From contig NC_008048.1 in NCBI RefSeq assembly GCF_000013985.1, forward strand, positions 62,001-126,000: DNA of 64,000 nt, read 5' to 3'. Position 1 is the stretch's first letter. Each line of letters starts with the position of its first letter. The translations under genes and the position numbers were made by a program. The notes under the pieces were generated by a model that did not search any database, was not told where the DNA came from, and saw only the letters and a program-made list of their open reading frames with translations. This DNA is from Sphingopyxis alaskensis RB2256 (lineage in GTDB: Bacteria > Pseudomonadota > Alphaproteobacteria > Sphingomonadales > Sphingomonadaceae). Positions 1 to 64,000 of this stretch are shown in pieces.

Positions 1-181
1 ACTCGCGAAGCAGTTTGGCATCGCTGGTCCCGATCACCGGATCGCCGGGAGGAACCGGCTTGATGACAAATCCTTCGGCGGCGGCGGCCGATTTGACGGC
101 AGCGGGTCCGGTCGCACGCCCGGCGATCTTGGCTTCGCGAAGCGCGCGTGCATGAAGCCGAGCAAGGTCGAACGCCGCCAC
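1..181 (-). CDS. N-terminal fragment of an unknown protein, possibly ImmA/IrrE-type
   Basis: A frame opens with GTG at 181, 4 bases after the stop of the upstream gene, and runs off the left edge of the window, so only about 60 residues are visible. It begins VAAFDLARLHARAL and later contains IKPVPPGDPVIG. A helix followed by a proline-rich turn resembles, from memory, the N-terminus of ImmA/IrrE metallopeptidase domains that precede UvrD-type helicases. The zinc motif HExxH would lie outside the window, so this assignment is a guess. The tight spacing makes it the third gene of the operon with the two genes at 186-1480. Confidence 0.4.
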   Translation of the reverse strand, partial: MAAFDLARLHARALREAKIAGRATGPAAVKSAAAAEGFVIKPVPPGDPVIGTSDAKLLRE

Positions 182-185
182 CTGC

Positions 186-770
186 TTACTCTTCCCTCCA
201 TCTCCGCTTGAACGCCTCGGGAATATCTGAGCGCGCCAGCGCGGTGGAAAACTCCTCGTCTCCACCATCATCGGGCTTTCCGGTGTTACGGTTCTCCGCA
301 AGTGTCAGGCCCTCGCCCGCCTCGCCTCTGAAAAAGTCCGCCACCGCTCTACGCGAATAACCGAGCAGATCCGCAATATCCTGCGTGCAACGCGACTGCA
401 TCCCACGCAAGCGGCGCTGCGCCAACCGGATGAGGAAATCGCGGTCGCGCAAGACTGGCTCGATCGCCAACCAGGTTGCCGGCTTCAGGAGCATCGCCGC
501 CGCGTCGGGCTTGGCGGTTCGGACGCGTGCAACTTCGCCCAGATAGAAACTCTGGAGCCTCAATACTGCCGCTTGTGCGTCCTCATCGAGTTCGAGGGAC
601 TCGGGCTCAAGTGTGGCGGCCGCCGTCTCAACCGCGGCACGGGCCGTCAAATGGCTGAACAATTGATCGAGTTCGTCCGGACCGAGCTTGTCCACTAGTT
701 CGGGGTCCCAGGCGCCGCTGACGATATAGTCTTCGGCCAGTCTGCCGAGGTTTGGATTGATATTTTTCAT
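186..770 (-). CDS. Conserved-looking protein of unknown function, middle gene of a sigma-like operon
   Basis: The protein has 194 residues and I do not recognise its family. It is acidic and helical, with no signal peptide or membrane segment. Residues around 130-150 (DIADLLGYSRRAVADFFRG) look like a helix-turn-helix, so it could bind DNA or act as a regulatory partner. Its ATG overlaps the stop of the sigma-like gene by four bases (767-770), and its own stop is followed 4 bases later by the next GTG. This shows translational coupling in a three-gene unit. A role as anti-sigma or adaptor is possible but is inferred only from position. Confidence 0.7.
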   Translation of the reverse strand: MKNINPNLGRLAEDYIVSGAWDPELVDKLGPDELDQLFSHLTARAAVETAAATLEPESLELDEDAQAAVLRLQSFYLGEVARVRTAKPDAAAMLLKPATWLAIEPVLRDRDFLIRLAQRRLRGMQSRCTQDIADLLGYSRRAVADFFRGEAGEGLTLAENRNTGKPDDGGDEEFSTALARSDIPEAFKRRWREE

Positions 771-1480
771 GACGTCTTCTCCGCGAGCGCCGATTTGAGC
801 ATGCGCCCGAATTCAGTCTTGAGATTGGCCAATGTGCTGCGCGGGATTCCGGTCAGCCGGACGAGGTCATTCGGCGCCTCGGGCGCATCGATCGGCAATT
901 CATTCAACATTAGCAAAAGGAATAATCGGCGCTTTTTCTCGGTGGGAATGCGCACCTCGGCGAAGGCCGCAAGGGCGGCTCGGCGTGCGATCTCATGGGC
1001 TTCTTCGCCGTCGTCGCCCCGATCGTGATCTTCGGGCAATACCAAGCTGCGCGATCGGTGGCGCTTGAACAGATGCCGATACGCATCGGCCGCCCGACGC
1101 CGCAATTCACGCTCGAAGGTCGCCTCCCACCAGTCGACCCCGTCCTGTTCGGCGAGCTCAGTTAGGAATGTCTGCATGGTCTCTTGGACCACATCTTGGC
1201 CGTCAACGCCCATCCGGGCGTAGATGCCGCGTACATATTCGTAGGCGCGCGCAATTAGGAGCGTGCTGAGGCGGGTGCTGCTGTCATCGTCTCCCTCAGT
1301 TCGATACCGGCGAACGAGTCGAACCAGCGCCGCTGACGGGAGATAACCGCTAGCCGTCCGGTCCTTGATCCTCGCCGCCGTCAAAATCTCTTGCGCGGAC
1401 AGATCCTCCGCCCAGTCCAGCGCTTTGCGCACGAAGCCGGGATGACGCGGTGCCTCTGGATCGACGGTATCCTCTTTCAC
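767..1480 (-). CDS. Sigma-70-like RNA polymerase factor-related protein
   Basis: This 237-residue protein starts at GTG 1480 behind a weak TTAGGA ribosome site. Residues about 75-115 (ARAYEYVRGIYARMGVDGQ, then DVVQETMQTFLTEL) resemble sigma-70 region 2, where a conserved D-x-x-Q-E-x-F pattern contacts the core enzyme. The C-terminus (about 195-230: LVRLTGIPRSTLANLKTEFG) reads as a region-4-like helix-turn-helix. The long charged middle (around 120-180) is unlike a classical ECF factor, so it may be divergent or may have lost sigma activity. It is the first gene of a tightly coupled operon. A 12-bp inverted repeat lies about 50-105 bp upstream and may be its control element. Confidence 0.6.
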   Translation of the reverse strand: MKEDTVDPEAPRHPGFVRKALDWAEDLSAQEILTAARIKDRTASGYLPSAALVRLVRRYRTEGDDDSSTRLSTLLIARAYEYVRGIYARMGVDGQDVVQETMQTFLTELAEQDGVDWWEATFERELRRRAADAYRHLFKRHRSRSLVLPEDHDRGDDGEEAHEIARRAALAAFAEVRIPTEKKRRLFLLLMLNELPIDAPEAPNDLVRLTGIPRSTLANLKTEFGRMLKSALAEKTS

Positions 1481-1533
1481 GCCAGTGTTCCTAACTGTTG
1501 AACGTCCGGAATCTCATTCGATTTGTCACTAGG

Positions 1534-1585
1534 AAAAGCTCTGAACTATTTTTCGGGCGCTCGACTCGGCCGCTTCAGAGCTTTT
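1534..1585. repeat. 12-bp perfect inverted repeat upstream of the sigma-like operon
   Basis: The arms AAAAGCTCTGAA (1534-1545) and TTCAGAGCTTTT (1574-1585) are exact reverse complements separated by 28 bases. They sit 54-105 bases upstream of the GTG at 1480 on the minus strand. The spacing would place the arms on the same helix face for a dimeric or looping regulator, or allow a long hairpin in RNA. The rest of 1586-1976 holds no gene I can support. Confidence 0.5.
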
Positions 1586-1976
1586 GAGGAGACGTCCCGA
1601 AATCACTCTTTATATACCATCATTGACATTTAAGAATGCCGCGCGCCGCTACTATCGCGCCTCCATGAAGCGTTGAAAACTTCATCGAAACTTGGCATTA
1701 TCGACGTATTCTAGGAATACATTCTCGCATCCCGCCGCTCCACGGTTTGTTCGCCTCGATCTTCGAAACCCAACACTTCGTTTCTGATTGCCTAACGATC
1801 TCGCAGGCAATTGTAACGAAAATCCCCGTAAGTTACGGTTCGAATTCTGAAGCCAGCTGAACGAAGGCCCCGCGCGACCGATTGACCAATCGGAGGGCGA
1901 ATGTAGCGGCGACGGCTGTCGAGACGGCGGATGTTCATTAGGTCGAGGACGAAGCCGATGATGGTGAGTGCACAAC

Positions 1977-2852
1977 ATGACTGAGCCTGCTCCAACGCGA
2001 TTTCTGCTGTACATCGACATTCTCGGTTTTTCCGAAATGACGAAGAGCGATCCTCGTTCGGTCGCTCGCACCTATGCGATCTTGAACAAGCTTAATGTAC
2101 ATCGGGACAAGGCATTCAAGACGATCGTGTTTTCGGACACGGTGCTGGTCTACAACCCCATCGGGGCGCGCAACGACGAAGACCGCAATTTCTATGTCTG
2201 GTATTTGGCAGAGGCGGCTGAAGACCTTTACAGCCGTTTGGTGGGGCAGGACATATGGTTCCGGGCTGTCCTGATCGCCGGAGAGTTCAATCACTATCAG
2301 CTTGAGAATCTGGACGCCTTCTATGGAAAGGCCCTTATCGACGCTTACCAATCGGAGAAGCGGCTACCCTTGATTGGCCTTGCGCTCCATTCCTCGTGCC
2401 TGCCCTACAATCGGTTTTTTAGGGTTTCGCCCTTCACCGACGACTTCTCGTTCGTCTATTTGAGTCGTCCCTTAGAATATCTGCACGCGGCATCCGGTGA
2501 CGGCTATCCCTTCGCCAATCGGATAGTCAGTGATCATTCCCCAGCTCTCCCGGAAGGCGTGCGTTACCTCTCCGATATCTACCGCCTAATGCGGACGCAT
2601 CCAGAACCGTTAGTTCGGGCGAAAGCGCTCACGACATGGGATTTCCATGCTCGCCGATATCCGGGAATGGTTGCGGCTCTCGTCGCCAACAACTTTAGTT
2701 TGGATGCTTTGGCCCCACCGGGAACATGGGATATTGCGGTGAAAACCCTCGAAGAGAATATCCGGCACAACAAGCGGGCCGGTGCAGGTTCGCAGATGTC
2801 TGTGAGTATCACTCCGCAGCGGCCTAGGAAGCCAGGCAAGGCGATTTTCTAA
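1977..2852 (+). CDS. Class III nucleotide cyclase-like protein (degenerate)
   Basis: The 291-residue protein starts at ATG 1977; a GTG at 1968 is an alternative. Residues 11-20 read LYIDILGFSE and residues 49-58 read TIVFSDTVLV. This is the pattern of the two metal-binding aspartates of class III adenylate/guanylate cyclase cores (here D14 and D54), but the usual GD signature is replaced by SD. A later stretch (about 95-127) has FRAVLIAGEF followed by FYGKALIDAY. That stretch is typical of a large family of cyclase-like proteins that includes the Pycsar cyclases of phage defence. No effector gene is adjacent, so product nucleotide, activity and role are unknown. Confidence 0.55.
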   Translation: MTEPAPTRFLLYIDILGFSEMTKSDPRSVARTYAILNKLNVHRDKAFKTIVFSDTVLVYNPIGARNDEDRNFYVWYLAEAAEDLYSRLVGQDIWFRAVLIAGEFNHYQLENLDAFYGKALIDAYQSEKRLPLIGLALHSSCLPYNRFFRVSPFTDDFSFVYLSRPLEYLHAASGDGYPFANRIVSDHSPALPEGVRYLSDIYRLMRTHPEPLVRAKALTTWDFHARRYPGMVAALVANNFSLDALAPPGTWDIAVKTLEENIRHNKRAGAGSQMSVSITPQRPRKPGKAIF

Positions 2853-3337
2853 ATCAGTCGATGGTTATTCAGGAACACGGCATCTCCCTCTCGTCGGAGG
2901 GTGCCGAACGTATGTCGGCTTCTGACGTGCCCATATTAAGGCGGGAATAGCAACTTTCGGGCGTACAAGCTGCCGACATCACTTCGTTCGGAAACGGCAG
3001 CTATCGCACAACGGCGACCCGAAGCTGACTGACCGGCTACGGCCAGGATCATTGCCCGGCATCGGTCGCGGATGTTGGGGTTGACCTGTGCTGGCCGGGT
3101 GGGAGTTCGGCATGCCCCAGATGTGCCGCGCTTGTCACGGGACTGTCGGCAGGCCGTCGGAGCGTCGCGCCCGTTGCGGAAGGGCGCAGCCATCCATGCC
3201 ACCAAAGCCGCGGAGCGGAAAATAGCCGAAGGCCTTGAGCTGCTCGATCTCTGACGGCTTGAATAGCCTCCATGGCTGGCCTCCGATGGATCTTTGACAG
3301 GGCTTCCGGCACGCCGCGCGTCGGCTATAGAAGCGCT
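2853..3337. other. Intergenic stretch without supported gene
   Basis: About 480 bases hold only short open frames on both strands with no ribosome site or recognisable family. An ATG at 3272 is in frame with the large membrane protein that follows and could be its start, but nothing like a Shine-Dalgarno precedes it. I see no repeat or RNA gene here. Confidence 0.4.
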
Positions 3338-5644
3338 ATGGCCGGCTCCGTCGCGACGCTCTGGAAACAACTCGATATCCGCTCGAAAGGCTGGCCGGCC
3401 CGGCTGCGTGGGCTAATCGTTGTGCGTACCGGCCATCTCGCCGCCGACGCCCGGCAATCGGCGGGCAACCACCGCGGCAAGATCGAGGGCCTCGGCTGGC
3501 TCGCGGTCGCCGCCGGCGCCATCTTTTCGGTCCCACCGCTTCAATCACTCATCGCACCGCTCCTCGGCAGTGAGGGCGTCGCTACGCTGCGCGATATGAT
3601 CATTGCCGCCAGCGGCGCTATGATCGGCGCGACCGCTATTGTTGCATCCTTCATTCTGTTCGCGATGCAGGTGAATGTCGAACGGCTTCCGTATGGTCTT
3701 TTCCATCGCTTCAGTTCCGATGCGCGACTGCTCGGCGGTTTTGCTGCCGCCTTCATGCTCTCGCTCGGCACGATGGCGCTCGCCTTTATCGAGGATCCAG
3801 GTCATTCATCGGCGGTCGTAGTCGCCGCCATCCTCGCCGTCGCGCTCATTTTAAGGTTGCTTCTCCACGCCTACCGCCGCTCGCTCCGCCTTATCGACCC
3901 GGTGTCGCAGCTCTCGATGATCGAGGCAGATGCGGCGGCCAAGCTCCGCCGCTGGGACCGCCGCGTGCGGTGGCTGCAGCCGCTACTTGCCGAAGACCCG
4001 GGACCGGGCGAGCCCGCCGCGCGCCGCGAGGGCATGCGTCTCGATGTCCGCCGCGCCGCGATCCTCGAGGGGAGCAAGGGGTGGGACGGTCCGCTACGCA
4101 CCGCGATCGGGCAGGCGGCCGCCTTTTCGCGCCAGGCGGCCGAACGCGGCGATCTCGAGGTCTCGGCGGCCGCGCTAAACAGCCTGCTCGCGCTCAATCG
4201 CGCCTATGTCGCCGTGAAGGGGCGGAGCTTCCACGCGCGCACCCTGCTGTTCGAGAACCCTCAGGTTACCGACGGAACGATCAACGCGACGCTCGAAGAG
4301 CTCCGTCGGCTGCGCGTGGCCGCGCTCGCAGGTCTCGACGAACCGCATCTCGAACAGCTTTTTAAGGCCCATTTGGGGCTGGTGCGGGCCTATCTCGGCA
4401 TCGAATATCCGGGGCTCAATCCCTCGCCGAGCCATGCGCTGCTCGCAGCCCATTATCTCGAAAGCGCGGTCGAGGCAGTCATTCCGACACAGATGACCGA
4501 TACGCTGATGGAAGGCGTCAAATGTCTCGGCGACGCCGCAAGGCTGTTCGCGAGTGCCGGTCATGCAAGCGCAGCGAGCAGCCTTTTCGGCAAGATCGCG
4601 AAGATCGGCGTTGCGGGCGCGATGCAGCGCGACGGTTTTCCGGTGGCCGTCGTCGCAATCGAACAGCTTGCCTCGCTCCAACTCAGCTTGTTCTATGGTG
4701 ACGGCGCGAATCATGGCTATGCCACGCGGCAATTGCGCAGCGCCATCTTCACCACCGCAACCGCGATGTTCGCGCTCCCAGATCTGCCGCTCGCGTCAAA
4801 ACAGATTACCGCGCTCGCACCTTTCTTTTCGGGCAGCGATCCGCGCGGCTTTCGCTCTTCGCTCACTTCGCTCGTCAATGCGCTCCATGAGCCGGGCGCC
4901 GACGCCGCGATGGCAGCCAAGGTCGCGCACAATATCGTGGAATGGGCCGACAAGCTCTATGTCGACGTCCGCGCGCTCCTTAAGCTCGCGATCGAGAAAC
5001 GCTCGCAGTTCGTCATCGATCTCATCCACTGGATCACCGGGATGAGCGAGCTTCTCTTTTTTGCCGCCAAGGCGCCCGCGACGGCTCATCATGACCGCTC
5101 CACTCTGGAAAAGCAGGCGCATTTTCTTATTGGCTCGCTGACCTTCATTCCGCGCGATCCGGAGACGGCGAAATGGATCGAGGCCTTCTCGCTGATCGAT
5201 ATCCTGTTCGAGTTCGGATCGATGGCGAGCGAGCGCGAATGGCTGGAAGGCTTCGACACCGCCTTCGACGCGCTGCTGCGCTGGGGCTTCGAAGCCGGTG
5301 CCGAAAACACCGGCTGGAACACGCTCGACAGCGCGCTCGCGGCGCTCGCGGCGCTGACGATCGGCGAGGACGCCGCGCTGCAAACCCGTCTCATTGCCGC
5401 GGTGCAGGCGGCGGTCGCAGCCGAAGGCGCGCCCGCAGCGCCCGTGCGCGAGCGCGCCGCGCGCTTCCTGCGCGGCCGCGCCGATCATCTGCACAGCAGC
5501 GATTTCGATACCGACGCGGTCAACCTCGCTCTCTGCGCCGATATCCCTGCCGCCCGCGCCTTGCTTGCCGAGATCGCTGAACTTCTGGCGCCTTTACTCC
5601 CTCCGCCGCCCATTCCGCCGGCGCCGGCGCCTCCGGATGGGTAG
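3338..5644 (+). CDS. Large membrane protein, DUF2254-like N-terminus
   Basis: The frame is open from ATG 3272 (790 residues). ATG 3338 (768 residues) is preferred because the extra residues look non-native, but the start is uncertain. Four hydrophobic helices lie within roughly the first 190 residues (around LAVAAGAIFSV, MIGATAIVASFILFAM, GGFAAAFMLSLGTMALAF and VVAAILAVALILRLL). This layout resembles DUF2254 predicted membrane proteins. The remaining 550 or so residues are soluble, alanine/leucine-rich helices that may form repeat-like solenoids, ending in a proline-rich tail. The biochemical role is unknown. It stands alone, and the stop codon lies inside a short GGATGGG/CCCATCC hairpin. Confidence 0.7.
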   Translation: MAGSVATLWKQLDIRSKGWPARLRGLIVVRTGHLAADARQSAGNHRGKIEGLGWLAVAAGAIFSVPPLQSLIAPLLGSEGVATLRDMIIAASGAMIGATAIVASFILFAMQVNVERLPYGLFHRFSSDARLLGGFAAAFMLSLGTMALAFIEDPGHSSAVVVAAILAVALILRLLLHAYRRSLRLIDPVSQLSMIEADAAAKLRRWDRRVRWLQPLLAEDPGPGEPAARREGMRLDVRRAAILEGSKGWDGPLRTAIGQAAAFSRQAAERGDLEVSAAALNSLLALNRAYVAVKGRSFHARTLLFENPQVTDGTINATLEELRRLRVAALAGLDEPHLEQLFKAHLGLVRAYLGIEYPGLNPSPSHALLAAHYLESAVEAVIPTQMTDTLMEGVKCLGDAARLFASAGHASAASSLFGKIAKIGVAGAMQRDGFPVAVVAIEQLASLQLSLFYGDGANHGYATRQLRSAIFTTATAMFALPDLPLASKQITALAPFFSGSDPRGFRSSLTSLVNALHEPGADAAMAAKVAHNIVEWADKLYVDVRALLKLAIEKRSQFVIDLIHWITGMSELLFFAAKAPATAHHDRSTLEKQAHFLIGSLTFIPRDPETAKWIEAFSLIDILFEFGSMASEREWLEGFDTAFDALLRWGFEAGAENTGWNTLDSALAALAALTIGEDAALQTRLIAAVQAAVAAEGAPAAPVRERAARFLRGRADHLHSSDFDTDAVNLALCADIPAARALLAEIAELLAPLLPPPPIPPAPAPPDG

Positions 5645-5981
5645 GTCCGCCCATCCGCGGCCCACGTGCGAAGTCATGTCAGATCGTCAGCCAGTCGCCC
5701 TACAGCCAAATAACGCCGGAAGGAGCGCGTCTCCCGATGTGGCCGGGAATGTCCGCCATCTGCATATCCACCCTTAAAAGCCGACTGGCTGCAACCGGCC
5801 AAACCTACGCGCGACGTGCAAGCAGCATTTCGGCTTGCCGCCTCAGGTAAAGCTGCGCAATATCTTGGCAATCCATGGGGTCGCAAAATCTTGCCCATTG
5901 GAGAGCGTCCATGAAAATTTGCATTTCCGTGCCATGCGGCCTTCTGTCCCATACTGCTGTGCCCTCTGCGGAGGTACGCCC

Positions 5982-7100
5982 ATGACCACCAGTCGTCGAA
6001 AATTCCTGGGTGCAGCAACGGCGATGCTAGGGGCCTCGGTGGCAAGCCGGGAAGCATCGGCTCAAATGGCCAAGGCGCCAATGCGCAAGATCGCGACCGA
6101 GGAAGCGTTTGCTACGCCGGAGTTGGCAAAGGCATGGCTGGAGATTGCCCGCTCCGAACCCAACTCCAGCCTGGATATTCCCACCGGTATCCTCTCGATT
6201 TTCGACAATCCGCGTCCCGGGTCGAACCAGGACCGATTTCGCCGCCAACTGCTCGATGTGGACGCCGAGCGCATCCGCGACATGGACGAAGCCGGTGTCG
6301 ACATGCAGCTTCTATCGGTGACGATACCAGGCGTACAGATTTTCGAGCCAGCCCGGGCGGGCGAGCTTGCAGTGACAACCAATGACCATCTCGCCGCCGC
6401 CATCGCGCGGCGCCCGACACGCTTTGCCGGCCTTGCCTGCTTTGCGCCGCACGACCCTGTCCAAGCGACGCGGGAAATGGAGCGCGCAGTGAATGCGCTT
6501 GGCCTGAAGGGCTTTATAGTCAACTCACACACCCAAGATCTTTATCTGGACGATCCGCGCTTTGCCCCGGTCCTTGAGGCCGCGCAGTCGCTCGATTGTC
6601 CGATTTACCTTCACCCACGCGCACCGTCCAACGGCATGGCCGCTCCGTTTCGGGACTACAGCATGGGAGGATCGATCTGGGGCTTCGGCGTCGAGGCCGG
6701 GACGCATGCGGTGCGGATGATCTTAAGCGGAGTTTTTGATCGTTATCCGCGGCTGCGCATCGTCCTTGGGCATATGGGGGAAGCACTGCCGTTCTGGATG
6801 TGGCGCCTCGACCATATGGCGGCGCGCCGCGCCAAGGATGGCCGGATGAAGCCCTTGTCGCTAGCGCCCAGCGAATATTTCAAACGGAACTTCGCGGTGA
6901 CGACGAGCGGCTTCGAATCTCCCGATGTGCTTGATCTCGTCATCAAGGTTGCCGGCATCGAGAATATCATGTGGGCGATCGACTATCCCTATGAAAGTTC
7001 GCGCGATGCGGTGACGTTCATCGAAGGCGCCGACCTGACAGCCAGCCAGCGCGCCAGCATCTTTCATCGCAATGCGGTGCGGCATTTTCGCCTGTCTTGA
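5982..7100 (+). CDS. Tat-exported amidohydrolase (ACMSD / resorcylate decarboxylase-like)
   Basis: The start at ATG 5982 follows GCGGAGGT at a proper distance and yields a twin-arginine signal (TTSRRKFLGAAT). The mature part is an amidohydrolase-2 TIM barrel of the kind found in aminocarboxymuconate-semialdehyde and gamma-resorcylate decarboxylases. Visible marks are the N-terminal metal-site region (IATEEAF in place of D-x-H), a histidine in PIYLHPRAPS, the FDRYPRLRIVLGHMGE block and the C-terminal IMWAIDYPYE. The first metal motif is ATEEAF rather than the usual HxH, as in the E-x-H subgroup of decarboxylases. It probably acts as a periplasmic decarboxylase or hydrolase on an aromatic acid; the substrate is unknown. 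Confidence 0.85.
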   Translation: MTTSRRKFLGAATAMLGASVASREASAQMAKAPMRKIATEEAFATPELAKAWLEIARSEPNSSLDIPTGILSIFDNPRPGSNQDRFRRQLLDVDAERIRDMDEAGVDMQLLSVTIPGVQIFEPARAGELAVTTNDHLAAAIARRPTRFAGLACFAPHDPVQATREMERAVNALGLKGFIVNSHTQDLYLDDPRFAPVLEAAQSLDCPIYLHPRAPSNGMAAPFRDYSMGGSIWGFGVEAGTHAVRMILSGVFDRYPRLRIVLGHMGEALPFWMWRLDHMAARRAKDGRMKPLSLAPSEYFKRNFAVTTSGFESPDVLDLVIKVAGIENIMWAIDYPYESSRDAVTFIEGADLTASQRASIFHRNAVRHFRLS

Positions 7101-7195
7101 GACGCTTCTCCGCGAGCCTTGATTTGGCAGGAACGGCTCGCCAATGTCTGCGGATATTCGGTATAGATTCTCACACATGTAAACGAGGGGCTTGG

Positions 7196-7759
7196 ATGCA
7201 TCGGTTTTTTTGGGGGATGTTGCTGTCGATCGCCGTCGTCACCCCTGCTAACGCGGAATATGGCTGGTGCACGATCCAGAAAGATACCTCGTACGACACC
7301 TATCTTTCAGCGGTCGTCGACATCGGCGAGGGAGGGAATGTCCATCAGGAAGTGCTGACGCGCCAGTTCGGCCGCGCTTTTCAGGGCTATGTTGCACAGT
7401 TCGAGACAATCGTTCGCGAGCCCGACTGCCACTCTTCCAAGCGACTGAGCGACGCTGAAGAGGGCAATAGGCGCTATTCGATGAGCGTCGGACAAGTCAT
7501 TCGTACCAACTGGCGGGGAGCATGGCCCGCGCCCGGCGCGCCTTCTGGGCCAGCCGCGGCATCGGGTAGCCATCTGACCGTCTCGTCACCGCCAGCGCCC
7601 GCCGCTCCGGAGTGGAGCGAGGTGCAGCAGCAACAACAGCGTCAGGCGGCTGCGGAACTCGCCCGCAACATCGCCGCCAGCGCCAAGGCGAGGGCGGAAT
7701 CGGAGGCGGCGCTCACGGCGTTTCTCGACGCCATGCGCAAGCGGGGGCGCGCGCAATGA
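7196..7759 (+). CDS. Small secreted protein, first gene of paralogous module 1
   Basis: The start at ATG 7196 lies behind GAGGGG and gives a Sec signal ending near TPANA. The mature protein starts EYGWCTIQKD, has cysteines at both ends of its first domain, then a low-complexity Pro/Ala linker and an alanine-rich charged helix ending RKRGRAQ. The protein at 14846-15403 has the same plan (YGWCERR near the mature N-terminus, linker, helix, and the ending RRRGRAQ), so the two are paralogs. The stop overlaps the next ATG (ATGA, 7756-7759). The function is unknown. The secreted, helical, cysteine-containing design suggests a periplasmic partner of the downstream gene. Confidence 0.75.
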   Translation: MHRFFWGMLLSIAVVTPANAEYGWCTIQKDTSYDTYLSAVVDIGEGGNVHQEVLTRQFGRAFQGYVAQFETIVREPDCHSSKRLSDAEEGNRRYSMSVGQVIRTNWRGAWPAPGAPSGPAAASGSHLTVSSPPAPAAPEWSEVQQQQQRQAAAELARNIAASAKARAESEAALTAFLDAMRKRGRAQ

Positions 7760-8496
7760 AACATCATCTGAAGCTCTTGATGCTGGCGATCGCGGCCGCG
7801 ATGATTGGCGGTCCCGCGATGGCGCAGATTGAAAGCGCACAGCCTTTGCCCGTCGGCCAGCCGCTCACGCTTGCGGCAGGTGAGCGCAACGCAGTGCGCT
7901 ATTTCTATTTTGCCGGCGTGCCCGGGGAAACGCGAAGCATCGACGTCAGTCTCGCCGGGAAAGTCATTATCGAAGTCTATGACGCCGCTGGAACGCTGTT
8001 GATGGTGCGGAGTGCGAGCGCTGGACGGTCATTCGACTTCATACCCTCCTACGCCGAAACCTATGTCATCGCCGTCATCCGACCGGGCGCGCCCATCGAA
8101 GCAGTGCTGCGGACGTCCGTCGTGGCGCCGACCCTTCAGCAATCGATCATGGCCATAGGCGTGGGCTATGAGTTCGCAACCGAGCATGGTATCTCCCGAT
8201 CGTGCTGGAGCGAGCAAGGCGCCGAGGTCACGCACACAGGCACGCTTCGGAAGGGCGACGCCTTCACGATGCGTATCAGGCTCGGCGCGGATCGATTGTC
8301 GCAAACCAACGAGACGCTTGTCGGCGCCATCGCTTCGCGCAGCTCGGTCCGTAGCTGGTTGGAAGGTGCCAACCGCGTCAGCGAAGTCGACACGAACGGC
8401 TCGGTCAGCGTGTCCAAACAGGTAAACGACCCGGCCAGCTTCCGCTGGCTGCCCGGCGTCGCGCGCAAATGGTATCGCTACACCTGTCCAAGCTAG
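7756..8496 (+). CDS. Secreted beta-rich protein, second gene of paralogous module 1
   Basis: This 246-residue protein has a clear signal peptide (cleavage near AMA-Q). Residues about 35-125 look like a pre-peptidase C-terminal (PPC)-type beta-sandwich: PLTLAAGERNAVRYFYFAG, then a strand-rich stretch ending TYVIAVIRPG. The C-terminal half contains two cysteines (SRSCWSEQG and the terminal TCPS) that could pair. Its start overlaps the preceding stop, so the two are co-translated. The protein at 13977-14849 has the same position in module 2 and a similar PPC-like plan. Function unknown; a periplasmic or surface role is inferred from the signal. Confidence 0.75.
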   Translation: MKHHLKLLMLAIAAAMIGGPAMAQIESAQPLPVGQPLTLAAGERNAVRYFYFAGVPGETRSIDVSLAGKVIIEVYDAAGTLLMVRSASAGRSFDFIPSYAETYVIAVIRPGAPIEAVLRTSVVAPTLQQSIMAIGVGYEFATEHGISRSCWSEQGAEVTHTGTLRKGDAFTMRIRLGADRLSQTNETLVGAIASRSSVRSWLEGANRVSEVDTNGSVSVSKQVNDPASFRWLPGVARKWYRYTCPS

Positions 8497-8746
8497 AGGA
8501 GGCGGATACTTGCGACGCTGAAGGCGGCAACTAGACGATCCACTTCGTCGCGGCGGAGCTTCTGACACATTTCCGCTATCTCAAATTAGCGTCTAAAAGC
8601 TGCCGGTCCGTGTTTGGCCAGGTCCAACGGAAGAGACCGCTTATGGAGCGGCTCAACCGTCCTTGCACAGCGTCACTTCCGGAGGCAAAACGATAGGAAT
8701 TGGCGAGCACCGGTCCGCCGCGTCGCGTATGGGCGGCGAGGTCAGC

Positions 8747-8776
8747 AAAAAGGCCCCGCGGAGGGCGAGGCCTTTT
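8747..8776. terminator. Bidirectional intrinsic terminator
   Basis: The stem AAAAGGCC (8747-8754) pairs with GGCCTTTT (8769-8776), with A and T runs on both outer sides. It can end transcription from the secreted module on the left and from the small minus-strand gene on the right. The remaining bases of 8497-8881 hold no supported gene. Confidence 0.7.
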
Positions 8777-8881
8777 CGTTCCCTTAGGTTTCAATCCAAG
8801 AGAAAGCCCCATCTGTCTCCAGGGAGTCGCATTCTGGAGACTTCAGGAATCGCACGATCGTTGCCGATCGCTTCGGAACTT

Positions 8882-9133
8882 CTATTTGACGGCTTCTTGG
8901 GCGGCGTCGCCGACGTTCTGCGCGGCATCGCCTACCTTCTGCGCCGCCTCCGTGACCGCGCCTGTTTCGGCCTTTTCGTTCCCGAGAAACTGGAAGCCGA
9001 GGAAGGCCGCGACAGCGAGCGCAACGATGACGATGAGCGTTATGCCCCCTCCGCGTCTCGGTTCACGCCCCACGACCGTTGTCGTGTGCGTAGTCCCGTC
9101 GGCTTCGCGGATCGTATGAATTTCATCAGCCAT
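8882..9133 (-). CDS. Small single-pass membrane protein with repeated C-terminal helix
   Basis: The ATG at 9133 is chosen because GGAGG lies five bases before it; an upstream ATG at 9145 contains that ribosome site. The protein of 83 residues has a polar N-terminus, one membrane helix (ITLIVIVALAVAAFLGFQFL) and a tail with near-repeats (AAQKVGDAAQNVGDAAQEAV) that would form an amphipathic helix. Family and function are not known to me. The design resembles small envelope-stress or YtxH-like proteins. Confidence 0.75.
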   Translation of the reverse strand: MADEIHTIREADGTTHTTTVVGREPRRGGGITLIVIVALAVAAFLGFQFLGNEKAETGAVTEAAQKVGDAAQNVGDAAQEAVK

Positions 9134-9218
9134 GCTATCCTCCATCCGTTGCTATCGCCAAAGGACGCTTTTGGTGGCTGATGGTTCCGGCTCGAAGGTA
9201 ATTCTATAGTCGATGGCC

Positions 9219-9260
9219 CCATCTCCTGAGAGCGGTGAGACATGCAGCCTCAGGAGATGG
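9219..9260. repeat. 12-bp inverted repeat between divergent genes
   Basis: CCATCTCCTGAG (9219-9230) and CTCAGGAGATGG (9249-9260) pair perfectly across an 18-base loop. No T run follows on either strand, so a simple terminator is unlikely. It could be an operator, a REP-like element or part of a structured RNA. The AT-rich stretch that follows (about 9270-9420) is probably promoter DNA for the gene at 9489. Confidence 0.5.
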
Positions 9261-9488
9261 AGTTGAAATCGATACGAAAAACGACGTCTGAGGTTCCAGA
9301 AACATAAAATCTTGCATAATATAAATAGTGATAACTACAGCAACTATTGGGAAACTTAGAAATATTGCCGATATAGCACGATATTTCTCTTATTAGTTGT
9401 GAATGAATTATGAACTCTTCATTCAGGACCGGGACAAGGTTCGGGGCGCTCAAGGGAGGCATGCTTGGGGGCCGTGTGGAGAAATCAG

Positions 9489-10214
9489 ATGAAAAGACTT
9501 TTATTGAGCTTGGCCATTTCGGCTGCGGCGATAACGGGCCCTGCGGTCGCGCAGGCTCCGGACAATCGCTATCAGGACCGGCCCGGAAGCTATCGTGACG
9601 ACGACGGCGGCCGCGGAAACATTTCGTCCCGCATTGAGCAACTGCGCGAACGCATCGAGGAAGGTGTGCGATCGGGCGCTATCAGCCGCCGCGAAGCGTT
9701 GTCGCTTCGCTCATCGCTGCGATCGCTGACCGAGCTGGAGCGCCGCTACAGCCGGAACGGCTTGACCAATGGGGAACTGCAGGACCTTCAGTTGCGGCTG
9801 CGCTCGCTCCGACAGGAAGTGCGCCAGGCCGACGATGGCGCGCGGGGACGTTATGACGACTGGGACCGCCAGGGCGGACGCGACGACGACCGCTACGACG
9901 ACCGAGACGGCCGCCGGGATGATGGACGCGGATATGATCGCGACGATAGCCGGTACGACGACGCCGACAACCGATACCGCGAGCCTGAACAACGCGGGGG
10001 ACTGGGCGGCGTGTTCGATGGCGTGTTGGGCCGCAATACGACCAGCCTGCAGATCGGTCAGCGGGCGCCGACGGATCTTTACGGCGTTCCTTATGAGTAT
10101 CGCGACCGGTACCGCGACACCGACCAAAGCTATTTTCGCTCGGACGGACGGCAGATCTATCAGATCGATGCTAGAACCCAGGCCGTGGTCCGCATTCACG
10201 CGATGAACCGATAA
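9489..10214 (+). CDS. Secreted Asp/Arg-rich low-complexity protein
   Basis: This 241-residue protein starts at ATG 9489 and has a signal peptide cleaved near AVA-Q. A helical part (about 45-115: SSRIEQLRERIEEGVRSGAI and following) is succeeded by a 60-residue tract of D, R, Y and G repeats (for example RDDDRYDDRDGRRDD). A folded C-terminal segment contains PTDLYGVPYEYRDRYRDTD and ends IDARTQAVVRIHAMNR. It resembles the secreted RcnB-like and nickel/cobalt-homeostasis-type proteins of sphingomonads in composition only. The function is unknown; metal or polyanion binding is a guess. Confidence 0.8.
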   Translation: MKRLLLSLAISAAAITGPAVAQAPDNRYQDRPGSYRDDDGGRGNISSRIEQLRERIEEGVRSGAISRREALSLRSSLRSLTELERRYSRNGLTNGELQDLQLRLRSLRQEVRQADDGARGRYDDWDRQGGRDDDRYDDRDGRRDDGRGYDRDDSRYDDADNRYREPEQRGGLGGVFDGVLGRNTTSLQIGQRAPTDLYGVPYEYRDRYRDTDQSYFRSDGRQIYQIDARTQAVVRIHAMNR

Positions 10215-10220
10215 GCCGCA

Positions 10221-10264
10221 AGGCGTCCCCGGCTGGTCGTAGGACCGGCCGGGGACGCCTTTGT
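10221..10264 (+). terminator. Strong intrinsic terminator
   Basis: AGGCGTCCCCGGC (10221-10233) pairs with GCCGGGGACGCCT (10248-10260) and is followed by TTGTTT, eight bases after the stop of the Asp/Arg-rich gene. Confidence 0.9.
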
Positions 10265-10435
10265 TTCGGCTAGCGCGGAGCATCTCGTGTACACCGAGAG
10301 GGTTGGCGGTCCGAACCTCGGCACTTGCCAGCCTCGGCGCAGAGTGGCGAATCAATGCTCCCTCATGAATGTTTTGTTCAGCCGCAGTTCGGCTCGGTAA
10401 GACTATCGCTCTCGGTTCACAGAAGGAGACGGGAG

Positions 10436-10810
10436 TTGAAGAAATATATTGCTGCCGCGGTTCTCGCGGCCGTTGCCATCCCCAATGCTCCGGCACTTGC
10501 CGACCCGCCGCCCTGGGCGCCCGCACATGGCAAGCGCGCCAAGGATCGCGGGCTGTATGACGGGTCTGGCCGCTATTATGAGCCGCGTCGCCTGTCGCAA
10601 AACGACCGCATCTGGCGAGCGAAGGATGGACGTTATTACTGCCGCCGCGAGAATGGAACGACCGGGCTCATCATCGGCGCCGCCGTGGGTGCGCTCGTTG
10701 GACGCGAGCTCGATGGCGGCCGCGACCGGACGGTCGGGACGATCATTGGCGCGGCCGGCGGCGGTCTATTGGGGCGCGCCATCGACCGTGGCGAACTCAA
10801 ATGCCGTTGA
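10436..10810 (+). CDS. Secreted glycine-zipper 2TM protein
   Basis: A TTG start at 10436 with AAGGAGAC nine bases before it gives a 124-residue protein with a signal peptide (cut near ALA-D). Residues about 77-117 form two glycine-zipper helices (GLIIGAAVGALVGRELDG and GTIIGAAGGGLLGRAID), the hallmark of glycine-zipper 2TM outer-membrane or periplasmic proteins. A basic segment (DRIWRAKDGRYYC) precedes them, and two cysteines are near residue 66 and the C-terminus. It is likely envelope-associated; the exact role is unknown. It is monocistronic, followed by its own terminator. Confidence 0.8.
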   Translation: MKKYIAAAVLAAVAIPNAPALADPPPWAPAHGKRAKDRGLYDGSGRYYEPRRLSQNDRIWRAKDGRYYCRRENGTTGLIIGAAVGALVGRELDGGRDRTVGTIIGAAGGGLLGRAIDRGELKCR

Positions 10811-10817
10811 ACTGAAT

Positions 10818-10858
10818 GGGCGGCGCGGGAGGGACCAGTCTGCCCGCGCCGCCCTCTT
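10818..10858 (+). terminator. GC-rich intrinsic terminator
   Basis: GGGCGGCGCGGG (10818-10829) pairs exactly with CCCGCGCCGCCC (10843-10854), followed by TCTTA. It lies just after the glycine-zipper gene. Confidence 0.8.
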
Positions 10859-10896
10859 AGTGCCGCGCGCTGTGGGGAACGCGCCGCACCCATCGT

Positions 10897-11181
10897 CTAT
10901 TCAAAAATATACTGATCACGAAGGCGCTGCCTGTTTGTAATACGGAGCCCGGGCACCCCGGCACGGTCGAGCATGCGCCGCCATGCGGCAAGCTCTTCGC
11001 GGCTGAGGCGATATCTCTCGCAGGCTTCCTCAAAGTCCATTAGCCCACCGTCTATCGCCGCCAGAACTTCGGCCTTCCGGCGAGCCGTCCAATAGGTTGT
11101 CGATGACGATGGTAAATCGCCCACTGTGACCGGGCCCAGCGGTCCGGCGACCGATGTCGGCTTAGTCTTCAAATCGAGCAC
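10897..11181 (-). CDS. sciP: SciP-type CtrA inhibitor (DUF1153)
   Basis: The GTG start at 11181 follows GGAGA at seven bases. The 94-residue protein carries the DUF1153 helix-turn-helix: TYWTARRKAEVLAAI, EEACERYRLSREELAAW and the conserved PGLRIT near the end. In Caulobacter, SciP blocks CtrA-dependent transcription during the G1 phase. The length is that of the family and all signature blocks are present, so the copy looks intact. Sitting beside a mobile element, it may be an extra copy rather than the cell-cycle one. Confidence 0.9.
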   Translation of the reverse strand: MLDLKTKPTSVAGPLGPVTVGDLPSSSTTYWTARRKAEVLAAIDGGLMDFEEACERYRLSREELAAWRRMLDRAGVPGLRITNRQRLRDQYIFE

Positions 11182-11685
11182 CGCGAACTCTCCATTCGCG
11201 CGGCTGAAGCCGCTTGTACGTGCCCCCCGCAGTAAAACTGCGCCGATAAGGTTAACAAAATCTTGTCACCTGCCCCTCGATGCGACCAGCGGTTGATCGC
11301 ATCATGGGGACCGTCACGACAGAAGATGTGTCGCGGCTTGTCCGCTTTTGCTCATTTATGCCTTAAAAGCGGAACGTCTTCAGACGTTTAGGGTTTCGGA
11401 CGCCGTCAGGCGTCGGAAAGTCTTCGATGCCCGAACCGCGGGGGTCATAGGCTGAGAGCTATGGGGAAAGCGGTTTTGAGCGTGGCCTGGGGCTGACGGA
11501 TGCTGCCCAAAATGGGACGCATCTGAGAGCGGACCGTCTGAATTTAGATCGCAAAAGCGGACGCCGAAAAGCGGACGGGCCGATTTTAGTATAGCGGCGT
11601 CTGCTTTTCGGCAGGGCGAGCGCAAGCGGGTCCGCTTCCGGACGCAGGGCTGCGCCGGGTATGGGAGTGGATGAGCCGTGCCGGG
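11182..11685. other. Non-coding stretch downstream of the IS91 transposase
   Basis: I see no gene here. The stretch holds several hairpins: AACGTC/GACGTT near 11376, GACGCC/GGCGTC near 11400, and a 15-bp near-perfect inverted repeat (11564-11578 GCCGAAAAGCGGACG with 11599-11613, one G-U pair). Hairpins next to the transposase 3' end are expected at the oriIS end of IS91-family elements, so the element boundary probably lies here. I cannot fix it without a second copy. Confidence 0.45.
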
Positions 11686-12876
11686 TCACGGCGCCTGTGT
11701 CCCGGATGAGAGTGAGGGCGGTGGTGGCGCTCGGGGTTGATAGCGACGTTCGAAGACCTCGATGATCGCCATGGTGCCGCCGCAGCACGGGCACAGCGGC
11801 TGAGCTTCGAGCTCGGCGGGCAGATCGTCGGCCGGCGCGGGGGCGACATTGAGCAGACGGCGGGCGCGTTCGAGATGATCCTTGCGCCTAGCGCTGGCGA
11901 GGAGCCCATAGTGGCGGATGCGGTGGAACCCGCGGGGCAGGGCGTGGAGGAGGAAGCGGCGAATGAACTCGTCGGCGGCGAGGGTCATGACCTGCTGGCG
12001 GTTGGCGCCGCCCTGGCGATAATCCTTGTAGCGGAAGGTGACCCCGGCCTCGTCGAAGCGGAGGAGGCGGCTGTTCGATATCGCAACCCGGTGGGTGTAG
12101 CGCGACAGATAGGCGAGCACCGCTTCGGGCCCGGCGAACGGCGGCTTGGCATAGACCACCCAGCGCTTCTTCCTGACGGGAGAGAGGTGCCGCAGGAATG
12201 CTCGTCGTTCGGCAAAATGCGTGAGGCTGCCAAAGAAAGCGAGCTTGCCGTCATCGTGCAGCGCGCGAAGGCGGGTCAGGAACAGGCGGCGGAAAAGCGC
12301 GCCGAGCACGCGCACGGGGAGCAGGAAGGCGGGGCGTGCGGATATCCAGCGCGTCCCATCGCGCGATATGCCGCCGCCCGGCACGATCATGTGGATGTGG
12401 GGATGATGGGTGAGGGCGGATCCCCATGTGTGAAGGACGGCGGTGATGCCGATCCGGGCGCCGAGATGCTTGGGATCAGCGGCGATGGTCAGCATCGTAT
12501 CGGCCGCGGCCTTGAACAGAAGATCATAGACCAGCGCCTTGTTGGTGAAGGCGATCGCAGCGACCTCGGCAGGGAGGGTGAAGACGACGTGGAAATAGCC
12601 GACCGGGAGCAGGTCGGCCTCGCGGGCCTCGAGCCAGGTGCGTGCAGCAGCGCCCTGGCACCGCGGGCAGTGCCGGTTGCGGCAACTGTTGTAGGCGATC
12701 CGCCAATGCCCGCAGTCGGTGCAAGCCTCGACGTGTCCACCTAGGGCGGCGGTGCGGCAATGTTCGATCGCCGACATGATCTTGAGCTGATGCAGGCTCA
12801 GATGCCCGGCATGCGCGGTGCGATACGCGGGTCCAGCAGTACGGAAGACGTCGGCGACCTCGAGCGAGGTGCGCAT
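11686..12876 (-). CDS. IS91-family transposase
   Basis: This 396-residue rolling-circle transposase has an N-terminal zinc-binding domain with cysteines at about 40, 52, 55, 65, 70 and 73. The HUH motif is at H160-I-H162 (HPHIHMIVPGG). A catalytic Y-x3-Y pair sits at Y256 and Y260 (YLSRYTHR), as in IS91. All catalytic residues are present and the length is normal, so it is probably active. The C-terminus has another CPCC metal knuckle. It lies five bases behind the recombinase gene and is presumably co-transcribed. Confidence 0.93.
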   Translation of the reverse strand: MRTSLEVADVFRTAGPAYRTAHAGHLSLHQLKIMSAIEHCRTAALGGHVEACTDCGHWRIAYNSCRNRHCPRCQGAAARTWLEAREADLLPVGYFHVVFTLPAEVAAIAFTNKALVYDLLFKAAADTMLTIAADPKHLGARIGITAVLHTWGSALTHHPHIHMIVPGGGISRDGTRWISARPAFLLPVRVLGALFRRLFLTRLRALHDDGKLAFFGSLTHFAERRAFLRHLSPVRKKRWVVYAKPPFAGPEAVLAYLSRYTHRVAISNSRLLRFDEAGVTFRYKDYRQGGANRQQVMTLAADEFIRRFLLHALPRGFHRIRHYGLLASARRKDHLERARRLLNVAPAPADDLPAELEAQPLCPCCGGTMAIIEVFERRYQPRAPPPPSLSSGTQAP

Positions 12877-12881
12877 CAGCC

Positions 12882-13790
12882 TCAGCCGTCGGGTGGCTCC
12901 TCGATGGGCGATGCCAGCGCGAGCCTGTCGAGCGGGCTGGTCACCTTGCGCGTCGTCTTCGTTGCGACCTGCAAGTAAAAGGCGGTGGTATTGAGGTTGG
13001 CGTGTCCGAGCAGCGCCTGGATGACGCGGATGTTGACGCCGTCCTCGAGCAGGTGGGTGGCAAAGCTGTGGCGCAAGGTGTGCGGCCCGACGCGCTTGTC
13101 GATATCGGCCGCCTCAGCCGCCTCGACGACGACGCGGTGGAGCTGGCGGGTGCTGATATGGGCCGCTGCGCCCTGTCCGGGAAAGAGCCAGCCGTCGCGA
13201 TACAAAATGCCCTGCTGTCGTCCGGCGCGCCACCAGTCGCGCAGCAGCAGGAGCAAGCCTTCGGGCAGCATGGCGTTGCGGTCACGTCCGCCTTTACCGC
13301 GCTCGACACGCAGCAGCATGCGCTTGCTGTCGATATTGCTGACCTTGAGCGCTGAGACCTCGGCGACGCGCAGCCCGGCGCCGTACGCAACCGACAGTGC
13401 AGCCTGGTGCTTGAGACAGCGGGTCGCATCGAGCAGCCGCTTCACCTCGGCCATGGTCAGGACGACGGGGATCTTGCGAACCTGCTTGGCGCGGATCAGC
13501 TTGCGCGCGAGATCGGGGCGGTCGAGCGTCTCGGTGAAGAAGAAGCGGAGCGCACTGACGATGCTGTTCATCGTCGGCACCGGAACGCCCGCTTGCTGCT
13601 GATCGATCTGGAACTGGCGGACCTCCTCCGCACTTGCGGTGTGCGGTGAGCGCCCGAGCCAGGTCGCGAACCGTCCGACGTCGCGCAGATAATTACGCTG
13701 CGTCTCCGGCCCGAACCGCCGCATCGCCATGTCGTCGAGCAGGCGCTGGCGTAGCGGGCTGATCGGGCCAATCTGGATAAGCTCATTCAT
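12882..13790 (-). CDS. Tyrosine recombinase paired with IS91 transposase
   Basis: This 302-residue XerC/D-like integrase has a SAM-like core-binding domain (1-90) and a catalytic domain with all canonical residues: R141, K166, H237, R240, H263 and Y272 (HTLRHSFATHLL and LLGHANLNTTAFY). Recombinases of this type often precede IS91-type transposases. Its role in transposition or in resolving products is not established here. The start at 13790 is close to an inverted repeat that may be its own binding site. Confidence 0.92.
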   Translation of the reverse strand: MNELIQIGPISPLRQRLLDDMAMRRFGPETQRNYLRDVGRFATWLGRSPHTASAEEVRQFQIDQQQAGVPVPTMNSIVSALRFFFTETLDRPDLARKLIRAKQVRKIPVVLTMAEVKRLLDATRCLKHQAALSVAYGAGLRVAEVSALKVSNIDSKRMLLRVERGKGGRDRNAMLPEGLLLLLRDWWRAGRQQGILYRDGWLFPGQGAAAHISTRQLHRVVVEAAEAADIDKRVGPHTLRHSFATHLLEDGVNIRVIQALLGHANLNTTAFYLQVATKTTRKVTSPLDRLALASPIEEPPDG

Positions 13791-13792
13791 CG

Positions 13793-13819
13793 TTCGACTC
13801 CTCAGTTGAAGGAGTCGAA
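13793..13819. repeat. 10-bp inverted repeat just upstream of the recombinase
   Basis: TTCGACTCCT (13793-13802) and AGGAGTCGAA (13810-13819) are exact reverse complements with a 7-base spacer. It starts three bases before the recombinase start codon. It could be a recombinase core site, an autoregulatory operator or one end of the element. The bases from 13820 to 13976 show no gene. Confidence 0.55.
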
Positions 13820-13976
13820 AGGGTCTGCCTATGGCCGCCGACGTTCAATCACATGCGGCGCTCGCTGGACGGCTTTACCTCGACAATAGCGCCAATCCGC
13901 GGAGCGGTTCGTGCAACGGCCAGCATCGGTAAGCACTGCGGCTTAGGCGATCGTGATCGGCTTCGATGTGAGATTC

Positions 13977-14849
13977 TTACTTCAGCTGCATCTCGATAGT
14001 GAATTCGCCGGCGGACGGCCCTGGGGCAGATAGGTCGCGCTGACCTTTCGGTCCGTCGGCATAGGCTTGAACGATTATGAAATATGTTCCGTCGGCCGGC
14101 AGGTATCGATCGAGCACGCTGTCATAACCCACGTCGCCTTTATACTGGGCGTCACTCGAACGGAGCATTTTCGGATCGCTCGGGCCGCGCGCTATCCAGA
14201 CTAGGCTGTGGGCATCGGAAGAACGCACCGCTACCTTCACGCGCTGCGCCAATCGCCCTTCGAGGCGGTAGAGGACGGCCGCCCGCGCTGGTTCGAACCG
14301 GGACACAGCCGCCTGTGCAAAATTGCCCGAGATTAATTGCCCGGGAGCGATTGGGAATGCCGGTCCGTAATCGGTCGCGATCGTCGGGAGCTTCGTGATT
14401 CTGCGCATCCAGTCCGGTTCTGGCGGCGGCGGGGGAAGTGCCAAATCCAGCGACAACTCGAGTTGTGAACCCGGCGGAGCAATGGGCGCGAGATAATAGA
14501 CTCCGTCTTTGGGCAGTTTTTGCCGAATGCGCGCGACGGTCGTCGCCTCCCGCACGGCAAGGGCAGTGCCGTCGGCGTCATAAAGGACTGCAGCGATGAG
14601 GCCTGTGCCACGCAGTGTGATTGTGATCTCGCTTCCGGCCAGCGCCACAAACTGCCGCAGATTGGCGTCGCCCCCCGACATCTTCACCAGCGTGCCGGGA
14701 ATGATGCGGGGGGGCGATCCGCGCGGTGGCGATGGTTCCGGTGGCGTCGTCTCGCGCAGATCGGGGAACGTCTGCGCGCTACCCGTAGGCACCTGCGCAC
14801 CGGCTATCGGGATCGCAAAAAGGCTGGCCGCAGCCAGAAAGGCCTTCAT
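13977..14849 (-). CDS. Secreted PPC-like protein, second gene of paralogous module 2
   Basis: This 290-residue protein has a signal peptide cut near AGA-Q and a proline-rich linker (about 30-50). Two beta-sandwich PPC-like domains follow: ANLRQFVALAGSEITITLRG onwards, then QLISGNFAQAAVSRFEPARA to YFIIVQAYADGP. This plan, which ends in strands with a G-T-Y-x-I-I-V pattern, is that of pre-peptidase C-terminal domains. It corresponds in position to the gene at 7756-8496, and its ATG likewise overlaps the preceding stop (14846-14849). Confidence 0.75.
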   Translation of the reverse strand: MKAFLAAASLFAIPIAGAQVPTGSAQTFPDLRETTPPEPSPPRGSPPRIIPGTLVKMSGGDANLRQFVALAGSEITITLRGTGLIAAVLYDADGTALAVREATTVARIRQKLPKDGVYYLAPIAPPGSQLELSLDLALPPPPPEPDWMRRITKLPTIATDYGPAFPIAPGQLISGNFAQAAVSRFEPARAAVLYRLEGRLAQRVKVAVRSSDAHSLVWIARGPSDPKMLRSSDAQYKGDVGYDSVLDRYLPADGTYFIIVQAYADGPKGQRDLSAPGPSAGEFTIEMQLK

Positions 14850-15403
14850 TGGGCGCGTCCTCGGCGGCGCAGTTCCTCGAAAAACTTGCTGAGCTTTGCT
14901 TGATATTCAGCATCTGCTTGCGCGGCACGGGCTGCCGCACCGACGCGAGCATCCACTTCGCGGCGCTGCACGATTATTGCGGCCCGCGCTGCCGCTTCTG
15001 CATCAGGCTGTGCGACAGGGGCCGCTTCTACCGTCAGAACGGCTCCGGCGGGTTTAGGCGCCGGCTTGCCGGTGATCGCATAGGGACCGGTCCATCCTGT
15101 TAGTGTGAACTGGCGCTTCTCCTCGGTCGCGATCACGTACTGCCGCCGGTTGAAATAGTCTTCGCCTTCGCTGGGGCTGGAATAATAGAACCAGCAGGTG
15201 ACGCTCTCTTCGGTTCCAAGAGAAGCGCGAAAAGCGTTCTCGATGTCGACCGTGGACGTGCTCGGCGATTTCTGCATGAGCCCTGACATGCGATATATGT
15301 CCGTCGGTTCGCGCCGTTCGCACCACCCATAGGTCGTTTTTTCTGCCGCCTGTGCTGGCATGCTGATCAGACATATTGAAACCAAGATTGGCCGGGCTCG
15401 CAT
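14846..15403 (-). CDS. Small secreted protein, first gene of paralogous module 2
   Basis: ATG 15403 is chosen because GGGAG lies eight bases before it; 15409 and 15451 are alternatives. The signal peptide ends near AQAA. The mature part opens with TYGWCERREPTD, has a second cysteine in VTCWFYY, then an alanine-rich helix and the terminal RRRGRAQ shared with the paralog at 7196-7759. It is co-translated with the PPC-like gene through an ATGA overlap. The function is unknown. Confidence 0.75.
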   Translation of the reverse strand: MRARPILVSICLISMPAQAAEKTTYGWCERREPTDIYRMSGLMQKSPSTSTVDIENAFRASLGTEESVTCWFYYSSPSEGEDYFNRRQYVIATEEKRQFTLTGWTGPYAITGKPAPKPAGAVLTVEAAPVAQPDAEAAARAAIIVQRREVDARVGAAARAAQADAEYQAKLSKFFEELRRRGRAQ

Positions 15404-15562
15404 AGGCATTTCTCCCGGCTCCGGGCTAACCGACACGTCGTAGCGAAGCAATTTGGAAATATGGCGGGTAGCCGCTAAGCAAAACGCCGGACCGTAAGTC
15501 GCGGAATTCCATTGACGAACGCTGGCGACGCCAAAGCCGCCGGAATTTTATCGGGAGAAGTC

Positions 15563-16048
15563 ATGCCCATCGTCAGCCGCTCATTGCTCGCGCTCTTCTT
15601 CCCTTCGATGCTAATGGTCACACCGGCCTTCGCGGCACCGCCGCCGCCGCGGATCGATGTGATTGCCTACTCCGCTGACCTTGGCGAAGAAGGCCTTGCT
15701 GAAGCCTATGTTACGCTGGCGGCCTACTCCGGCGCGTTCGAGCGGGCTGCCCCGGGGACTGATCGCAGTAAGGTGCGGGCATGCGCAGCCTCGAATAGCG
15801 AGGCCTGCATTCGGGCCATCCTCACCGCACGTGGAGGGGCAGCTGTGATCATCGTCGTGCAAGGGGCGGGAGTTGGCATCCAGAAATGGACTTGCTTCGG
15901 CTCGGGTGGCACCCCGGTCGACGCCGCAAAACAGACAGCCACGATCAATTTGCAAGTTGCTTTCTTTGGCGAACGGCAGGCTAAATTTCAGCAATCTCTG
16001 TCTGCAACTGCCTGTATCATGTCGGCTGCCGCCGAGAGTGGGTGGTAA
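15563..16048 (+). CDS. Secreted protein of unknown function
   Basis: The ATG at 15563 follows GGGAGAAG. The 161-residue product has a signal peptide (cut near AFA-A) and a compact domain with four cysteines (RACAAS, SEACIR, WTCFG and TACIM) that could form two disulfides. It is divergently arranged from secreted module 2, sharing about 160 bases of upstream DNA with it, which suggests joint control. I do not recognise the family. Confidence 0.7.
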   Translation: MPIVSRSLLALFFPSMLMVTPAFAAPPPPRIDVIAYSADLGEEGLAEAYVTLAAYSGAFERAAPGTDRSKVRACAASNSEACIRAILTARGGAAVIIVVQGAGVGIQKWTCFGSGGTPVDAAKQTATINLQVAFFGERQAKFQQSLSATACIMSAAAESGW

Positions 16049-16228
16049 AGATCACCGTGAAATTGTCGACGAACGTCAGTTTCTAAGCCCGAGTCCTCGA
16101 AGTTGCAAAATGGCGATCTCCAGATGCTGCGGCCGCCGCACTCTTTGACGTTCGTCACATTGGCAAGGTCCGCTATACCCGGTTCGGTGCCAAGAAGCGG
16201 TCAGTCTCCTACCGGCCAATTTTTGCCT

Positions 16229-17341
16229 TCATGCCATTGCTAAGCGCGTACCGACATAGGGACGGATGACCTTTGAGGGCATCTGCCGGATGGCTTCCTC
16301 GATAAAGACCTCGCCGGTGCAGTGCATCGGCACGATATAGTCGGGATCGATCACCTTGAACGCTGAGACGGTCTGCCGCGCCTCCTCCTCGGTGCGCGGG
16401 CGGACGAGATGGAAGCCGCCGATCACCATTTGCACCTTTGAAATGCCGCTGATCGCCTGCGCGCGCCGGACCGAATTGAGGACGCCGCGATGGCTACACG
16501 ATGCAATCACCACCAAGCCAAGTCCCTTGATGGCATAGCAGGTGGCGAGCTCATGCTCGCCGTCGTCGGTGACTTCGGCCAGATCACGCTTGTCGCTGCG
16601 CAGTCCGGTCCGCTCGCAGCCGGCTCCGGGCCGCATCCGCGTCGGGATCGCGGTGCGCTCGAATGTCTCGAGCGGGATGATCCCGGTCGTGAACGCCTGA
16701 TCGGCGACGATCTGAGGCGTCGGCGAGATGCGGACTTCGTAACCGGCTTTGGTCAGCGCCGCGCGATCTAGAATGCCCATCACCGGCGGCGGATCGCCGA
16801 TCATCGCGACCCGCTCGCAGAAGGTTTCCTCCCCGCCGACGTAGAGCGGCAGCGGACGACCGCGTTTTTCTGCGCTGCCGGTCATGGCAGGAAAGCCGCC
16901 GTAGTGATCGAGGTGCCCATGGCTCAGCACGGACGCGTCGATGCTCGATGGATCGATACCGAGCATCCCCATATTGTTGGCGAGGACCTCAGCCGTGTAG
17001 CCGAAGTCGACGAGCACCCGGCGTGACGCGTCTCCGACGCGCGAATCCGCGAGCAGGGAAAGACCGAACTCCCCCATCAAGGCTTTGGGCGACATGCGGG
17101 TGTAGCCTGGAGGGCTTCCGTTGCCGGCACGCAACACCTTTAGACCGGGCAGGTCCAGATCGGGAAGAAAAGGTCCGAATGTCCCGCTGTCGGTGAGAAC
17201 GGTCAGCGTGAGCGAGTCGACGACCGGCACCCGGAAAGCAGCATCCTTTGCGCGCAGCGGCAAGCCGGACATCGCCGCCGCCCCGATGGCCCCGGCCAGC
17301 ATCGATCGACGTGTGAATAGTCCCAGGGCTTCGACCGTCAT
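16229..17341 (-). CDS. Tat-exported metallo-beta-lactamase-fold hydrolase (COG1237-like)
   Basis: The ATG at 17341 lies five bases after GGAGG. A twin-arginine signal (FTRRSMLAGA) precedes a metallo-beta-lactamase domain with SHGHLDHYGGF near residue 140. The later motifs VVIASCSHRG, VQMVIGGFHL and the terminal DYIVPMHCTGE match the COG1237 group, named after a methanopterin-pathway ribofuranosyl-aminobenzene phosphate synthase. In proteobacteria this group consists of exported metal-dependent hydrolases of unknown substrate. All metal ligands appear intact. It is probably monocistronic. Confidence 0.85.
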   Translation of the reverse strand: MTVEALGLFTRRSMLAGAIGAAAMSGLPLRAKDAAFRVPVVDSLTLTVLTDSGTFGPFLPDLDLPGLKVLRAGNGSPPGYTRMSPKALMGEFGLSLLADSRVGDASRRVLVDFGYTAEVLANNMGMLGIDPSSIDASVLSHGHLDHYGGFPAMTGSAEKRGRPLPLYVGGEETFCERVAMIGDPPPVMGILDRAALTKAGYEVRISPTPQIVADQAFTTGIIPLETFERTAIPTRMRPGAGCERTGLRSDKRDLAEVTDDGEHELATCYAIKGLGLVVIASCSHRGVLNSVRRAQAISGISKVQMVIGGFHLVRPRTEEEARQTVSAFKVIDPDYIVPMHCTGEVFIEEAIRQMPSKVIRPYVGTRLAMA

Positions 17342-17439
17342 CTGCACCTCCGAATTTCGCCGGACGCTACTCTATTGGCTGAGCAATTCCTAAAGATATG
17401 AAATTTGCGGTGCCGATGATTTGCGTGCAGCGCGACAAA

Positions 17440-17469
17440 GAAGGGCCTCGCCGTATAACGAAGCCCTTC
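17440..17469 (-). terminator. Intrinsic terminator of the small membrane gene
   Basis: GAAGGGC (17440-17446) pairs with GCCCTTC (17463-17469). On the minus strand the stem is followed by TTCTTTGT. It would stop transcripts from the gene at 17659-17934 before the next gene. Confidence 0.6.
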
Positions 17470-17658
17470 CGTCCTCTGCCGTCATGACCAAAGGAAGCCC
17501 CAACGGCTTTCCGGGTCGCAGGAAAGTCATTGCGCCATCACGCTAGGCCTATTTGGTCATGAGTCGAGTCAGCGTTGATAATCGCGACAGAGAGTCCGCT
17601 TACGCCCATTTCTTGCCGTGCCGCGCCGCGCGACTTTGCGGCATTTTCCGGGCCTCAT

Positions 17659-17934
17659 TCATTGCGACAGATAGGCGGACGCGAGCCACAAGCCCGGCAG
17701 CGCCATCGCAATGAACACCGGCACGCGCACGAAGGGCGTCTTGAAAAGCCAGCCCAGGCCGGCCAGCACCGCGACAATGATCAGCAGAATGATCCCCAAA
17801 CCCGACTGCACGCCGCGCCCCGCCGCATCCTGGTTTCCTTCGCTTGCAAAAATCAACGTCAGCGCACCGATGGCATCGACGACAACTACCGCCCAAAAAA
17901 TCCGATCCCACCACCGTCTTGTGCTTGCTGCCAT
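17659..17934 (-). CDS. Small three-helix membrane protein
   Basis: The ATG at 17934 is chosen because a GGATCGGGGGG stretch precedes it and the upstream residues are not hydrophobic. The protein of 91 residues has three membrane helices (IFWAVVVVDAIGALTLIF, LGIILLIIVAVLAGLGWLF and VPVFIAMALPGLWLASAY). It lacks catalytic motifs and I cannot name the family. Confidence 0.65.
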   Translation of the reverse strand: MAASTRRWWDRIFWAVVVVDAIGALTLIFASEGNQDAAGRGVQSGLGIILLIIVAVLAGLGWLFKTPFVRVPVFIAMALPGLWLASAYLSQ

Positions 17935-18043
17935 CGCACCCCCCGATCCCTTGACGATCCTTGATACACCATCTGCATCGTTGACACATGCGCGGCGCCA
18001 ATCCCGCAATCGGCGAGGCCCGATCGGCGTCGAGCGGTAAAAA

Positions 18044-18071
18044 GGCGGCGCGAAGTCTCCTTCGCACCGCC
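18044..18071 (-). terminator. Hairpin terminator on the minus strand
   Basis: GGCGGCGCGAAG (18044-18055) pairs with CTTCGCACCGCC (18060-18071) with one mismatch and a TCTC loop. On the minus strand the stem is followed by a run of T. It probably ends the transcript of the TlpA-like gene about 220 bases upstream; the stretch 18072-18290 shows no gene. Confidence 0.6.
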
Positions 18072-18290
18072 CTTCAACGATGAATGCAATCGCAAAAACA
18101 TCGCCCCCACCACGGAGTGATCACCTGGGTCGCGCCAGCGACCGCTCCGCGGAAGATCATGCCTTGGACGCAAACTCCGCTACGAAATAGTATGGAGACG
18201 CCAATTCGGTCCCCGGCGCTCGGCTCGGCGGCTGCTTCAGCGCATATTTAGGCAGGGTCCAGACTGTCCACGATCGGCCAAGACCGACAG

Positions 18291-19400
18291 CTATCCAAAG
18301 GTGAAGACATAGGCGCGAGCACCGGGGTCGAGGAATTCGATCTCGAATGTCCGGGCTCTGACGGCCGCGGACTGGCGAACGAGCTGGTAGAGCCTGTCCT
18401 TGGTAACGGTGCCCATGCCGTTCGCATCGGTATCCACACCATGATCTGTTCCGGGCGGCAAACCATCGAGCGTCACGCGGAAGCGGGCGGGTGTTCCGTC
18501 GCCGCGCGCGCCGAGGACCATGTGCAGGTCACGCGCCTCGAAGCGATAGCGTATCTTCGCCGACGCGGCGTCGGCGCGTGCGGACTCGGCGCCGACGGTC
18601 CATGCTCCGCCCAAGCCCCATTGGTTGGCCGGGACGGAAGAGGGAAGGCTATAGGTGAGGGGAGCGTCCCGCTTCAACCGTTGCGGCGCGGCGAGGCGGT
18701 CGGCCTGTCGGTATCCGACATAGGTCTCGGGCGAGCGCAGTTGGTCCCAATCGGGAGCCGCCTCTATCCCCTTGCCGATGTCGCCAGTCAGTTTTTCATT
18801 GATTGGCGCAGCCTTGGCTTCGGCGAGGAGTTGCTGGAGCAGCCGTTCGGACGCCGCATAATCGCCCTCGCCGAGACGATGGTGGCGGACCTGGCCTTTG
18901 GCATCGATGAAATAGAATCCTGGCCAGCCGTCGTTGCCGAACAGCCTCCAGGTCGCATAGTCGCTGTCGAGCTTGACCGGCCAGGTGACGCCGAGTTCCG
19001 CCACGGCGCGTCGGACCTTGTCACCATCCTTTTCGAAAGCGAATTCGGGTGTGTGGACACCGATGACGATCAGACCGTCGTCTTTATACTTCGCGGCCCA
19101 GTCGCGAATATAGGGCAGGGGCCGCAGCGAGTTTATGCACGAATAGGTCCAGAAATTGACAAGAACGACTTTGCCGCGCAGTGCCTGCGGCGTGCGCTCA
19201 GTCGTGTTGAGCCAGGGACCGTTGCCGGCAAGGGCCACAAGCGGCTGGCCGGGATATTCGGCGGCGGCGGCGCTCGGGATCGGGCTGGGCGTCGGGTTCA
19301 AGCGGCCGCCCGGTATGTCGCCGAAGCAATAGACGACCGCGCCGATCGCCGCGGTAACCGCGATCGCCGCAAATCCCAAACCGCGTCTTTTGCGTAGCAT
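18291..19400 (-). CDS. TlpA/DipZ-like thioredoxin-fold protein with only one active-site cysteine
   Basis: The ATG at 19400 lies behind AGAAGGAAATAGG. The 369-residue protein has an N-terminal membrane anchor (about 8-26). Next comes a periplasmic thioredoxin domain (55-200), then a C-terminal beta-sandwich (270-369) like that attached to DipZ proteins. The active site reads NFWTYSCINSLRPLP, so the second cysteine of the usual CINC is serine (C88, S91). Such a protein cannot cycle a disulfide in the normal way and may form mixed disulfides or serve a structural role. It is upstream of no obvious cytochrome maturation gene. Confidence 0.8.
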   Translation of the reverse strand: MLRKRRGLGFAAIAVTAAIGAVVYCFGDIPGGRLNPTPSPIPSAAAAEYPGQPLVALAGNGPWLNTTERTPQALRGKVVLVNFWTYSCINSLRPLPYIRDWAAKYKDDGLIVIGVHTPEFAFEKDGDKVRRAVAELGVTWPVKLDSDYATWRLFGNDGWPGFYFIDAKGQVRHHRLGEGDYAASERLLQQLLAEAKAAPINEKLTGDIGKGIEAAPDWDQLRSPETYVGYRQADRLAAPQRLKRDAPLTYSLPSSVPANQWGLGGAWTVGAESARADAASAKIRYRFEARDLHMVLGARGDGTPARFRVTLDGLPPGTDHGVDTDANGMGTVTKDRLYQLVRQSAAVRARTFEIEFLDPGARAYVFTFG

Positions 19401-19526
19401 TGACCTATTTCCTTCTGATGCGTGCCAGCCCTTCAAGGGCCGGACATGCGGCTGCGTTCCCCGCGCCTGTGCGTTTCGGTTGCGAGGGCAGGGACGTTAC
19501 ATTCTTTGCGTTCGACGTTCCGCTTG

Positions 19527-20579
19527 TCATGCCGGAGTCGCCGCCTGCAGTACGGCGTCGGCAAAAGCCTTGGGCGCCTCTTGCGGTAGATTATGCCCGA
19601 TGCCGCCAGTGATATTGCGGTGAGCGTATTTCCCCGTGAATTTCTTGGCATAGGCGGCTGGATCGGGGTGCGGAGCGCCATTCGCGTCGCCTTCAAGGGT
19701 GATCGTCGGCACGCCGATGGTCGGGCTTTCGGCGAGACGCTTTTCCAGTGCATCATATTTCGGATCGCCTGCTGCCGCACCCAATCGCCAGCGGTAATTA
19801 TGGATCACGATCGCGACATGGTCGGGATTGTCGAATGCCTGCGCCGATCGGTCGAAGGTCGCATCATCGAACTTCCATTCGGGCGATGCCGTATGCCAGA
19901 TGAGTTTGGCGAACTCCTTGCGATTGGCCTCATAACCGCGCTCGCCGCGGTCGGTCGCAAAGTAGAATTGGTACCACCAGCTCAGCTCGGCTTTCGGAGG
20001 TAGCGGCATGACATTGGCCTGCTGACTGCCGATGAGATAGCCGCTGACCGACACCAGTGCAGTGACGCGCTCGGGCCAGATCGCGGCAACGATGCAGGCG
20101 GTGCGTGCACCCCAGTCGCATCCTGCAACCGTCGTGGTCTGGATCCTGAGCGCATCCATCAGCGCGATCACATCCTGTGCCAACGCGGCTTGCTGACCGT
20201 TGCGCAGCGTGTCGGCCGCAACGAACCGCGTGGCACCATATCCGCGCAGATAGGGAATAATCACGCGGTAGCCTGCCTTGGCAAGCAGCGGCGCGACCTC
20301 TTCGTAACAATGGATGTCATACGGCCAGCCGTGTAAGAGAATGGCGACCTGCCCCTTGGGCGGACCCATTTCGATATAGGCGATGTCCAGTTCGCCTGCC
20401 CGTATCTGCCGCAACGGCCCCAACGTGGGAGAGGAGCCGGCGGCCATGGGTCGCGTCGGGGCAAGTAGCGCGGCTTGTGATGTGCCGGGCAGGCCGAGGG
20501 CCGTCATTGCCATTCCGGCTGCGCCAAGCCCGGCCGTCTGGAGGAAAAGCCTGCGATCGGTGTCGCTATGATCGGTCAT
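19527..20579 (-). CDS. Tat-exported alpha/beta hydrolase (epoxide hydrolase-like)
   Basis: The ATG at 20579 follows AAAGGAT. A twin-arginine signal (DRRLFLQTAG) leads into an alpha/beta-hydrolase fold. HGWP at 83-86 supplies the oxyanion region, GCDWGA has aspartate D155 as nucleophile, and the C-terminal GGIGHNLPQE has the catalytic histidine. An aspartate nucleophile in a DWG motif marks epoxide hydrolases and haloalkane dehalogenases rather than esterases. The gene sits 45 bases after the DUF6130 gene and is likely co-transcribed with it and the TetR gene upstream. Confidence 0.85.
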   Translation of the reverse strand: MTDHSDTDRRLFLQTAGLGAAGMAMTALGLPGTSQAALLAPTRPMAAGSSPTLGPLRQIRAGELDIAYIEMGPPKGQVAILLHGWPYDIHCYEEVAPLLAKAGYRVIIPYLRGYGATRFVAADTLRNGQQAALAQDVIALMDALRIQTTTVAGCDWGARTACIVAAIWPERVTALVSVSGYLIGSQQANVMPLPPKAELSWWYQFYFATDRGERGYEANRKEFAKLIWHTASPEWKFDDATFDRSAQAFDNPDHVAIVIHNYRWRLGAAAGDPKYDALEKRLAESPTIGVPTITLEGDANGAPHPDPAAYAKKFTGKYAHRNITGGIGHNLPQEAPKAFADAVLQAATPA

Positions 20580-20624
20580 GATGATATCCTTTTTTGGTTT
20601 GCCCAAGGGGATCGGCGGTTTGGA

Positions 20625-21080
20625 TCAATGATGCGGTGTGGTTGTCGCCGGCACGGTGAACGCGACAACCGCGCGATCGAGCGGCATGTGGTTCGCATCG
20701 GCGAGGATGAACTCGACCTCGTGCGGGCCGGGCGGTAACCCAACCAGAATGACCGGTTCGCCGCTGGCGTCGGCCCAGTGCCAAGGCGCGCGATCGACGG
20801 TGACGTGGATATGGCCGATGCGCGGTGAGACATCGAGCGCGTTCGGACCGAACACCGGCTGGATTCGCAGATTGTCGGCACGATACTGGATGAAGACTTG
20901 GCCGCGGGCGAGAGGGCCGGGAAGCGGAGGGTCGACGATGATCCGCGCTGGCAGTTGCGGTGCGCTCCAAGGGACGACGCCAGCGGGCCCGACGATGTCT
21001 CGTGCGGTCTGCGCGGAAGCGGGCGCGGCGAAGGCGAATGCGACCAAAAGCGCTAGGGCGTATTTCATTTGTCTGGGCAT
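20625..21080 (-). CDS. Secreted DUF6130-type protein
   Basis: The ATG at 21080 lies behind GGAGA; the signal peptide is cut near ASA-Q. The body has conserved-looking blocks IIVDPPLPGPLARGQVFIQY, SPRIGHIHVTVD, WHWADASG and LVGLPPGPHEVEFILADANH. I associate these with DUF6130, a small periplasmic beta-sandwich family of unknown function. It lies between a TetR repressor and a secreted epoxide-hydrolase-like gene on the same strand, so all three may form one unit. Confidence 0.75.
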   Translation of the reverse strand: MPRQMKYALALLVAFAFAAPASAQTARDIVGPAGVVPWSAPQLPARIIVDPPLPGPLARGQVFIQYRADNLRIQPVFGPNALDVSPRIGHIHVTVDRAPWHWADASGEPVILVGLPPGPHEVEFILADANHMPLDRAVVAFTVPATTTPHH

Positions 21081-21188
21081 CGAAGGTCTCCAGTGGGCGC
21101 GCGACGCGCCCGATGCTGCCGGATCGTCAGCATGGGAAATGCAAGGGCGCCGAAAGCTACCCAACCCATCAAACGTCGAGAGATCGTC

Positions 21189-21740
21189 TCAATTCAAGGC
21201 GTGCCACATGGCGTTAAACCCGCGCTCACAATATTCGTCGGCTTCCTTGGGATGGCCGATCATGAAGTCGATTGTCGTCGACACCCAGGCATCGACAAGT
21301 TCGATGACGTAGAGCGGCGGCCCATCCCCGAGGGTGCCATGCTCGCTCGCACGCTCAATTATCTTGAAAACCGGTGAAGCATAATCATCGGCTTGGCGGC
21401 GCTCGACCGACAACTTCAGGATCGCCTGCGCGCGCCGCTTCGACGGGTTCGATGCGCCCCAATGCGTCCAGCGAACCCACAGATGACGAAACTGGTCTCG
21501 AGCGCTTTCGTCACCGGGCATATCGGCCATCACCGTGTCGGTCATCTCCGCGCTCAGCTCGACATAGAGGGTCCGCAGCAATTCGGCCTTGGTGTTGAAA
21601 TAGGCAAAGACCGAGCCATGCGGCACGCCGGCCTGTTTTGCGATCTCCGCAGTTGGCGCGCCCAGACCCTGCTCTGCGATCAACCCGGTCGTTGCCGCAA
21701 GGATGGCGTTTCGCTTCTGCTCGCTCTTTGGTCTCGCCAA
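21189..21740 (-). CDS. TetR-family repressor
   Basis: The protein has 183 residues and starts at TTG 21740 behind AAAGGGA. The N-terminal helix-turn-helix is clear (AEIAKQAGVPHGSVFAYFNT), and the ligand domain ends in a helix containing DEYCERGFNAMWHAL. It is divergent from the short-chain dehydrogenase at 21846, with a near-ideal palindrome (21767-21788) between them. It most likely represses both directions. The ligand is unknown; nearby substrates suggest a hydrophobic aldehyde, ketone or epoxide. Confidence 0.9.
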   Translation of the reverse strand: MARPKSEQKRNAILAATTGLIAEQGLGAPTAEIAKQAGVPHGSVFAYFNTKAELLRTLYVELSAEMTDTVMADMPGDESARDQFRHLWVRWTHWGASNPSKRRAQAILKLSVERRQADDYASPVFKIIERASEHGTLGDGPPLYVIELVDAWVSTTIDFMIGHPKEADEYCERGFNAMWHALN

Positions 21741-21766
21741 AATCGTCCCTTTCAGTCTTCACTATA

Positions 21767-21788
21767 AATGACTGACTACTCAGTCATT
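21767..21788. promoter_or_regulatory. TetR-type operator palindrome
   Basis: AATGACTGA (21767-21775) and TCAGTCATT (21780-21788) are exact reverse complements across the 4-base spacer CTAC. The site lies 27 bases from the tetR start and 58 bases from the dehydrogenase start. That is where the repressor encoded next to it would block both promoters. Confidence 0.85.
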
Positions 21789-21845
21789 GTCAAACCTTAT
21801 CGCTGTTCCTATGTTGGCGCGCTCCCCGCTTCCAAAGGAATCATC

Positions 21846-22697
21846 ATGACAGAAACATATTTCGTGACCGGCAGCTCGGTCGGACTCGGCCGCTCGATAG
21901 TGGAGGCCGCGCTCGCGCAAGGCCACAATGTCGTTGCGACGGCCCGTAACCCCGCAGTTCTTGAAGACCTGGCCGCGCGCTATTCCGGGCAATTGCTGGC
22001 CGTGAGGCTCGATGTCACAGATGCCGAGGGTGCGCGCGACGCTGTCCGGCAAGCTGTTGATAAGTTCGGACGCCTCGATGTCTTGATCAACAATGCCGGC
22101 TTTTCGGGCGTCGGGTCGATCGAAGATATGCCGCTCGAACTCATCGAGGCACAGCTGTCGACCAATTTCCTTGGCGCGGTCAATCTGACCCGGGCGGTGC
22201 TCCCGACGATGCGGGCACGGGCGCGCGGTCGCATCCTGCTTGTCTCTTCCATCGGGGCACGTATCGCCACCGCAGGGGCCGGCGTCTATTATGCGTCCAA
22301 GGCCGCGGTCTCGGCGCTTGCCGAAACGCTCGCGCTGGAAGTCGGCCCCCTCGGTATCCAGGTCACGGCGGTCGAACCCGGTGCGATGCGCACGCGCTTT
22401 GCCGAAGCCGGCTCGCTGCAGGTCTCGCCGTTCGGCCCGGCCTATGAGGCGACCGTCGGGACGACGATCGGGATGATGCAATCGCCCGAGTACAACAACA
22501 TCTTGCGCGATCCCGACGGCGTGGCAGCGATGATCCTTCAAGTGGCTGCACTGGACGATCCACCCTCCCGAATTCTTGCCGGCGCAGACTCGTTCGAAAT
22601 GGGCATTGGTTCAGGCGACGCGAGGCGCGCTTCTGATCTGCATTGGGAAAAGCTGAGCCGCTCGGCCACCGTGGAAGAAAGGCTCCTGTCGGCCTGA
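21846..22697 (+). CDS. Short-chain dehydrogenase/reductase
   Basis: The ATG at 21846 lies behind AAAGGAAT. The 283-residue SDR has the nucleotide motif TGSSVGLG, NNAG at about 81-84, catalytic YYASK (tyrosine and lysine) and the C-terminal substrate loop. The classical G-x3-G-x-G and Y-x3-K elements are intact, so it should be an NAD(P)H-dependent oxidoreductase. The substrate is not evident. It is controlled from a shared region with the divergent TetR gene. Confidence 0.88.
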   Translation: MTETYFVTGSSVGLGRSIVEAALAQGHNVVATARNPAVLEDLAARYSGQLLAVRLDVTDAEGARDAVRQAVDKFGRLDVLINNAGFSGVGSIEDMPLELIEAQLSTNFLGAVNLTRAVLPTMRARARGRILLVSSIGARIATAGAGVYYASKAAVSALAETLALEVGPLGIQVTAVEPGAMRTRFAEAGSLQVSPFGPAYEATVGTTIGMMQSPEYNNILRDPDGVAAMILQVAALDDPPSRILAGADSFEMGIGSGDARRASDLHWEKLSRSATVEERLLSA

Positions 22698-22802
22698 CCG
22701 GCTCGGAGATCATGCAAGCTTGGCGCGGTTCTGCAACGGTGGGCCAGACTACTGCCGAACTTCGAGCATCTCGGTGCGATCGAGCGCCGCCTGCCTGCGG
22801 GT

Positions 22803-23024
22803 TCAGTGGATGACGCGGTCCACCTGAGCCTGCAGGCGGGGGCTGATCAGGAGAATGGCTGGTATGACGATGGCGTAGGCGACGGCCCAGGATCGAAGCC
22901 ATTTCGCGACGAAATCCGTTGGGAAGCCGAAGTTGATGGCGAGTAGCGAAAAGGAGATAATTCCCGTCGTCACGACGCCCATCAGGAGCGCGAACGCAAT
23001 CTTTCGTTTCAGTTGAGTGTTCAT
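22803..23024 (-). CDS. DUF2798 small membrane protein
   Basis: The protein of 73 residues has two membrane helices (FALLMGVVTTGIISFSLLAI and AVAYAIVIPAILLI). The pattern M-G-V-V-T-T-G-I-I-S-F and the terminal P-R-L-Q-x-Q-V fit DUF2798. Function unknown. It is the last gene of a minus-strand run (SDR, epoxide hydrolase, Ohr, DUF2798) with gaps of only 34-50 bases. Confidence 0.85.
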   Translation of the reverse strand: MNTQLKRKIAFALLMGVVTTGIISFSLLAINFGFPTDFVAKWLRSWAVAYAIVIPAILLISPRLQAQVDRVIH

Positions 23025-23074
23025 TTTCTTGCTCCTGGATGGGACGCCGGTGACGGCTCACGAATGGCAGGCGA

Positions 23075-23491
23075 TCAGACGAGGTTGATCTCGACATTGA
23101 TGTTGCCGCGCGTCGCTTTCGAATAGGGACAGGTCTGGTGCGCCATATCGACGATCGCGCGAGCCGTTTCCTTGTCGACGCCGGGCAAGCTGATATTGAG
23201 GCGCGCCTGAAGCAGATAGGCATCGCCGGTCATTCCCAGATCAACCTCGGCATCGATCGCGAGATCGGCTGGGAGTTTGACGTCCAGCTTCTTGGCGGCA
23301 AGGCCCATTGCGCCCTCGAAACACGCCGACCAGCCAGCGGCGAACAATTGTTCGGGGTTGGTCCCGCCGCCCGGCCCGCCGGGACTGGAAAGCTTGACGT
23401 CGAGCCTTCCGTCCGAGCTGGTCGATTTGCCATCGCGGCCTCCGGTGGTGTGGGTCTTGGCGGTGTAGAGGATCTTGTCGGGCTTGCTCAT
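23075..23491 (-). CDS. ohr: Organic hydroperoxide resistance protein
   Basis: This 138-residue OsmC-superfamily protein has the two redox cysteines C57 (AGWSACFEGAM) and C121 (TCPYSKATRGN) and the Ohr-type N-terminus (ILYTAKTHTTGGRDG). Ohr reduces organic hydroperoxides using lipoyl thiols. It lies between an epoxide hydrolase and DUF2798. No OhrR-type gene is adjacent; the LysR protein at 25851-26753 is the nearest regulator on the same strand. Confidence 0.95.
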   Translation of the reverse strand: MSKPDKILYTAKTHTTGGRDGKSTSSDGRLDVKLSSPGGPGGGTNPEQLFAAGWSACFEGAMGLAAKKLDVKLPADLAIDAEVDLGMTGDAYLLQARLNISLPGVDKETARAIVDMAHQTCPYSKATRGNINVEINLV

Positions 23492-23526
23492 GATCTTGTT
23501 CCTTTGATGAGGGGGTCGTCAGTCGT

Positions 23527-24873
23527 TCACTTCTTCTCGCGCAAGGGGCGGAAGGCGGCGCGGATCTCGGCAGCGAACAGCTCGGGCTGTTCCCAGGCGG
23601 CGAAATGACCGCCCTTGTCGACCTCGTTCCAGTAGATGAGCTTCTTGAAGCTCTTTTCGCCCCAGCTGCGCGGCGCGCGATAGATCTCGCCGGGGAAGAC
23701 GGTCACCGCGACCGGCACCTTGCTGATCTCGATCGCGTTGAACGGACCGCCCGGGCCCTGCGCGGCATCCCAATAGCTGCGCGATGACGAGGTTCCGGTG
23801 TTGGTCAGCCAGTAAAGGGTGATGTTGTCGAGTATCTCGTCGCGCGTCAGCACGCTTTCGGGATTGCCACCGCTATCCGTCCAGGTCGCGATCTTCTCGT
23901 AGAGGAAAGCTGCAAGCCCGACCGGAGAGTCCGACAGGCCGTAGCCGAGCGTCTGCGGGCGCGTGTTCATCATTTCGGCATAGCCGAAGCCCTTGCCGTA
24001 GAAGGTCTCGAGACCGGCGTAGGCGATCTTCTCTTCGGGAGAATAGCTGTCCGGAGCCGGTTGCTTGGCGCGGACGAGCTTGAGAACGCCCGGCGGAACG
24101 GTGCCCGGCATATTGGTATGGATGCCAAGCAATCCTTCGGGTGCCTGCACGGCCAGCACCTGCGAAATGATCGCGCCCCAATCGCCGCCCTGCGACACAT
24201 AATTCTTGTAGCCGAGACGCTTCATCAGCACATCCCAGGCGCGCGCCACCCGGGCCGGATCCCATGCCTCGTTCGGCTTGCCGGAAAACCCATAACCCGG
24301 ATAGGTCGGCATGATCAGGTCGAAGGCGTCTTCGGCCTTCCCGCCGTGCGCGGTCGGATCGGTAAGCGGTCCGACGGTTTTCAGCAGCTCGAACGGTGAG
24401 CCGGGCCAGCCGTGCGTCATGAGCAGCGGCATCGCACCCTTATGCTTCGAGCGGATGTGGATGAACTGGATGTCGAGACCGTCGATGGTGGTGATGAACT
24501 GCGGCACGGCGTTGAGGCGGGCTTCGCCCTTGCGCCAGTCATAGTCAGTGCCCCAATAACGGACGAGGGGTTCGAGACGGTCGAGTTGCACACCCTGCGA
24601 TGCGTCCGAAACCTTTTCGCGATCGGGCCAGCGCGTCTCGGCGAGACGGCGGCGAAGATCCGTGAGCGCCTCTTCGGGGATGCTCACATGAAACGGGCGG
24701 ATGGACTCGTCTTGCGGTGCGGCGACCGCCGCAGCGGCCGAGACCGTGATAGCGGTGGACGGGCCAGCGCTGCTGGCGAAGCTCGGGCTGGACTGGAGGG
24801 TCATGCCGAGCGCCGCGACAGAAATGGCGGTGGACAGCAGGCGGCGGAGCGAAATTGATTTGGCGGGGGACAT
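23527..24873 (-). CDS. Secreted epoxide hydrolase (EHN domain type)
   Basis: The ATG at 24873 follows CAGGAG. The product has a signal peptide (cut near FASSAG). Then comes the epoxide-hydrolase N-terminal lid segment (IRPFHVSIPEEALTDLRRRL onwards) and an alpha/beta-hydrolase domain with THGWPGSPFELLK and QGGDWGAIISQ, where the aspartate is the nucleophile. This is the juvenile-hormone or microsomal-type epoxide hydrolase family. It is co-directional with an SDR 34 bases upstream and Ohr 35 bases downstream, which suggests a detoxification operon. Confidence 0.9.
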   Translation of the reverse strand: MSPAKSISLRRLLSTAISVAALGMTLQSSPSFASSAGPSTAITVSAAAAVAAPQDESIRPFHVSIPEEALTDLRRRLAETRWPDREKVSDASQGVQLDRLEPLVRYWGTDYDWRKGEARLNAVPQFITTIDGLDIQFIHIRSKHKGAMPLLMTHGWPGSPFELLKTVGPLTDPTAHGGKAEDAFDLIMPTYPGYGFSGKPNEAWDPARVARAWDVLMKRLGYKNYVSQGGDWGAIISQVLAVQAPEGLLGIHTNMPGTVPPGVLKLVRAKQPAPDSYSPEEKIAYAGLETFYGKGFGYAEMMNTRPQTLGYGLSDSPVGLAAFLYEKIATWTDSGGNPESVLTRDEILDNITLYWLTNTGTSSSRSYWDAAQGPGGPFNAIEISKVPVAVTVFPGEIYRAPRSWGEKSFKKLIYWNEVDKGGHFAAWEQPELFAAEIRAAFRPLREKK

Positions 24874-24907
24874 AGTCTTTCTCCTGTTTCGGACTGGTCG
24901 AGGGCGT

Positions 24908-25717
24908 TCAAGCGGCGGCGGCAACGGCCCGATATCGATCGGCCGGGTTGGTCAGCGACAGATTGGGGAGCATCGCGGTCCGGGCCGCTTCGAACGCGGT
25001 CCACTCAGCGGCATCGGGGAGCGCGGGAATGGTGACGGTCTCGCCAAGTTCGAGACCGGCGAGCGCCGCGTCGACCATGGCGTCGGCCGACATCACGATC
25101 TCGGCGGGGACGCCGGACAGCGGCACACCCGACAGGTCCCAGAATTCGGTCGCCGTCGCGCCGGGCAGGACAACCTGGACGCGGACGCCCTTGTCGGCGA
25201 GCTCGGCGTGCAGCGAAGCCGTGAGCGCCACGACGAAGGCCTTGGTCGCGCCGTAGACGCCGTTGAGCATGAACTCGGGGGCGATCGCGACGGTCGATGC
25301 GATGTTGATGATCGTGCCGTTGCCGGCTGCAGCAAAACGCTGGGCGACGGCATAGGTCAGCCGGGCGAGCGCGGTCGCATTGATGTCGATCATTGATTCC
25401 ATCTGATCGATGTCGGCCTGCCACGTCGGGACCGGCGCGCCGATACCCGCATTGTTGACCAGCATCGTGATGCGGCGATCGTTGATGAGGCGCGCTTCGA
25501 TCAGGCGCAGCTCGCCGGGATTGGAGAGGTCGGCGGGCACGGTGTCGACATTGCGACCGGTGGCTGTGCGAATGGTTGCGGCGACCTGATCCAGCTTTGC
25601 GGCGTTGCGCGCAACCAGGATCAGATCATATCCTTGGCGCGCCAGGCGGTCGGCATAGATCGCACCGATTCCGGTGGAGCCGCCAGTGATGAGGGCAGTG
25701 CCCTTTGCTTCGTTCAT
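24908..25717 (-). CDS. Short-chain dehydrogenase (COG0300 type)
   Basis: ATG 25717 behind AAGGAAGAG is taken as the start, although the frame stays open well upstream. This 269-residue SDR has TGGSTGIGAIYA, NNAG and the catalytic YGATK. The family covers ketoreductases of broad specificity. It is the first gene of the minus-strand detoxification run and is 133 bases after the LysR gene. Confidence 0.88.
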   Translation of the reverse strand: MNEAKGTALITGGSTGIGAIYADRLARQGYDLILVARNAAKLDQVAATIRTATGRNVDTVPADLSNPGELRLIEARLINDRRITMLVNNAGIGAPVPTWQADIDQMESMIDINATALARLTYAVAQRFAAAGNGTIINIASTVAIAPEFMLNGVYGATKAFVVALTASLHAELADKGVRVQVVLPGATATEFWDLSGVPLSGVPAEIVMSADAMVDAALAGLELGETVTIPALPDAAEWTAFEAARTAMLPNLSLTNPADRYRAVAAAA

Positions 25718-25850
25718 CGCTCTTCCTTTCGAAGAAGGTTGGGATGCCGACCGACCGGTTTGATCGGGGCGACCAGAGCGATTTAGAGGGTGGGGAGAAT
25801 GGCGGTAGAAAGGGAAAGCGAGAGCAAGCCTCTCATTCTCGGCATCGCGG

Positions 25851-26753
25851 TCAGCCGCAGTCCAGTCCGGTGCACGATGCGCGCAGGCGCGGCGAGGCCC
25901 AGTCGATGAAGGCGCGGACCTTGAGCGGCAGGAGACCTTGGCGCGGGTAAACGATATGAACGGGGCGCGGCTCGCCATCGGCATCAGGAAGAATGCGCAC
26001 GAGCGCGCCCGACTGAAGATGCTCCGACACCTGATAGTCGAAGAGCCGCGCGACGCCCACGCCGCTCAGCACCGCCGCAAGATTTCCTGCCGCGCTGTTG
26101 ACTGAGACCCGCGGACGCGGCGTGCACATCACATCCTCGCCATCGATGCGGTAGCCCCAGAACATCGGCAGCGGTCCGAACATGATCCCGTCATGCCCGG
26201 AAAGTTCGCGCGGGCTGGTCGGCGCTCCGCGCCGGTCCAGATAGGCAGGGCTGGCACAGGCGATCAGGCGAAACTCGCCAGCCTTGACCGCAAAGAGCGC
26301 GCTGTCGGGCAAATGGCCGAGGCGGATCGCGACGTCGACATGCTCGTCGACCATGTGGACGAGCCGGTCGGAGGTAATGAGATTCAGTGTGACTTCGGGA
26401 TATTCGTCGATGAAGGCGAGCGCGATCGGGATGACGTGCCGCACGCCGAATTCGATCGGCATTGTGATCGACAACTCTCCGCGGGGCGTTTGATATTCCC
26501 CAGATGCCCGGCGTTCGGTTTCTTCTAGGTCGGCGATGATACGCCGCGCCGCTTCGACATAGTCGCGGCCCGCGTCGGTCAACTGAATGTTGCGGCTCGT
26601 CCTGACGAGCAGATTGGTTCCAAGGTAGCGCTCGAGTTCGGCAACCTTACGACTGACGCTGGGCAAAGGAGATCCAAGCGCGCGGCTTCCGGCTGACAGG
26701 CTGCCGGCATCGACGACCGCCAATAAGACCCGCATGGCGTCCAGCCGATCCAT
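25851..26753 (-). CDS. LysR-family regulator
   Basis: This 300-residue LysR protein has an N-terminal winged helix-turn-helix (AGSLSAGSRALGSPLPSVSR, followed by VAELERYLG) and a periplasmic-binding-protein-like effector domain. It is encoded upstream of and co-directional with the SDR/epoxide hydrolase/Ohr genes, so it may activate them. I see no clear site. The stretch 26754-27024 upstream holds no gene. Confidence 0.92.
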   Translation of the reverse strand: MDRLDAMRVLLAVVDAGSLSAGSRALGSPLPSVSRKVAELERYLGTNLLVRTSRNIQLTDAGRDYVEAARRIIADLEETERRASGEYQTPRGELSITMPIEFGVRHVIPIALAFIDEYPEVTLNLITSDRLVHMVDEHVDVAIRLGHLPDSALFAVKAGEFRLIACASPAYLDRRGAPTSPRELSGHDGIMFGPLPMFWGYRIDGEDVMCTPRPRVSVNSAAGNLAAVLSGVGVARLFDYQVSEHLQSGALVRILPDADGEPRPVHIVYPRQGLLPLKVRAFIDWASPRLRASCTGLDCG

Positions 26754-27024
26754 CTGCTCCTTCTCCCGCTCCGAGCAGAGGGGAATAGCCGACTTCGGGA
26801 GGTCAACATAGCTTCATGCGCGGCGCCAAGTTGACACGCGCCCGAATGGCATGTCCGCCCTTTCGCTGTGCGGCTTATTCTACGTCTGCTTCTCCCGATT
26901 TGCTTCCAGAAGCGGACCGTCCGAAATCGGCCAGTACTGTCCACAGGGCGCATCAGGGGCATCTTCGGTCAATCGTGCTAGCTCTAATCGGCCGGTTATT
27001 CACCACCTTCTGATCATGCTGCTA

Positions 27025-27618
27025 TCAAGCCGGCAGCACCTGCGTGAGAACGCTGCCTGCAAGCCGCGCTGTAGCGAGGAGGCGCGATAGGTCGTGTCCG
27101 CTTCGCGCCTTTGCCGAAAGCCCGGACATCGTCGTGGCGACAAAATCGGTCACTTGATCGGCCGCCTCCGGATGGCGCGCCGCGATATAGTCATGGATGA
27201 ACGTTTCCGCACCGAGGTTGAGCGCGCGAGCGGCTTCGCGCGCATCGTCGTCGTTGCAACGCGTGCCTTCGAGTACAAGGCACCCGCCTGCCGCCGGGTT
27301 GAACGCATAGCGACGCGCGGCCTCCTCCAGCATAGCCGCAACGGCATCGGCGACGGGGACGTCGGGACGCAGAATGTCCGCGAGCGGAATCGCTTCGGTG
27401 TCCGTCCAATAATCGAGCACGCGCTGGTAAAGTCCGGCTTTGCTGCCGAAAGCGGCGTAAAAGCTTGGCGGATTGATGCCGAGCGCGTCGGTGACATCGG
27501 CGACGCTGACGGCGTCATAACCGCGTTCATGGAAAAGTTGCTGCGCAGTCGCCACCGCTGCCTCGGGATCGAACTTACGTGGACGGCCACGCGTGCGGGA
27601 TCTATTTGTAGTAACCAT
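27025..27618 (-). CDS. TetR-family repressor
   Basis: This 197-residue protein has the helix-turn-helix VADVTDALGINPPSFYAAFG and a C-terminal ligand domain with a C-x11-C spacing (GGCLVLEGTRCND) typical of the TetR_C_6-like, electrophile-sensing type. It is divergent from an SDR at 27692. Two matching palindromes lie in between, one of them covering its own start codon. It therefore probably represses itself and the dehydrogenase. Confidence 0.92.
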   Translation of the reverse strand: MVTTNRSRTRGRPRKFDPEAAVATAQQLFHERGYDAVSVADVTDALGINPPSFYAAFGSKAGLYQRVLDYWTDTEAIPLADILRPDVPVADAVAAMLEEAARRYAFNPAAGGCLVLEGTRCNDDDAREAARALNLGAETFIHDYIAARHPEAADQVTDFVATTMSGLSAKARSGHDLSRLLATARLAGSVLTQVLPA

Positions 27619-27624
27619 TACAAA
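27605..27624. promoter_or_regulatory. TetR operator 1 (overlaps tetR start codon)
   Basis: TTTGTA-(8 bases)-TACAAA is an exact dyad, and the tetR ATG (27616-27618) lies inside it. The core matches operator 2 at 27652-27671: both read TGTAGT, six variable bases, then TACA. The centres are 47 bases apart. Confidence 0.75.
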
Positions 27625-27651
27625 ATGCCTTGACGATGGCTTTCGCGATAT

Positions 27652-27671
27652 TATGTAGTGGACGATACATT
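27652..27671. promoter_or_regulatory. TetR operator 2 upstream of the dehydrogenase
   Basis: TATGTA-(8 bases)-TACATT, with the same TGTAGT...TACA core as operator 1, ends 20 bases before the dehydrogenase ATG. A TTGACG hexamer 14 bases upstream of it could be the -35 element. Confidence 0.75.
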
Positions 27672-27691
27672 AATAAGCAAGGAGTCTCCCG

Positions 27692-28405
27692 ATGTCCAAC
27701 TTTCAAGGAAAATCCGTTCTGGTCCTCGGCGGCAGCCGCGGAATCGGCGCGGCGATCGTCCGCCGTTTTGCGTCCGACGGCGCCAAGGTCGTCTTCACCT
27801 ACAACGGATCGCGCGAGGCGGCCGAGCAGCTGGCGACCGAAACCGGCACCAGCGCGGTAGCGACCGACAGCGGCGACCGCGACGCAGTGATTGCACGCGT
27901 GCGCGAGAGCGGCCCGCTCGACATACTGGTCGTCAACGCCGGCTTCGCGCTGTTCGGCGACGCGCTCGACCTCGATCCCGACGACGTCGACCGGCTGATC
28001 CGCGTCAACGTCACCGCCCCCTATCATGCGTCGGTCGAGGCCGCGCGGCAGATGCCCGACGGCGGCCGCATCATCGTGATCGGTTCGGTAAACGGCGACC
28101 GCATGCCTCTCCCCGGCATGGCCTCCTATGCACTGAGCAAATCGGCGCTGCAGGGCATGGCGCGCGGACTGGCCCGGGATTTCGGACCGCGCGGAATCAC
28201 GATCAATATCGTGCAGCCCGGCCCGATCGATACCGACGCCAACCCCGAGGACGGACCGATGCGCGAGCTGATGCACAGCTTCATGGCGATCAAGCGCCAC
28301 GGGCGGCCCGAAGAGGTCGCTGGCATGGTTGCTTGGCTGGCTGGCCCCGAAGCGGGTTTTGTCACTGGCGCCATGCACACGATCGACGGCGCATTTGGTG
28401 CCTGA
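27692..28405 (+). CDS. Short-chain dehydrogenase (3-oxoacyl-ACP reductase-like)
   Basis: This 237-residue classical SDR has LGGSRGIGAAIV, the conserved N in LVVNAGFA, catalytic YALSK and the C-terminal ITIN and PGPIDTD segments. The fold resembles FabG, but no fatty-acid synthesis gene is near, so it more likely detoxifies aldehydes or quinones. The ATG follows AAGGAG, and a terminator lies ten bases after the stop. Confidence 0.9.
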   Translation: MSNFQGKSVLVLGGSRGIGAAIVRRFASDGAKVVFTYNGSREAAEQLATETGTSAVATDSGDRDAVIARVRESGPLDILVVNAGFALFGDALDLDPDDVDRLIRVNVTAPYHASVEAARQMPDGGRIIVIGSVNGDRMPLPGMASYALSKSALQGMARGLARDFGPRGITINIVQPGPIDTDANPEDGPMRELMHSFMAIKRHGRPEEVAGMVAWLAGPEAGFVTGAMHTIDGAFGA

Positions 28406-28414
28406 GGTGGAGCA

Positions 28415-28441
28415 GGGGACGGTCGCAAGACCGCCCCCTTT
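28415..28441 (+). terminator. Intrinsic terminator
   Basis: GGGGACGGTC (28415-28424) pairs with GACCGCCCCC (28429-28438) around a GCAA tetraloop and is followed by TTT. It ends the dehydrogenase transcript. Confidence 0.8.
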
Positions 28442-28546
28442 GCCGACGGTCGCGCCTTAAATGGCAAGATTTGGCCGTGAGCAAGCCCTGACTTACGGTC
28501 AGCAGATATGTCCATCCAGCGGTTCAATGCCATGTGGGCGGAATAA

Positions 28547-28747
28547 GTGCTCTATACGCGAATCTACACGAAAGAGCGGATCTGCCGCTACTTGCTCGCG
28601 ACAGCATTCTGGCATCTCTTGCTGAGTATCAGGGACAAGCGCCGATGGACTGTGAAGCTCGGCGCGACTTTGCTGGTCCTCGCTGGGGTCACGTTTGTCT
28701 GGGTGACGCTCGCTCTCCACCTCTATGGCTTCAACATGGTTTTTTGA
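28547..28747 (+). CDS. Possible small membrane protein
   Basis: The GTG at 28547 opens a 66-residue frame whose codons end mostly in G or C, as real genes here do. It has one membrane helix near its end (LGATLLVLAGVTFVWVTLAL). A basic stretch (SIRDKRRWTVK) precedes the helix. There is only a weak ribosome site and no recognisable family, so it may be a remnant. The bases 28748-28957 hold no supported gene. Confidence 0.4.
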   Translation: MLYTRIYTKERICRYLLATAFWHLLLSIRDKRRWTVKLGATLLVLAGVTFVWVTLALHLYGFNMVF

Positions 28748-28957
28748 TGCCGGCGGCGGGTGGTCAGTCGTTTTCGCGCGATCGGCGCGGTCGAGCCGCC
28801 TTTCGGGGAGCAGCCCTGCGACATTTCGCGGCATGTCTTTATCGAGGCCGCACCGCTTGTAGGGACGCCCTTCGAAGCCAAGGACATCGCCATCGACGTC
28901 GACTCCCCGGAGAGGAGCGCAACGGCGCGCAGCGACATGTGATGTGTCAGGCCTCGT

Positions 28958-29749
28958 CTAGGTCAGGGCTTCAAATGCTTCCATGATCCGGTCACGAGTC
29001 CGCCTGTCAGGTGCAACTTCCGACATGGCGAACAGGCTTGCCTTGGCGCCCTCGACATCGCGGGATTGCAACTGCAGACGCGCCAGATTTTGCCAGGCCT
29101 CGAGGCGCCTCGGTGCGACCCTGGTTATCCGCTGATAAATTGCGAGACCCCGCTGATGATCCTTTTCCTGCTCTGCGCGGATTCCCTGATTGTTCAGCAG
29201 CCGGGCCAGCACATCGCGATTGCTCATCCGCACGGCGCTGAGTGCGGCGGCGCCGCCTTCCTGGCCTAGACTCGCACGGTACACCGCTGCAACTTGTCCC
29301 GCTGACAGCACAGCGCCTCCGGCAAACGGATCGAGCACCACCGGATTCTTCTCGCCCAGCTGGACAAGCACCTTGCCGGGGAGATTGAGCACATAGGCGC
29401 TCCAGCCCGTCCGGCGGGCCATGGCGACATAGAGGATCGACAGTGCAATCGGCAGGCCGCGCTTTCGGTCCAGCACCCTGATGAAGTCCGCGTTGACGGG
29501 TGCATCATAAGTTTCATCGTCGCCAACGAACCCCAGTTCGCCGTGCAGAACGCGCGAAAGCGCCGCGGCCCGTTCTTCCGGAAGGAACGCGCTTCGGCCT
29601 TCAGCGCACACCCGGTCCTCAATATCTTCGAGCATGTCGAGATAATGGGCGATGTCCGCATTTTCATGATCGAGTTGGCTGAGAGCGAGCGATGCCAGGT
29701 CGAGCAGGATATCTTCGTCTTCGATGAGGCCGATGGCAGCAATATCCAT
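28958..29749 (-). CDS. SirB1-family transglutaminase-like protein with TPR tail
   Basis: ATG 29749 is preferred because AAAGGAG lies eight bases before it; 29755 overlaps the upstream stop as ATGA. The protein has the SirB1 block NADFIRVLDRKRGLPIALSI followed by LYVAMARRTG, and a C-terminal tetratricopeptide-like segment (AIYQRITRVAPRRLEAWQNL). SirB1 proteins are transglutaminase-fold proteins of unclear activity. Co-translation with the thioredoxin/MsrA-like gene suggests a link to redox repair. Confidence 0.85.
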   Translation of the reverse strand: MDIAAIGLIEDEDILLDLASLALSQLDHENADIAHYLDMLEDIEDRVCAEGRSAFLPEERAAALSRVLHGELGFVGDDETYDAPVNADFIRVLDRKRGLPIALSILYVAMARRTGWSAYVLNLPGKVLVQLGEKNPVVLDPFAGGAVLSAGQVAAVYRASLGQEGGAAALSAVRMSNRDVLARLLNNQGIRAEQEKDHQRGLAIYQRITRVAPRRLEAWQNLARLQLQSRDVEGAKASLFAMSEVAPDRRTRDRIMEAFEALT

Positions 29750-29751
29750 GA

Positions 29752-30687
29752 TCATGTCTCCTTTTCGACCAAACCAAGCCGCTGCGCCAGCACGGGCCGG
29801 CTTTCGCGAATGTCCTTGCGATAGGCTTCATTCTCGCCCGGTGCTTCTAGCCGCGGATTGGCTAGCCACGCGCATTGTTGCGGGCTGAGAAAGTCCGCGA
29901 GCGGTGTGCGATAGGGTATAGCGAGGTTGATCTGCGTGCGCTGAGCCGGCGTCAGCGGCAGATGGCGCGCCGCATTTTTGCGCAGATAGAATTGCGGTTC
30001 ACCGTCAAGCGCGAACCCGCCACTGTCGATCGCGCCAAATCCCTCCTCGTGGGCATAAGCATCGAGTTCGGAACGCGCCGCCGCGCGGGGATCGAAATGG
30101 ACCTGCACCACTTCCTCGCCATCGATCCAGCCAGCGTCGGTCGTGATGACCGCCGGATGCTGCGCGAGGCTCGTTTCGCCCGACCAGAAGCACGGCGTCG
30201 TGTAGGTCGCCGATTTGCTGAGGCCATTTTCGATCAGCAGGTCGCGCCCCAACAGGCGGAAGTAGCCAGGAACGTCGCCGCCGAGCAATTCCAGCACGGC
30301 GACGATCTTTTGGTGCAGAGCCGGCGCATCATAACGATCGGCGAGCTTGGGCAGCAACTCGGCGCCATCGGGCCCGAGAAACCGCACCACGGGATTATTC
30401 CATGATGGCTCGTCGAAGCGGCGCAGGATCTCGGCGTCCGCCCCCGGGCGGTTGTTGAAGATGGCCACGGGCACGAACCGATCTGCGATAAGTTCCACCA
30501 TCAAGGGATGGGTCAGTACATCCTGCCCGAAACGCACGCACGTCGAGCAGCCCGGCACCTCCTGAAAGAGCAGCAGAACCGGTTTTCTCTGCTCGGCTGC
30601 GACCGCGAGACCGGCGTCCAGATCGCGCAGCCAGGCGACGTCGCCGAGCTCGCGATGCTCGCGCAAGGAAACTAGATTTTGTTGCAT
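29752..30687 (-). CDS. Thioredoxin-like protein fused to an MsrA-like domain
   Basis: This protein has 311 residues. Residues 1-100 form a thioredoxin-fold domain with VPGCSTC (C47 and C50) in place of CGPC. Residues about 160-225 read TTPCFWSGE, VITTDAGWIDGEEVVQVHFD and ELDAY. These parallel MsrA blocks (GCFWG, then V-x-T-x-x-G-Y-x-G and V-x-V-x-Y-D-P), with Cys166 in the place of the MsrA catalytic cysteine. The glycine before it is replaced by proline, so substrate binding must differ. A redox relay or a methionine-sulfoxide-related enzyme is likely. The gene overlaps the SirB1-type gene. Confidence 0.7.
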   Translation of the reverse strand: MQQNLVSLREHRELGDVAWLRDLDAGLAVAAEQRKPVLLLFQEVPGCSTCVRFGQDVLTHPLMVELIADRFVPVAIFNNRPGADAEILRRFDEPSWNNPVVRFLGPDGAELLPKLADRYDAPALHQKIVAVLELLGGDVPGYFRLLGRDLLIENGLSKSATYTTPCFWSGETSLAQHPAVITTDAGWIDGEEVVQVHFDPRAAARSELDAYAHEEGFGAIDSGGFALDGEPQFYLRKNAARHLPLTPAQRTQINLAIPYRTPLADFLSPQQCAWLANPRLEAPGENEAYRKDIRESRPVLAQRLGLVEKET

Positions 30688-31157
30688 GGGTCTAATCTAG
30701 TGAGGGCGGTTCGCAATACAATGCGAGCGGGGCTATCGCGAAGTGATTCCAGAGCCGGCTCAATCGTGTCGTAATCCGAAAAGGCTAAGTTCCAATTGCA
30801 TCGATTTTCGGTTCCAGTTTTGGTTGAAGAGCCCTCCATTTGGGTCGCACGGATGCACATAACTGTTCGCGTCTTCCCTTGCTTTGCAGAATCAGTCCTG
30901 CATCTGCGCCCTGCGTCCGCGCGGCGCAGTTGAACATGGGCGCGGAACGTCAGACGGTGAGATCGAAGGCATAAAACGCAAAACAGATATATGCGCCATT
31001 CATATACGTATCCGTGCACCTCATGGGCGGCAGCGCGACAATTTAGAGAGGAAGTGGTAACGGCCTACCGAGTTGGAAGCGTCAAACCTTGTTCGCGCGA
31101 CTGCATTCCGCAGGTATTAAGGCTGGCCGCTCGGCCAGAAAGGAGGGGTCTCGCTCC
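30688..31157. other. Regulatory stretch between divergent genes
   Basis: There is no gene here. It contains a variant of the MarR palindrome at 30988-31006 and the rpiA ribosome site (AGGAGGGG near 31141). Both the thioredoxin/MsrA-like gene and rpiA could be driven from it. Confidence 0.5.
30988..31006. promoter_or_regulatory. Variant MarR-type palindrome upstream of rpiA
   Basis: TATATGCGCCATTCATATA differs from the site at 35233-35251 only at three central-right positions (ATT for GCG). It is 151 bases before the rpiA start. Only the outer arms (TATATG and CATATA) are symmetric here, so binding should be weaker. Confidence 0.55.
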
Positions 31158-31844
31158 ATGTCCAACTTCGTCGCTGAGAAATCGATCGCGGCGGTGAGAG
31201 CAGTCGATGAGGTTCGCGATGGCATGCTTGTCGGGTTAGGGACCGGAAGCACCGCCGCTTATGCCGTGAAAAGCCTCAGCGAGCGCATCAAGCACGGCCT
31301 TCGCATCACCGCGGTCGCCACATCCCAAGCGACCGAAGCTCTAGCTCTCCGTCTTGCGGTGCCGCTTGTTCCCTTTCAACAGCTTAGCGCTGTCGACCTG
31401 ACGATCGACGGCGCCGATGAAATCGATGACCGCTTCCAAGCCATCAAAGGGGGAGGCGGCGCCCTGCTTCGCGAGAAAATCACCGAGTCCGCATCCACGC
31501 GCGTGATCATCATCGCCGATTCCAGCAAGCTTGTTGCGCAGCTCGGCAAATTCCCTCTGCCCGTGGAGGTGGTTCCTTTCGCCACCGAGTTTGTTCGTGC
31601 ACGCCTGTCCGCACTCGGAGCCCGTGTTACTGTTCGCGAAGCGGGTGGGACGCCCTTCCTCACGGACCAGGGCAATTACATCCTGGACGCAGCTTTGGAT
31701 GAGATACCAAGGCCGCGCGAGATCGCCGCCGCGATCACCACAATCCCGGGCGTCCTGGAGCATGGACTGTTCTTGGATGAAATCGATACAATCATGATTG
31801 CGCGCGGTGACATGGTGGAGGTGCGACACCGGGGTGAAGCTTGA
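31158..31844 (+). CDS. rpiA: Ribose-5-phosphate isomerase A
   Basis: The ATG at 31158 follows AGGAGGGG. This 228-residue RpiA has GLGTGSTAAYAV, DGADEID (catalytic aspartates) and KGGGGALLREK. It interconverts ribose-5-phosphate and ribulose-5-phosphate in the pentose phosphate pathway in the cytoplasm. It is normally a housekeeping gene; here it stands alone among stress genes with a regulatory palindrome upstream. With gnd at 50555 it could raise pentose-phosphate flux during stress. Whether the genome has another copy cannot be seen here. Confidence 0.95.
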   Translation: MSNFVAEKSIAAVRAVDEVRDGMLVGLGTGSTAAYAVKSLSERIKHGLRITAVATSQATEALALRLAVPLVPFQQLSAVDLTIDGADEIDDRFQAIKGGGGALLREKITESASTRVIIIADSSKLVAQLGKFPLPVEVVPFATEFVRARLSALGARVTVREAGGTPFLTDQGNYILDAALDEIPRPREIAAAITTIPGVLEHGLFLDEIDTIMIARGDMVEVRHRGEA

Positions 31845-32087
31845 GGTCTTGCATATCATCACCTGCGCGGCGTCGATGGCGGCGCTGACACATTCTTAGC
31901 CGCGACCTCGGGCATTTTTTTAACCCGTTCGTCGCGCGCCATAGCCCCAAGGTATCAATCCAGCCCGGCGCCTTGATAAGATGGAAGTGATTTTTTTGGC
32001 GCGCGCTATCAGTCGGTGGAATCAAAACCCTTTTAAAACCGAGATTTCCTCGCCGGACGCGCGGATAAAAGGAGGCTAGTCTATGAC
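31845..32087. other. Intergenic stretch with short leader frame
   Basis: There is no large gene. Runs of T occur near 31917 and 31992. A GGAGG at 32071-32075 is ideally placed for an ATG at 32083. That ATG opens a ten-codon frame (MTCCLCPAHI) which overlaps the MarR start and stops at 32115. Confidence 0.4.
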
Positions 32088-32663
32088 TTGCTGTCTATGC
32101 CCCGCGCACATATAGACGCGCCGATGGATGGACCTCGAGACCGCAATATATTTGGGGCGTTCGCACTGATGATCAGCGACGACATCGTTCGCGCTAGTTC
32201 ATCGCGGGCACCGGAAGCTGGCCCCGCCGCCTCAGCGCTGGCGCTACTCGCGCACCAGCCCGGGCTCTCGATCCGCATGCTTGCGGTCGGGGTAGGCCTT
32301 TCCCATGCAGGGACGGTTCGCCTGGTGGATCGATTGGCTACCGAGGGATTGATCGAACGCAGGGAGCATTCGTCAGATGGGCGCACGCGGGCCCTCTACC
32401 TCACTCCAACCGGAAAGATTGCGAGCGACGAGGTTCTTGCTTCGCGCGACGAGGTGATTGCCGAAGGATTATCGATCCTGAAGCCCGACGAACTGAAAAT
32501 CCTATGCGACATGGCTGAACGCGTCCTGCGCGATCGCCTGGAAAACCTGGAGCATTCCTACCGCATCTGCCGCCTGTGCTGCTATGAAGGCTGCACCAAC
32601 TGCCCCATCGACGCCGAATTGCACGAACGGGGGGTGGAACGCGGGAAAAGTGGCGACGGGTAG
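32088..32663 (+). CDS. MarR-family regulator with C-terminal four-cysteine motif (paralog 1)
   Basis: The frame starts at TTG 32088; ATG 32097 is an alternative. The winged helix is clear (LAVGVGLSHAGTVRLVDRLA, ERREHSSDGRTRALYLT). After the dimer helices the C-terminus reads CRLCCYEGCTNCP, a C-x2-C-x5-C-x2-C pattern that could bind zinc or sense oxidants. The protein at 54111-54647 shares this tail and the overall sequence. The promoter region carries a poor version of the MarR palindrome (about 32095-32115), which suggests autoregulation. Confidence 0.9.
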   Translation: MLSMPRAHIDAPMDGPRDRNIFGAFALMISDDIVRASSSRAPEAGPAASALALLAHQPGLSIRMLAVGVGLSHAGTVRLVDRLATEGLIERREHSSDGRTRALYLTPTGKIASDEVLASRDEVIAEGLSILKPDELKILCDMAERVLRDRLENLEHSYRICRLCCYEGCTNCPIDAELHERGVERGKSGDG

Positions 32664-32706
32664 GGCTCGCAATTTGCGGACGTGATGGGCCGATCTGGAA
32701 GGCAAA

Positions 32707-33333
32707 TTACGAAGGCGCGCTTGCGCGAAGCGCGGCGCCCGTGACGAGGGCAAGCCGCTTGATGTAGGCGCGATCCGATCGTCCCCCCAATACCGCGATC
32801 CGCCAGTATAACGGGGCTGCGATGAGGTCGGCCGCCATCTCACGGTCCACCAAGGGCGACACTTCCCGGCGTTTGATCGCCCGATTAATCAGGCCATTGA
32901 TCCGCTCGCGCCGTGCGCGCTGGAAAGGCCGGATCGCCATTTCCAATGCCGGCGTCCGCTCGATCTCGCCATGAAGGTCGGTCAGAATCCGTCGCACCTT
33001 GGGATGCCTCAGAACGCGGCGGATGGCGAGGAGCACCGCTTGCAGATCAGCCTCCAGCGAGCCGTGCTCTTCCACATCGGTCATCGTCAACCCGACATGC
33101 GACAGCAAATCGCTGGCCATCGACACCTTGTCCGGCCAGCGGCGGTAAAGCGCAGCCTTGCCGACCCCTGCAGTTCGCGCCACCCGTTCGAGGCTCAGAC
33201 CCGCATAGCCAGTCCTTGCCCATTCTTCGAAGAAGCTGCGCGTCAGTGCATTCGTTACGTCAGCACGCATGACCGCTGCTCCGCTGAGAACACGGGCTGC
33301 TTTCGGATTTCCGTCGGAACGCTTGTGTTCCAT
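32707..33333 (-). CDS. TetR-family repressor
   Basis: This 208-residue TetR protein has the helix-turn-helix LERVARTAGVGKAALYRRWP and a C-terminal ligand domain with IAAPLYWRIAVLGG. The ATG at 33333 follows AGGAAGG. It is divergent from the NTF2-like gene at 33393, with a dyad between them at 33358-33373. It probably represses both. Confidence 0.92.
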   Translation of the reverse strand: MEHKRSDGNPKAARVLSGAAVMRADVTNALTRSFFEEWARTGYAGLSLERVARTAGVGKAALYRRWPDKVSMASDLLSHVGLTMTDVEEHGSLEADLQAVLLAIRRVLRHPKVRRILTDLHGEIERTPALEMAIRPFQRARRERINGLINRAIKRREVSPLVDREMAADLIAAPLYWRIAVLGGRSDRAYIKRLALVTGAALRASAPS

Positions 33334-33357
33334 CGATGCCTTCCTATATATCTCAGC

Positions 33358-33373
33358 GGAACGCTACCGTTCC
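33358..33373. promoter_or_regulatory. TetR-type operator palindrome
   Basis: GGAACG (33358-33363) and CGTTCC (33368-33373) are exact reverse complements around CTAC. The site is 20 bases before the NTF2-like ATG and 25 from the tetR ATG. Sites of this GGAACG-type symmetry are common for TetR repressors. Confidence 0.8.
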
Positions 33374-33392
33374 AACCGATTGGGATTAGTTC

Positions 33393-33848
33393 ATGACAGA
33401 CAGTGTGGAAAGCTTTTCAGCGATGCTTCGAAAGGCATTGGGTGATCGTCTCGCTCCCGATGCTGCCACCTTTCTCGACATGGTGGCTGAAAATGGGGTG
33501 ATGGAATTTCCTTATTCGCCGCCAGGCCTTCCGACCCGGTTGGTTGGAAAGGCTGCTATCGCGCGTCACCTTGAAAGCCTTGGTGACATGATAGCCTTCG
33601 ACCGCATGGGTGAGCCGACCATTCACGCCACGACCGACCCCGATGTTACCATTGTCGAGTTCGAAGGCTTCGGAAGCGGCGTTGCGACCGGGGAATCCTA
33701 TGACCAACGCTACATATCCGTGATCCGGACGGACGCCGGGCGGATTATGCACTATCGCGATTACTGGAACCCGCTGGTGGCGCTGCGCGCGCTTCGCGGC
33801 AGCGCGGTTGTCGATGCCCTTGTCGGCGGAGCGTCAGACCATGGTTGA
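33393..33848 (+). CDS. NTF2/SnoaL-like protein
   Basis: The protein of 151 residues has the cone-shaped SnoaL fold pattern: an N-terminal helix, FLDMVAENGVMEFPYSPPG, a central sheet with VTIVEFEGFGSG, and YISVIRTDAGRIMHYRDYWN. Members are ketosteroid-isomerase-like enzymes or ligand carriers. It overlaps the NmrA-like gene by eight bases and is controlled from the TetR operator just upstream. The substrate is unknown. Confidence 0.88.
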   Translation: MTDSVESFSAMLRKALGDRLAPDAATFLDMVAENGVMEFPYSPPGLPTRLVGKAAIARHLESLGDMIAFDRMGEPTIHATTDPDVTIVEFEGFGSGVATGESYDQRYISVIRTDAGRIMHYRDYWNPLVALRALRGSAVVDALVGGASDHG

Positions 33849-34686
33849 TCGGGTCTTGGTGACTGGGGGCACGGGCAAGACGGGCGCGCTGGTTGCGCAG
33901 CAGCTTACGGCACGCGGTGTCGAACCCCGCATCGCAACCCGCAACGCCACGATGCCGGAGCAGGTTCGCTTCGAGTGGGGCGACGTTGCCTCCCACCGTA
34001 CCGCGCTCGACGGTGTGGACGCGATCTACTTGGTCGCTCCTACCGACCGAACGGACCACCTGACCGTCATGCGCCCGCTGCTGGAACAGGCCGTGGCACA
34101 AGGAGTGGCCCAGCTGGTGCTGCTGAGCGCATCGTCTATCGACGAGGGCGGGCCGATGATGGGTGAGGTTCATGGGTGGCTCAACGCCAACGCGCCTCGC
34201 TGGACGATACTGCGCCCGAGCTGGTTTATGCAGAACTTCGTTACGCAGCATCTCCCGTCGATCATCAACGAGGGTTGCATCTACTCGGCGACGAAGCATG
34301 GGCGTATCCCGTTCATCGACGCAGCCGACATAGCGGCGGTCGCAGTCGAAGCCTTGGTGGATCCAGTTTTCGGGTCAGGAGAAAGGATCCTGACCGGTCC
34401 TGAAGCTCTCTCATATGACGAGGTTGCGGACCGAATCACCGCCGTGGCCCAGCGCCCCGTCCACCACTGCCGGTTATCGGTGGAGCAGCTTGCACGCCGC
34501 TACGCCGGGTTCGGCATTCCTGAGGGATATGCGGACACGCTCGCGCGCATGGACGACGCGATCTCATATGGGTCGGAGGACAGGACCACAACAGAGGTCG
34601 AGCAAATAACGGGACGCATGCCAACCAAGCTGACCGCCTTCCTCGCCGCTCACAGAGAGGCATATCAGGGGCGCCAATCAGGCTGA
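33841..34686 (+). CDS. NmrA-family NAD(P)-binding protein
   Basis: The ATG at 33841 lies inside the end of the preceding gene. This 281-residue atypical SDR has VTGGTGKTGALVAQQL, VDAIYLVAPTD, LSASSIDEGG and the C-terminal NmrA-type segment. NmrA-like proteins bind NAD(P) and act as redox sensors or as quinone and azo reductases. The operon with a SnoaL-like protein and TetR control suggests a detoxification pair. Confidence 0.88.
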   Translation: MVDRVLVTGGTGKTGALVAQQLTARGVEPRIATRNATMPEQVRFEWGDVASHRTALDGVDAIYLVAPTDRTDHLTVMRPLLEQAVAQGVAQLVLLSASSIDEGGPMMGEVHGWLNANAPRWTILRPSWFMQNFVTQHLPSIINEGCIYSATKHGRIPFIDAADIAAVAVEALVDPVFGSGERILTGPEALSYDEVADRITAVAQRPVHHCRLSVEQLARRYAGFGIPEGYADTLARMDDAISYGSEDRTTTEVEQITGRMPTKLTAFLAAHREAYQGRQSG

Positions 34687-34725
34687 CGGTGACCCGTCCG
34701 CTAAGAATGAGACCACGGTACCGAG

Positions 34726-35007
34726 GTGGTGGCTGGCCGGCAGCCGGGCGCCGACACGATATTCGTTGGTCATTGTCACGGCCATCCCTATGGTGAGATC
34801 GATCTGGTGATTCCGGTCGATGATGCGGTGGAGCTCGCCGGGCCCGGCGATTGGCAGGGTTTGGGCTGGGTTTGCGCGGCGCGCGACACGCTGCATTTCC
34901 TCAAGGTGCGTAACGGCGCACTGATGACCCTAAATTATATGCCTGCGGGCCGTATCCTGTATCAGTTCGATCCCGCCGAGATCCGGGCGCGGAGGGGCGG
35001 CGCATAG
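34726..35007 (+). CDS. N-terminally shortened DUF4863-like protein
   Basis: The GTG at 34726 starts 93 residues, and a stop at 34708 prevents a longer frame. The visible part (FVGHCHGHPYGEIDLVIPVD, PGDWQGLGWV, LMTLNYMPAGRILYQF) resembles, from memory, the cupin-like core of DUF4863/4-hydroxylaminobenzoate lyase proteins. A normal member has more residues in front, so this is a truncated gene or a short variant. It follows the NmrA-like gene by 39 bases without an evident ribosome site. Confidence 0.5.
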   Translation: MVAGRQPGADTIFVGHCHGHPYGEIDLVIPVDDAVELAGPGDWQGLGWVCAARDTLHFLKVRNGALMTLNYMPAGRILYQFDPAEIRARRGGA

Positions 35008-35232
35008 GGCCCCGTCGCAGAGCAAGGCGGCGCAAGCTTTAGATCAATCTAGTTCTTCAGACGCCTCGAGGTGTCCGGACAGCTAAGAGCCAGCCTCGCG
35101 AATACACGTGAATATTGTCGCTGTCATATGCGTCGGACCGCCGTCTGGAGGCTTCGCCGTTGTGTTCCCAGACCTTTCGGCAGCCCGAGCGCACGGCCAC
35201 GGCCACGGCTACGCATCGCATCGCGTATAAAA

Positions 35233-35251
35233 TATATGCGCCGCGCATATA
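35233..35251. promoter_or_regulatory. MarR-type operator A upstream of lysR
   Basis: TATATGCGCCGCGCATATA is a perfect palindrome of 9-base arms around one C. The same sequence, allowing C or T at one position, recurs at 35275 and 54083. Confidence 0.8.
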
Positions 35252-35274
35252 GACAAAGCTGCACACTATGATTA

Positions 35275-35289
35275 TATGCGTCGCGCATA
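35275..35289. promoter_or_regulatory. MarR-type operator B upstream of lysR
   Basis: TATGCGTCGCGCATA, with matching flank TA on the left, has its centre exactly 40 bases from that of operator A. That is about four helical turns, so two dimers would bind on one face. Confidence 0.8.
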
Positions 35290-35359
35290 CTTATTTCGCC
35301 TCTCCCAGGAACGCGGTCTTTCGGAAGAAGCATCAGTCAGGCGCATGGATCGACGGACT

Positions 35360-36235
35360 ATGGAACTCAATCAGGTCAGCTATTTCATCAACTTGGCCAA
35401 GACGCTGAATTTTACAGCGGCCGCTCGCCTGAGCGGTGTGTCGCAGCCGAGCCTGACCCGCGCAATCCGCCGCTTGGAAGAGGAGCTCGGCGGGCCGCTG
35501 ATTCACCGCGACGGGAAAAACAGTCGCCTGACCGGCCTTGGCCGGGACGTCGAGACAGAATTCCGGCGCATGCTGGTGGCGATGCGAAGCGTCCGCAATC
35601 ATTCCGAGAACTGGGCGATGGGGATGCACCGTGTTCTGGATGTGGCGGTCGCGCCGACTGTCGGACCGCAGGAGTTTGCCGCGTTTTTCGAGAGCGCGTT
35701 GGCGGAGGTGCCATCCATTGAAATCAAGCTGCACTCGCTTCAGCCGAACGAGGACACCTCGGACATTCTGTCCGGAAAATATCATGCGTGCATCATGCCG
35801 CGCGAGACAAGGCCGGAGCCTAAGCTCGATGTGCATCCGCTATTCAGAGAGCGCTTCGTACTGGGCTGTTCTGCGAGCCATCCCTTGGCATCCCGCGAAA
35901 TCGTGCGCGGAGAAGACCTGCTCGAGTTTCCTTTCGTCGATCGCCTCAAGTGCGAGTTTCGCGATCAGATCCTCGATCATTTCGCGCGGCACGACCTGCT
36001 CATGCAGCCCCGCTTTCGATCGGACCGCGAGGACTGGGTGCAACACTTCGTCGCCGATGGCACCGCCATATGCATTCTTCCGGAACGATCCGCCACGGCG
36101 CCCGGTCTTGTTACGCGGCCGATCGAGGGATTTGCCCTGGAGCGCGAAGTCGTGATCGCGACGGTATCTGGCTCCACCGCACCCGTCGAGATACGGAAGA
36201 TCGCGCAACTGGCAGCCGGATATGCGTGGCACTAA
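35360..36235 (+). CDS. LysR-family regulator, candidate master of the msr regulon
   Basis: ATG 35360 gives the canonical LysR beginning MELNQVSYFINLAKTLNFT and the winged helix (AAARLSGVSQPSLTRAIRRL). The effector domain has a cysteine in VLGCSASHPL and another in DRLKCEFRD, which could sense oxidants. Two MarR-type operators lie upstream. The first LysR-type box starts only 24 bases after its stop, in front of msrBA, and four more occur in the next 16 kb. It is therefore the best candidate to bind these boxes. Confidence 0.9.
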   Translation: MELNQVSYFINLAKTLNFTAAARLSGVSQPSLTRAIRRLEEELGGPLIHRDGKNSRLTGLGRDVETEFRRMLVAMRSVRNHSENWAMGMHRVLDVAVAPTVGPQEFAAFFESALAEVPSIEIKLHSLQPNEDTSDILSGKYHACIMPRETRPEPKLDVHPLFRERFVLGCSASHPLASREIVRGEDLLEFPFVDRLKCEFRDQILDHFARHDLLMQPRFRSDREDWVQHFVADGTAICILPERSATAPGLVTRPIEGFALEREVVIATVSGSTAPVEIRKIAQLAAGYAWH

Positions 36236-36258
36236 ACCCCGTCGCGAGAGCGTCGGTG

Positions 36259-36313
36259 CTATGGAAACTATAGGCACAGCCTATTGGATAAATCCTAGGC
36301 GCACTGCGATAGT
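36259..36313 (+). promoter_or_regulatory. LysR-type box and promoter, copy A (msrBA)
   Basis: ATGGAAACTAT (36261-36271), then nine bases, then TATTGG (36282-36287). TTGGAT (36284-36289) can serve as -35, with an extended -10 (TGCGATAGT, hexamer 36308-36313) after 18 bases. The stretch 36256-36332 is nearly the same as 51553-51629. Confidence 0.75.
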
Positions 36314-36379
36314 CGGCGCAGTGACTGACACGATAAGCGGCGGCTTTTTCGCCCTCTCAGATCAATATCGGAGACTATC

Positions 36380-36823
36380 ATGAAGTTCGAAAAGTCGCAG
36401 GAAGCTGTTGATCTCCTTACTGCCGAGCAGCGCTACGTCACCCAGGAGTCGGGCACCGAGCGGCCCTTCACGGGGGAGTATGATGACAACAAGGAACCAG
36501 GCATCTACGTCGATATCGTGTCGGGAGAGCCTTTGTTCGCCTCGACCGACAAATTCGACTCGGGTTCTGGCTGGCCCAGCTTCACCAAGCCGATCGTTGC
36601 AGCAAATGTGAACGAGTTGCGCGACAGCGCGCACGGTATGGTGCGGACGGAAGTAAGATCGGTGCACGCCGACAGTCATCTCGGTCATGTATTCCCGGAC
36701 GGTCCCTCCGATCGCGGAGGTTTGCGCTACTGCATTAACTCCGCGTCGCTTCGCTTCATTCCGCGCGACGAGATGGAGAGCGAAGGATATGGCGAATATC
36801 TCGATCAGGTCGAGGAGGCCTGA
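36380..36823 (+). CDS. msrB: Peptide-methionine (R)-S-oxide reductase
   Basis: This 147-residue MsrB has [22 protein letters not shown] and the catalytic cysteine C118 in [11 protein letters not shown]. The zinc-site cysteines of many MsrB proteins are absent, as in the metal-free subtype. It reduces methionine-R-sulfoxide in proteins using thioredoxin. The next gene begins one base after its stop. It is preceded by LysR-type box A. A second MsrB (59993-60436) is closely similar. Confidence 0.95.
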
Positions 36824-36824
36824 C

Positions 36825-37364
36825 ATGCACCAGCGCGCTATTCTCGCCGGCGGATGTTTCTGGGGCATGCAGGATCTGATCCGCAAGCAGCCCGGCATCG
36901 TATCGACCCGTGTCGGCTACACCGGCGGCGATGTCCCGGACGCCACTTATCGCAATCACGGCACGCATGCCGAAGGGATCGAGATCATCTTCGACCCGGC
37001 AGTGACGACCTTCCGCAATATCCTGGAATATTTCTTCCAGATCCACGACCCGACGACCAAGAATCGCCAAGGCGGTGATATCGGGCTCTCCTACCGGTCG
37101 GGCATCTATTATGTCGACGAGGAGCAGAAGCGCGTCGCCGAGGACACGATCGCCGATGTGGATGCCTCCGGACTGTGGGATGGCAAGGTGGTGACAGAGG
37201 TCGTGCCGGTCGGAGATTTCTGGGAGGCCGAGCCGGACCATCAGGATTATCTCGAGAAACGCCCGGGCGGCTACACCTGCCATTTCGTCCGTCCCGGCTG
37301 GGTGCTTCCAAAGCGCCAGAAAGTTGATGATGATCAGTCCGCGGCGGGGACGGCAGCGGGATAG
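36825..37364 (+). CDS. msrA: Peptide-methionine (S)-S-oxide reductase
   Basis: The ATG at 36825 lies one base after the msrB stop, behind GAGGAGG. This 179-residue MsrA has [10 protein letters not shown] (catalytic C11), [20 protein letters not shown] and [14 protein letters not shown]. It reduces methionine-S-sulfoxide. Together with msrB it covers both diastereomers. The C-terminus ends in a charged, flexible tail. Confidence 0.95.
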
Positions 37365-37503
37365 GCTTAACTGCTGTTGCCGCTCCGCCGATCCCGTTCG
37401 CAATCTTCATGACCGCGTCGTACAACGACGCGGTCATCCAACCCTGCTTCAGAGAGACGGGTCGGTCCATATAGTCGCCATCGCAGCACAGGATCGCAGA
37501 TTT

Positions 37504-38208
37504 ATGCCAGACCTCTCGACCTTTCCTATTACGCAGCGCTGGCCCGCATTGCATCCCGATCGCCTGCAACTCTACGCCGCTCCCACCCCCAATGGCGTCA
37601 AGGTCTCGATCATGCTCGAGGAGACCGGCCTGGCGTACGAGCCCCACCTGGTCGATATCTCGAACAACGAGTCGAAGGATCCAGCGTTCGTATCGTTGAA
37701 CCCCAACGGCCGCATACCGGCGATCATCGATCCGGCTGGTCCTGACGGCAACCCTATCGCCATATGGGAATCGGGCGCGATCCTCCTCTACCTGGCCGAC
37801 AAAACCGGCCAGCTCAATTCGAGTGCGCCCGCGCAGCGTTACGAGACGCTGGCTTGGGTATTCTTTCAAGTATCCGGCGTCGGGCCGACCTTCGGTCAGC
37901 TTGGTTTTTTCCTGAAATTTGCCGGCAAGGACTATGAGGACAAGCGCCCTCGGCAGCGCTTTATCGATGAATCCAAGCGTCTCTTGGGGGTGCTGGACCG
38001 CCAGCTCGAAGGCCGCGAATGGCTTGTCGATGATTATTCGATCGCGGACATTGCGACACTTGGGTGGGTCAACGCACTGGCCGAAGTCTACGCGGCCGGC
38101 GACATCCTCGGCCTCGGCGAATATTCGAACGTCCAGACATGGCTCCGCCGCGGGCTGGCGCGGCCCGCGGTGCAGCGCGGCCTGCGCATCCCTGCGAGAC
38201 CGGCATGA
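37504..38208 (+). CDS. Glutathione S-transferase (YfcG/YghU-like)
   Basis: The ATG at 37504 is chosen because family similarity begins after it. This 234-residue GST has the thioredoxin-like N-domain (LYAAPTPNGVKVSIMLEETG, NPNGRIPAIIDP, ESGAILLYLADKTG) and an all-helical C-domain (SIADIATLGW). The pattern T-P-N-G-x-K-V fits the Nu-class, disulfide-bond reductases acting with glutathione. It follows msrA after 139 bases and overlaps corA by four (ATGA). Confidence 0.9.
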   Translation: MPDLSTFPITQRWPALHPDRLQLYAAPTPNGVKVSIMLEETGLAYEPHLVDISNNESKDPAFVSLNPNGRIPAIIDPAGPDGNPIAIWESGAILLYLADKTGQLNSSAPAQRYETLAWVFFQVSGVGPTFGQLGFFLKFAGKDYEDKRPRQRFIDESKRLLGVLDRQLEGREWLVDDYSIADIATLGWVNALAEVYAAGDILGLGEYSNVQTWLRRGLARPAVQRGLRIPARPA

Positions 38209-39173
38209 GCGTCATCGCTGCTTATTATTACAACAAGGGCCTGCGGGTCCGCGAAATCGCGATCGACGAGCAGGTCCAGCTCGATAAGGATCGCTCCGGC
38301 TTTTGCTGGATCGCGCTTCGCGAGCCCACCGCCGACGAGCTTAAAGCGATCCAAACGACGTATAACCTCCATCCGTTGGCAATCGACAACGCGATGCACC
38401 CGCTCTGCCCGCCCAAGCTCGAAGCGTATAATGAAGAGCTCTATGTTGTCGCTCAGACCGCCGAGCTGGATGGAGACCAGATCCGCTACGGCAAGATGGC
38501 GATCTTCACCGGTCACAACCATCTCATCAGCGTACGGCACGGCAACGGCGGAGCGCTCGGCAATCTTCGCGAGCAACTCGAGGCTTCGCCGGCGCTTTTT
38601 GGCAAAGGTGTCGACTATGTGCTGCATGCGATCCTGCACCGGATCGTCGATCAATATCTTCCCATCTTCGAGATGATCGAGGATGACGTTCTGGCGATGG
38701 AGAGACGATCGCTCGACGACTTTCTCGGACGGGCAGAAATCGACCGCATCTTCGGGCTGAGAAGCGAACTCACGCGCTTCCAGCGCACGCTCGGCGCTAT
38801 GGCTGAACTGGTCCGGAAACTCGTCCGAGGCCATTTCCCCTGCATCAGTTCAGAAGTCAGACCCTATTTCAGCGACGTCGCGGATCATGTCGCTCGCGTG
38901 CAGACCATGGTCGATGGCCTCCTGCAGGTTCTGTCCACCGTCTTCGAGTTCAGCAGCCTGTTGGAAGCGCAAAGAACGGGCGTGACCACGCGCCAGCTCG
39001 CGGCCTGGGCCGCCATATTGGCGGTCCCGACGGCCATCGCCGGGATATATGGCATGAACTTCAGGAACATGCCCGAGCTGGACACGGTCTATGGCTATTT
39101 TGTCGTGCTCGGGTTGATGACGATGTTCTGCCTGTACCTGTTCGTGCGGTTCAAGAAGGCCAAGTGGATATGA
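38205..39173 (+). CDS. corA: CorA-type magnesium/cobalt transporter
   Basis: This 322-residue protein has a long cytoplasmic helical funnel and two C-terminal membrane helices (LAAWAAILAVPTAIAGIYGM and VYGYFVVLGLMTMFCLYLFV). The YGMNF selectivity motif ends the first helix. It transports Mg2+ (or Co2+/Ni2+) inward. Its start overlaps the GST stop, so it is translated with it. Confidence 0.93.
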   Translation: MSVIAAYYYNKGLRVREIAIDEQVQLDKDRSGFCWIALREPTADELKAIQTTYNLHPLAIDNAMHPLCPPKLEAYNEELYVVAQTAELDGDQIRYGKMAIFTGHNHLISVRHGNGGALGNLREQLEASPALFGKGVDYVLHAILHRIVDQYLPIFEMIEDDVLAMERRSLDDFLGRAEIDRIFGLRSELTRFQRTLGAMAELVRKLVRGHFPCISSEVRPYFSDVADHVARVQTMVDGLLQVLSTVFEFSSLLEAQRTGVTTRQLAAWAAILAVPTAIAGIYGMNFRNMPELDTVYGYFVVLGLMTMFCLYLFVRFKKAKWI

Positions 39174-39269
39174 ATAGCGCGCGTTTGCTTTTCATCTCCG
39201 TCAGCTGAGCCGCAACAGCCTCCCTGATATTAGAGCATGTCCAATGCCATGCAAAGCCAAGGTGCAACA

Positions 39270-39842
39270 ATGACATCCCAAGTGACCGACGTCCTAGCAG
39301 CAGTCCAGTCCTTCGTCGCGAAGGGCTACGACCGCGAGTACCGCGTCAAGGACGGCCATCTCATCGATCTCGAACTGGGATCAACGCTCGATCCATGCGC
39401 GATAACCGTCGATGCGGCGTTGCGCCTCGAAAGCGGGGATGATGGAGAAGACGCGTCCAACATATACGCGATTACCGATCCCGCGACCAACCATAAGGGT
39501 CTGCTGATCGACGCCTTCGATGTCTTCGACGAAATCTGTCACCGCGACCTTTCCGAGCGGCTTGTCGCGGATCGGCAAACGACGCCAGCGGGCGACGAGG
39601 ATGTTCCGAGCAAGCACGGCCTGCGCAAAGTCTACAAGAATGAGTTTGAGCGCGATCCCGAGCGCTATGTGCTGCGCGAGGGCTTTCCAGACTTCCCGCC
39701 ATGCCCTTTCGGCGGCGCCTTCAGCATTCTCGGCTTCGATACCGCCGAGCAATCCTATGTCTGGCTTGTAACCAGCATCATCCGGGATTCCCGGCTGATC
39801 AGAGCGCCCTACCAGGGAGATGACGCCCCAGGCGACGAGTAG
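39270..39842 (+). CDS. Two-part protein with small 'PRPP-synthetase-like' annotated N-domain
   Basis: ATG 39270 follows AAGGTG; 39237 is an alternative. Residues 1-95 (VLAAVQSFVAKGYDREYRVK, DDGEDASNIYAITDP, NHKGLLIDAFDVFDEI) match, from memory, a small domain found alone in other bacteria and named phosphoribosylpyrophosphate synthetase without evidence. The C-terminal half (FERDPERYVLREGFPDFPPC, AFSILGFDTAEQSYVWLVTS) is unknown to me. It lies between corA and a GreA-like gene. Confidence 0.55.
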   Translation: MTSQVTDVLAAVQSFVAKGYDREYRVKDGHLIDLELGSTLDPCAITVDAALRLESGDDGEDASNIYAITDPATNHKGLLIDAFDVFDEICHRDLSERLVADRQTTPAGDEDVPSKHGLRKVYKNEFERDPERYVLREGFPDFPPCPFGGAFSILGFDTAEQSYVWLVTSIIRDSRLIRAPYQGDDAPGDE

Positions 39843-39930
39843 CGGGCCGGCGAGCCCAATGGGGGCACTCCCGCGGCGGTGACGGACCGAAGCACGAACT
39901 TTCGAATGATCCAAACACAACGAGGTGATG

Positions 39931-40380
39931 ATGAACTGGAATAAAAGCCACATCCGCGAAACCATGCTTTCGCTGGAGACTGCCGCCCTGCATAGCGCTC
40001 GCACCAATTATCTGGATTATGTCTCCATCGCTCAGCTGGATCGGAGCGAGCCGATCGAGAATGACGAGCAGGCGCAGGCCGAAGTCGCGAGCGACTTGGC
40101 TGAAGCGCTTGACGACACATTGCACGACTATGCCGATAAACTTGAAAAGCTCAGGACGATCGACTTCGGCCCCAAGTCGGCAGTGGAGGAGGGTGCTGTC
40201 ATCAAACTGTCGGGGCGCCATTTCGTGATCGCAGTGTCAACGAGCAAGTTCACCTGTGATGGGCGTGAGTTCATGGGAATTTCAACGATGGCGCCGATCT
40301 TCGAGGCGATCGAAGGAGCACGAACAGGAGAGACCGTGCAGTTCAACGGCCGGGACCTCATCGTAGAAGATGTAGAATAG
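39931..40380 (+). CDS. GreA/GreB-fold C-terminal-like small protein
   Basis: ATG 39931 is five bases behind CGAGG; ATG 39928 and GTG 39925 are alternatives. The 149-residue product has a helical N-half (LETAALHSARTNYLDYVSIA onwards) and a C-half (VIKLSGRHFVIAVSTSKF, IFEAIEGARTGETVQFNGRD) resembling the FKBP-like domain of GreA transcript-cleavage factors. It may bind RNA polymerase's secondary channel, but the coiled-coil acidic tip is not obvious. Function is inferred only. Confidence 0.6.
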   Translation: MNWNKSHIRETMLSLETAALHSARTNYLDYVSIAQLDRSEPIENDEQAQAEVASDLAEALDDTLHDYADKLEKLRTIDFGPKSAVEEGAVIKLSGRHFVIAVSTSKFTCDGREFMGISTMAPIFEAIEGARTGETVQFNGRDLIVEDVE

Positions 40381-40402
40381 GACGCCCGTCGCAGTAGGCG
40401 CG

Positions 40403-41683
40403 CTAGTGCCGGGCGGCCTCCGTCTCTGACTCCATGCATATCATCACATCAAGAGATCCCGTGATCATCGGTGTGCTTGGAGAGCGGGCAGCCTTGGCGT
40501 GGATGCGGCGCCTTGGCTGGCTGCTCCCGATAGCCAACACCGCCAATATGGCAAGCAATGCGGCCGCATAAAGGAACAGCCCACCGGGGCCGGCGATAGT
40601 CATCGCAGCACCCCCGATAAGGGGTCCGGCGGCTGTCCCGATCCCGTTGAGCAGCAGAAGCCCGCGGGCGGTACCGAGCAGCCGGCCGGCCGGAAGGTCG
40701 TCGTTGGCAACCGCGAGACACAATGAATAGATCGGGATGCCAAAGCCGCCGAACAGCGCGCCCGCCGCGAGGAGCAGCGGCAGGGGCGCCCCTACCGCGA
40801 GGGCGACGCCGACGGCCGCCGCTGCGGACGCCAGGGCCGCAGCGGCGATGACAAGGTTCCGCGACACGCGATCCGAAAGCCAGCCGAGGGGCCACTGCAA
40901 TAGGAGCGTCCCACCCAGCACCGCAGCCATGAAAGCGGAGATGCCGCCGACATCGAGTCCGATCCTCTGGGCGAAGTTCGGGCCCATGCCCCAAAAACCG
41001 CCGATAGCCAGGCCAGCGAGGAAAGCGCCAGCCGCAGCGAGCGGTGATGCGCGCACGAGGTCGCTGAACGCGACCCGTTCCTGTGTCACCTGCGCCGGCG
41101 GATGGCTGGGCAGCAAGGTGATCGGAACCACCGCCGCGGAAATTAACAGCGACACGATAAGGAACAAGGTCATGTCGGCGGGCGGGGCGACGTTGAGCAA
41201 GGCCTGGCCGATGGCCCATGAGCCCATCGAGACGACTCCGAAGATCGACAGAAGTTGGCCGCGCGTGGATGGCACTGCATGGGCGTTGAGCCAGCTCTCC
41301 GTTGCGAGGATCATGCCCGCGTAGGCGAAGCCCGTGATCAGGCGAAGCGGTATCCAGGCGATCGGTTCCACGAGCGCAACATGGAGAAGGGCAGTCATCG
41401 AGGCGATCGCCGCAAAGCCGGCAAAGGTTCTGACATGACCCACGGCGACGATGATCCGCGGCAACATGAGCGCGCCGATCGTGAAACCGGCGAAGTAGAA
41501 CGACATCATCGCGCTGATCGCGCCGGACGAGAAGCCCTCCTGGCCGGCCCTGACGATCAGGAGCGTGCCCAGCAAACCATTACCCAGCAGCAGAGCCGCG
41601 ACGCTCGCCAGCAACGCCGCCACCGGTGCGAGCTTGAGGCCACGTCGGCCCGCCGACCGCATGCTATCCATCGCCGGGCTCAT
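40403..41683 (-). CDS. Major facilitator superfamily transporter (YcaD-like)
   Basis: ATG 41683 overlaps the stop of the short gene upstream (ATGA 41680-41683). The 426-residue protein shows about 12 hydrophobic helices and MFS motifs such as GWLSDRVSRNLV. GFAYAGMILATESWLN resembles the YcaD/efflux-like group. It probably exports a small molecule. It is the last gene of a minus-strand run that starts with DUF2218 at 42742. Confidence 0.88.
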   Translation of the reverse strand: MSPAMDSMRSAGRRGLKLAPVAALLASVAALLLGNGLLGTLLIVRAGQEGFSSGAISAMMSFYFAGFTIGALMLPRIIVAVGHVRTFAGFAAIASMTALLHVALVEPIAWIPLRLITGFAYAGMILATESWLNAHAVPSTRGQLLSIFGVVSMGSWAIGQALLNVAPPADMTLFLIVSLLISAAVVPITLLPSHPPAQVTQERVAFSDLVRASPLAAAGAFLAGLAIGGFWGMGPNFAQRIGLDVGGISAFMAAVLGGTLLLQWPLGWLSDRVSRNLVIAAAALASAAAAVGVALAVGAPLPLLLAAGALFGGFGIPIYSLCLAVANDDLPAGRLLGTARGLLLLNGIGTAAGPLIGGAAMTIAGPGGLFLYAAALLAILAVLAIGSSQPRRRIHAKAARSPSTPMITGSLDVMICMESETEAARH

Positions 41684-41928
41684 TTTAGCGCCTGACGCGA
41701 CGGTCGATACGCTGCCGCGCTGATGAACTGGTCGAACGCTTCGCACCAGATGACGACCGTGTTGTAGTCGCGAACATCGATCCCGACAGGCACGTCGACG
41801 ATGGCCTGATAGGCTGCCGGCTTCGGCGGCCTGGCCGCGGTGAGGATTGGCAGCGTGTAAATGCCGGCCGCAAAACCAATGCCGAGCATTGCGAGGTGGC
41901 TGGCGGTCAGGAAGAGCCAAGGCCGCAC
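41680..41928 (-). pseudogene. DM13 protein with internal deletion
   Basis: The GTG at 41928 starts 82 residues. Residues 1-35 (HLAMLGIGFAAGIYTLPILT) match the N-terminal anchor of DM13-domain proteins. Residues 40-75 (AIVDVPVGIDVRDYNTVVIW, then CEAFDQFISAAAYR) match the last strand region of the same domain. The central 90 or so residues of the domain are missing but the frame is kept, so the copy is probably non-functional or a short variant. It lies three bases after the TlpA-like gene and overlaps the MFS gene. Confidence 0.65.
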
Positions 41929-41931
41929 GGA

Positions 41932-42402
41932 TTACACCAGCTCCAGATCCTTTACGATCCTGTCCGCGTCGAGATGGAAGTCCGAGAAGACGATACGGCC
42001 GCCAGCGTCAATGATCGAGAACCAGGGCGTTCCTCGCGTGCGATAATCCTCCATGAAGGTAGGCAGCGTCGCGCCGACCAGTGGTTCATCATGGCCGAAG
42101 GCGACAGGAAGCGCATATTCGAGCTGGTTCACACGCAACTTCTCGAAGGTGTTTTCATCCGCACCTTCGAAGACGGTCTGGATCACCGCAAATCCCACGC
42201 CCCTGGGGCTCAATGCACTATGCAATCTTTGTAGCGTCGGGAAGCCATGCACATGGCAGCCGCGGCACCAGTGCTGGAAGGCGAACAGGATCTTTGGGCC
42301 GGAGCCGAGATCCGACAGCTTGAGCGGCCCGGTGCTTTCTCCGTCCGCGCCGATCCATTTCTGCACCCGAAGATCCGGCGCTTGGGGTTCGAGCATGCTC
42401 AT
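41932..42402 (-). CDS. TlpA-like thioredoxin-fold protein
   Basis: ATG 42402 follows GGAGG at five bases. The 156-residue protein has a redox-like site QHWCRGCHVHGFPTLQRL (CRGC), a thioredoxin fold, and RGTPWFSIIDAGGRI with the cis-proline loop. There is no signal peptide, so it is probably cytoplasmic. It follows DUF2218 by 49 bases and precedes the DM13 remnant. Confidence 0.85.
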   Translation of the reverse strand: MSMLEPQAPDLRVQKWIGADGESTGPLKLSDLGSGPKILFAFQHWCRGCHVHGFPTLQRLHSALSPRGVGFAVIQTVFEGADENTFEKLRVNQLEYALPVAFGHDEPLVGATLPTFMEDYRTRGTPWFSIIDAGGRIVFSDFHLDADRIVKDLELV

Positions 42403-42451
42403 CTGATCCTCCAGCGCGATGAAGAACCGCGGCGAATTGTGGTGCGCGCTA

Positions 42452-42742
42452 TCATGATATGTCATTCCAAACGCATCGGACCCCGGTGTCGTGCTCCGCG
42501 ACGCGATCAACAAGCGTGGCGACCGATTGCTTGGTTGCATCGAAACGTTCGCGATCTTTGCCCACGAGCCTCAAGGAGAGGCTGTCGCCGTCCGCAGTTA
42601 ATATAAGCTCGCCGCCCGGAAGCTGGATTTCGGCTGTCAGCGCGTCATATCGAACCGGGTAAGTATGAACCCACGCCTCAGCGAGTCTCGTCAGATATCG
42701 ACTCGATTCGATCGTAGCGATGCGTGCCTCGGCCTCGATCAT
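42452..42742 (-). CDS. DUF2218 protein
   Basis: This 96-residue protein has ARIATIESSRYLTRLAEAWV, then HTYPVRYDALTAEIQLPGGE and LILTADGDSLSLRL. These are the alternating blocks of DUF2218, a small family often found beside siderophore or redox genes. The function is unknown. It heads a minus-strand run with TlpA-like, DM13 remnant and MFS genes. Confidence 0.85.
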   Translation of the reverse strand: MIEAEARIATIESSRYLTRLAEAWVHTYPVRYDALTAEIQLPGGELILTADGDSLSLRLVGKDRERFDATKQSVATLVDRVAEHDTGVRCVWNDIS

Positions 42743-42812
42743 TTAGAAACTCCCGGTGTTGGTGTTTGGGCGCACAGCTCTTGGTCAGTACCGCCATTAT
42801 AATGCGGGGGAG

Positions 42813-43106
42813 TCAACGCAGCCCCTCGACGATAAACCCGCGGTAGCGGGCACCGGCGAAGCGATGCGCAGCAACAGCTTGGTAGGCGGGGCTATGATAC
42901 CAGTCATGCGCGGCTTGCATCGTGGGGAACCGCAAGATGACGGCGCCTTCGATCGGCGACCCCTCCAAATTCTCCATCGCGCCATAAGCGGCGAGAAAAG
43001 TGACGTCATGCCCATCGAACGACGGGCCGACGCGGGCAGAATAAGCCGCGAGTTCATCCACATCCGTGGTGTCTTCCCGCGTGAATACGACAAACGCTTC
43101 CATCAT
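42813..43106 (-). CDS. DUF1330 protein
   Basis: ATG 43106 follows AAGGA; the protein has 97 residues. FTREDTTDVDELAAYSARVG, ILRFPTMQAAHDWYHSPAYQ and YRGFIVEG are the DUF1330 dimeric alpha/beta-barrel blocks. It is probably a small-molecule-binding enzyme of unknown substrate. It is the third gene behind LysR-type box B (quinone oxidoreductase, GlcG-like, DUF1330). Confidence 0.88.
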   Translation of the reverse strand: MMEAFVVFTREDTTDVDELAAYSARVGPSFDGHDVTFLAAYGAMENLEGSPIEGAVILRFPTMQAAHDWYHSPAYQAVAAHRFAGARYRGFIVEGLR

Positions 43107-43165
43107 AAGATCCTTCGCAAGGTGAGATCTGCCGGCCATCGCCACCGACGATGGCCTGACAGTCG

Positions 43166-43597
43166 TCAGGCTGGCAGTTCGAACCCGATTTTCTGGAGTG
43201 CCTCAACGCAGGCATCCTGGTCCTGCTGATAAGTGCCTCCGGAGATGCCGATTCCGCCGATCAGCTTTCCGTCCTCAAGGATCGGATAGCCGCCACCGAC
43301 GGCGACCATCCGGGGGCGATAGGCCAGCGGCGCCACTTTGGGATCGTTGCTCACATAGTCGTTCCAGACATGGGTCGGATATCCAAAGGAGGCGGAACTC
43401 CACGCTTTGTCGATGGCAACATCGACGGTGAGAAACGGCGCGTCGTCGGTGCGCTCGAACGCCCGCAGATACCCGGTTGCGTCGACGACGGCGACGGCAG
43501 CCGGGATGCCGATTGCACGGGCGGCGGTTATCGCTGCGTCGATGAGGGCGACTGCGGTTTCACGGTTGATCGAGGCAGTGGCAATGGACTTGGTCAT
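43166..43597 (-). CDS. GlcG/HbpS-family protein
   Basis: This 143-residue protein has IPAAVAVVDATGYLRAFERT, KAWSSASFGYPT and GYPILEDGKLIGGIGISGG. These are the GlcG/HbpS (DUF336) signatures. Members bind heme or act in cofactor-related oxidative-stress sensing. It lies between the quinone oxidoreductase gene (53 bases) and DUF1330, in the operon behind LysR-type box B. Confidence 0.9.
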   Translation of the reverse strand: MTKSIATASINRETAVALIDAAITAARAIGIPAAVAVVDATGYLRAFERTDDAPFLTVDVAIDKAWSSASFGYPTHVWNDYVSNDPKVAPLAYRPRMVAVGGGYPILEDGKLIGGIGISGGTYQQDQDACVEALQKIGFELPA

Positions 43598-43650
43598 GGG
43601 ATTTCCTTCGCCGCGGCGTTATCGTCCGGCGTTACTTGGACTGGAAAAGA

Positions 43651-44664
43651 TCAGAATCCTTCGAGGACGGTCTTGCCTTTCGCCGCGCCACTTTCGATCA
43701 GTGCGTGCACTGTCTTCAGATTGGCAGCATTGATCGGCGACAGTCGCTCGGTCAGTGTCGTACGGATTTTGCCCTCATCGACCAGCACGGCCAGCGCGTC
43801 GAGGATCTTGCCCTGCTCATGCATATCGGGCGTGCCGTAGATCGACCGGGTGAACATCAGCTCATGGTGTATCGACACCGCCTTGCGCTTGAACAGCATG
43901 ATGTCGAATGCCGTGGGATCGTCGATCAGCGCGAACCGCCCTTGCGGCGCGATCAGCTCGGCGATGTCGGCGGCATGCTGCTCTGTATGCGTGGTCGAAA
44001 AGACGAACGCGGGAGCGCCGATGCCAAGCTCGGCAATCTGTGCCGCGAGCGGGCGCCTATGGTCGATGACATGGTGCGCGCCAAGCTCCTTCACCCACTC
44101 CTGGGTTTCCGCTCGGGAGGCGGTGGTGATGACGGTGAGGTCTGTGCGCTGGCGCGCGATCTGGATCGCGATCGACCCGACCCCACCCGCGCCACCGATG
44201 ATGAGGATCGCCGGCGCCGCACCGGGGACTGGCTTCGCCACGTCGAGGCGATCGAACATCGCCTCCCAGGCGGTCAACGTCGTTAGCGGCAGCGCTGCTG
44301 CTTCCGCCCAGTCGAGCGAGGCGGGTTTGCGACCGACGATCCGGGCGTCGACAAGATGGAACTCGACATTGGTGCCGGGCCGGGTGATCGATCCGGCATA
44401 ATAGACCTCGTCGCCCGGCTGGAACTGCGTCACGTCGGGGCCGACCTCGCGCACGATCCCGGACGCATCCCACCCCAGCACCTTCCATTCACCATCGGCT
44501 GGCGGCGAGCTGCCGCGGACCTTATAGTCGACCGGGTTCACCGAGACGGCCTTCACCTCAACCAGGATATCATATCCTGCCGCGACAGGCTGGGGCAGCT
44601 CGATGTCGACCAGCGCAGCATCCTCGGCGATGGGTCCCGGGACCTTGTAACCAACGGCTTTCAT
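43651..44664 (-). CDS. Zinc-type alcohol dehydrogenase family / NADPH quinone oxidoreductase
   Basis: ATG 44664 lies behind GGAGACATTG. The 337-residue medium-chain dehydrogenase has VKAVSVNPVDYKVRG, LGWDASGIV and the Rossmann GGAGGVGSIAIQIARQ. No structural zinc cysteine cluster is seen, so it is of the quinone-reductase type. It probably reduces quinones or reactive enals with NADPH. LysR-type box B lies 118-149 bases upstream. Confidence 0.9.
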   Translation of the reverse strand: MKAVGYKVPGPIAEDAALVDIELPQPVAAGYDILVEVKAVSVNPVDYKVRGSSPPADGEWKVLGWDASGIVREVGPDVTQFQPGDEVYYAGSITRPGTNVEFHLVDARIVGRKPASLDWAEAAALPLTTLTAWEAMFDRLDVAKPVPGAAPAILIIGGAGGVGSIAIQIARQRTDLTVITTASRAETQEWVKELGAHHVIDHRRPLAAQIAELGIGAPAFVFSTTHTEQHAADIAELIAPQGRFALIDDPTAFDIMLFKRKAVSIHHELMFTRSIYGTPDMHEQGKILDALAVLVDEGKIRTTLTERLSPINAANLKTVHALIESGAAKGKTVLEGF

Positions 44665-44781
44665 CAATGTCTCCATCTTGCTGCGCCCCGAAGTCTCGAT
44701 CGATCAGAGCGCCACTTCTTCGAAAATTCGCACGGGGTTCAAGGGTTTCGCACGCAGGACTATGAAGATGTGCACCGACTA

Positions 44782-44813
44782 TTTCCAATAGCGGCGGAAC
44801 ATAGTTTCCATAC
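44782..44813 (-). promoter_or_regulatory. LysR-type box and promoter, copy B (quinone oxidoreductase operon)
   Basis: Read on the minus strand: ATGGAAACTAT, ten bases, then TATTGG. TTGGAA followed by 18 bases and CATAGT (downstream, outside the listed box) forms the promoter. The GTCGG next to the box is like that of copies A and E. Confidence 0.7.
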
Positions 44814-44948
44814 CTTGTTGCCGTTCTATCCCTGAGAGGCGCTTACGAAGCTGTGAGGCGCGGCAGCCAACCTGGAAAGCAGGCGGACCGAGCCTCATGC
44901 CGTGCCTAAATCTGCAGCCGACGTGATGCGCGCGTAATTTATTCAAAG

Positions 44949-44980
44949 CTATAAAAACTATAGCGATAGGGTATTGGGAA
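44949..44980 (+). promoter_or_regulatory. LysR-type box and promoter, copy C (msrP-like operon)
   Basis: ATAAAAACTAT, ten bases, TATTGG. A TATAGT hexamer (44999-45004) lies 19 bases after TTGGGA. It is 188 bases before the first gene of the operon. Confidence 0.65.
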
Positions 44981-45167
44981 ATCGGCCCGGCGTCGCGTTA
45001 TAGTCCATAAGCATCAAATCACCGATTCACGAAAATGCGATCATCGAAAATCCGATGAAGCATCGGGCGTTTCAGGCTTCAAGCCATCGGTTCGTACCGC
45101 GGCCACGCGTATCAGGTCTGAAGTGAAGCCGGTTATCGTCTGTCGCATCGAGCAAAAAGGGGGCACT

Positions 45168-45773
45168 ATGGTCACCAGAGGTTTCACCGGTCGCGGTTCA
45201 AGTGGCGACCAGTCCGGCCGGATTCCGCCGGGTCAGCATCTCGTGGAGAATTTTCCGGTTCTCACGGCGGGGCCGACGCCGAACGTGGAGCTGGCTGATT
45301 GGAAATTCACCGTCAAAGTCGGCCCGAAGCCGGTCAAAGTGTGGAACTGGAGCGAGTTTAACGCCCTGCCAAAGACCAAGGTGACCAAGGATATTCACTG
45401 TGTGACCTCTTGGTCCAAGCTGGATACCATATGGGAGGGCGTCCTCATTGAAGACATCCTTGCGGATGCAGGGCTCGACCGGCCCACTGATTTCGTCCTG
45501 GCGCATTCCTACGACGATTATTCGACAAACGTCCCGCTGGCGGACCTGCTGTCCGGGAAAGCGATGGTCGCTCTCAAATTTGCCGGCCAGCCGATTACCC
45601 GCGATCATGGCGGGCCGGCGCGTCTGCTGGTTCCGCATCTGTACTTCTGGAAGTCCGCCAAATGGGTGAAGGCGCTGCAATTCACAACCCGTGACGAGGC
45701 CGGCTTCTGGGAGCTGCGCGGCTATCATATTTACGGCGATCCGTGGCGCGAGCAACGATACACCGATGACTGA
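45168..45773 (+). CDS. Sulfite-oxidase-fold molybdopterin protein (MsrP/YedY-like)
   Basis: ATG 45168 lies behind AAGGGGG. The 201-residue protein has the oxidoreductase-molybdopterin core with the cofactor cysteine C78 (KDIHCVTSWSKLD), DHGGPARLLVPHLYFWKSAKW and the terminal YHIYGDPW. MsrP relatives reduce protein methionine sulfoxide; other members act on different oxides. There is no Tat signal, so this copy is cytoplasmic. The next gene, a flavin reductase, overlaps it and would supply electrons. Confidence 0.88.
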   Translation: MVTRGFTGRGSSGDQSGRIPPGQHLVENFPVLTAGPTPNVELADWKFTVKVGPKPVKVWNWSEFNALPKTKVTKDIHCVTSWSKLDTIWEGVLIEDILADAGLDRPTDFVLAHSYDDYSTNVPLADLLSGKAMVALKFAGQPITRDHGGPARLLVPHLYFWKSAKWVKALQFTTRDEAGFWELRGYHIYGDPWREQRYTDD

Positions 45774-46512
45774 CAACGGCACGCAAACCGCGTCATGGCA
45801 ATCATGCGTGATCGAGGAAATCGTCCAGCAGACGCCGAGCATCAAAAGCTTCTTCCTCCGATTGAGCAGGCCGTTCGCGCACATCGCAGGCCAACATGTC
45901 GATGTCCGGCTGACCGCGCCTGATGGCTATAGCGCGATGCGCAGTTACTCGATCGCGTCATCGGCAGCCTCGTCCCCGATCATCGAGCTCGCTGTCGAAC
46001 GCCTGCCCGATGGCGAGGTGTCGGCCTATTTTCACGATATCGCGATAGTCGGCGATGAGATCGAGCTTCGCGGTCCGCTCGGCGGGCACTTCCTATGGCC
46101 TGAACCTGCCGTAGACGCGGTGCTGTTGATCGGAGCAGGCTCCGGGCTCGTGCCGTTGATGGCGATGATCCGGCATCGCCGCACACAAGACCCGGCCGTG
46201 CCAACCGCGTTGCTCCTGTCCGCGCGCACCGCTGAGGATGTTCTGTTTTCGGAAGAACTACATTCCGTCGAGATCAACGATGCCGCATTTGTCCTGGCGC
46301 TGGCGATCACGCGCGAAGATCCGATCCGCGCATCGGATTTCGGGCGGCGGATCGACAGCGCCATGGTCGAAGAGGTTCTCGCCCGGCTTCACCGAAAGCC
46401 CACACAGATATTCGTTTGCGGATCCAACGATTTCGTCAACATTGCGACCGAGGGAGCGCTGCTGGCCGGGGTCGACCCCTCGATAATCAAGACCGAGCGC
46501 TATGGTGGTTAG
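45766..46512 (+). CDS. Ferredoxin-reductase-type flavoprotein
   Basis: The start overlaps the MsrP-like gene by eight bases. The 248-residue protein has RSYSIASS (FAD binding), GPLGGHFLW, LLIGAGSGLVPLMAMI (NAD(P) site) and the terminal IKTERYGG. There is no iron-sulfur domain. It most likely passes NAD(P)H electrons to the molybdopterin protein in the cytosol, a pairing different from the MsrP/MsrQ heme couple. Confidence 0.88.
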   Translation: MTDNGTQTASWQSCVIEEIVQQTPSIKSFFLRLSRPFAHIAGQHVDVRLTAPDGYSAMRSYSIASSAASSPIIELAVERLPDGEVSAYFHDIAIVGDEIELRGPLGGHFLWPEPAVDAVLLIGAGSGLVPLMAMIRHRRTQDPAVPTALLLSARTAEDVLFSEELHSVEINDAAFVLALAITREDPIRASDFGRRIDSAMVEEVLARLHRKPTQIFVCGSNDFVNIATEGALLAGVDPSIIKTERYGG

Positions 46513-46570
46513 CGGCGCATACTCCGTCGCGCCCCACCTTTCACCCTGCGGATAATATTTGGAGATCGTC

Positions 46571-47836
46571 ATGAGCCGCTTTGCTGAACCCGTCTTTGTT
46601 GCCGCCGGCCTTCGCACTCCCTTCGGCCGCGGCGGAGGGGCTTTGGCTGCTTATGATGCCGTCTCTTTGTCCGTCCCTCTTGTGCAGGCGATGGCGGCGC
46701 AAGCAGAGCCGGATCTTCTCATCTGGGGTACCGTGATCCCGAATTTGGGTTGGAGCAACATTGCTCGCGAGACCTGGCTTGACGCCAAGCTCAATCCGAA
46801 TGTCCCCGCATTTTCGGTCGTTTTGGCATGCTCTACCAGCATGACGGCGACTTTCGCTGCGGCAGGGATGCTGGGCGGAGGAACCGATCTCACGATGGTG
46901 GGCGGTGCCGAAGTCATGAGCCGACCTCCCATCGCTTTGACGGCCGATGCATCGAAGCGGCTCACCGACCTCTTTGCGCAAGATCCAGCGGCGGCGCTTG
47001 CGGCCCTCCAGTCTCTTGCCCTCCACGACTATGTGCTCCCGACCAAGGGATGGGCCAACCGGATCACCGGCAGGACAATGGGCGATCATATGGAGGACAC
47101 CGCCAAGGCCTGGCGGATCTCGCGCGAGGCGCAGGACGATTGGGCGCTAAAGAGCCACCAGCGGTCGGTCGCTGGTTGGGAGCGAGGTTTCTTCGACGAT
47201 CTCGCGATTTCCCTTCCTGAACTGGCGCGCGATGCGAACCCCCGCGCCGATACGTCGCCCGAACGGCTTGCCGCACTCAAGCCCGTCTTCGATCGCGACA
47301 GTGGCAGGGGAACGCTGACTGCCGGCAACAGCTCGCCGATAACGGATGGCGCCGCCGGTTGCTGGGTGGCAAACGAAGCCGGCGTGGCACGACTGCCGGC
47401 GGGCACCCCCTACGCGCGGCTCATCGATTACGAGGTGTCGGCCGTCGATTTCCACACCGAGGGTCTGTTGATGGCACCCTCCTATGGCATTCCACGTCTG
47501 CTCGCGCGGCATCAACTAAGCTTCTCCGATATCGCTCTTTGGGAAATCCACGAAGCCTTCGCCGCCCAGGTCCTGGCGAATGTCGCGGCCATCACCGACC
47601 GGGAGTGGGTGCGCGAAACCGCCGGTGTCCAGTCGGATTTGGGCGACTTCGACTGGGACCGCGTCAATCCCAACGGGGGCTCGGTAGCAATCGGTCATCC
47701 CTTCGGCGCGACAGGCGCGCGCGACCTCAGCCAGGCAGTGAAGGAGCTCTGGGACATGCCGAGCGGATCACGGGCAATCGTCAGCATCTGCGCCGACGGC
47801 GGCCAAGGCACCGTCGCACTCCTCGAACGCCCCTGA
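46571..47836 (+). CDS. Thiolase (acetyl-CoA C-acyltransferase family)
   Basis: ATG 46571 lies behind GGAGATC. The 421-residue protein has the nucleophilic cysteine C87 (VLACSTSMTATF), HEAFAAQVLAN (His), GHPFGATGARDLSQAVKEL and ICADGGQGTVALLE (second Cys). It should cleave or condense 3-ketoacyl-CoA. Why it is in this operon is not clear; it may degrade acyl products of damaged lipids. It follows the flavin reductase by 58 bases. Confidence 0.92.
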   Translation: MSRFAEPVFVAAGLRTPFGRGGGALAAYDAVSLSVPLVQAMAAQAEPDLLIWGTVIPNLGWSNIARETWLDAKLNPNVPAFSVVLACSTSMTATFAAAGMLGGGTDLTMVGGAEVMSRPPIALTADASKRLTDLFAQDPAAALAALQSLALHDYVLPTKGWANRITGRTMGDHMEDTAKAWRISREAQDDWALKSHQRSVAGWERGFFDDLAISLPELARDANPRADTSPERLAALKPVFDRDSGRGTLTAGNSSPITDGAAGCWVANEAGVARLPAGTPYARLIDYEVSAVDFHTEGLLMAPSYGIPRLLARHQLSFSDIALWEIHEAFAAQVLANVAAITDREWVRETAGVQSDLGDFDWDRVNPNGGSVAIGHPFGATGARDLSQAVKELWDMPSGSRAIVSICADGGQGTVALLERP

Positions 47837-47888
47837 TTCACGGGCCGCTGCGAACGCCGTGCCATTGACAATATGAGAGGATATTCCG

Positions 47889-48170
47889 TTGGTCTCAGCA
47901 GTTTGGAACGACACCACCATCGCCGCAAGCGACGAGACAATCGTCGTCGAGGGAAACCACTATTTCCCACCTTCCGCGGTCAATCAGGAGCTCCTTGAAG
48001 CGAGCGCACACACTTCTGTCTGCCCGATCAAGGGCACCGCGAGATACTTCCATATCCGCGTAGGCAGCGCGCTCAACGCGGACGCGGCTTGGTCATATCC
48101 CGATCCGAATCCGGTTGCGGAAGCCATCCGGGATCACATCGCTTTCTGGAAAGGCGTAGAGGTTGGATAG
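47889..48170 (+). CDS. DUF427 protein
   Basis: TTG 47889 behind GAGAGGA gives 93 residues. VWNDTTIAASDETIVVEGNH, YFPPSAVN, TSVCPIKGTARYFHI and AAWSYPDPNPVAEAIRDHIA are DUF427 blocks. The family has a conserved cysteine in the CPIKG loop, but no known activity. It sits between the thiolase and argS, with gaps of 52 and 27 bases. Confidence 0.9.
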   Translation: MVSAVWNDTTIAASDETIVVEGNHYFPPSAVNQELLEASAHTSVCPIKGTARYFHIRVGSALNADAAWSYPDPNPVAEAIRDHIAFWKGVEVG

Positions 48171-48197
48171 CAGCCAAGGCGCAGCGGGCCTTCGCTG

Positions 48198-49940
48198 ATG
48201 GCTGTGTCGCTTCATGCGCGCATCCTTGATCATCTCGCGCGGGTAATTGGCGATCTGCAGGTGGCGGGGGACGTTCCTGCGGGCCTCGACCGGGCGGGGC
48301 TGACCGTGGAGCGTCCGCACGACCCGGCGCATGGCGATCTGTCGACCAACGCGGCGATGGTCCTGGCAAAACTTACCGGCACGCATCCGCGCCAACTCGC
48401 TGAGAAGTTGGCGGGCCGGTTGGCCATGTTGGAGGATGTTGCAGACGTGGCCGTCGCTGGCCCGGGCTTTGTAAATATCCGGCTGACCGACCAGGCCTGG
48501 CAAAACGAGCTGGCGGTGATTGCGGACCAGAAGGACCGCTACGGCATGTCGCCCGTCGGCGCGGGCAAGACGGTGAATATAGAGTTTGTCTCGGCCAACC
48601 CGACCGGTCCGATGCATATGGGGCACTGCCGAGGGGCAGTGGTCGGAGATGCGCTCGCCAACCTGCTCGCTTTCACCGGCCATCGCGTCATCCGCGAATA
48701 TTATATCAATGATGCCGGCGGGCAGGTCGATATTCTCGCTCGCTCGGCACACCAGAGATATCGCGAGGCGTTGGGCGAGAGCCTCGGCGAGATAGCGGAA
48801 GGTCTATACCCGGGCGATTATCTGAAGCCGGTCGGGGAGGCGCTGGCCGCCGATTTTGGGGGCCGCTATGCCGACGCCCCGGAGACGGACTGGCTCGCAA
48901 TCTTTCGTGCGCGGACCGTTGCCGCGATGATGGAGACGATCCGCGAAGATCTGGCGCTGCTCGGCATAAGTCACGACCGCTTCGCGTCGGAGGCGGACCT
49001 CGTCGCTGCCGGAAAGCCGGATGATGCCGAGGCCTGGCTGCGCGAGCGCGATCTTGTCTATGACGGCGTTCTCGAACCTCCGAAGGGTGAAGTCTCCAAG
49101 GACTGGGAGCCGATCGCGCTGCCGCTGTTCCGGTCGACGAAATTTGGCGATGACCAGGACCGTCCTATCCGTAAACCGGATGGGAGCTGGACCTATTTCG
49201 GCGTGGATCTGGCCTATCATTTCGAGAAGGCGCGCGATGCCGACGAACTGATCGACATCTGGGGCGCCGATCATGCCGGGACCGTGATGCGCATCGTTGC
49301 CGCCGCCGAAGCTCTAACCGAAGGCAGGAAGCGGTTCGACGTCAAGCTGGTGCAGATCGTGCGGCTGCTGCGCGCGGGTGAGCCGGTCAAGATGTCCAAG
49401 CGCGCAGGCAATTTCGTCACGCTGGCCGATGTCATTCGAGAAGTCGGAAAGGACGTCGTTCGCTTCATGATGCTGACCCGCAAAGCGGAAGCGTCCATGG
49501 ACTTCGACTTTGCGACCGTCGTCGAGGCATCGAAGGATAATCCGGTCTTCTATGTGCAATATGCCCATGCGCGGATTTGCTCGCTAGCAAGCCGCGCGGC
49601 CGAAGCGGGTATCGAGTTGGGCGACCCGCCCGATCTCGCTCTTCTGGACGGTCCGAGCCTTACGCTTGTGAAGCGTGCGGCAGAATTCCCCCGCATCGTC
49701 GAGGCGGCTGCGGCAGCGCGCGAGCCGCACCGGATCGCCTTCTTCCTTGAGGGGCTGGCCGCGGAATTCCATGCGCTGTGGAACACAGGAAATGCCGACC
49801 CGACGCGCCGCTTCGCCTACCCGGAAAACCTGCCGGTTAGCCGCGCGCGGTTGTTCCTGGCCGCCGCGATCGGGCAGGTCATCCGCAACGGCCTGGCGCT
49901 GATGGGGGTTGAACCGACACATGAGATGGAGAGGGCCTAG
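48198..49940 (+). CDS. argS: Arginyl-tRNA synthetase
   Basis: The protein has 580 residues, a normal length. It has an N-terminal ArgS-specific domain, NPTGPMHMGHCRGA (HIGH motif as HMGH), KMSKRAGNFVTL, and a C-terminal anticodon-binding DALR domain ending GLALMGVEPTHEM. All class-I motifs are present, so it should charge tRNA-Arg. Finding a full argS inside a stress operon, 27 bases after DUF427, suggests a second, possibly damage-tolerant copy. Whether the usual argS exists elsewhere is not visible here. Confidence 0.95.
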   Translation: MAVSLHARILDHLARVIGDLQVAGDVPAGLDRAGLTVERPHDPAHGDLSTNAAMVLAKLTGTHPRQLAEKLAGRLAMLEDVADVAVAGPGFVNIRLTDQAWQNELAVIADQKDRYGMSPVGAGKTVNIEFVSANPTGPMHMGHCRGAVVGDALANLLAFTGHRVIREYYINDAGGQVDILARSAHQRYREALGESLGEIAEGLYPGDYLKPVGEALAADFGGRYADAPETDWLAIFRARTVAAMMETIREDLALLGISHDRFASEADLVAAGKPDDAEAWLRERDLVYDGVLEPPKGEVSKDWEPIALPLFRSTKFGDDQDRPIRKPDGSWTYFGVDLAYHFEKARDADELIDIWGADHAGTVMRIVAAAEALTEGRKRFDVKLVQIVRLLRAGEPVKMSKRAGNFVTLADVIREVGKDVVRFMMLTRKAEASMDFDFATVVEASKDNPVFYVQYAHARICSLASRAAEAGIELGDPPDLALLDGPSLTLVKRAAEFPRIVEAAAAAREPHRIAFFLEGLAAEFHALWNTGNADPTRRFAYPENLPVSRARLFLAAAIGQVIRNGLALMGVEPTHEMERA

Positions 49941-50031
49941 TCGAATGCGCGCTTGTTCCTGGGGCTCGTTGCGCGCGCCAGAGTTGGCGGGCCCGAACAT
50001 GCTGTGCGTCTTCTGATACTGGTGGAACGAG

Positions 50032-50295
50032 ATGGAGCTTACCGATTTCGACGCTGCCTTCAAAAGGCTTCCCGAGGGTCATAGCGAAGGCATTCACGAA
50101 GGCCGGCGTTTCGGCTTGATCGTCCGGCGGTCCGACGACGGGCGCCGCAACAGCCTGTTTGCCAGGGAGTTGGCTGGGACCGACATCGTCAGCTTCAACC
50201 TGTATCGGTTCACATCAGGCAAAACATCGCTCAAGCCGTGCGAGATGTCTGCGAAAAAGGTCGTGGATTTCGTGCTTGGCTTCCAACCGGACTGA
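50032..50295 (+). CDS. Small conserved-looking protein of unknown function
   Basis: The 87-residue product starts at ATG 50032 and reads LPEGHSEGIHEGRRFGLIVR, NSLFARELAGTDIVSFNLYR and KPCEMSAKKVVDFVLGF. From memory a similar family in sphingomonads is loosely annotated as peptide methionine sulfoxide reductase, although it lacks MsrA or MsrB motifs. A cysteine sits in KPCEM. It is the last gene in the box C operon. Confidence 0.65.
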   Translation: MELTDFDAAFKRLPEGHSEGIHEGRRFGLIVRRSDDGRRNSLFARELAGTDIVSFNLYRFTSGKTSLKPCEMSAKKVVDFVLGFQPD

Positions 50296-50358
50296 GGGTG
50301 TCGCAGTCGCTGCTCTGTTCGCAATGTCCGCCCCGGCACTGCGCATGTCGCTAAATGG

Positions 50359-50390
50359 GTATCGAAACTATAGCGCCTGGTTATTGGACT
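50359..50390 (+). promoter_or_regulatory. LysR-type box, copy D (gnd)
   Basis: ATCGAAACTAT (50361-50371), ten bases, TATTGG (50382-50387). No good -10 hexamer follows at 17-19 bases, so this copy is the least promoter-like. It lies 165 bases before gnd. Confidence 0.6.
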
Positions 50391-50554
50391 TCGTCTGGCG
50401 ATGAACTCATCCTCCATTCAGTGCCAAGGCGCGGCGAAATTTGCATACTCATGGTAACCTGCCAGCGAGCGGTGCGGTCTCGTTGGATCGTGACGGCGGG
50501 GCGTTGGTCGGAACTGTCCGCGCCGGGTGAACTTCTGACAGAAGGATTTGAACA

Positions 50555-51532
50555 ATGCGTCTTGCAATGATCGGCCTCGGCCGCATGGGTGCCAATATCG
50601 CGCGTCGGCTGATGCGCGGCGGCCACGAGGTCGTCGCCTTCAATCGCGATCCGGCCGCGGTTACTCAGCTCGCCGGTGAAGGTGCCATCGGAGCGAATTC
50701 GCTTGAAGATGTCGTCGCCAAACTCACTGCGCCGCGGATCTTCTGGGTAATGCTCCCGGCGGGCGCTCCCACCCAAGACACGGTCGACAAGCTGATGGAA
50801 TTGTCGGAGCCCGGCGACATCATCATCGATGGCGGCAACAGCTTCTACAAAGACGACATCAAATGTGGTGCTGCGGCAAGGGACAAGGGGCTCCATTATA
50901 TCGATGTTGGCACATCAGGCGGGATATGGGGGCTCGAACGCGGTTATTGCATGATGATCGGCGGCGACAAGGAGATCGTCGATCTGCTGGATCCCATCTT
51001 CGATACGCTCGCGCCGGGCTATGGTTCGATCGTCCGCACCATTGGACGCGACGCGCCCGACAGTCGCGCCGAGCGCGGCTATATCCACGCCGGCCCAACC
51101 GGCGCCGGGCATTTCGTCAAGATGGTCCACAACGGAATCGAATATGGCCTGATGCAGGCCTATGCCGAGGGCTTCGACATTCTCAAGGGCAAGTCCTCCG
51201 AACGGCTCGAGCCTGATGAACGCTTCGACATCAACCTGACCGACGTGGCCGAAGTCTGGCGTCGCGGCAGTGTCATCTCGTCCTGGCTGCTCGACCTTTG
51301 CGCGATCGGCCTGGCCAGGGATCCGATGCTCGAGCAATTCACCGGCCAGGTCTCGGACTCTGGCGAGGGCCGGTGGACGATCGATGCGGCAATGGAAGAA
51401 GCCGTCCCGGCCTATGTCCTTTCGGCCGCCTTGTTTGCGCGCTACCGCAGCCGCGTCGACCACACTTTTGGCGACAAGCTTCTCTCGGCGATGCGCTTTG
51501 GCTTCGGTGGGCATGTCGAGATGCCGCAATAA
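50555..51532 (+). CDS. gnd: 6-phosphogluconate dehydrogenase (decarboxylating)
   Basis: This 325-residue protein is of the short (GndA/YqeC-like) type. It has [13 protein letters not shown] (nucleotide site), [34 protein letters not shown] and [19 protein letters not shown] (catalytic lysine). It converts 6-phosphogluconate to ribulose-5-phosphate with NAD(P)H formation, the step before RpiA. It stands between LysR-type boxes D and E. NADPH for thioredoxin and glutathione would support the reductases nearby. Confidence 0.93.
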
Positions 51533-51555
51533 GTGACGCGTCACGCTATCCGGCG

Positions 51556-51610
51556 CTATGAAAACTATAGGCACAGCCTATTGGAAAAACGTCTGGCTCA
51601 CTGCGATAGT
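51556..51610 (+). promoter_or_regulatory. LysR-type box and promoter, copy E (third-msrA operon)
   Basis: ATGAAAACTAT (51558-51568), nine bases, TATTGG (51579-51584). TTGGAA (51581-51586) and GATAGT (51605-51610, extended TGC) are 18 bases apart. It is almost the same as copy A. Confidence 0.75.
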
Positions 51611-51770
51611 CGGCGCAACGGCTGACACAGAAGCGACGGCGTGCCTGACGCTGCGCCCCAGGATGAATGAGAGCGTCTTAGCCGAACGGACAATCTTCAA
51701 CGGCGCCGCGGTTCGTTAAAATAGGTACGGCCGCGAAGACGATGAAGAGAACAAGGGAGCTCGCGCCACA

Positions 51771-52109
51771 GTGCTGCACCTCATCGAGCCAGAGATACTT
51801 CCATCCGGCGCCTTCATCTTCACGCCGATGGAACTGACGGTAATCGCACTGGCGCGGAGCGAGAAAGGCCAAAGGTTCGGATCGCGAGCCGGTCTCGCGC
51901 AGGCCCTCTTCAAGAAACATCAACTTCTCCCGGGACGGCGTGCAAATGGGACACTCGCTGATCCCCGGCTCGAAATACTCCGCGCGTTCGTTAACCTCCT
52001 GCATCGGCGGGGCCAGCGGTTGGCTGCGGCGACCCAGACATTACGCGAGGCCGGCTTCAGCAGCGTGCAGGAAACCTGGCTTCGTTCGGAATGTGCACGG
52101 CCGCTCTGA
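51771..52109 (+). CDS. Small helical protein of unknown function
   Basis: GTG 51771 gives 112 residues; ATG 51828 is an alternative. The body (MELTVIALARSEKGQRFGSR, ADPRLEILRAFVNLLHRRGQ, LREAGFSSVQE) resembles, from memory, small sphingomonad proteins with an ADPRLE-LR core and unknown function. It is the first gene after box E and lies 43 bases before the small membrane gene. Confidence 0.55.
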   Translation: MLHLIEPEILPSGAFIFTPMELTVIALARSEKGQRFGSRAGLAQALFKKHQLLPGRRANGTLADPRLEILRAFVNLLHRRGQRLAAATQTLREAGFSSVQETWLRSECARPL

Positions 52110-52152
52110 CTTACTGCGTACCTTGAACCTTGCTGCCGGAAGGCAACCATTT

Positions 52153-52386
52153 ATGATCAATATCTTCGGAACTTCCCTTTGGTTCAAAGACAACAAACCC
52201 CGTGCTTGGCGCGCATTGCGACTTGCATCGGTCGCTTTCGTGATCCTCGGGTTAGTCGGCCTGTATTTGCGCCCAGCGATGATGCATGTCCACAGTCCAC
52301 TGCTACTGGGCGTTCTTATCGGCGCGCTGATGCTTACATTGATTGCGTCCGCAGCCAGAAGGCTCAGGCGCGCGAGACGGCGCTGA
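52153..52386 (+). CDS. Small two-helix membrane protein
   Basis: The ATG at 52153 starts 77 residues with two membrane helices (LASVAFVILGLVGLYL and LLLGVLIGALMLTLIASA) and an arginine-rich tail. I know of no family. It lies between the small helical protein and the third msrA in the box E operon. Confidence 0.6.
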   Translation: MINIFGTSLWFKDNKPRAWRALRLASVAFVILGLVGLYLRPAMMHVHSPLLLGVLIGALMLTLIASAARRLRRARRR

Positions 52387-52424
52387 TCCGCGGAAAGAAA
52401 TACGTCTAGGCGCGAGAGGTGAAG

Positions 52425-53027
52425 ATGGCGAAGATCGGCTTTGGAGGGGGGTGCCATTGGTGCACCGAAGGGGTGTTCCAGGCGCTGCGCGGCGTTGCGC
52501 AGGTCGACCAGGGCTTTGTCCAATCGGACGCTCCGGCAGATAGCTGGTCAGAAGGGGTGATCGTCACCTTCGATCCTTCAATCATTCCGTTGGCAACGCT
52601 GTGCGAGGTGCATCTGAGAACGCATTCAGCCACCCGGGCCCGCTCTCCTAGCGACAAGTACCGCAGCGCGATCTATATTTTCGATGACAACCAGCGGCAT
52701 GAGGCCGAACTGGCGATCGTCCGATTTGCCGAGGAATTCGGCAATACGGCGCATACCCTGGTTCTGCCGTTCAGAAGCTTCAAGGCTTCGGACGAGCGTT
52801 ACCAGAACTATTATCGAACCGATCCGAGCCGACCCTTCTGCCGCCGCTTCATCGATCCCAAGCTGGACTATATTCGGCAGCATTTTTCGGAAGTGGCCCT
52901 GCCTGAACCGAACTCTGTCGCCGAGCACGCTGTCGATCGCGACAATGTCTCGCAAGACCCCGCCAGCGCTGGGATAATGACTGACAGTTCTTCATCCATC
53001 GCAACTCAATCAAGGACGTCGCCATGA
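52425..53027 (+). CDS. Divergent peptide-methionine sulfoxide reductase A
   Basis: ATG 52425 lies behind AGGTGAAG. The 200-residue protein begins MAKIGFGGGCHWCTEGVFQA: the usual GCFWG is GCHWC, with two cysteines (C10, C13). VSFDP-like VTFDPSIIPL and HLRTHSATRARSPSDKYRSA match the HDPTT region of MsrA. The C-terminal 40 residues are unlike MsrA and probably disordered. The changed active site suggests another oxidised substrate or another reductant. Its stop overlaps the MBL gene. Confidence 0.85.
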   Translation: MAKIGFGGGCHWCTEGVFQALRGVAQVDQGFVQSDAPADSWSEGVIVTFDPSIIPLATLCEVHLRTHSATRARSPSDKYRSAIYIFDDNQRHEAELAIVRFAEEFGNTAHTLVLPFRSFKASDERYQNYYRTDPSRPFCRRFIDPKLDYIRQHFSEVALPEPNSVAEHAVDRDNVSQDPASAGIMTDSSSSIATQSRTSP

Positions 53028-54043
53028 TGATCAAAAAGCCATTCACTATTCTCCCTCTCGCCCTGGCGCTGCTTGGCCCGATATCCTCTTCTCCCGGTTT
53101 AGCGGCTCCGACGCCCGCCGCGGTGCCCGACACCATAGCCGGGACCGTCCGCCAGACCGCTCCCGCAATTTATCGATTTACGATTGGCGATGCCCAGATA
53201 ACGGCATTGTCGGATGGGTCGGTCCCGCTGGACCTGCACCAGTTGCTGCGCGGCGTCTCGGCGCAAACGATCGACGAAATTCTTGCCCGCAGTTTCCTAG
53301 CCAATCCCGCAGAGGCTTCGATCAACGCTTATCTGATCGACTTCAACGGGCGGCGGATCCTTGTCGATGTCGGTGCCGGCGATCTTTTCGGCCTAGGCAA
53401 CGGCGGCAGGCTGCTCGAAGCGCTGGCAGCAGCTGGGGCCGCGCCGGAGACAATCACCGACATACTCATCACCCATGTCCACAGCGACCATAGCGGCGGT
53501 CTCACGAAGGCGGGCAAGATCGTCTTCCCGCGCGCGACGGTCTATGCCGGCGGTGCAGATATTCGCTTTTTCTCCGATGTTGCCAACGCGGCTAAAAGCG
53601 GGATCGACAAGCGCTTCTGGACCCAGACCGAGCAGACGCTGACGCCCTATGTCACGGCCGGCCGGGTGAAGCCGATCGATACCGATGGCGAAGTCGTGCC
53701 GGGCATTCGTGCCGAACTGCAGCCTGGGCACACCCCGGGCACCGCCTTCTACACCTTGACCAGCAAGGGGCAGAGTATCGTCTTCGTCGGCGATGTCATC
53801 CACGCCGGCGCGGTTCAATTTCCACGCCCCGACGTGACGATCACTTTCGATGTTCGCCAGGACGAGGCGCGCGCCGTGCGGAAAGCCGCGTTCACCCGCT
53901 TCGCTCGCGACCGTATGATGATTGCGGCGCCCCATCTTCCGTTCCCGGGGGTGGGTCACATTGCCGCCGACGGATCCGGCTACCGCTGGTACCCCATCGA
54001 ACAGACGGATCGCGAGCCCATGAAGGAGAGGCTCAAGCTCTGA
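53024..54043 (+). CDS. Secreted metallo-beta-lactamase-fold hydrolase
   Basis: This 339-residue protein has a signal peptide cut near GLA-A. The MBL motif THVHSDHSGG and the later ligands (LQPGHTPGTA, VGDVIHAG, AAPHLPFPG) are intact. It looks like the lactonase or hydrolase group with a substrate-unknown periplasmic enzyme. The ATG overlaps the stop of the third msrA, so it is in that operon. Confidence 0.9.
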   Translation: MMIKKPFTILPLALALLGPISSSPGLAAPTPAAVPDTIAGTVRQTAPAIYRFTIGDAQITALSDGSVPLDLHQLLRGVSAQTIDEILARSFLANPAEASINAYLIDFNGRRILVDVGAGDLFGLGNGGRLLEALAAAGAAPETITDILITHVHSDHSGGLTKAGKIVFPRATVYAGGADIRFFSDVANAAKSGIDKRFWTQTEQTLTPYVTAGRVKPIDTDGEVVPGIRAELQPGHTPGTAFYTLTSKGQSIVFVGDVIHAGAVQFPRPDVTITFDVRQDEARAVRKAAFTRFARDRMMIAAPHLPFPGVGHIAADGSGYRWYPIEQTDREPMKERLKL

Positions 54044-54082
54044 AGCTCGCATCGCCTCTTGCATTCTCCAGCCGCTGCGCTA

Positions 54083-54105
54083 TTTATATGCGCGACGCAT
54101 ATAAA
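54083..54105. promoter_or_regulatory. MarR-type operator C in front of the second marR
   Basis: TTTATATGCG (54083-54092) and CGCATATAAA (54096-54105) are exact reverse complements around CGA. On the minus strand the core is TATATGCGTCGCGCATATA, the same as at 35273-35291 but for its last two bases. It ends five bases before the ATG. Confidence 0.85.
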
Positions 54106-54110
54106 CTGGA

Positions 54111-54647
54111 ATGCGATTGACCAAGGACGCTTCACCTTCCGATCGGCTGATCAATCTCTTCGGCGCCCTCGCGCAGGGGGTGTCGGATGAGATGCGCGGT
54201 GCGATATCACAGCGCTTTCCGGCCGGCGGGGAGACCGCGGCGGCATTGAGCCTCATCGGCCATGAACCGGGCCTTTCGATCGACCAGATCGGCAAGGCCC
54301 TGCGCCTGTCGCATGCCGGTGCTGCCCGCGTGGTCGAACGGCTGGTCGCTCAGAATTTCGTCTCGAAATCGCAATCCCCCGGCGATCGCCGCGTCATGCA
54401 CGTGTCGTTGACGTCCGGCGGCGAGACGGAACGCAGGGCGCTCCTGAATCTGCGCAGCACAGCGATCACCGGGTTGCTCGCTGCGGTCGGCGAGAAGGAC
54501 CGCGCTGCGCTGGAGCGCGTCGCGGAAACCATCCTCGCGTCATTGCCGCGCGACGAAGTGCGCGCGCGCACGACCTGCCGTTTCTGCGACGAAGAGAAGT
54601 GCACCAACTGTCCGACCGACATCGTCGGTCCCGGAATTACAAACTGA
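54111..54647 (+). CDS. MarR-family regulator with C-terminal four-cysteine motif (paralog 2)
   Basis: The ATG at 54111 lies directly after operator C. The 178-residue protein has a winged helix (IGKALRLSHAGAARVVERLV, SPGDRRVMHVSLT) and the tail CRFCDEEKCTNCP, the same C-x2-C-x4-C-x2-C pattern as the paralog at 32088. It probably represses itself, the DUF417 gene that follows and LysR (35360). There is no good ribosome site, because the operator fills that space; translation might be leaderless. Confidence 0.92.
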   Translation: MRLTKDASPSDRLINLFGALAQGVSDEMRGAISQRFPAGGETAAALSLIGHEPGLSIDQIGKALRLSHAGAARVVERLVAQNFVSKSQSPGDRRVMHVSLTSGGETERRALLNLRSTAITGLLAAVGEKDRAALERVAETILASLPRDEVRARTTCRFCDEEKCTNCPTDIVGPGITN

Positions 54648-54688
54648 CGCCTCTCGCCACATTTCCATCAACAAAAAGGGCATTGATT

Positions 54689-55183
54689 ATGAGCTTATTG
54701 GAGAAATATTCATTCAGCGTCCCCGAGCATCAAATGCGCGAACTCGCTCTGCTGCGATGGGCCCTAGTCATTGTCTTTCTGTGGTTCGGCGGCATGAAAT
54801 TCACGGCTTATGAGGCGCAAGGCATTGCCCCATTCATCGAACACAGCCCGCTTATGAGCTGGCTTCACCCGCTGTTCGGCGTCCAGGGCGCCAGCCAGTT
54901 CATCGGCACGATGGAACTCGCCACGGCCGCTGCCCTGATCCTCGGTGCATTCAAACCGATTTTCTCGGTCCTCGGCGGCGCCATGTCGGTGGCGACCTAT
55001 ACCATCACCTTGACATTCTTCTTGTCAACGCCTGGTGTCGCAGAGCCGACCGCCGGCGGGTTCCCGGCCATTTCGGCCATCCCCGGGCAATTTCTGTTGA
55101 AAGACGCCGTTCTGCTTGCCGCTTCGCTGGTATTACTCTCGGCGGCTATCCGACGGAAAAAGCCTGCCGACGCCCAGGTCTAA
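54689..55183 (+). CDS. DUF417 (RclC/YkgB-like) membrane protein
   Basis: The ATG at 54689 starts 164 residues with four membrane helices. Blocks LLRWALVIVFLWFGGMKFTA, YEAQGIAPFIEHSPLMSW, GTMELATAAALILGAFKP and FPAISAIPGQFLLKDAVLLA are DUF417. In E. coli RclC of this family belongs to the reactive-chlorine resistance operon. Its place behind a cysteine-tailed MarR, near an RclA-type flavoprotein, fits a similar job here. That link is inference. Confidence 0.9.
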   Translation: MSLLEKYSFSVPEHQMRELALLRWALVIVFLWFGGMKFTAYEAQGIAPFIEHSPLMSWLHPLFGVQGASQFIGTMELATAAALILGAFKPIFSVLGGAMSVATYTITLTFFLSTPGVAEPTAGGFPAISAIPGQFLLKDAVLLAASLVLLSAAIRRKKPADAQV

Positions 55184-55222
55184 GGCACCAACAAACCGCA
55201 AGTTACGATGCGGACCTGTGGC

Positions 55223-55241
55223 GGGGAGCGTGAGGCTCCCC
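55223..55241. terminator. Possible weak terminator between convergent genes
   Basis: GGGGAGC (55223-55229) pairs with GCTCCCC (55235-55241) around GTGAG, 40 bases after the DUF417 stop. There is no T run, so this is a weak call. The region 55184-55461 is otherwise empty. Confidence 0.35.
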
Positions 55242-55461
55242 CAGCGACAGGCGCCGCGAGCTTGCTCATCGATCCTCGCGGGCTTTCCGCCCCACCGGGG
55301 AGGTGAGGCCGGAACGCTATGCTTCGCTCGCGCGAGCAGGAAATCAGGGCGGATCTCCCCCTCGGCCGTGCGCGATCCAGGCTCGGGCAAAGGCTCTGCC
55401 GGATTTGCGCCGTTGCAAGGTGCCGATATTCTATCCGAGCCGAAGGCGGGCACCGCTTGGC

Positions 55462-56886
55462 CTAGCCTCCCGGACCACAGTCGATGCAGCGCAGCGGCGG
55501 ATTCGGTCCGAACCCGAGATGGTGGTTGAGGTGGCGAAGCGCGGTGCGCAGCCCTTCCTCAATGACAGGATGATAGAAGGGTCGTTCGAGCAATTCGGCG
55601 ACGGTGAGCCGGCTCTCGATCGACCAGGCGAGGAGATGAGCGAGATGTTCCGCCGCTGGACCGAAGATTTCGGCGCCAAGCAGCAACCCGCTCGGCCGAT
55701 CGCCATAGACGCGCAGCAATCCCCGGTTGAGCCCCAATATGCGAGCCCGTCCCTGGTCTTCGAACGACACTTCGCCGATGGCGAAATCCATCCGGTCGCG
55801 AAGAAGGTCGGCATGGCTGCGCCCGGCGATGGCGATCTGGGGATCGGTGAAGACGATCGTCAACGGGGTCCGGCGCGCGCGGCGATAGCTGTGCGGATAG
55901 CGCGCGGCATTTTCGCCTGCCACCCGGCCTTCGTCCGCGGCCTCGTGAAGGAGCGAGAGATCGACCGCCGAGTCGCCCGCGATGAAGATGTCGCTGTAAC
56001 TGGCGCGCATCGACAGGTGATCATAAGTGGGGACGCCATGGGCATCGAGCGTGAGCGAGGTGTTTTCCAGTCCGAGATTGTCGACATTGGCCCGTCGGCC
56101 TGCGGCCGCGAGGAGATAATCGAACCGCTCCTCGCCCCCCGCTGACCGGACGATCACAGCGTCCCCGTCGCGCGCGACGCTTGCATCGGCTGCCATCCAG
56201 TCGATAGGAATTTCGCTCGAGAACTGTGCCGCCGCATAAGCCGCGACGTCGGGATCGGTGAGCGGGCCGACGCTGCCGCCGCGCCCATAGATATGGGTGC
56301 GGACACCGAGGCGATGCAAAGCCTGCCCGAGCTCCAACCCGATCGCGCCGGTGCCGAAGACTGCAACCGAGGACGGCAGATCGGTCCAGTCGAACAGTTG
56401 GTCGTTGAAAATCAGCCGATCGCCCGCCGGTTCCAGGCCTGCGGGTACGACCGGCCGCGAGCCCGTTGCGATCACGATGCTGCGCGCGCTGATCTGCTTG
56501 CCGCTCGCAAGTTCGAGCCGATTGTCATCGACAAAACGCGCCTGCTCGCGAAGCAGGCCTCCGGGTGCAAACCCCGCAATCGCCTCGGTGGCGAAGCTAA
56601 CAAAGTGGTCGCGCTCGGCGCGGACGCGGTTCATGACCTGCACACCATCGACCTCGACGGGTCCGGCGCGAAGTCCGAACAGGCCGACGCTTTCGGCACG
56701 GTGGCGCGCCTCTGCCGCAGCGATCAGCAATTTGGAGGGCATGCAGCCAACGCGGGCGCATGTGGTCCCCAAGGGGCCGCCATCGATCATGACGACGCGA
56801 TCGCTATATTTGAGCGCTTCCCGGTACGCCGACATTCCAGCGGTGCCCGCGCCGATTATCGCCACGTCATAGTCGAAATCGGTCAT
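55462..56886 (-). CDS. Pyridine nucleotide-disulfide oxidoreductase (RclA / lipoamide dehydrogenase type)
   Basis: The ATG at 56886 follows AGGAAGGG. The 474-residue flavoprotein has IIGAGTAGMSAYRE (FAD), the redox disulfide GTTCARVGCMPSK (C43, C48), VFGTGAIGLELGQALHRLGV (NAD(P)) and FYHPVIEEGLRTALR at the C-terminus. The group includes RclA and mercuric-reductase-like enzymes; the N-terminal metal domain of MerA and lipoyl partners are absent. It may act on Cu(II), quinones or oxidised thiols. An 8-bp palindrome sits upstream. Confidence 0.88.
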   Translation of the reverse strand: MTDFDYDVAIIGAGTAGMSAYREALKYSDRVVMIDGGPLGTTCARVGCMPSKLLIAAAEARHRAESVGLFGLRAGPVEVDGVQVMNRVRAERDHFVSFATEAIAGFAPGGLLREQARFVDDNRLELASGKQISARSIVIATGSRPVVPAGLEPAGDRLIFNDQLFDWTDLPSSVAVFGTGAIGLELGQALHRLGVRTHIYGRGGSVGPLTDPDVAAYAAAQFSSEIPIDWMAADASVARDGDAVIVRSAGGEERFDYLLAAAGRRANVDNLGLENTSLTLDAHGVPTYDHLSMRASYSDIFIAGDSAVDLSLLHEAADEGRVAGENAARYPHSYRRARRTPLTIVFTDPQIAIAGRSHADLLRDRMDFAIGEVSFEDQGRARILGLNRGLLRVYGDRPSGLLLGAEIFGPAAEHLAHLLAWSIESRLTVAELLERPFYHPVIEEGLRTALRHLNHHLGFGPNPPLRCIDCGPGG

Positions 56887-56909
56887 CCCGCTGTCCCTTC
56901 CTGATTACA

Positions 56910-56932
56910 CGATGCGCATATTGCGCGCATCG
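56910..56932. promoter_or_regulatory. Palindrome upstream of the RclA-like gene
   Basis: CGATGCGC (56910-56917) and GCGCATCG (56925-56932) pair exactly across 7 bases. The spacer (ATATTGC) and left arm together contain GCGCATAT, half of the MarR operator, so the site may be related to it. Confidence 0.55.
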
Positions 56933-56967
56933 AGCGCGCAAAAACAGTTGGCCCGTGGGCATGGTTT

Positions 56968-57948
56968 CTATGCCCTGCGGGAATAGTTTGTGGCGGCGAA
57001 GATGAGCATGAGGGTCAATGTCATCCCGAAATAGGCGGTCAGGGCATGGGGAGCGAAGGAGGGCAGCCCGTAGACGATGATGACCCCATTGCCGCCCGGG
57101 ATGAGCTGGGTGGCCAACCCCATGATGGTGCCGCCGACGAGATGCCGCGAGCCTTGACGCCAGTTGGTGCCGCGCAACCGGAAGCTGGCGGAGCGGACGG
57201 CTGCAAATAGTCCGCCGCCGATCATCATCGCGGTGCCCAAAAGCGCCGGCAAAGGAGAAATCGGGGCGAAATCGTGCATGACGAGCTGCGAGGCGTAGCT
57301 GGACAGGAGGCCCAGATAGGTCCAGCTCCCGGCGCAGGCGTACAGCAGGCCGCCGCCGATGCCGATGATGAGCATGGCCTCGAAGGGACGCATCCGCGCG
57401 CGTCCAAGCAGCATCTTGCGCCAGCGCGACCGGCGGCGCAACAGTCGCAGGCGCGGCCAGCTCCACCAGCAGACTGCGGCGAAGGCCAGCCACGCCGCTA
57501 TCGCGGCGAGCGGTGACGTCGCAAGCAGCGAGGGCTCGGGAATTTGCTGGGGCCTGTAGACTTTGGATATGAACGAGGCGCCGATTACCCAGCCGGCGAG
57601 GGTCAGAAGATATCCGAGCCTGCCGCCGGTCAAATGCGCGAGTGTTCCAAAGCCGCAAGCCTGGTTCGCCCACGCGCCGATCCCGTAAAGACACCCGAAC
57701 AGGAAAGCCTGGATCAGCTGGTCGTAGCCCGGGGACAGATGGAAAACAGCTGGTGCGGTCCATGCCAGTGGAACAAGCAGAAGCCCTGACCAGCAAGCCG
57801 CCGTCGCGAACCCGATGAACTTGTCGGGTCGGCGCCGCACGACAAGATCCTGCGCCGCAACGACCACGCAGACCGTCCCCCGCCTGATCGCGAAACCCAT
57901 CGCAAAACTCAGCATCGAAGCAGCGATGGCAACCGCAATAGCGTTCAT
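56968..57948 (-). CDS. YeeE/YedE-family transporter
   Basis: This 326-residue integral membrane protein has about nine helices and paired YeeE motifs: AIRRGTVCVV and NQACGFGTLAHLTGGRLGYL in the first half, NWRQGSRHLVGGTIMGLATQ and LIPGGNGVIIVYG in the second. YeeE/YedE proteins take up thiosulfate or other sulfur compounds. Its start overlaps the LysR stop (57945-57948), so LysR and transporter are one unit. Confidence 0.92.
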   Translation of the reverse strand: MNAIAVAIAASMLSFAMGFAIRRGTVCVVVAAQDLVVRRRPDKFIGFATAACWSGLLLVPLAWTAPAVFHLSPGYDQLIQAFLFGCLYGIGAWANQACGFGTLAHLTGGRLGYLLTLAGWVIGASFISKVYRPQQIPEPSLLATSPLAAIAAWLAFAAVCWWSWPRLRLLRRRSRWRKMLLGRARMRPFEAMLIIGIGGGLLYACAGSWTYLGLLSSYASQLVMHDFAPISPLPALLGTAMMIGGGLFAAVRSASFRLRGTNWRQGSRHLVGGTIMGLATQLIPGGNGVIIVYGLPSFAPHALTAYFGMTLTLMLIFAATNYSRRA

Positions 57949-58850
57949 GAGAGCAAGCCGGGTCGCTCATCGGCAAAGATCGCGTTCATCTGCGGGCGGA
58001 GCCAGTCGAGAAAAGCGCGCACTCTCGCGGTCTGGTCGCGGCCAGCCGGCAGCAGGGCCCATAGATCAATGTCTTCGAGCATATGGTTGGGCAGCAACTC
58101 GACAAGATCGCCGGTATCGATCAGATCGGCGACGAAGGGCCGGGGCAACATCGCATAGCCGAGACCGGCAAGCGCTGCCGACCGGGCTGCGTCGTCGCTG
58201 TCGAGAATGAGCGCAGGATGCACCATGATCGCGATGCGCGCGCTGCCATGGCGGAAGACCCAGCTATTCTTCGCATGATGAAGGCGCGAGATGATCGCGG
58301 GCTGCCCCATGAAATTGTGCGGGGCGTCGAGACCATTTTCGGCCTTGTTCGCGACCAGCGCCATCCGCGTGCGCGCCATGCGAGAGGCGACGAGCGCGGT
58401 GTCGGCGAGCGTGCCAATTCGCAGCGCGATATCCACGCCCGATGCCACGACATCGGTTTCGCGATCGGTGATCTCCAGATCGAGCGTGACTTCGGGAAAG
58501 CGATCAGAGAATTCCCGGAGACGCGGCACGAGATGCAGCCGGGCAAGGCAAGTCGGGACCACGACGCGCACCGGTCCGGCGAGACGGCCCCCGTCTTCCT
58601 TGGCGGCAATCTCCGCGGCGGCGGCGGCTGCAATCGCACGCTCGGCGCCGTCGCGGTAGCGACGGCCCGCCTCGGTGAGCGTCAGGCTGCGGGTTGAGCG
58701 CTGGAACAGCCGGACGCCGAGATAGGCCTCAAGCTGCGCCACGGCTTTCGAAATCGATGGCTGACCGACATTGAGCCGTCGCGCCGCCGCGGAAAAGGAA
58801 CCCGCCTCGGCCACGGCGAGGAACTGCTCCATGACGGCAAGTCGATCCAT
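57945..58850 (-). CDS. LysR-family regulator
   Basis: This 301-residue LysR protein has the N-terminal helix-turn-helix AARRLNVGQPSISKAVAQLE and an effector domain ending ARVRAFLDWLRPQMNAIF. It is co-translated with the YeeE transporter. An 11-base palindrome ATAGGTCCTAT (58867-58877) just upstream could be its autoregulatory site. It is of a different subgroup from the LysR at 35360. Confidence 0.92.
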   Translation of the reverse strand: MDRLAVMEQFLAVAEAGSFSAAARRLNVGQPSISKAVAQLEAYLGVRLFQRSTRSLTLTEAGRRYRDGAERAIAAAAAAEIAAKEDGGRLAGPVRVVVPTCLARLHLVPRLREFSDRFPEVTLDLEITDRETDVVASGVDIALRIGTLADTALVASRMARTRMALVANKAENGLDAPHNFMGQPAIISRLHHAKNSWVFRHGSARIAIMVHPALILDSDDAARSAALAGLGYAMLPRPFVADLIDTGDLVELLPNHMLEDIDLWALLPAGRDQTARVRAFLDWLRPQMNAIFADERPGLLS

Positions 58851-59257
58851 TTCATTCCCCTGCGGAATAGGTCCTATCGACTCAACCCATCTGCCGCAAG
58901 CAATCGCTACAGCCTAAATACGGCTCATCCGCAAAAACGGACCCGAGACAAAGCCTCCTGGAGTTTTGAGATGACCATCATGAATGCCAGATCAGAACCG
59001 ACGCCGCTTTCGCGGCCCTGGATCGCGGGGTCCGTTTCCTTGCGGGTTGCGGCGGCCTTCCCTTACCGCCGCAAAAGCCTCGAGCCCGGACGCGACGTCC
59101 GAGCCGGTAATTCCCCTTCCCGGCTTCGTCGCTTCGCTCGATCCACCTTGGGCTGGGCGTGACTCCCGGCGCCCGGCTCGAGGTGGACATTGAAGGAAAG
59201 GCTGGCGCGAGCCGCGCCAGCCTTTCCCCTCCCCAATTTTCGATGCAGAAGAGTCGA
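58851..59257. other. Intergenic region with candidate LysR site and long hairpin
   Basis: ATAGGTCCTAT near 58867 is a plausible LysR site. An ATG at 58971 with GGAG upstream opens a 63-codon arginine-rich frame ending at 59162 that I do not recognise and regard as doubtful. A very stable hairpin follows at 59195-59227. Confidence 0.4.
59195..59227. terminator. Perfect 15-bp hairpin, terminator or attenuator
   Basis: GGAAAGGCTGGCGCG (59195-59209) pairs with CGCGCCAGCCTTTCC (59213-59227) with a loop of three bases. It is 30 bases before the peroxiredoxin start and lacks a T run. It may end an upstream transcript or protect or regulate the peroxiredoxin mRNA. Confidence 0.6.
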
Positions 59258-59896
59258 ATGAACTTCCGAACGGACATGAGCATGATCGAGCAAGCCTATT
59301 TCCAGGCAGCCGGCGACGAGGGGAGGGTGGCAATCGCCGAAGGCGATCGGCAGATCCTGGCCATGGGCATCGAGGTCTCGGCTGTCCAGGCCGGAGATGT
59401 CGCGCCGGAGTTCCTGCTGGAAAACGCCCTCGGCGGCACAGTCTCGCTGCGTGGCCGATTGATTGGCGGACCAGTGGTCCTGAGTTTCTTTCGCGGCGGA
59501 TGGTGCCCCTTCTGCCGCGCCGAACTTCGGGCGATGTCGAAGGCGGCGCAAGCGGTCGAGGATAGAGGAGCGAGCCTGCTCGCGATCTCCCCGCAGCCGC
59601 TCGCCGACAGCATCGCAATGGCGCGGGCCGAGGAAATGACGCTTCCGTTACTCGCCGATCGCGGAATGACGGTCGCGAGCGATTATGGCCTCGCCTTCGA
59701 ACTGCCCGAGAGTATGCGCCGGGCGGCGCTTGCGGACGGGATGGTCGCAGGCGACGACGGCGCCGACTGGCGCATTCCGATGCCGGCAACCTATGTGATC
59801 AGTACCGACGGGATCATCAGATATAGTTTTCTCGATCCCAATTATCGCAACCGGCTCGACCCGGCGGTTCTCATGAGCATCCTCGACCGCCTCTGA
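59258..59896 (+). CDS. Peroxiredoxin-like (AhpC/TSA) protein
   Basis: ATG 59258 is chosen (AGAAGAG before it); GTG 59159 and ATG 59243 are alternatives. The 212-residue protein has FFRGGWCPFCRAELRAMSKA (C83, C86) and IPMPATYVISTDGIIRYSF, a peroxiredoxin-like subgroup with CxxC. It probably reduces hydroperoxides with thioredoxin or glutaredoxin. It heads the run msrB-msrA-grxC on the same strand, 96 bases before msrB. Confidence 0.88.
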   Translation: MNFRTDMSMIEQAYFQAAGDEGRVAIAEGDRQILAMGIEVSAVQAGDVAPEFLLENALGGTVSLRGRLIGGPVVLSFFRGGWCPFCRAELRAMSKAAQAVEDRGASLLAISPQPLADSIAMARAEEMTLPLLADRGMTVASDYGLAFELPESMRRAALADGMVAGDDGADWRIPMPATYVISTDGIIRYSFLDPNYRNRLDPAVLMSILDRL

Positions 59897-59992
59897 GCCA
59901 AATTTCGAATTTCGGGACTGTCTCCACCGGCGCGCATGCGGCGCACCGGGGTGGAAAGACGTGCCGCAACTGTCAGACAAAGGAGATATCGA

Positions 59993-60436
59993 ATGACCTA
60001 CCTCAAGACCAGCGAAGCCATTGCGAAGCTGACGCCCCAACAGCGCCATGTCACCCAGGAAGGCGGCACCGAGCGTGCCGGCAGTGGGGAACTGCTGCAC
60101 AATAAGGAGCCCGGCATCTACGTCGATATCGTCAGCGGCGAGCCCTTGTTCGCCTCGACCGACAAATTCGATTCCGGCAGTGGATGGCCGAGCTTCACCA
60201 AGCCCATCGTCCCCGCCAATGTCGATGAAATACGCGACGACAGCTACGGGATGATCCGCACCGAGGTGCGCTCGGCTCATGGCGACAGCCACTTGGGACA
60301 TGTGTTTCCCGACGGTCCGCGCGACCGTGGCGGCCAGCGCTACTGCATCAACTCGGCTTCACTCCGCTTCGTCCACCGCGATGACATGGAAGCCGAGGGC
60401 TATTCCGAATTTCTGAACCAGATCGAGGAGAATTGA
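59993..60436 (+). CDS. msrB: Peptide-methionine (R)-S-oxide reductase (second copy)
   Basis: The ATG at 59993 follows AAAGGAG. This 147-residue MsrB is nearly collinear with the first copy (36380): [20 protein letters not shown], then [18 protein letters not shown] and catalytic [11 protein letters not shown]. It lacks zinc cysteines. The msrA gene follows two bases later. Confidence 0.95.
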
Positions 60437-60438
60437 TC

Positions 60439-60954
60439 ATGACCGAACGTTCCATCCTTGCCGGCGGCTGCTTCTGGGGCATGCAGGACCTGATCCGCAA
60501 ACTCCCCGGCGTCGTCAGCACCCGTGTCGGTTACAGCGGCGGCGATGTGCCGAACGCGACCTATCGCAACCACGGCACGCACGCCGAGGCGATCGAGATC
60601 AATTTCGATCCCGATCAGATCAGCTACCGCCGGATCCTCGAATTTTTCTTCCAGATCCACGATCCGACCACGCGCAATCGCCAGGGCAACGACCGCGGCG
60701 GGAGCTATCGCTCGGCGATCTATTATGCCGACGAAGCGCAGCGTGAAACCGCGTTGCAGACGATCGCGGACGTCAACGCATCCGGCCTCTGGCCGGGAAA
60801 GGTAGCGAGCGAGTTGGAGCCGATTGGCCCCTTCTGGGAGGCGGAGCCGGAGCACCAGGATTATCTGGAGCGCCGTCCCAATGGTTACACCTGCCACTTT
60901 CCGCGCGCCGCCTGGGTCCTTCCATCGGCCGGCGAGCGGTCTGAGGCAGCTTGA
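60439..60954 (+). CDS. msrA: Peptide-methionine (S)-S-oxide reductase (second copy)
   Basis: The ATG at 60439 lies behind GAGGAGAA at the end of msrB. This 171-residue MsrA has [20 protein letters not shown] (C11), [20 protein letters not shown] and [14 protein letters not shown]. It is close to the first copy in sequence and gene order, so the msrBA unit was duplicated. No LysR-type box is seen in front of this copy. Confidence 0.95.
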
Positions 60955-60967
60955 TCGGAGACATGAA

Positions 60968-61243
60968 ATGAAACCGAACATAACCCTCTATACCAAGGAC
61001 TATTGCCCCTTTTGTCACCGGGCCAAGGCGCATCTTCGCGCCAAGGGGGTGACCGACTGGATCGAAATCGACGTCGAAGATGATCCGGTGCAGTTCCGTG
61101 CAATGCAGACAGCGTCTGGTGGACGCAGGACGGTTCCGCAGATCTTCATCAACGGTACGCATGTGGGCGGGTCGGATGATCTGGTGGCGCTCGATGCCGA
61201 CGGCGGCCTCGATTTGCTGCTGCGCGAAAAGATGCTCGTCTGA
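60968..61243 (+). CDS. grxC: Glutaredoxin 3
   Basis: The ATG at 60968 follows GGAGA. This 91-residue glutaredoxin has YCPFCHRAK (C13, C16), RRTVPQIFINGTHVGGSDDL and the GrxC C-terminus. It reduces mixed disulfides with glutathione, and here probably supports the Msr or peroxiredoxin enzymes. It lies 13 bases behind msrA. A terminator follows immediately. Confidence 0.95.
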   Translation: MKPNITLYTKDYCPFCHRAKAHLRAKGVTDWIEIDVEDDPVQFRAMQTASGGRRTVPQIFINGTHVGGSDDLVALDADGGLDLLLREKMLV

Positions 61244-61247
61244 AACT

Positions 61248-61280
61248 AACGGGCGTCCGCCGAACAGCGGGCGCCCGTTT
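61248..61280 (+). terminator. Intrinsic terminator after grxC
   Basis: AACGGGCG (61248-61255) pairs with CGCCCGTT (61272-61279), followed by T, four bases after the grxC stop. It closes the peroxiredoxin-msrB-msrA-grxC run. Confidence 0.85.
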
Positions 61281-61316
61281 GCGCGTTACCGTGAGCCGCC
61301 CCGGAGTTGCTCGCGC

Positions 61317-62228
61317 TTAGAGCCAACGGCGATCGGCCGTGAAGTCGATCGTGAGCCAATATCCGGGGCGCAGCCCGCCCATCGCGTCCGCAAATTCCTG
61401 ACGAATGGCGTCCTGCTCGCCAAGCGTCATCGTGGTCGATGCCGCGGCACCGACAAAGCCGATCTCGATAAACCCTGCGCGGCCGACCTGGGTCACATAG
61501 GATTGATGCTCGACGAAGCCGTGCCGTGCCGCGACTTCGCGTGCGATGCTGCTGACCTGCGCATCGAGATCGGCTGGCGCGATCTGCAGTATCTCGCGAC
61601 CGGCCGCTGCCAAGGCCCGAAGGGGAAGCGGAGCCAGGAAGATTGCAAGGAGGATGAGGATTGCCGGATCGAAATAGGCCGAGAGCTTCTCCGCCTGCGT
61701 TCCCTCGAGCACGACCGCGGTGACAAATGCGGCGCTCAGCCCGGCGTTGAGAAGTGCGCCGAAAAGCCACGCGGCCGCGTCGATATTCAGAAGCGAGGAC
61801 CCGAGGCCGCGAGCGCGGCGCCGGATATAAATATACATCCCGAAGCCGATGAGCGCGCTCGCGCCGGCATATCCGATACCGGGCCCGAAACTCACGTTCC
61901 GTCCTCCCATCATCACGGTGTCTACTCCGTCAATCAATGCATAGGCGCAGGCGAGGAGCAGAACGCTGCCGTTGACGAACCCAAGCATCGGCTCGATGTG
62001 CCAGTAGCCATATTGGAACCGGCGGTCTGCGCCACGCGCGATCAGCCGCGCGGCGAAAAAGGCGGCCAGCGTAAGCCCTGCGTCGGCAAGGCTGTACACA
62101 CCGTCGAACAAGATCGACTTTGCGCCGCTCAACAGGCCAATAGCGATGCCAACAAGGGAAAGGGCGAGGGTGCCGGTGGCGGAGAACAGGAGAAGCCGTT
62201 GTTCCTTGCGCTCCGAATGCGGTCCCAA
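61317..62228 (-). CDS. Cation diffusion facilitator-family transporter
   Basis: This 303-residue protein has about six helices. SILFDGVYSLADAGLTLAAF in helix 2 and LLNIDAAAWLFGALLNAGLS in helix 5 follow the CDF pattern, although the usual HxxxD/D residues are partly replaced (FDGVYSLAD, NIDAAAW). A cytoplasmic C-terminal domain is present. It may export divalent metal ions; the altered metal ligands make the substrate uncertain. Confidence 0.85.
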   Translation of the reverse strand: MGPHSERKEQRLLLFSATGTLALSLVGIAIGLLSGAKSILFDGVYSLADAGLTLAAFFAARLIARGADRRFQYGYWHIEPMLGFVNGSVLLLACAYALIDGVDTVMMGGRNVSFGPGIGYAGASALIGFGMYIYIRRRARGLGSSLLNIDAAAWLFGALLNAGLSAAFVTAVVLEGTQAEKLSAYFDPAILILLAIFLAPLPLRALAAAGREILQIAPADLDAQVSSIAREVAARHGFVEHQSYVTQVGRAGFIEIGFVGAAASTTMTLGEQDAIRQEFADAMGGLRPGYWLTIDFTADRRWL

Positions 62229-62374
62229 TTTCCATCTCCAATATTACAGCGGTCCAAGGGCCGTCACCTGAGGCTGTTATCGTAGCGAGTTACGCTGCCG
62301 GCGATGTATTTCCAACTGGCCTGACCTAAGGATGAAGCTGCAGTAAGATCTGCTATTCAAGCCCGCCCCGCATA

Positions 62375-63088
62375 TCAAACATGATGTTGCACCAGCAGAA
62401 ACGCCGAAAGAAAGCCCGTCACGGTAATCAAACCGATCATCGGCGGCGCGTGATCGAAGGCTTCCGGGATCATGGTTTCCGCGAGCATCGCCAGCACCGT
62501 GCCTGCAGCGAAACAGAGAATGACCGTCGTTGCGTCGGTTGAGACTGATCCCAAAGCAAAATTCCCGAAGGCGGCTGTGAGCCCTATCAGGAGCGGGATG
62601 CCCGCCCAGATCGCGTAAATGTAGCGTCGTGATCGTCCAGCCAGCTTCATCCCCGAGGCGCTTGAGAGTCCCTGAGGAATGTTGGCGAGGAAAAACCCGG
62701 CGACGACGCCCATCCCGATCTTCCCGCCGCCAACCATAGACAGGCCGATCACGAGTGCTTCGGGAATGCCGTCAAGAACCGTCCCAACAGCAATCGCGAC
62801 GCCGCTTCCGGCATGCTCATTTTCGGTCGTTTGCTTCACGCATTCGCCGCAACGTTTCCTATTTTTCGCGCCGCTTGTGGCGAGATACCAGTTGATGCCG
62901 CTGAAGATTGCCGCCCCTCCCAGCAACGCTGTGATCGCAGCGGCGGACATGCCAGTTTTGATTGCGTTCCCCATAAGCTCGACAGCGACAATGGCGATAA
63001 GCACGCCGCCGCCAAACCCCATCACGGTCGCGATGAGGCGATGAGACAGCCGGTTTGAAAACAGGTCCGCGACAACGGCACCGATCAA
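62375..63088 (-). CDS. ZIP-family metal transporter without an evident start codon
   Basis: TTG 63088 is the first usable codon and lacks a ribosome site. Membrane helices and the ZIP motif GTVLDGIPEALVIGLSMVGG are clear, as is the C-terminal EAFDHAPPMIGL. In-frame codons upstream (63089-63142) still encode family-like residues (IADFLGAGLWGLFTASGLLI), yet no ATG, GTG or TTG occurs there. The gene is thus 5'-damaged, starts at CTG, or carries a frameshift. CRQ-like cysteines (KRCGEC) could bind zinc. Confidence 0.8.
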   Translation of the reverse strand: MIGAVVADLFSNRLSHRLIATVMGFGGGVLIAIVAVELMGNAIKTGMSAAAITALLGGAAIFSGINWYLATSGAKNRKRCGECVKQTTENEHAGSGVAIAVGTVLDGIPEALVIGLSMVGGGKIGMGVVAGFFLANIPQGLSSASGMKLAGRSRRYIYAIWAGIPLLIGLTAAFGNFALGSVSTDATTVILCFAAGTVLAMLAETMIPEAFDHAPPMIGLITVTGFLSAFLLVQHHV

Positions 63089-63192
63089 AAGGCCGCTGGC
63101 TGTAAACAGGCCCCAAAGGCCAGCTCCGAGGAAATCAGCGATGACGCGACTTTCTTTCGTTTCGGATTTTACTGGCCTAGCACGGGTTGCGG

Positions 63193-63585
63193 TCAGTCTG
63201 GAATGCGGGCGATTACCTTGATCTCGAAATCGAATCCGGCCAGCCAGTTCACACCAAGTGCTGTCCAGTTCGGATAAGGCGCTTCAGTGAAGATCTTGCT
63301 CTTCACGGCCATAATCGTTTCGAACTGATTTTCGGGATCGGTATGGAAAGTCGTTAGATCGACGATGTCGTCAAATCCGCATCCCGCAGCCAGCAGGGTC
63401 GCTTCCAGATTTGCGAAGGCCAGCCGAACCTGCTCCGCGAACTCTGGTTCCGGCGAACCGTCTTCACGACTTCCGACCTGGCCGGATACGAAAAGCAAAC
63501 GATCCGACCGGATCGCTGCGGAATATCCATGCTCTTCGTAGAGAGCATGTCGGTTTGCGGGGAAAACCGCATCACGTTTGGCCAT
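63193..63585 (-). CDS. RidA-family protein
   Basis: This 130-residue protein has the RidA/YjgF blocks YSAAIRSDRLLFVSGQVGSR, EQVRLAFANLEATLLAAGCG and AYPYPNWTALGVNWL-like EAPYPNWTALGVNWL. The catalytic arginine of true RidA, close to the end (in EIEAIA-x-R), may be represented by IKVIARIPD. The activity may be imine deaminase or another. It stands alone between the ZIP gene and the cytochrome. Confidence 0.9.
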   Translation of the reverse strand: MAKRDAVFPANRHALYEEHGYSAAIRSDRLLFVSGQVGSREDGSPEPEFAEQVRLAFANLEATLLAAGCGFDDIVDLTTFHTDPENQFETIMAVKSKIFTEAPYPNWTALGVNWLAGFDFEIKVIARIPD

Positions 63586-63744
63586 GTGTCATTCCTTTGA
63601 TTGAGGACATTCGGGCCTTGGCAAAAAATCGCCCTTGGCTGAATAGTCCGTTGAGTTGTTTTGTGCCTCAAGCATCAATCTGACTAGCCACCTTCAGTGG
63701 CTCATGCGTCTTACCGCCGCTCGCGAGCGGGAAGCCGCCGTCGA
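63586..63744. other. Intergenic stretch
   Basis: There is no gene. A 6-bp hairpin (AGCCAC/GTGGCT, 63686-63702) may belong to the end of the cytochrome transcript, although no strong T run follows. Confidence 0.4.
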
Positions 63745-64000
63745 CTACTGTGCGACGCTTTTCAGATAGACGATGATATCGCGGCGCTGACCCGGATCCT
63801 TGATCCCGTTGGGGAAGAGATTTCCCATGCGATTCCCGGGAATGAAGGATTTTGGCGCCTCGATATGTTTGTCAATATTGTCGGCTGTCCAGGTTATGCC
63901 GGAATTCCGTATCTGGTCCGAATAATCAAAGTTTGGCACGGTGCCCGCCTTGCGGCCGACGACGCCAGCCAGCGTTGGTCCGATGCCGGCACCACCAGGG
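63745..64000 (-). CDS. Class I c-type cytochrome, C-terminal part (runs off the window)
   Basis: The minus-strand frame is open to the right edge. Visible residues include GPTLAGVVGRKAGTV, PNFDYSDQIRNSGITW, FIPGNRMGNLFPNGIKDPGQ (methionine in GNRM as distal heme ligand) and RRDIIVYLKSVAQ. This is typical of cytochrome c2/c552. The CxxCH heme site lies outside the window. It is periplasmic. Confidence 0.88.
   Translation of the reverse strand, partial: PGGAGIGPTLAGVVGRKAGTVPNFDYSDQIRNSGITWTADNIDKHIEAPKSFIPGNRMGNLFPNGIKDPGQRRDIIVYLKSVAQ

Follow-up and report, generated by a model that had tools for sequence, protein, structure and literature searches.

The LysR-type regulator LysR1 of Sphingopyxis alaskensis RB2256 is best explained overall as an activator that binds a recurrent promoter box under redox gating and belongs to a mobile module governed by a MarR-family protein, a reading which is given a probability of roughly 0.8. 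Five of the boxes are located in the window, i.e., the whole stretch of 64,000 nucleotides that was analysed (Table 1). A regulon of this kind had been proposed in an earlier note on this DNA and is supported here, whereas the mobility of the unit and a second operator layer had been missed. The LysR1 regulon looks real, and it looks mobile as a block between distant bacteria.

The box reads ATNNAAACTAT-N10-TATTGG and has 15 specified bases. All five copies reported for the window were borne out as exact matches, with the corrections that each starts two bases further on than had been noted and that the spacer of these five is always 10 bases long instead of 9-10; the distance of about 24 bases between the lysR1 stop codon and the first box was as described. 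With up to three mismatches allowed, the window gave six matches (five exact, one with three mismatches) vs. 0.17 expected from dinucleotide shuffles, and none of 100 such shuffles reached six. The whole 3.37-Mb genome yielded six sites at up to two mismatches, all of them exact and all falling inside 29 kb (C2:98261-127570), and one match to the reversed pattern used as a control at the same threshold. The sixth site, absent from the earlier list, lies upstream of two cytochrome P460 genes. In four of the five window sites, TTGGNN is followed by NATAGT at 18-19 bases, as previously noted (GATAGT, CATAGT, TATAGT, GATAGT); box 4, before gnd, has neither this hexamer nor a clear -10. The organization corresponds to that of a LysR-type site, with T-N11-A and a partial dyad upstream and a second half-site near -35. 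Among 81 distinct sites of island loci, a T directly precedes the pattern in 93%, and the N11 ends in A in 78% and in G in 22%; this set leaves out 13 stray loci, with which the number of distinct sites is 91. The window showed no Rfam match and no tRNA.

The gene labels of the earlier note were mostly confirmed by Pfam and NCBIfam, and msrBA is followed by two genes beyond its label, encoding a glutathione S-transferase (GST) and CorA. Corrections concern the product called MsrP-like, which with 31.2 bits vs. an NCBIfam MsrP cut-off of 207 is not MsrP by that test, and the supposed third MsrA, a divergent member of the family. The gnd product was refined to the gnd_rel type (TIGR00872, 375 bits, cut-off 297), with the cut-off of PRK09599 being exceeded as well. 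A homologue of the CxxC protein is the first assignable gene after the minus-strand box in 20 boxes of relatives.

Table 1. Features of the LysR1 island in window coordinates, with predicted operators
Feature	Position	Strand	Basis
Predicted operator O1, palindrome ATATGCGCCGCGCATA before lysR1	35234..35249	.	Exact match
Predicted operator O2, ATATGCGTCGCGCATA, 40 bp after O1	35274..35289	.	Overlaps putative lysR1 -10
lysR1, LysR-type regulator, 291 aa	35360..36235	+	Pfam HTH_1 and LysR_substrate
LysR1 box 1, before msrB	36261..36287	+	Exact pattern match; footprint alignment
-10 hexamer GATAGT, 18 bp after TTGGAT	36308..36313	+	TGCGATAGT-type sequence retained in most alignment rows
msrB	36380..36823	+	Pfam SelR; TIGR00357 194.7 bits, above cut-off
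msrA (ORF limits; true start probably ~36825, by analogy with plasmid copies)	36687..37364	+	PMSR; TIGR00401 above cut-off; plasmid spacing
Glutathione S-transferase (ORF limits)	37324..38208	+	Pfam GST_N
CorA transporter (ORF limits)	38064..39173	+	Pfam CorA
CxxC protein	41932..42540	-	No Pfam or NCBIfam match
DUF1330 protein	42813..43145	-	Pfam
GlcG/HbpS-like protein	43166..43597	-	Pfam
Zinc-type alcohol dehydrogenase/quinone reductase family (ADH)	43651..44676	-	Pfam; TIGR02817
LysR1 box 2, before ADH-GlcG-DUF1330 operon	44785..44811	-	Exact pattern match
LysR1 box 3, before molybdopterin oxidoreductase operon	44951..44977	+	Exact pattern match
Molybdopterin-fold oxidoreductase	45123..45773	+	Pfam/NCBIfam
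FAD/NAD oxidoreductase	45691..46512	+	Pfam
Thiolase	46559..47836	+	Pfam/NCBIfam
DUF427 protein	47889..48170	+	Pfam
Second arginyl-tRNA synthetase of the genome	48198..49940	+	TIGR00456 above cut-off
87-aa ORF	50032..50295	+	No Pfam match
LysR1 box 4, before gnd, lacking NATAGT	50361..50387	+	Exact pattern match
6-Phosphogluconate dehydrogenase, gnd_rel type	50555..51532	+	TIGR00872
LysR1 box 5, before hypothetical protein/MsrA3/MBL operon	51558..51584	+	Exact pattern match
148-aa ORF, C-terminal half hydrophobic by eye	51940..52386	+	No Pfam match
Divergent MsrA-family protein ("third MsrA")	52419..53027	+	TIGR00401 64 bits, below cut-off 108
Metallo-beta-lactamase-fold hydrolase (MBL)	53024..54043	+	Nearest NCBIfam AidB lactonase, below cut-off
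Third exact O1/O2 palindrome, 9 bp before marR	54086..54101	.	Exact match
MarR-family regulator, C-terminal CxxC-x4-CxxC	54111..54647	+	Pfam MarR; candidate repressor of lysR1 and itself

LysR1 combines an N-terminal HTH_1 domain and a LysR_substrate domain with the LTTR fold, and its AlphaFold model resembles OxyR, CbnR, and CcmR, which backs the fold only and not the cysteine distances. That this protein reads the boxes, as had been supposed, is well supported by sequence, from which we infer binding and the direction of control. Conservation of the sites beside orthologous genes, the check asked for in the earlier note, was found, with a box before msrB and, at many loci, before the other operons as well. 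Scoring of 62 matches to lysR homologues at 61 loci showed a box with at most one mismatch within 150 bp after lysR in 58, and msrB next, within 200 bp of the box, in 54 of the 62. The box precedes msrB also where the LysR is 62% (Sinorhizobium meliloti pSymA), 60% (R. etli), 47% (Aeromonas p3_SCLZS52) or 42% identical (G296 and G355, in the latter 1.7 kb after lysR). Exact boxes were present in all 35 genomes that were tested from 35 of the 65 LysR1 loci, and the reversed control gave none. Within the genus, clusters of at least four boxes occur in 9 of 80 genomes and LysR1 in 8, all 8 being common to both (Fisher p 3e-10, uncorrected for relatedness or transfer). Since lysR adjoins the first box, this co-inheritance partly reflects linkage. 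In the class at large, 384 further genomes were scanned and two had a single stray exact box each (G619, G510), with the LysR1 search in this set covering these two and four others; single exact strays were also found in G037, G121, and G178. A separate search for LysR homologues in relatives scored six candidates per genome, and its count is a lower bound. A one-mismatch scan gave one or two scattered sites in 9 of 60 relatives, about the same level as the reversed control (7 of 60). When 154 boxes were sorted by downstream gene, they preceded msrB, the molybdopterin oxidoreductase, ADH/GlcG/CxxC protein, an OsmC-hydrolase, MsrA3, MBL, and P460, and some had no assigned gene (7 "none/other", 2 "none", 4 "edge"). 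A Dps-like gene follows the box in L127, and three of the boxes without an assigned gene (L055, L081, L107) share the identical 27-mer. In L070 and L105, msrB lies 1249 bp after the box.

The LysR1 loci are spread over three proteobacterial classes, with 63 of 65 at 74% identity or more, two of those being partial matches; as some of these records are short contigs or MAGs, contamination of the organism named may account for them. Close copies are shared by taxa that are far apart and by conjugative plasmids, as expected for a mobile module: the unit was found on 225 plasmids, of which 167 were typed as conjugative, and 158 plasmids carry copies at 80-90%. The carriers include plasmids of Enterobacteriaceae, Aeromonas, and others, hospital and sewage strains among them, and pSymA of S. 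meliloti 1021 bears a small version. For plasmid copies of msrB with no LysR1 nearby, six loci (L133-L138) were examined, five of which carry GST and corA, the sixth being L138 from Microvirga; no orphan box was found in any of them at up to two mismatches. Because a mobile regulon of this kind brings both regulator and sites along, its recipient could be able to react to oxidants immediately, and the island may bear on bacterial persistence in disinfected water.

The second layer consists of a palindrome, ATATGCGNNNCGCATAT, which has three exact sites in the genome, two before lysR1 and one before the island marR. As the lysR1 palindromes recur only before this marR, a cascade from MarR to LysR is suggested, with the palindrome as the candidate target of MarR at both genes. 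Of the distinct regions upstream of lysR1, 37 of 39 at 74% identity or more contain the O1/O2 pair, 40 bp apart, at up to two mismatches, as against none of 10 that are more distant. Conserved cysteines, as in redox-sensing MarR proteins, were found at positions 156, 159, 164, and 167 in 10 of 10 distinct sequences of this MarR, and the other island MarR retains five in 25 of 25; the redox function itself is putative.

In the proposed mechanism, the six boxes of the genome are predicted LysR1 binding sites. The left part, a T-N11-A site (TATnGAAACTATA), would be placed at about -54, and the TATTGG half-site would overlap the -35 element, which at most window sites is followed by the -10 hexamer after 18-19 bp, so that the layout would be that of a classical LysR activator with recognition site and activation site. 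LysR1 may be pre-bound and switched on by oxidation at Cys144, Cys198, and Cys238, which are conserved in alignments of homologues; Cys198 lies at or next to OxyR Cys199, one residue off in one alignment. Operons for methionine sulfoxide repair (msrB, msrA, divergent MsrA) and for the removal of electrophiles and quinones (GST, ADH/quinone reductase, and the OsmC-hydrolase in relatives) would then be turned on, and metabolism would be protected by gnd_rel, P460, and, in relatives, Dps. Repression of lysR1, most likely by the cysteine-rich island MarR via the palindromes flanking the lysR1 promoter, would place MarR over LysR1 in a two-tier oxidant switch. About evenly balanced is the fuller version of this circuit, in which four- and five-cysteine MarRs, possibly zinc- or iron-sulfur-binding, release lysR1 and cysteine-gated LysR1 drives scattered repair operons via a box kept from 42% LysR identity up, with the circuit moving between proteobacterial classes and with the msr operon of many plasmids from hospitals and sewage having been severed from this control at junctions directly before msrB.

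The boxes might instead be read by another regulator, namely the 30-33% LysR of some sphingomonad loci, LysR2 (57945) or MarR. Two genomes point in this direction, as they retain boxes while no LysR1 homologue was detected at E<=1e-25 with all candidates scored, so that another factor may read the boxes there: G025 has four exact boxes and LysR2, and G413 has two exact boxes plus one with one mismatch, with a 30% LysR close by upstream. However, the loss of LysR1 in G025 coincides with an IS-like junction immediately before msrB, which is read as decay, and in L118, L128, L129, and L130 (13-25 kb per locus) the box is accompanied by a LysR1 homologue and by neither LysR2 nor either MarR, which makes a different reader unlikely. 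Further irregularities are the absence of the box from its standard place in L060, L076, L106, and beside the 47% paralogue in L099, and the lack of exact boxes genome-wide where the LysR homologue is 37-40% identical (G225, G299, G407), with G299 having only a left half-box before P460. The likeness of the boxes could also be due to common descent through recent copying of the island rather than to function, for which the close plasmid copies and the 100% identity of LysR1 in five genomes of the genus may be quoted. This is ruled out as the cause of conservation by the lineages with 42-62% LysR, where 14-15 of the 15 specified bases are retained, with 2e-6 to 8e-6 chance matches expected per gap, while forced alignment of the flanks gives 38-52% identity; moreover, within one genome, boxes with differing spacers and flanks stand before different operons. 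Recent copying is therefore regarded as highly improbable.

Just as improbable as recent copying is that the box serves an alternative sigma factor as a promoter rather than a regulator as a site. The GAAAC core of the box precedes a -10-like element and resembles an ECF -35, and in other systems methionine sulfoxide reductases are under the control of ECF factors. Yet, the box follows lysR, a standard -35/-10-like pair with 18-19 bp spacing lies downstream of the core, and no sigma factor was present among the scanned proteins of the window and L007. For LysR1, reactive chlorine or related oxidants are the favoured, unproven natural signal. Peroxide, quinones or nitrosative stress would be a tentative alternative of some weight, as the gene content is mixed (ADH/quinone reductase, GST, P460, and Dps in relatives) and some sources call the LysR1 protein a hydrogen-peroxide-inducible activator. 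On the side of chlorine, Msr enzymes suit HOCl, and chlorite dismutase was found alongside the unit on one Citrobacter plasmid. In addition, M. huakuii msrA2/msrB2, taken here as msr genes whether or not they form a LysR1-linked pair, are reported in the part of the source cited to be up with NaClO and not significantly with H2O2 (PMC13272141).

Among known systems, OxyR shares with LysR1 the LysR fold, a site before oxidant-defence genes, and a conserved cysteine that coincides with Cys199 or adjoins it. Nevertheless, the OxyR label was rejected with 79.2 bits vs. an equivalog cut-off of 329, and the Cys199-Cys208 pair has no counterpart, with no LysR1 cysteine between 198 and 238 and none at OxyR Cys208. 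The OxyR pattern is ATAG-N7-CTAT, from which the LysR1 box differs. HypT, the hypochlorite sensor of E. coli, is likewise a LysR-type factor proposed for HOCl stress, but is described, in the passages cited, as sensing via methionine and controlling genes of sulfur, methionine, cysteine, and iron (PMC7464077). The neighbourhoods of chlorite dismutase (cld) on mobile DNA resemble the island in their recurrent content of msr genes, regulators of the LysR type, GST, and Zn quinone reductases (Barnum and Coates, 2022, PMC9751292); they differ in being defined by cld, with no regulon or operator described in the part cited, and no chlorite dismutase matched among the scanned proteins of the window. 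No description of the LysR1 regulon or its box was recognised in the literature under open licence. Alike in gene content is the msrB-msrA-yfcG-corA cluster known from IncP-6 KPC plasmids as well as from blaAFM and blaNDM units, which matches the island in these four genes and in their order and has been termed an anti-oxidative system (PMC8421773) and appears in further reports (PMC4785139, PMC7096625, PMC9602987, PMC9984417, PMC12210851). These plasmid descriptions, in the passages cited, make no link to LysR or a box, and unlike the LysR1 unit, LysR-less plasmid copies of the cluster had no box in five of five examined. To an island which prior papers, as far as cited here, name only by its genes, the present analysis adds a predicted operator code, a regulator, and a target list.

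The boxes probably form one LysR regulon, as the earlier note had claimed; the finding is real, and their reading as sites of LysR1, the LysR-type regulator of the island encoded at 35360, is the best one. Among 62 lysR homologue matches scored in 61 loci, a box with at most one mismatch follows lysR within 150 bp in 58. The finding is also larger than first stated, namely a LysR regulon that is mobile, has a conserved putative operator and may have a MarR layer above it. A pattern scan for ATNNAAACTAT-N10-TATTGG recovered all five claimed copies in the window as exact matches, with starts two bases later than first placed and a spacer that is always ten bases rather than 9-10. The NATAGT hexamer claimed for four boxes indeed occurs 18-19 bp after TTGGNN at four of the five and is absent at this distance before gnd. 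Allowing three mismatches, six matches were obtained in the window vs 0.17 expected. Across the 3.37-Mb genome (two contigs), up to two mismatches yielded six sites, each of them an exact match within C2:98261 to C2:127570 (C2 denoting genome contig coordinates), and the reversed-pattern control one match. The sixth box is located 1.5 kb past the window end, upstream of two cytochrome P460 genes.

Coordinates of boxes, palindromes and selected genes in the window
Feature	Position	Strand	Basis or remark
Box 1, before msrB	starts 36261	+	exact pattern match
Box 2	44785-44811	-	exact pattern match
Box 3	44951	+	exact pattern match
Box 4, before gnd	50361	+	exact pattern match
Box 5	51558	+	exact pattern match
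Palindrome pair	35234-35289		upstream of lysR1
Third exact palindrome	54086-54101		9 bp before marR; genome scan
marR, C-terminal CxxC-x4-CxxC	54111-54647
marR, C-terminal C-x2-CC-x3-C-x2-C	32088-32663
argS, second copy	48198-49940
IS91-family transposase gene	11686-12876		upstream of island

Among the window proteins, Pfam and NCBIfam identified lysR, msrB, msrA, GST and CorA, an ADH/quinone reductase (TIGR02817), GlcG/HbpS, DUF1330, a molybdopterin-fold oxidoreductase, an FAD/NAD oxidoreductase, thiolase, DUF427, a full ArgS, a gnd_rel dehydrogenase and an MBL hydrolase. The label "MsrP-like" for the molybdopterin-fold oxidoreductase was dropped, its score being far under the NCBIfam MsrP cut-off. 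Likewise, the proposed third MsrA beside the MBL hydrolase retains its MsrA-family membership and scores under the NCBIfam MsrA cut-off. ArgS is a second arginyl-tRNA synthetase within a stress island, the other copy being encoded at C2:1175533. The transposase carries Y2_Tnp and Zn_Tnp_IS91 domains. Sorting 154 boxes of relatives (at most two mismatches) by the next assignable gene gave msrB (57), the molybdopterin oxidoreductase (38), a CxxC protein (20) and ADH (14), and more rarely MsrA3, a divergent MsrA-family protein (3), MBL (3), GlcG (2), OsmC-hydrolase (2), P460 (1) and YeeE (1; box 368 bp away, two mismatches); 13 were without assigned gene or at contig edges. One more box, in G014, lies before a gene whose product is Dps-like, scoring below cut-off against the NCBIfam Dps families. 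An ORF adjoining the island of this genome (L127 4115-5326) resembles, by eye, a TrbI conjugation protein.

Within the genus, LysR1 occurs in 8 of 80 Sphingopyxis genomes (87-100% identity). Clusters of at least four boxes (up to one mismatch) occur in nine of the 80, i.e., all eight LysR1 genomes and G025; G019 holds one stray box. The species-genome collection returned 65 loci, of which 63 match LysR1 at 74-100% (two over part of the protein) and two at 26-28%; they extend to records of Sphingomonas, Novosphingobium, Mesorhizobium, Bosea, Paracoccus, Roseomonas, Thauera, Zoogloea, Stenotrophomonas, Pantoea, Serratia and Escherichia, among them short contigs or MAGs. In 54 of the 58 lysR-box pairs, msrB begins within 200 bp after the box; of the remaining four, the sequences of L061 and L065 end first, and L070 and L105 have msrB at 1249 bp. 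Exceptions at the standard place are L060, where the sequence breaks inside the box, L106, L076 with a box about 570 bp further on, and L099, a Paracoccus locus in which a 47% LysR1 paralogue (6020-6889), followed by a degenerate box (three mismatches), lies beside an 82% copy. In the lysR-msrB gap alignment, the box is conserved, as is a TGCGATAGT-type -10 element, and other stretches vary. The YATTGG form is exact in 35 of 35 whole genomes chosen from LysR1 loci (109 sites; reversed control none). Other genomes of the class matched in 2 of 384 cases, with a single box each, and genomes of the order in 8 of 396, namely G000, G025, G296, G355 and G413, plus G037, G121 and G178 with one stray each. 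When one mismatch was allowed, nine of 60 relatives had one or two boxes vs seven with reversed-control matches. Scattered single one-mismatch sites are common, and it is box clusters that mark out the island.

LysR1 homologues are carried by 225 plasmids (158 at 80-90%, 59 at 60-80%, 8 below 60%), of which 167 records are typed conjugative. Matches in E. coli were confined to plasmids (16 of 5426 genomes), and five cover at least 80% of lysR-msrA. The msrB homologue is found on 446 plasmids (333 at 90-95%), and therefore many msr operons are without LysR1. Five such plasmid operons (Klebsiella IncP, P. aeruginosa, A. towneri, P. bubulae, Alcaligenes) showed neither a box nor an annotated LysR gene in the surrounding stretch, and in three of them an IS21-family istB is annotated immediately upstream. 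The Alcaligenes operon, msrBA-GST-corA on pAN70-1, lies near blaAFM-1. On a Citrobacter plasmid (L116), there is a second TetR-DUF417-msrBA block, and also a chlorite dismutase accompanied by a cupin gene (27341-30088 and 33508-34469). The operon has been published as msrB-msrA-yfcG-corA (PMC4785139, PMC7096625, PMC8421773, PMC9602987, PMC9984417, PMC12210851), and the available portions of these accounts make no mention of LysR1 or the box.

Boxes are present without LysR1 in two genomes, G025 and G413. In G025 (L123 13230-14200), lysR1 and the first box were lost because the DNA upstream of msrB was replaced, at a junction directly upstream of this gene which reads as IS21-type; four boxes are kept, and a genome-wide search (E<=1e-25) found no LysR1 homologue. 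In G413 (L120 5612-7349), a 30% LysR and an ORF resembling AhpC/TSA by eye occupy the place of LysR1. Regarding more distant homologues, G296 and G355 (LysR 42% identical) each contain one exact box directly upstream of msrB-msrA, 77 bp and 1.7 kb past lysR, respectively. S. meliloti pSymA (62%), R. etli (60%) and Aeromonas caviae p3_SCLZS52 (47%) have a one-mismatch box 20-30 bp after lysR and before msrB and msrA, which are annotated as such in pSymA and the Aeromonas plasmid. Chance matches expected in these gaps amount to 2e-6 to 8e-6 each, and the gap flanks share 38-52% identity with the window (forced alignment). No exact box was found genome-wide in G225, G299 and G407 (37-40%), with G299 holding the left half-box alone before a P460 gene. 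Judged from these sequences, the distant loci with a box before msrBA make the unit look like an old lysR-box-msrBA core to which operons were added later.

A MarR layer above the LysR regulon is possible. Two palindromes, TATGCG-N3-CGCATA, precede lysR1 exactly 40 bp apart, and among 39 distinct upstream regions (LysR >=74%) the pair at this distance is exact in 16, a number that rises to 23 when one mismatch and to 37 when two are allowed; L116 and L089 lack it, as do all ten upstream regions of 37-62% homologues. ATATGCG-N3-CGCATA has three exact genomic sites, the pair and the one before marR. Exact palindromes in relatives' loci precede marR (15), DUF417 (17, some in gaps shared with another gene), rpiA (7) and lysR2/yeeE (6), with 13 having no assigned gene. 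Three mismatches gave 20 matches window-wide vs 20.8 expected, which is not above chance, and one mismatch 6 per strand in the genome vs 4 per strand in the control, a small excess; weight is therefore given only to exact sites and to the conserved pair. C-terminal cysteines are conserved in both island MarRs (four in 10/10 distinct sequences for the protein beside the third palindrome, five in 25/25 for the other), and one of them is proposed as candidate repressor of lysR1.

LysR1 itself would be a redox-sensing LysR activator, as its conserved cysteines and predicted fold suggest. All 50 aligned LysR proteins have Cys198, 48 have Cys238 and 47 have Cys144; Cys144 is missing from the three outgroups (33-34% identity), and Cys238 from two of these. 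Another alignment of 50 sequences showed no variation at Cys170, Cys198 and Cys238 and almost none at Cys144. The AlphaFold model (pLDDT 88.6) matches CcmR, OxyR C199D and CbnR, and, depending on the alignment, Cys198 of LysR1 falls at, or one residue before, Cys199 of OxyR.
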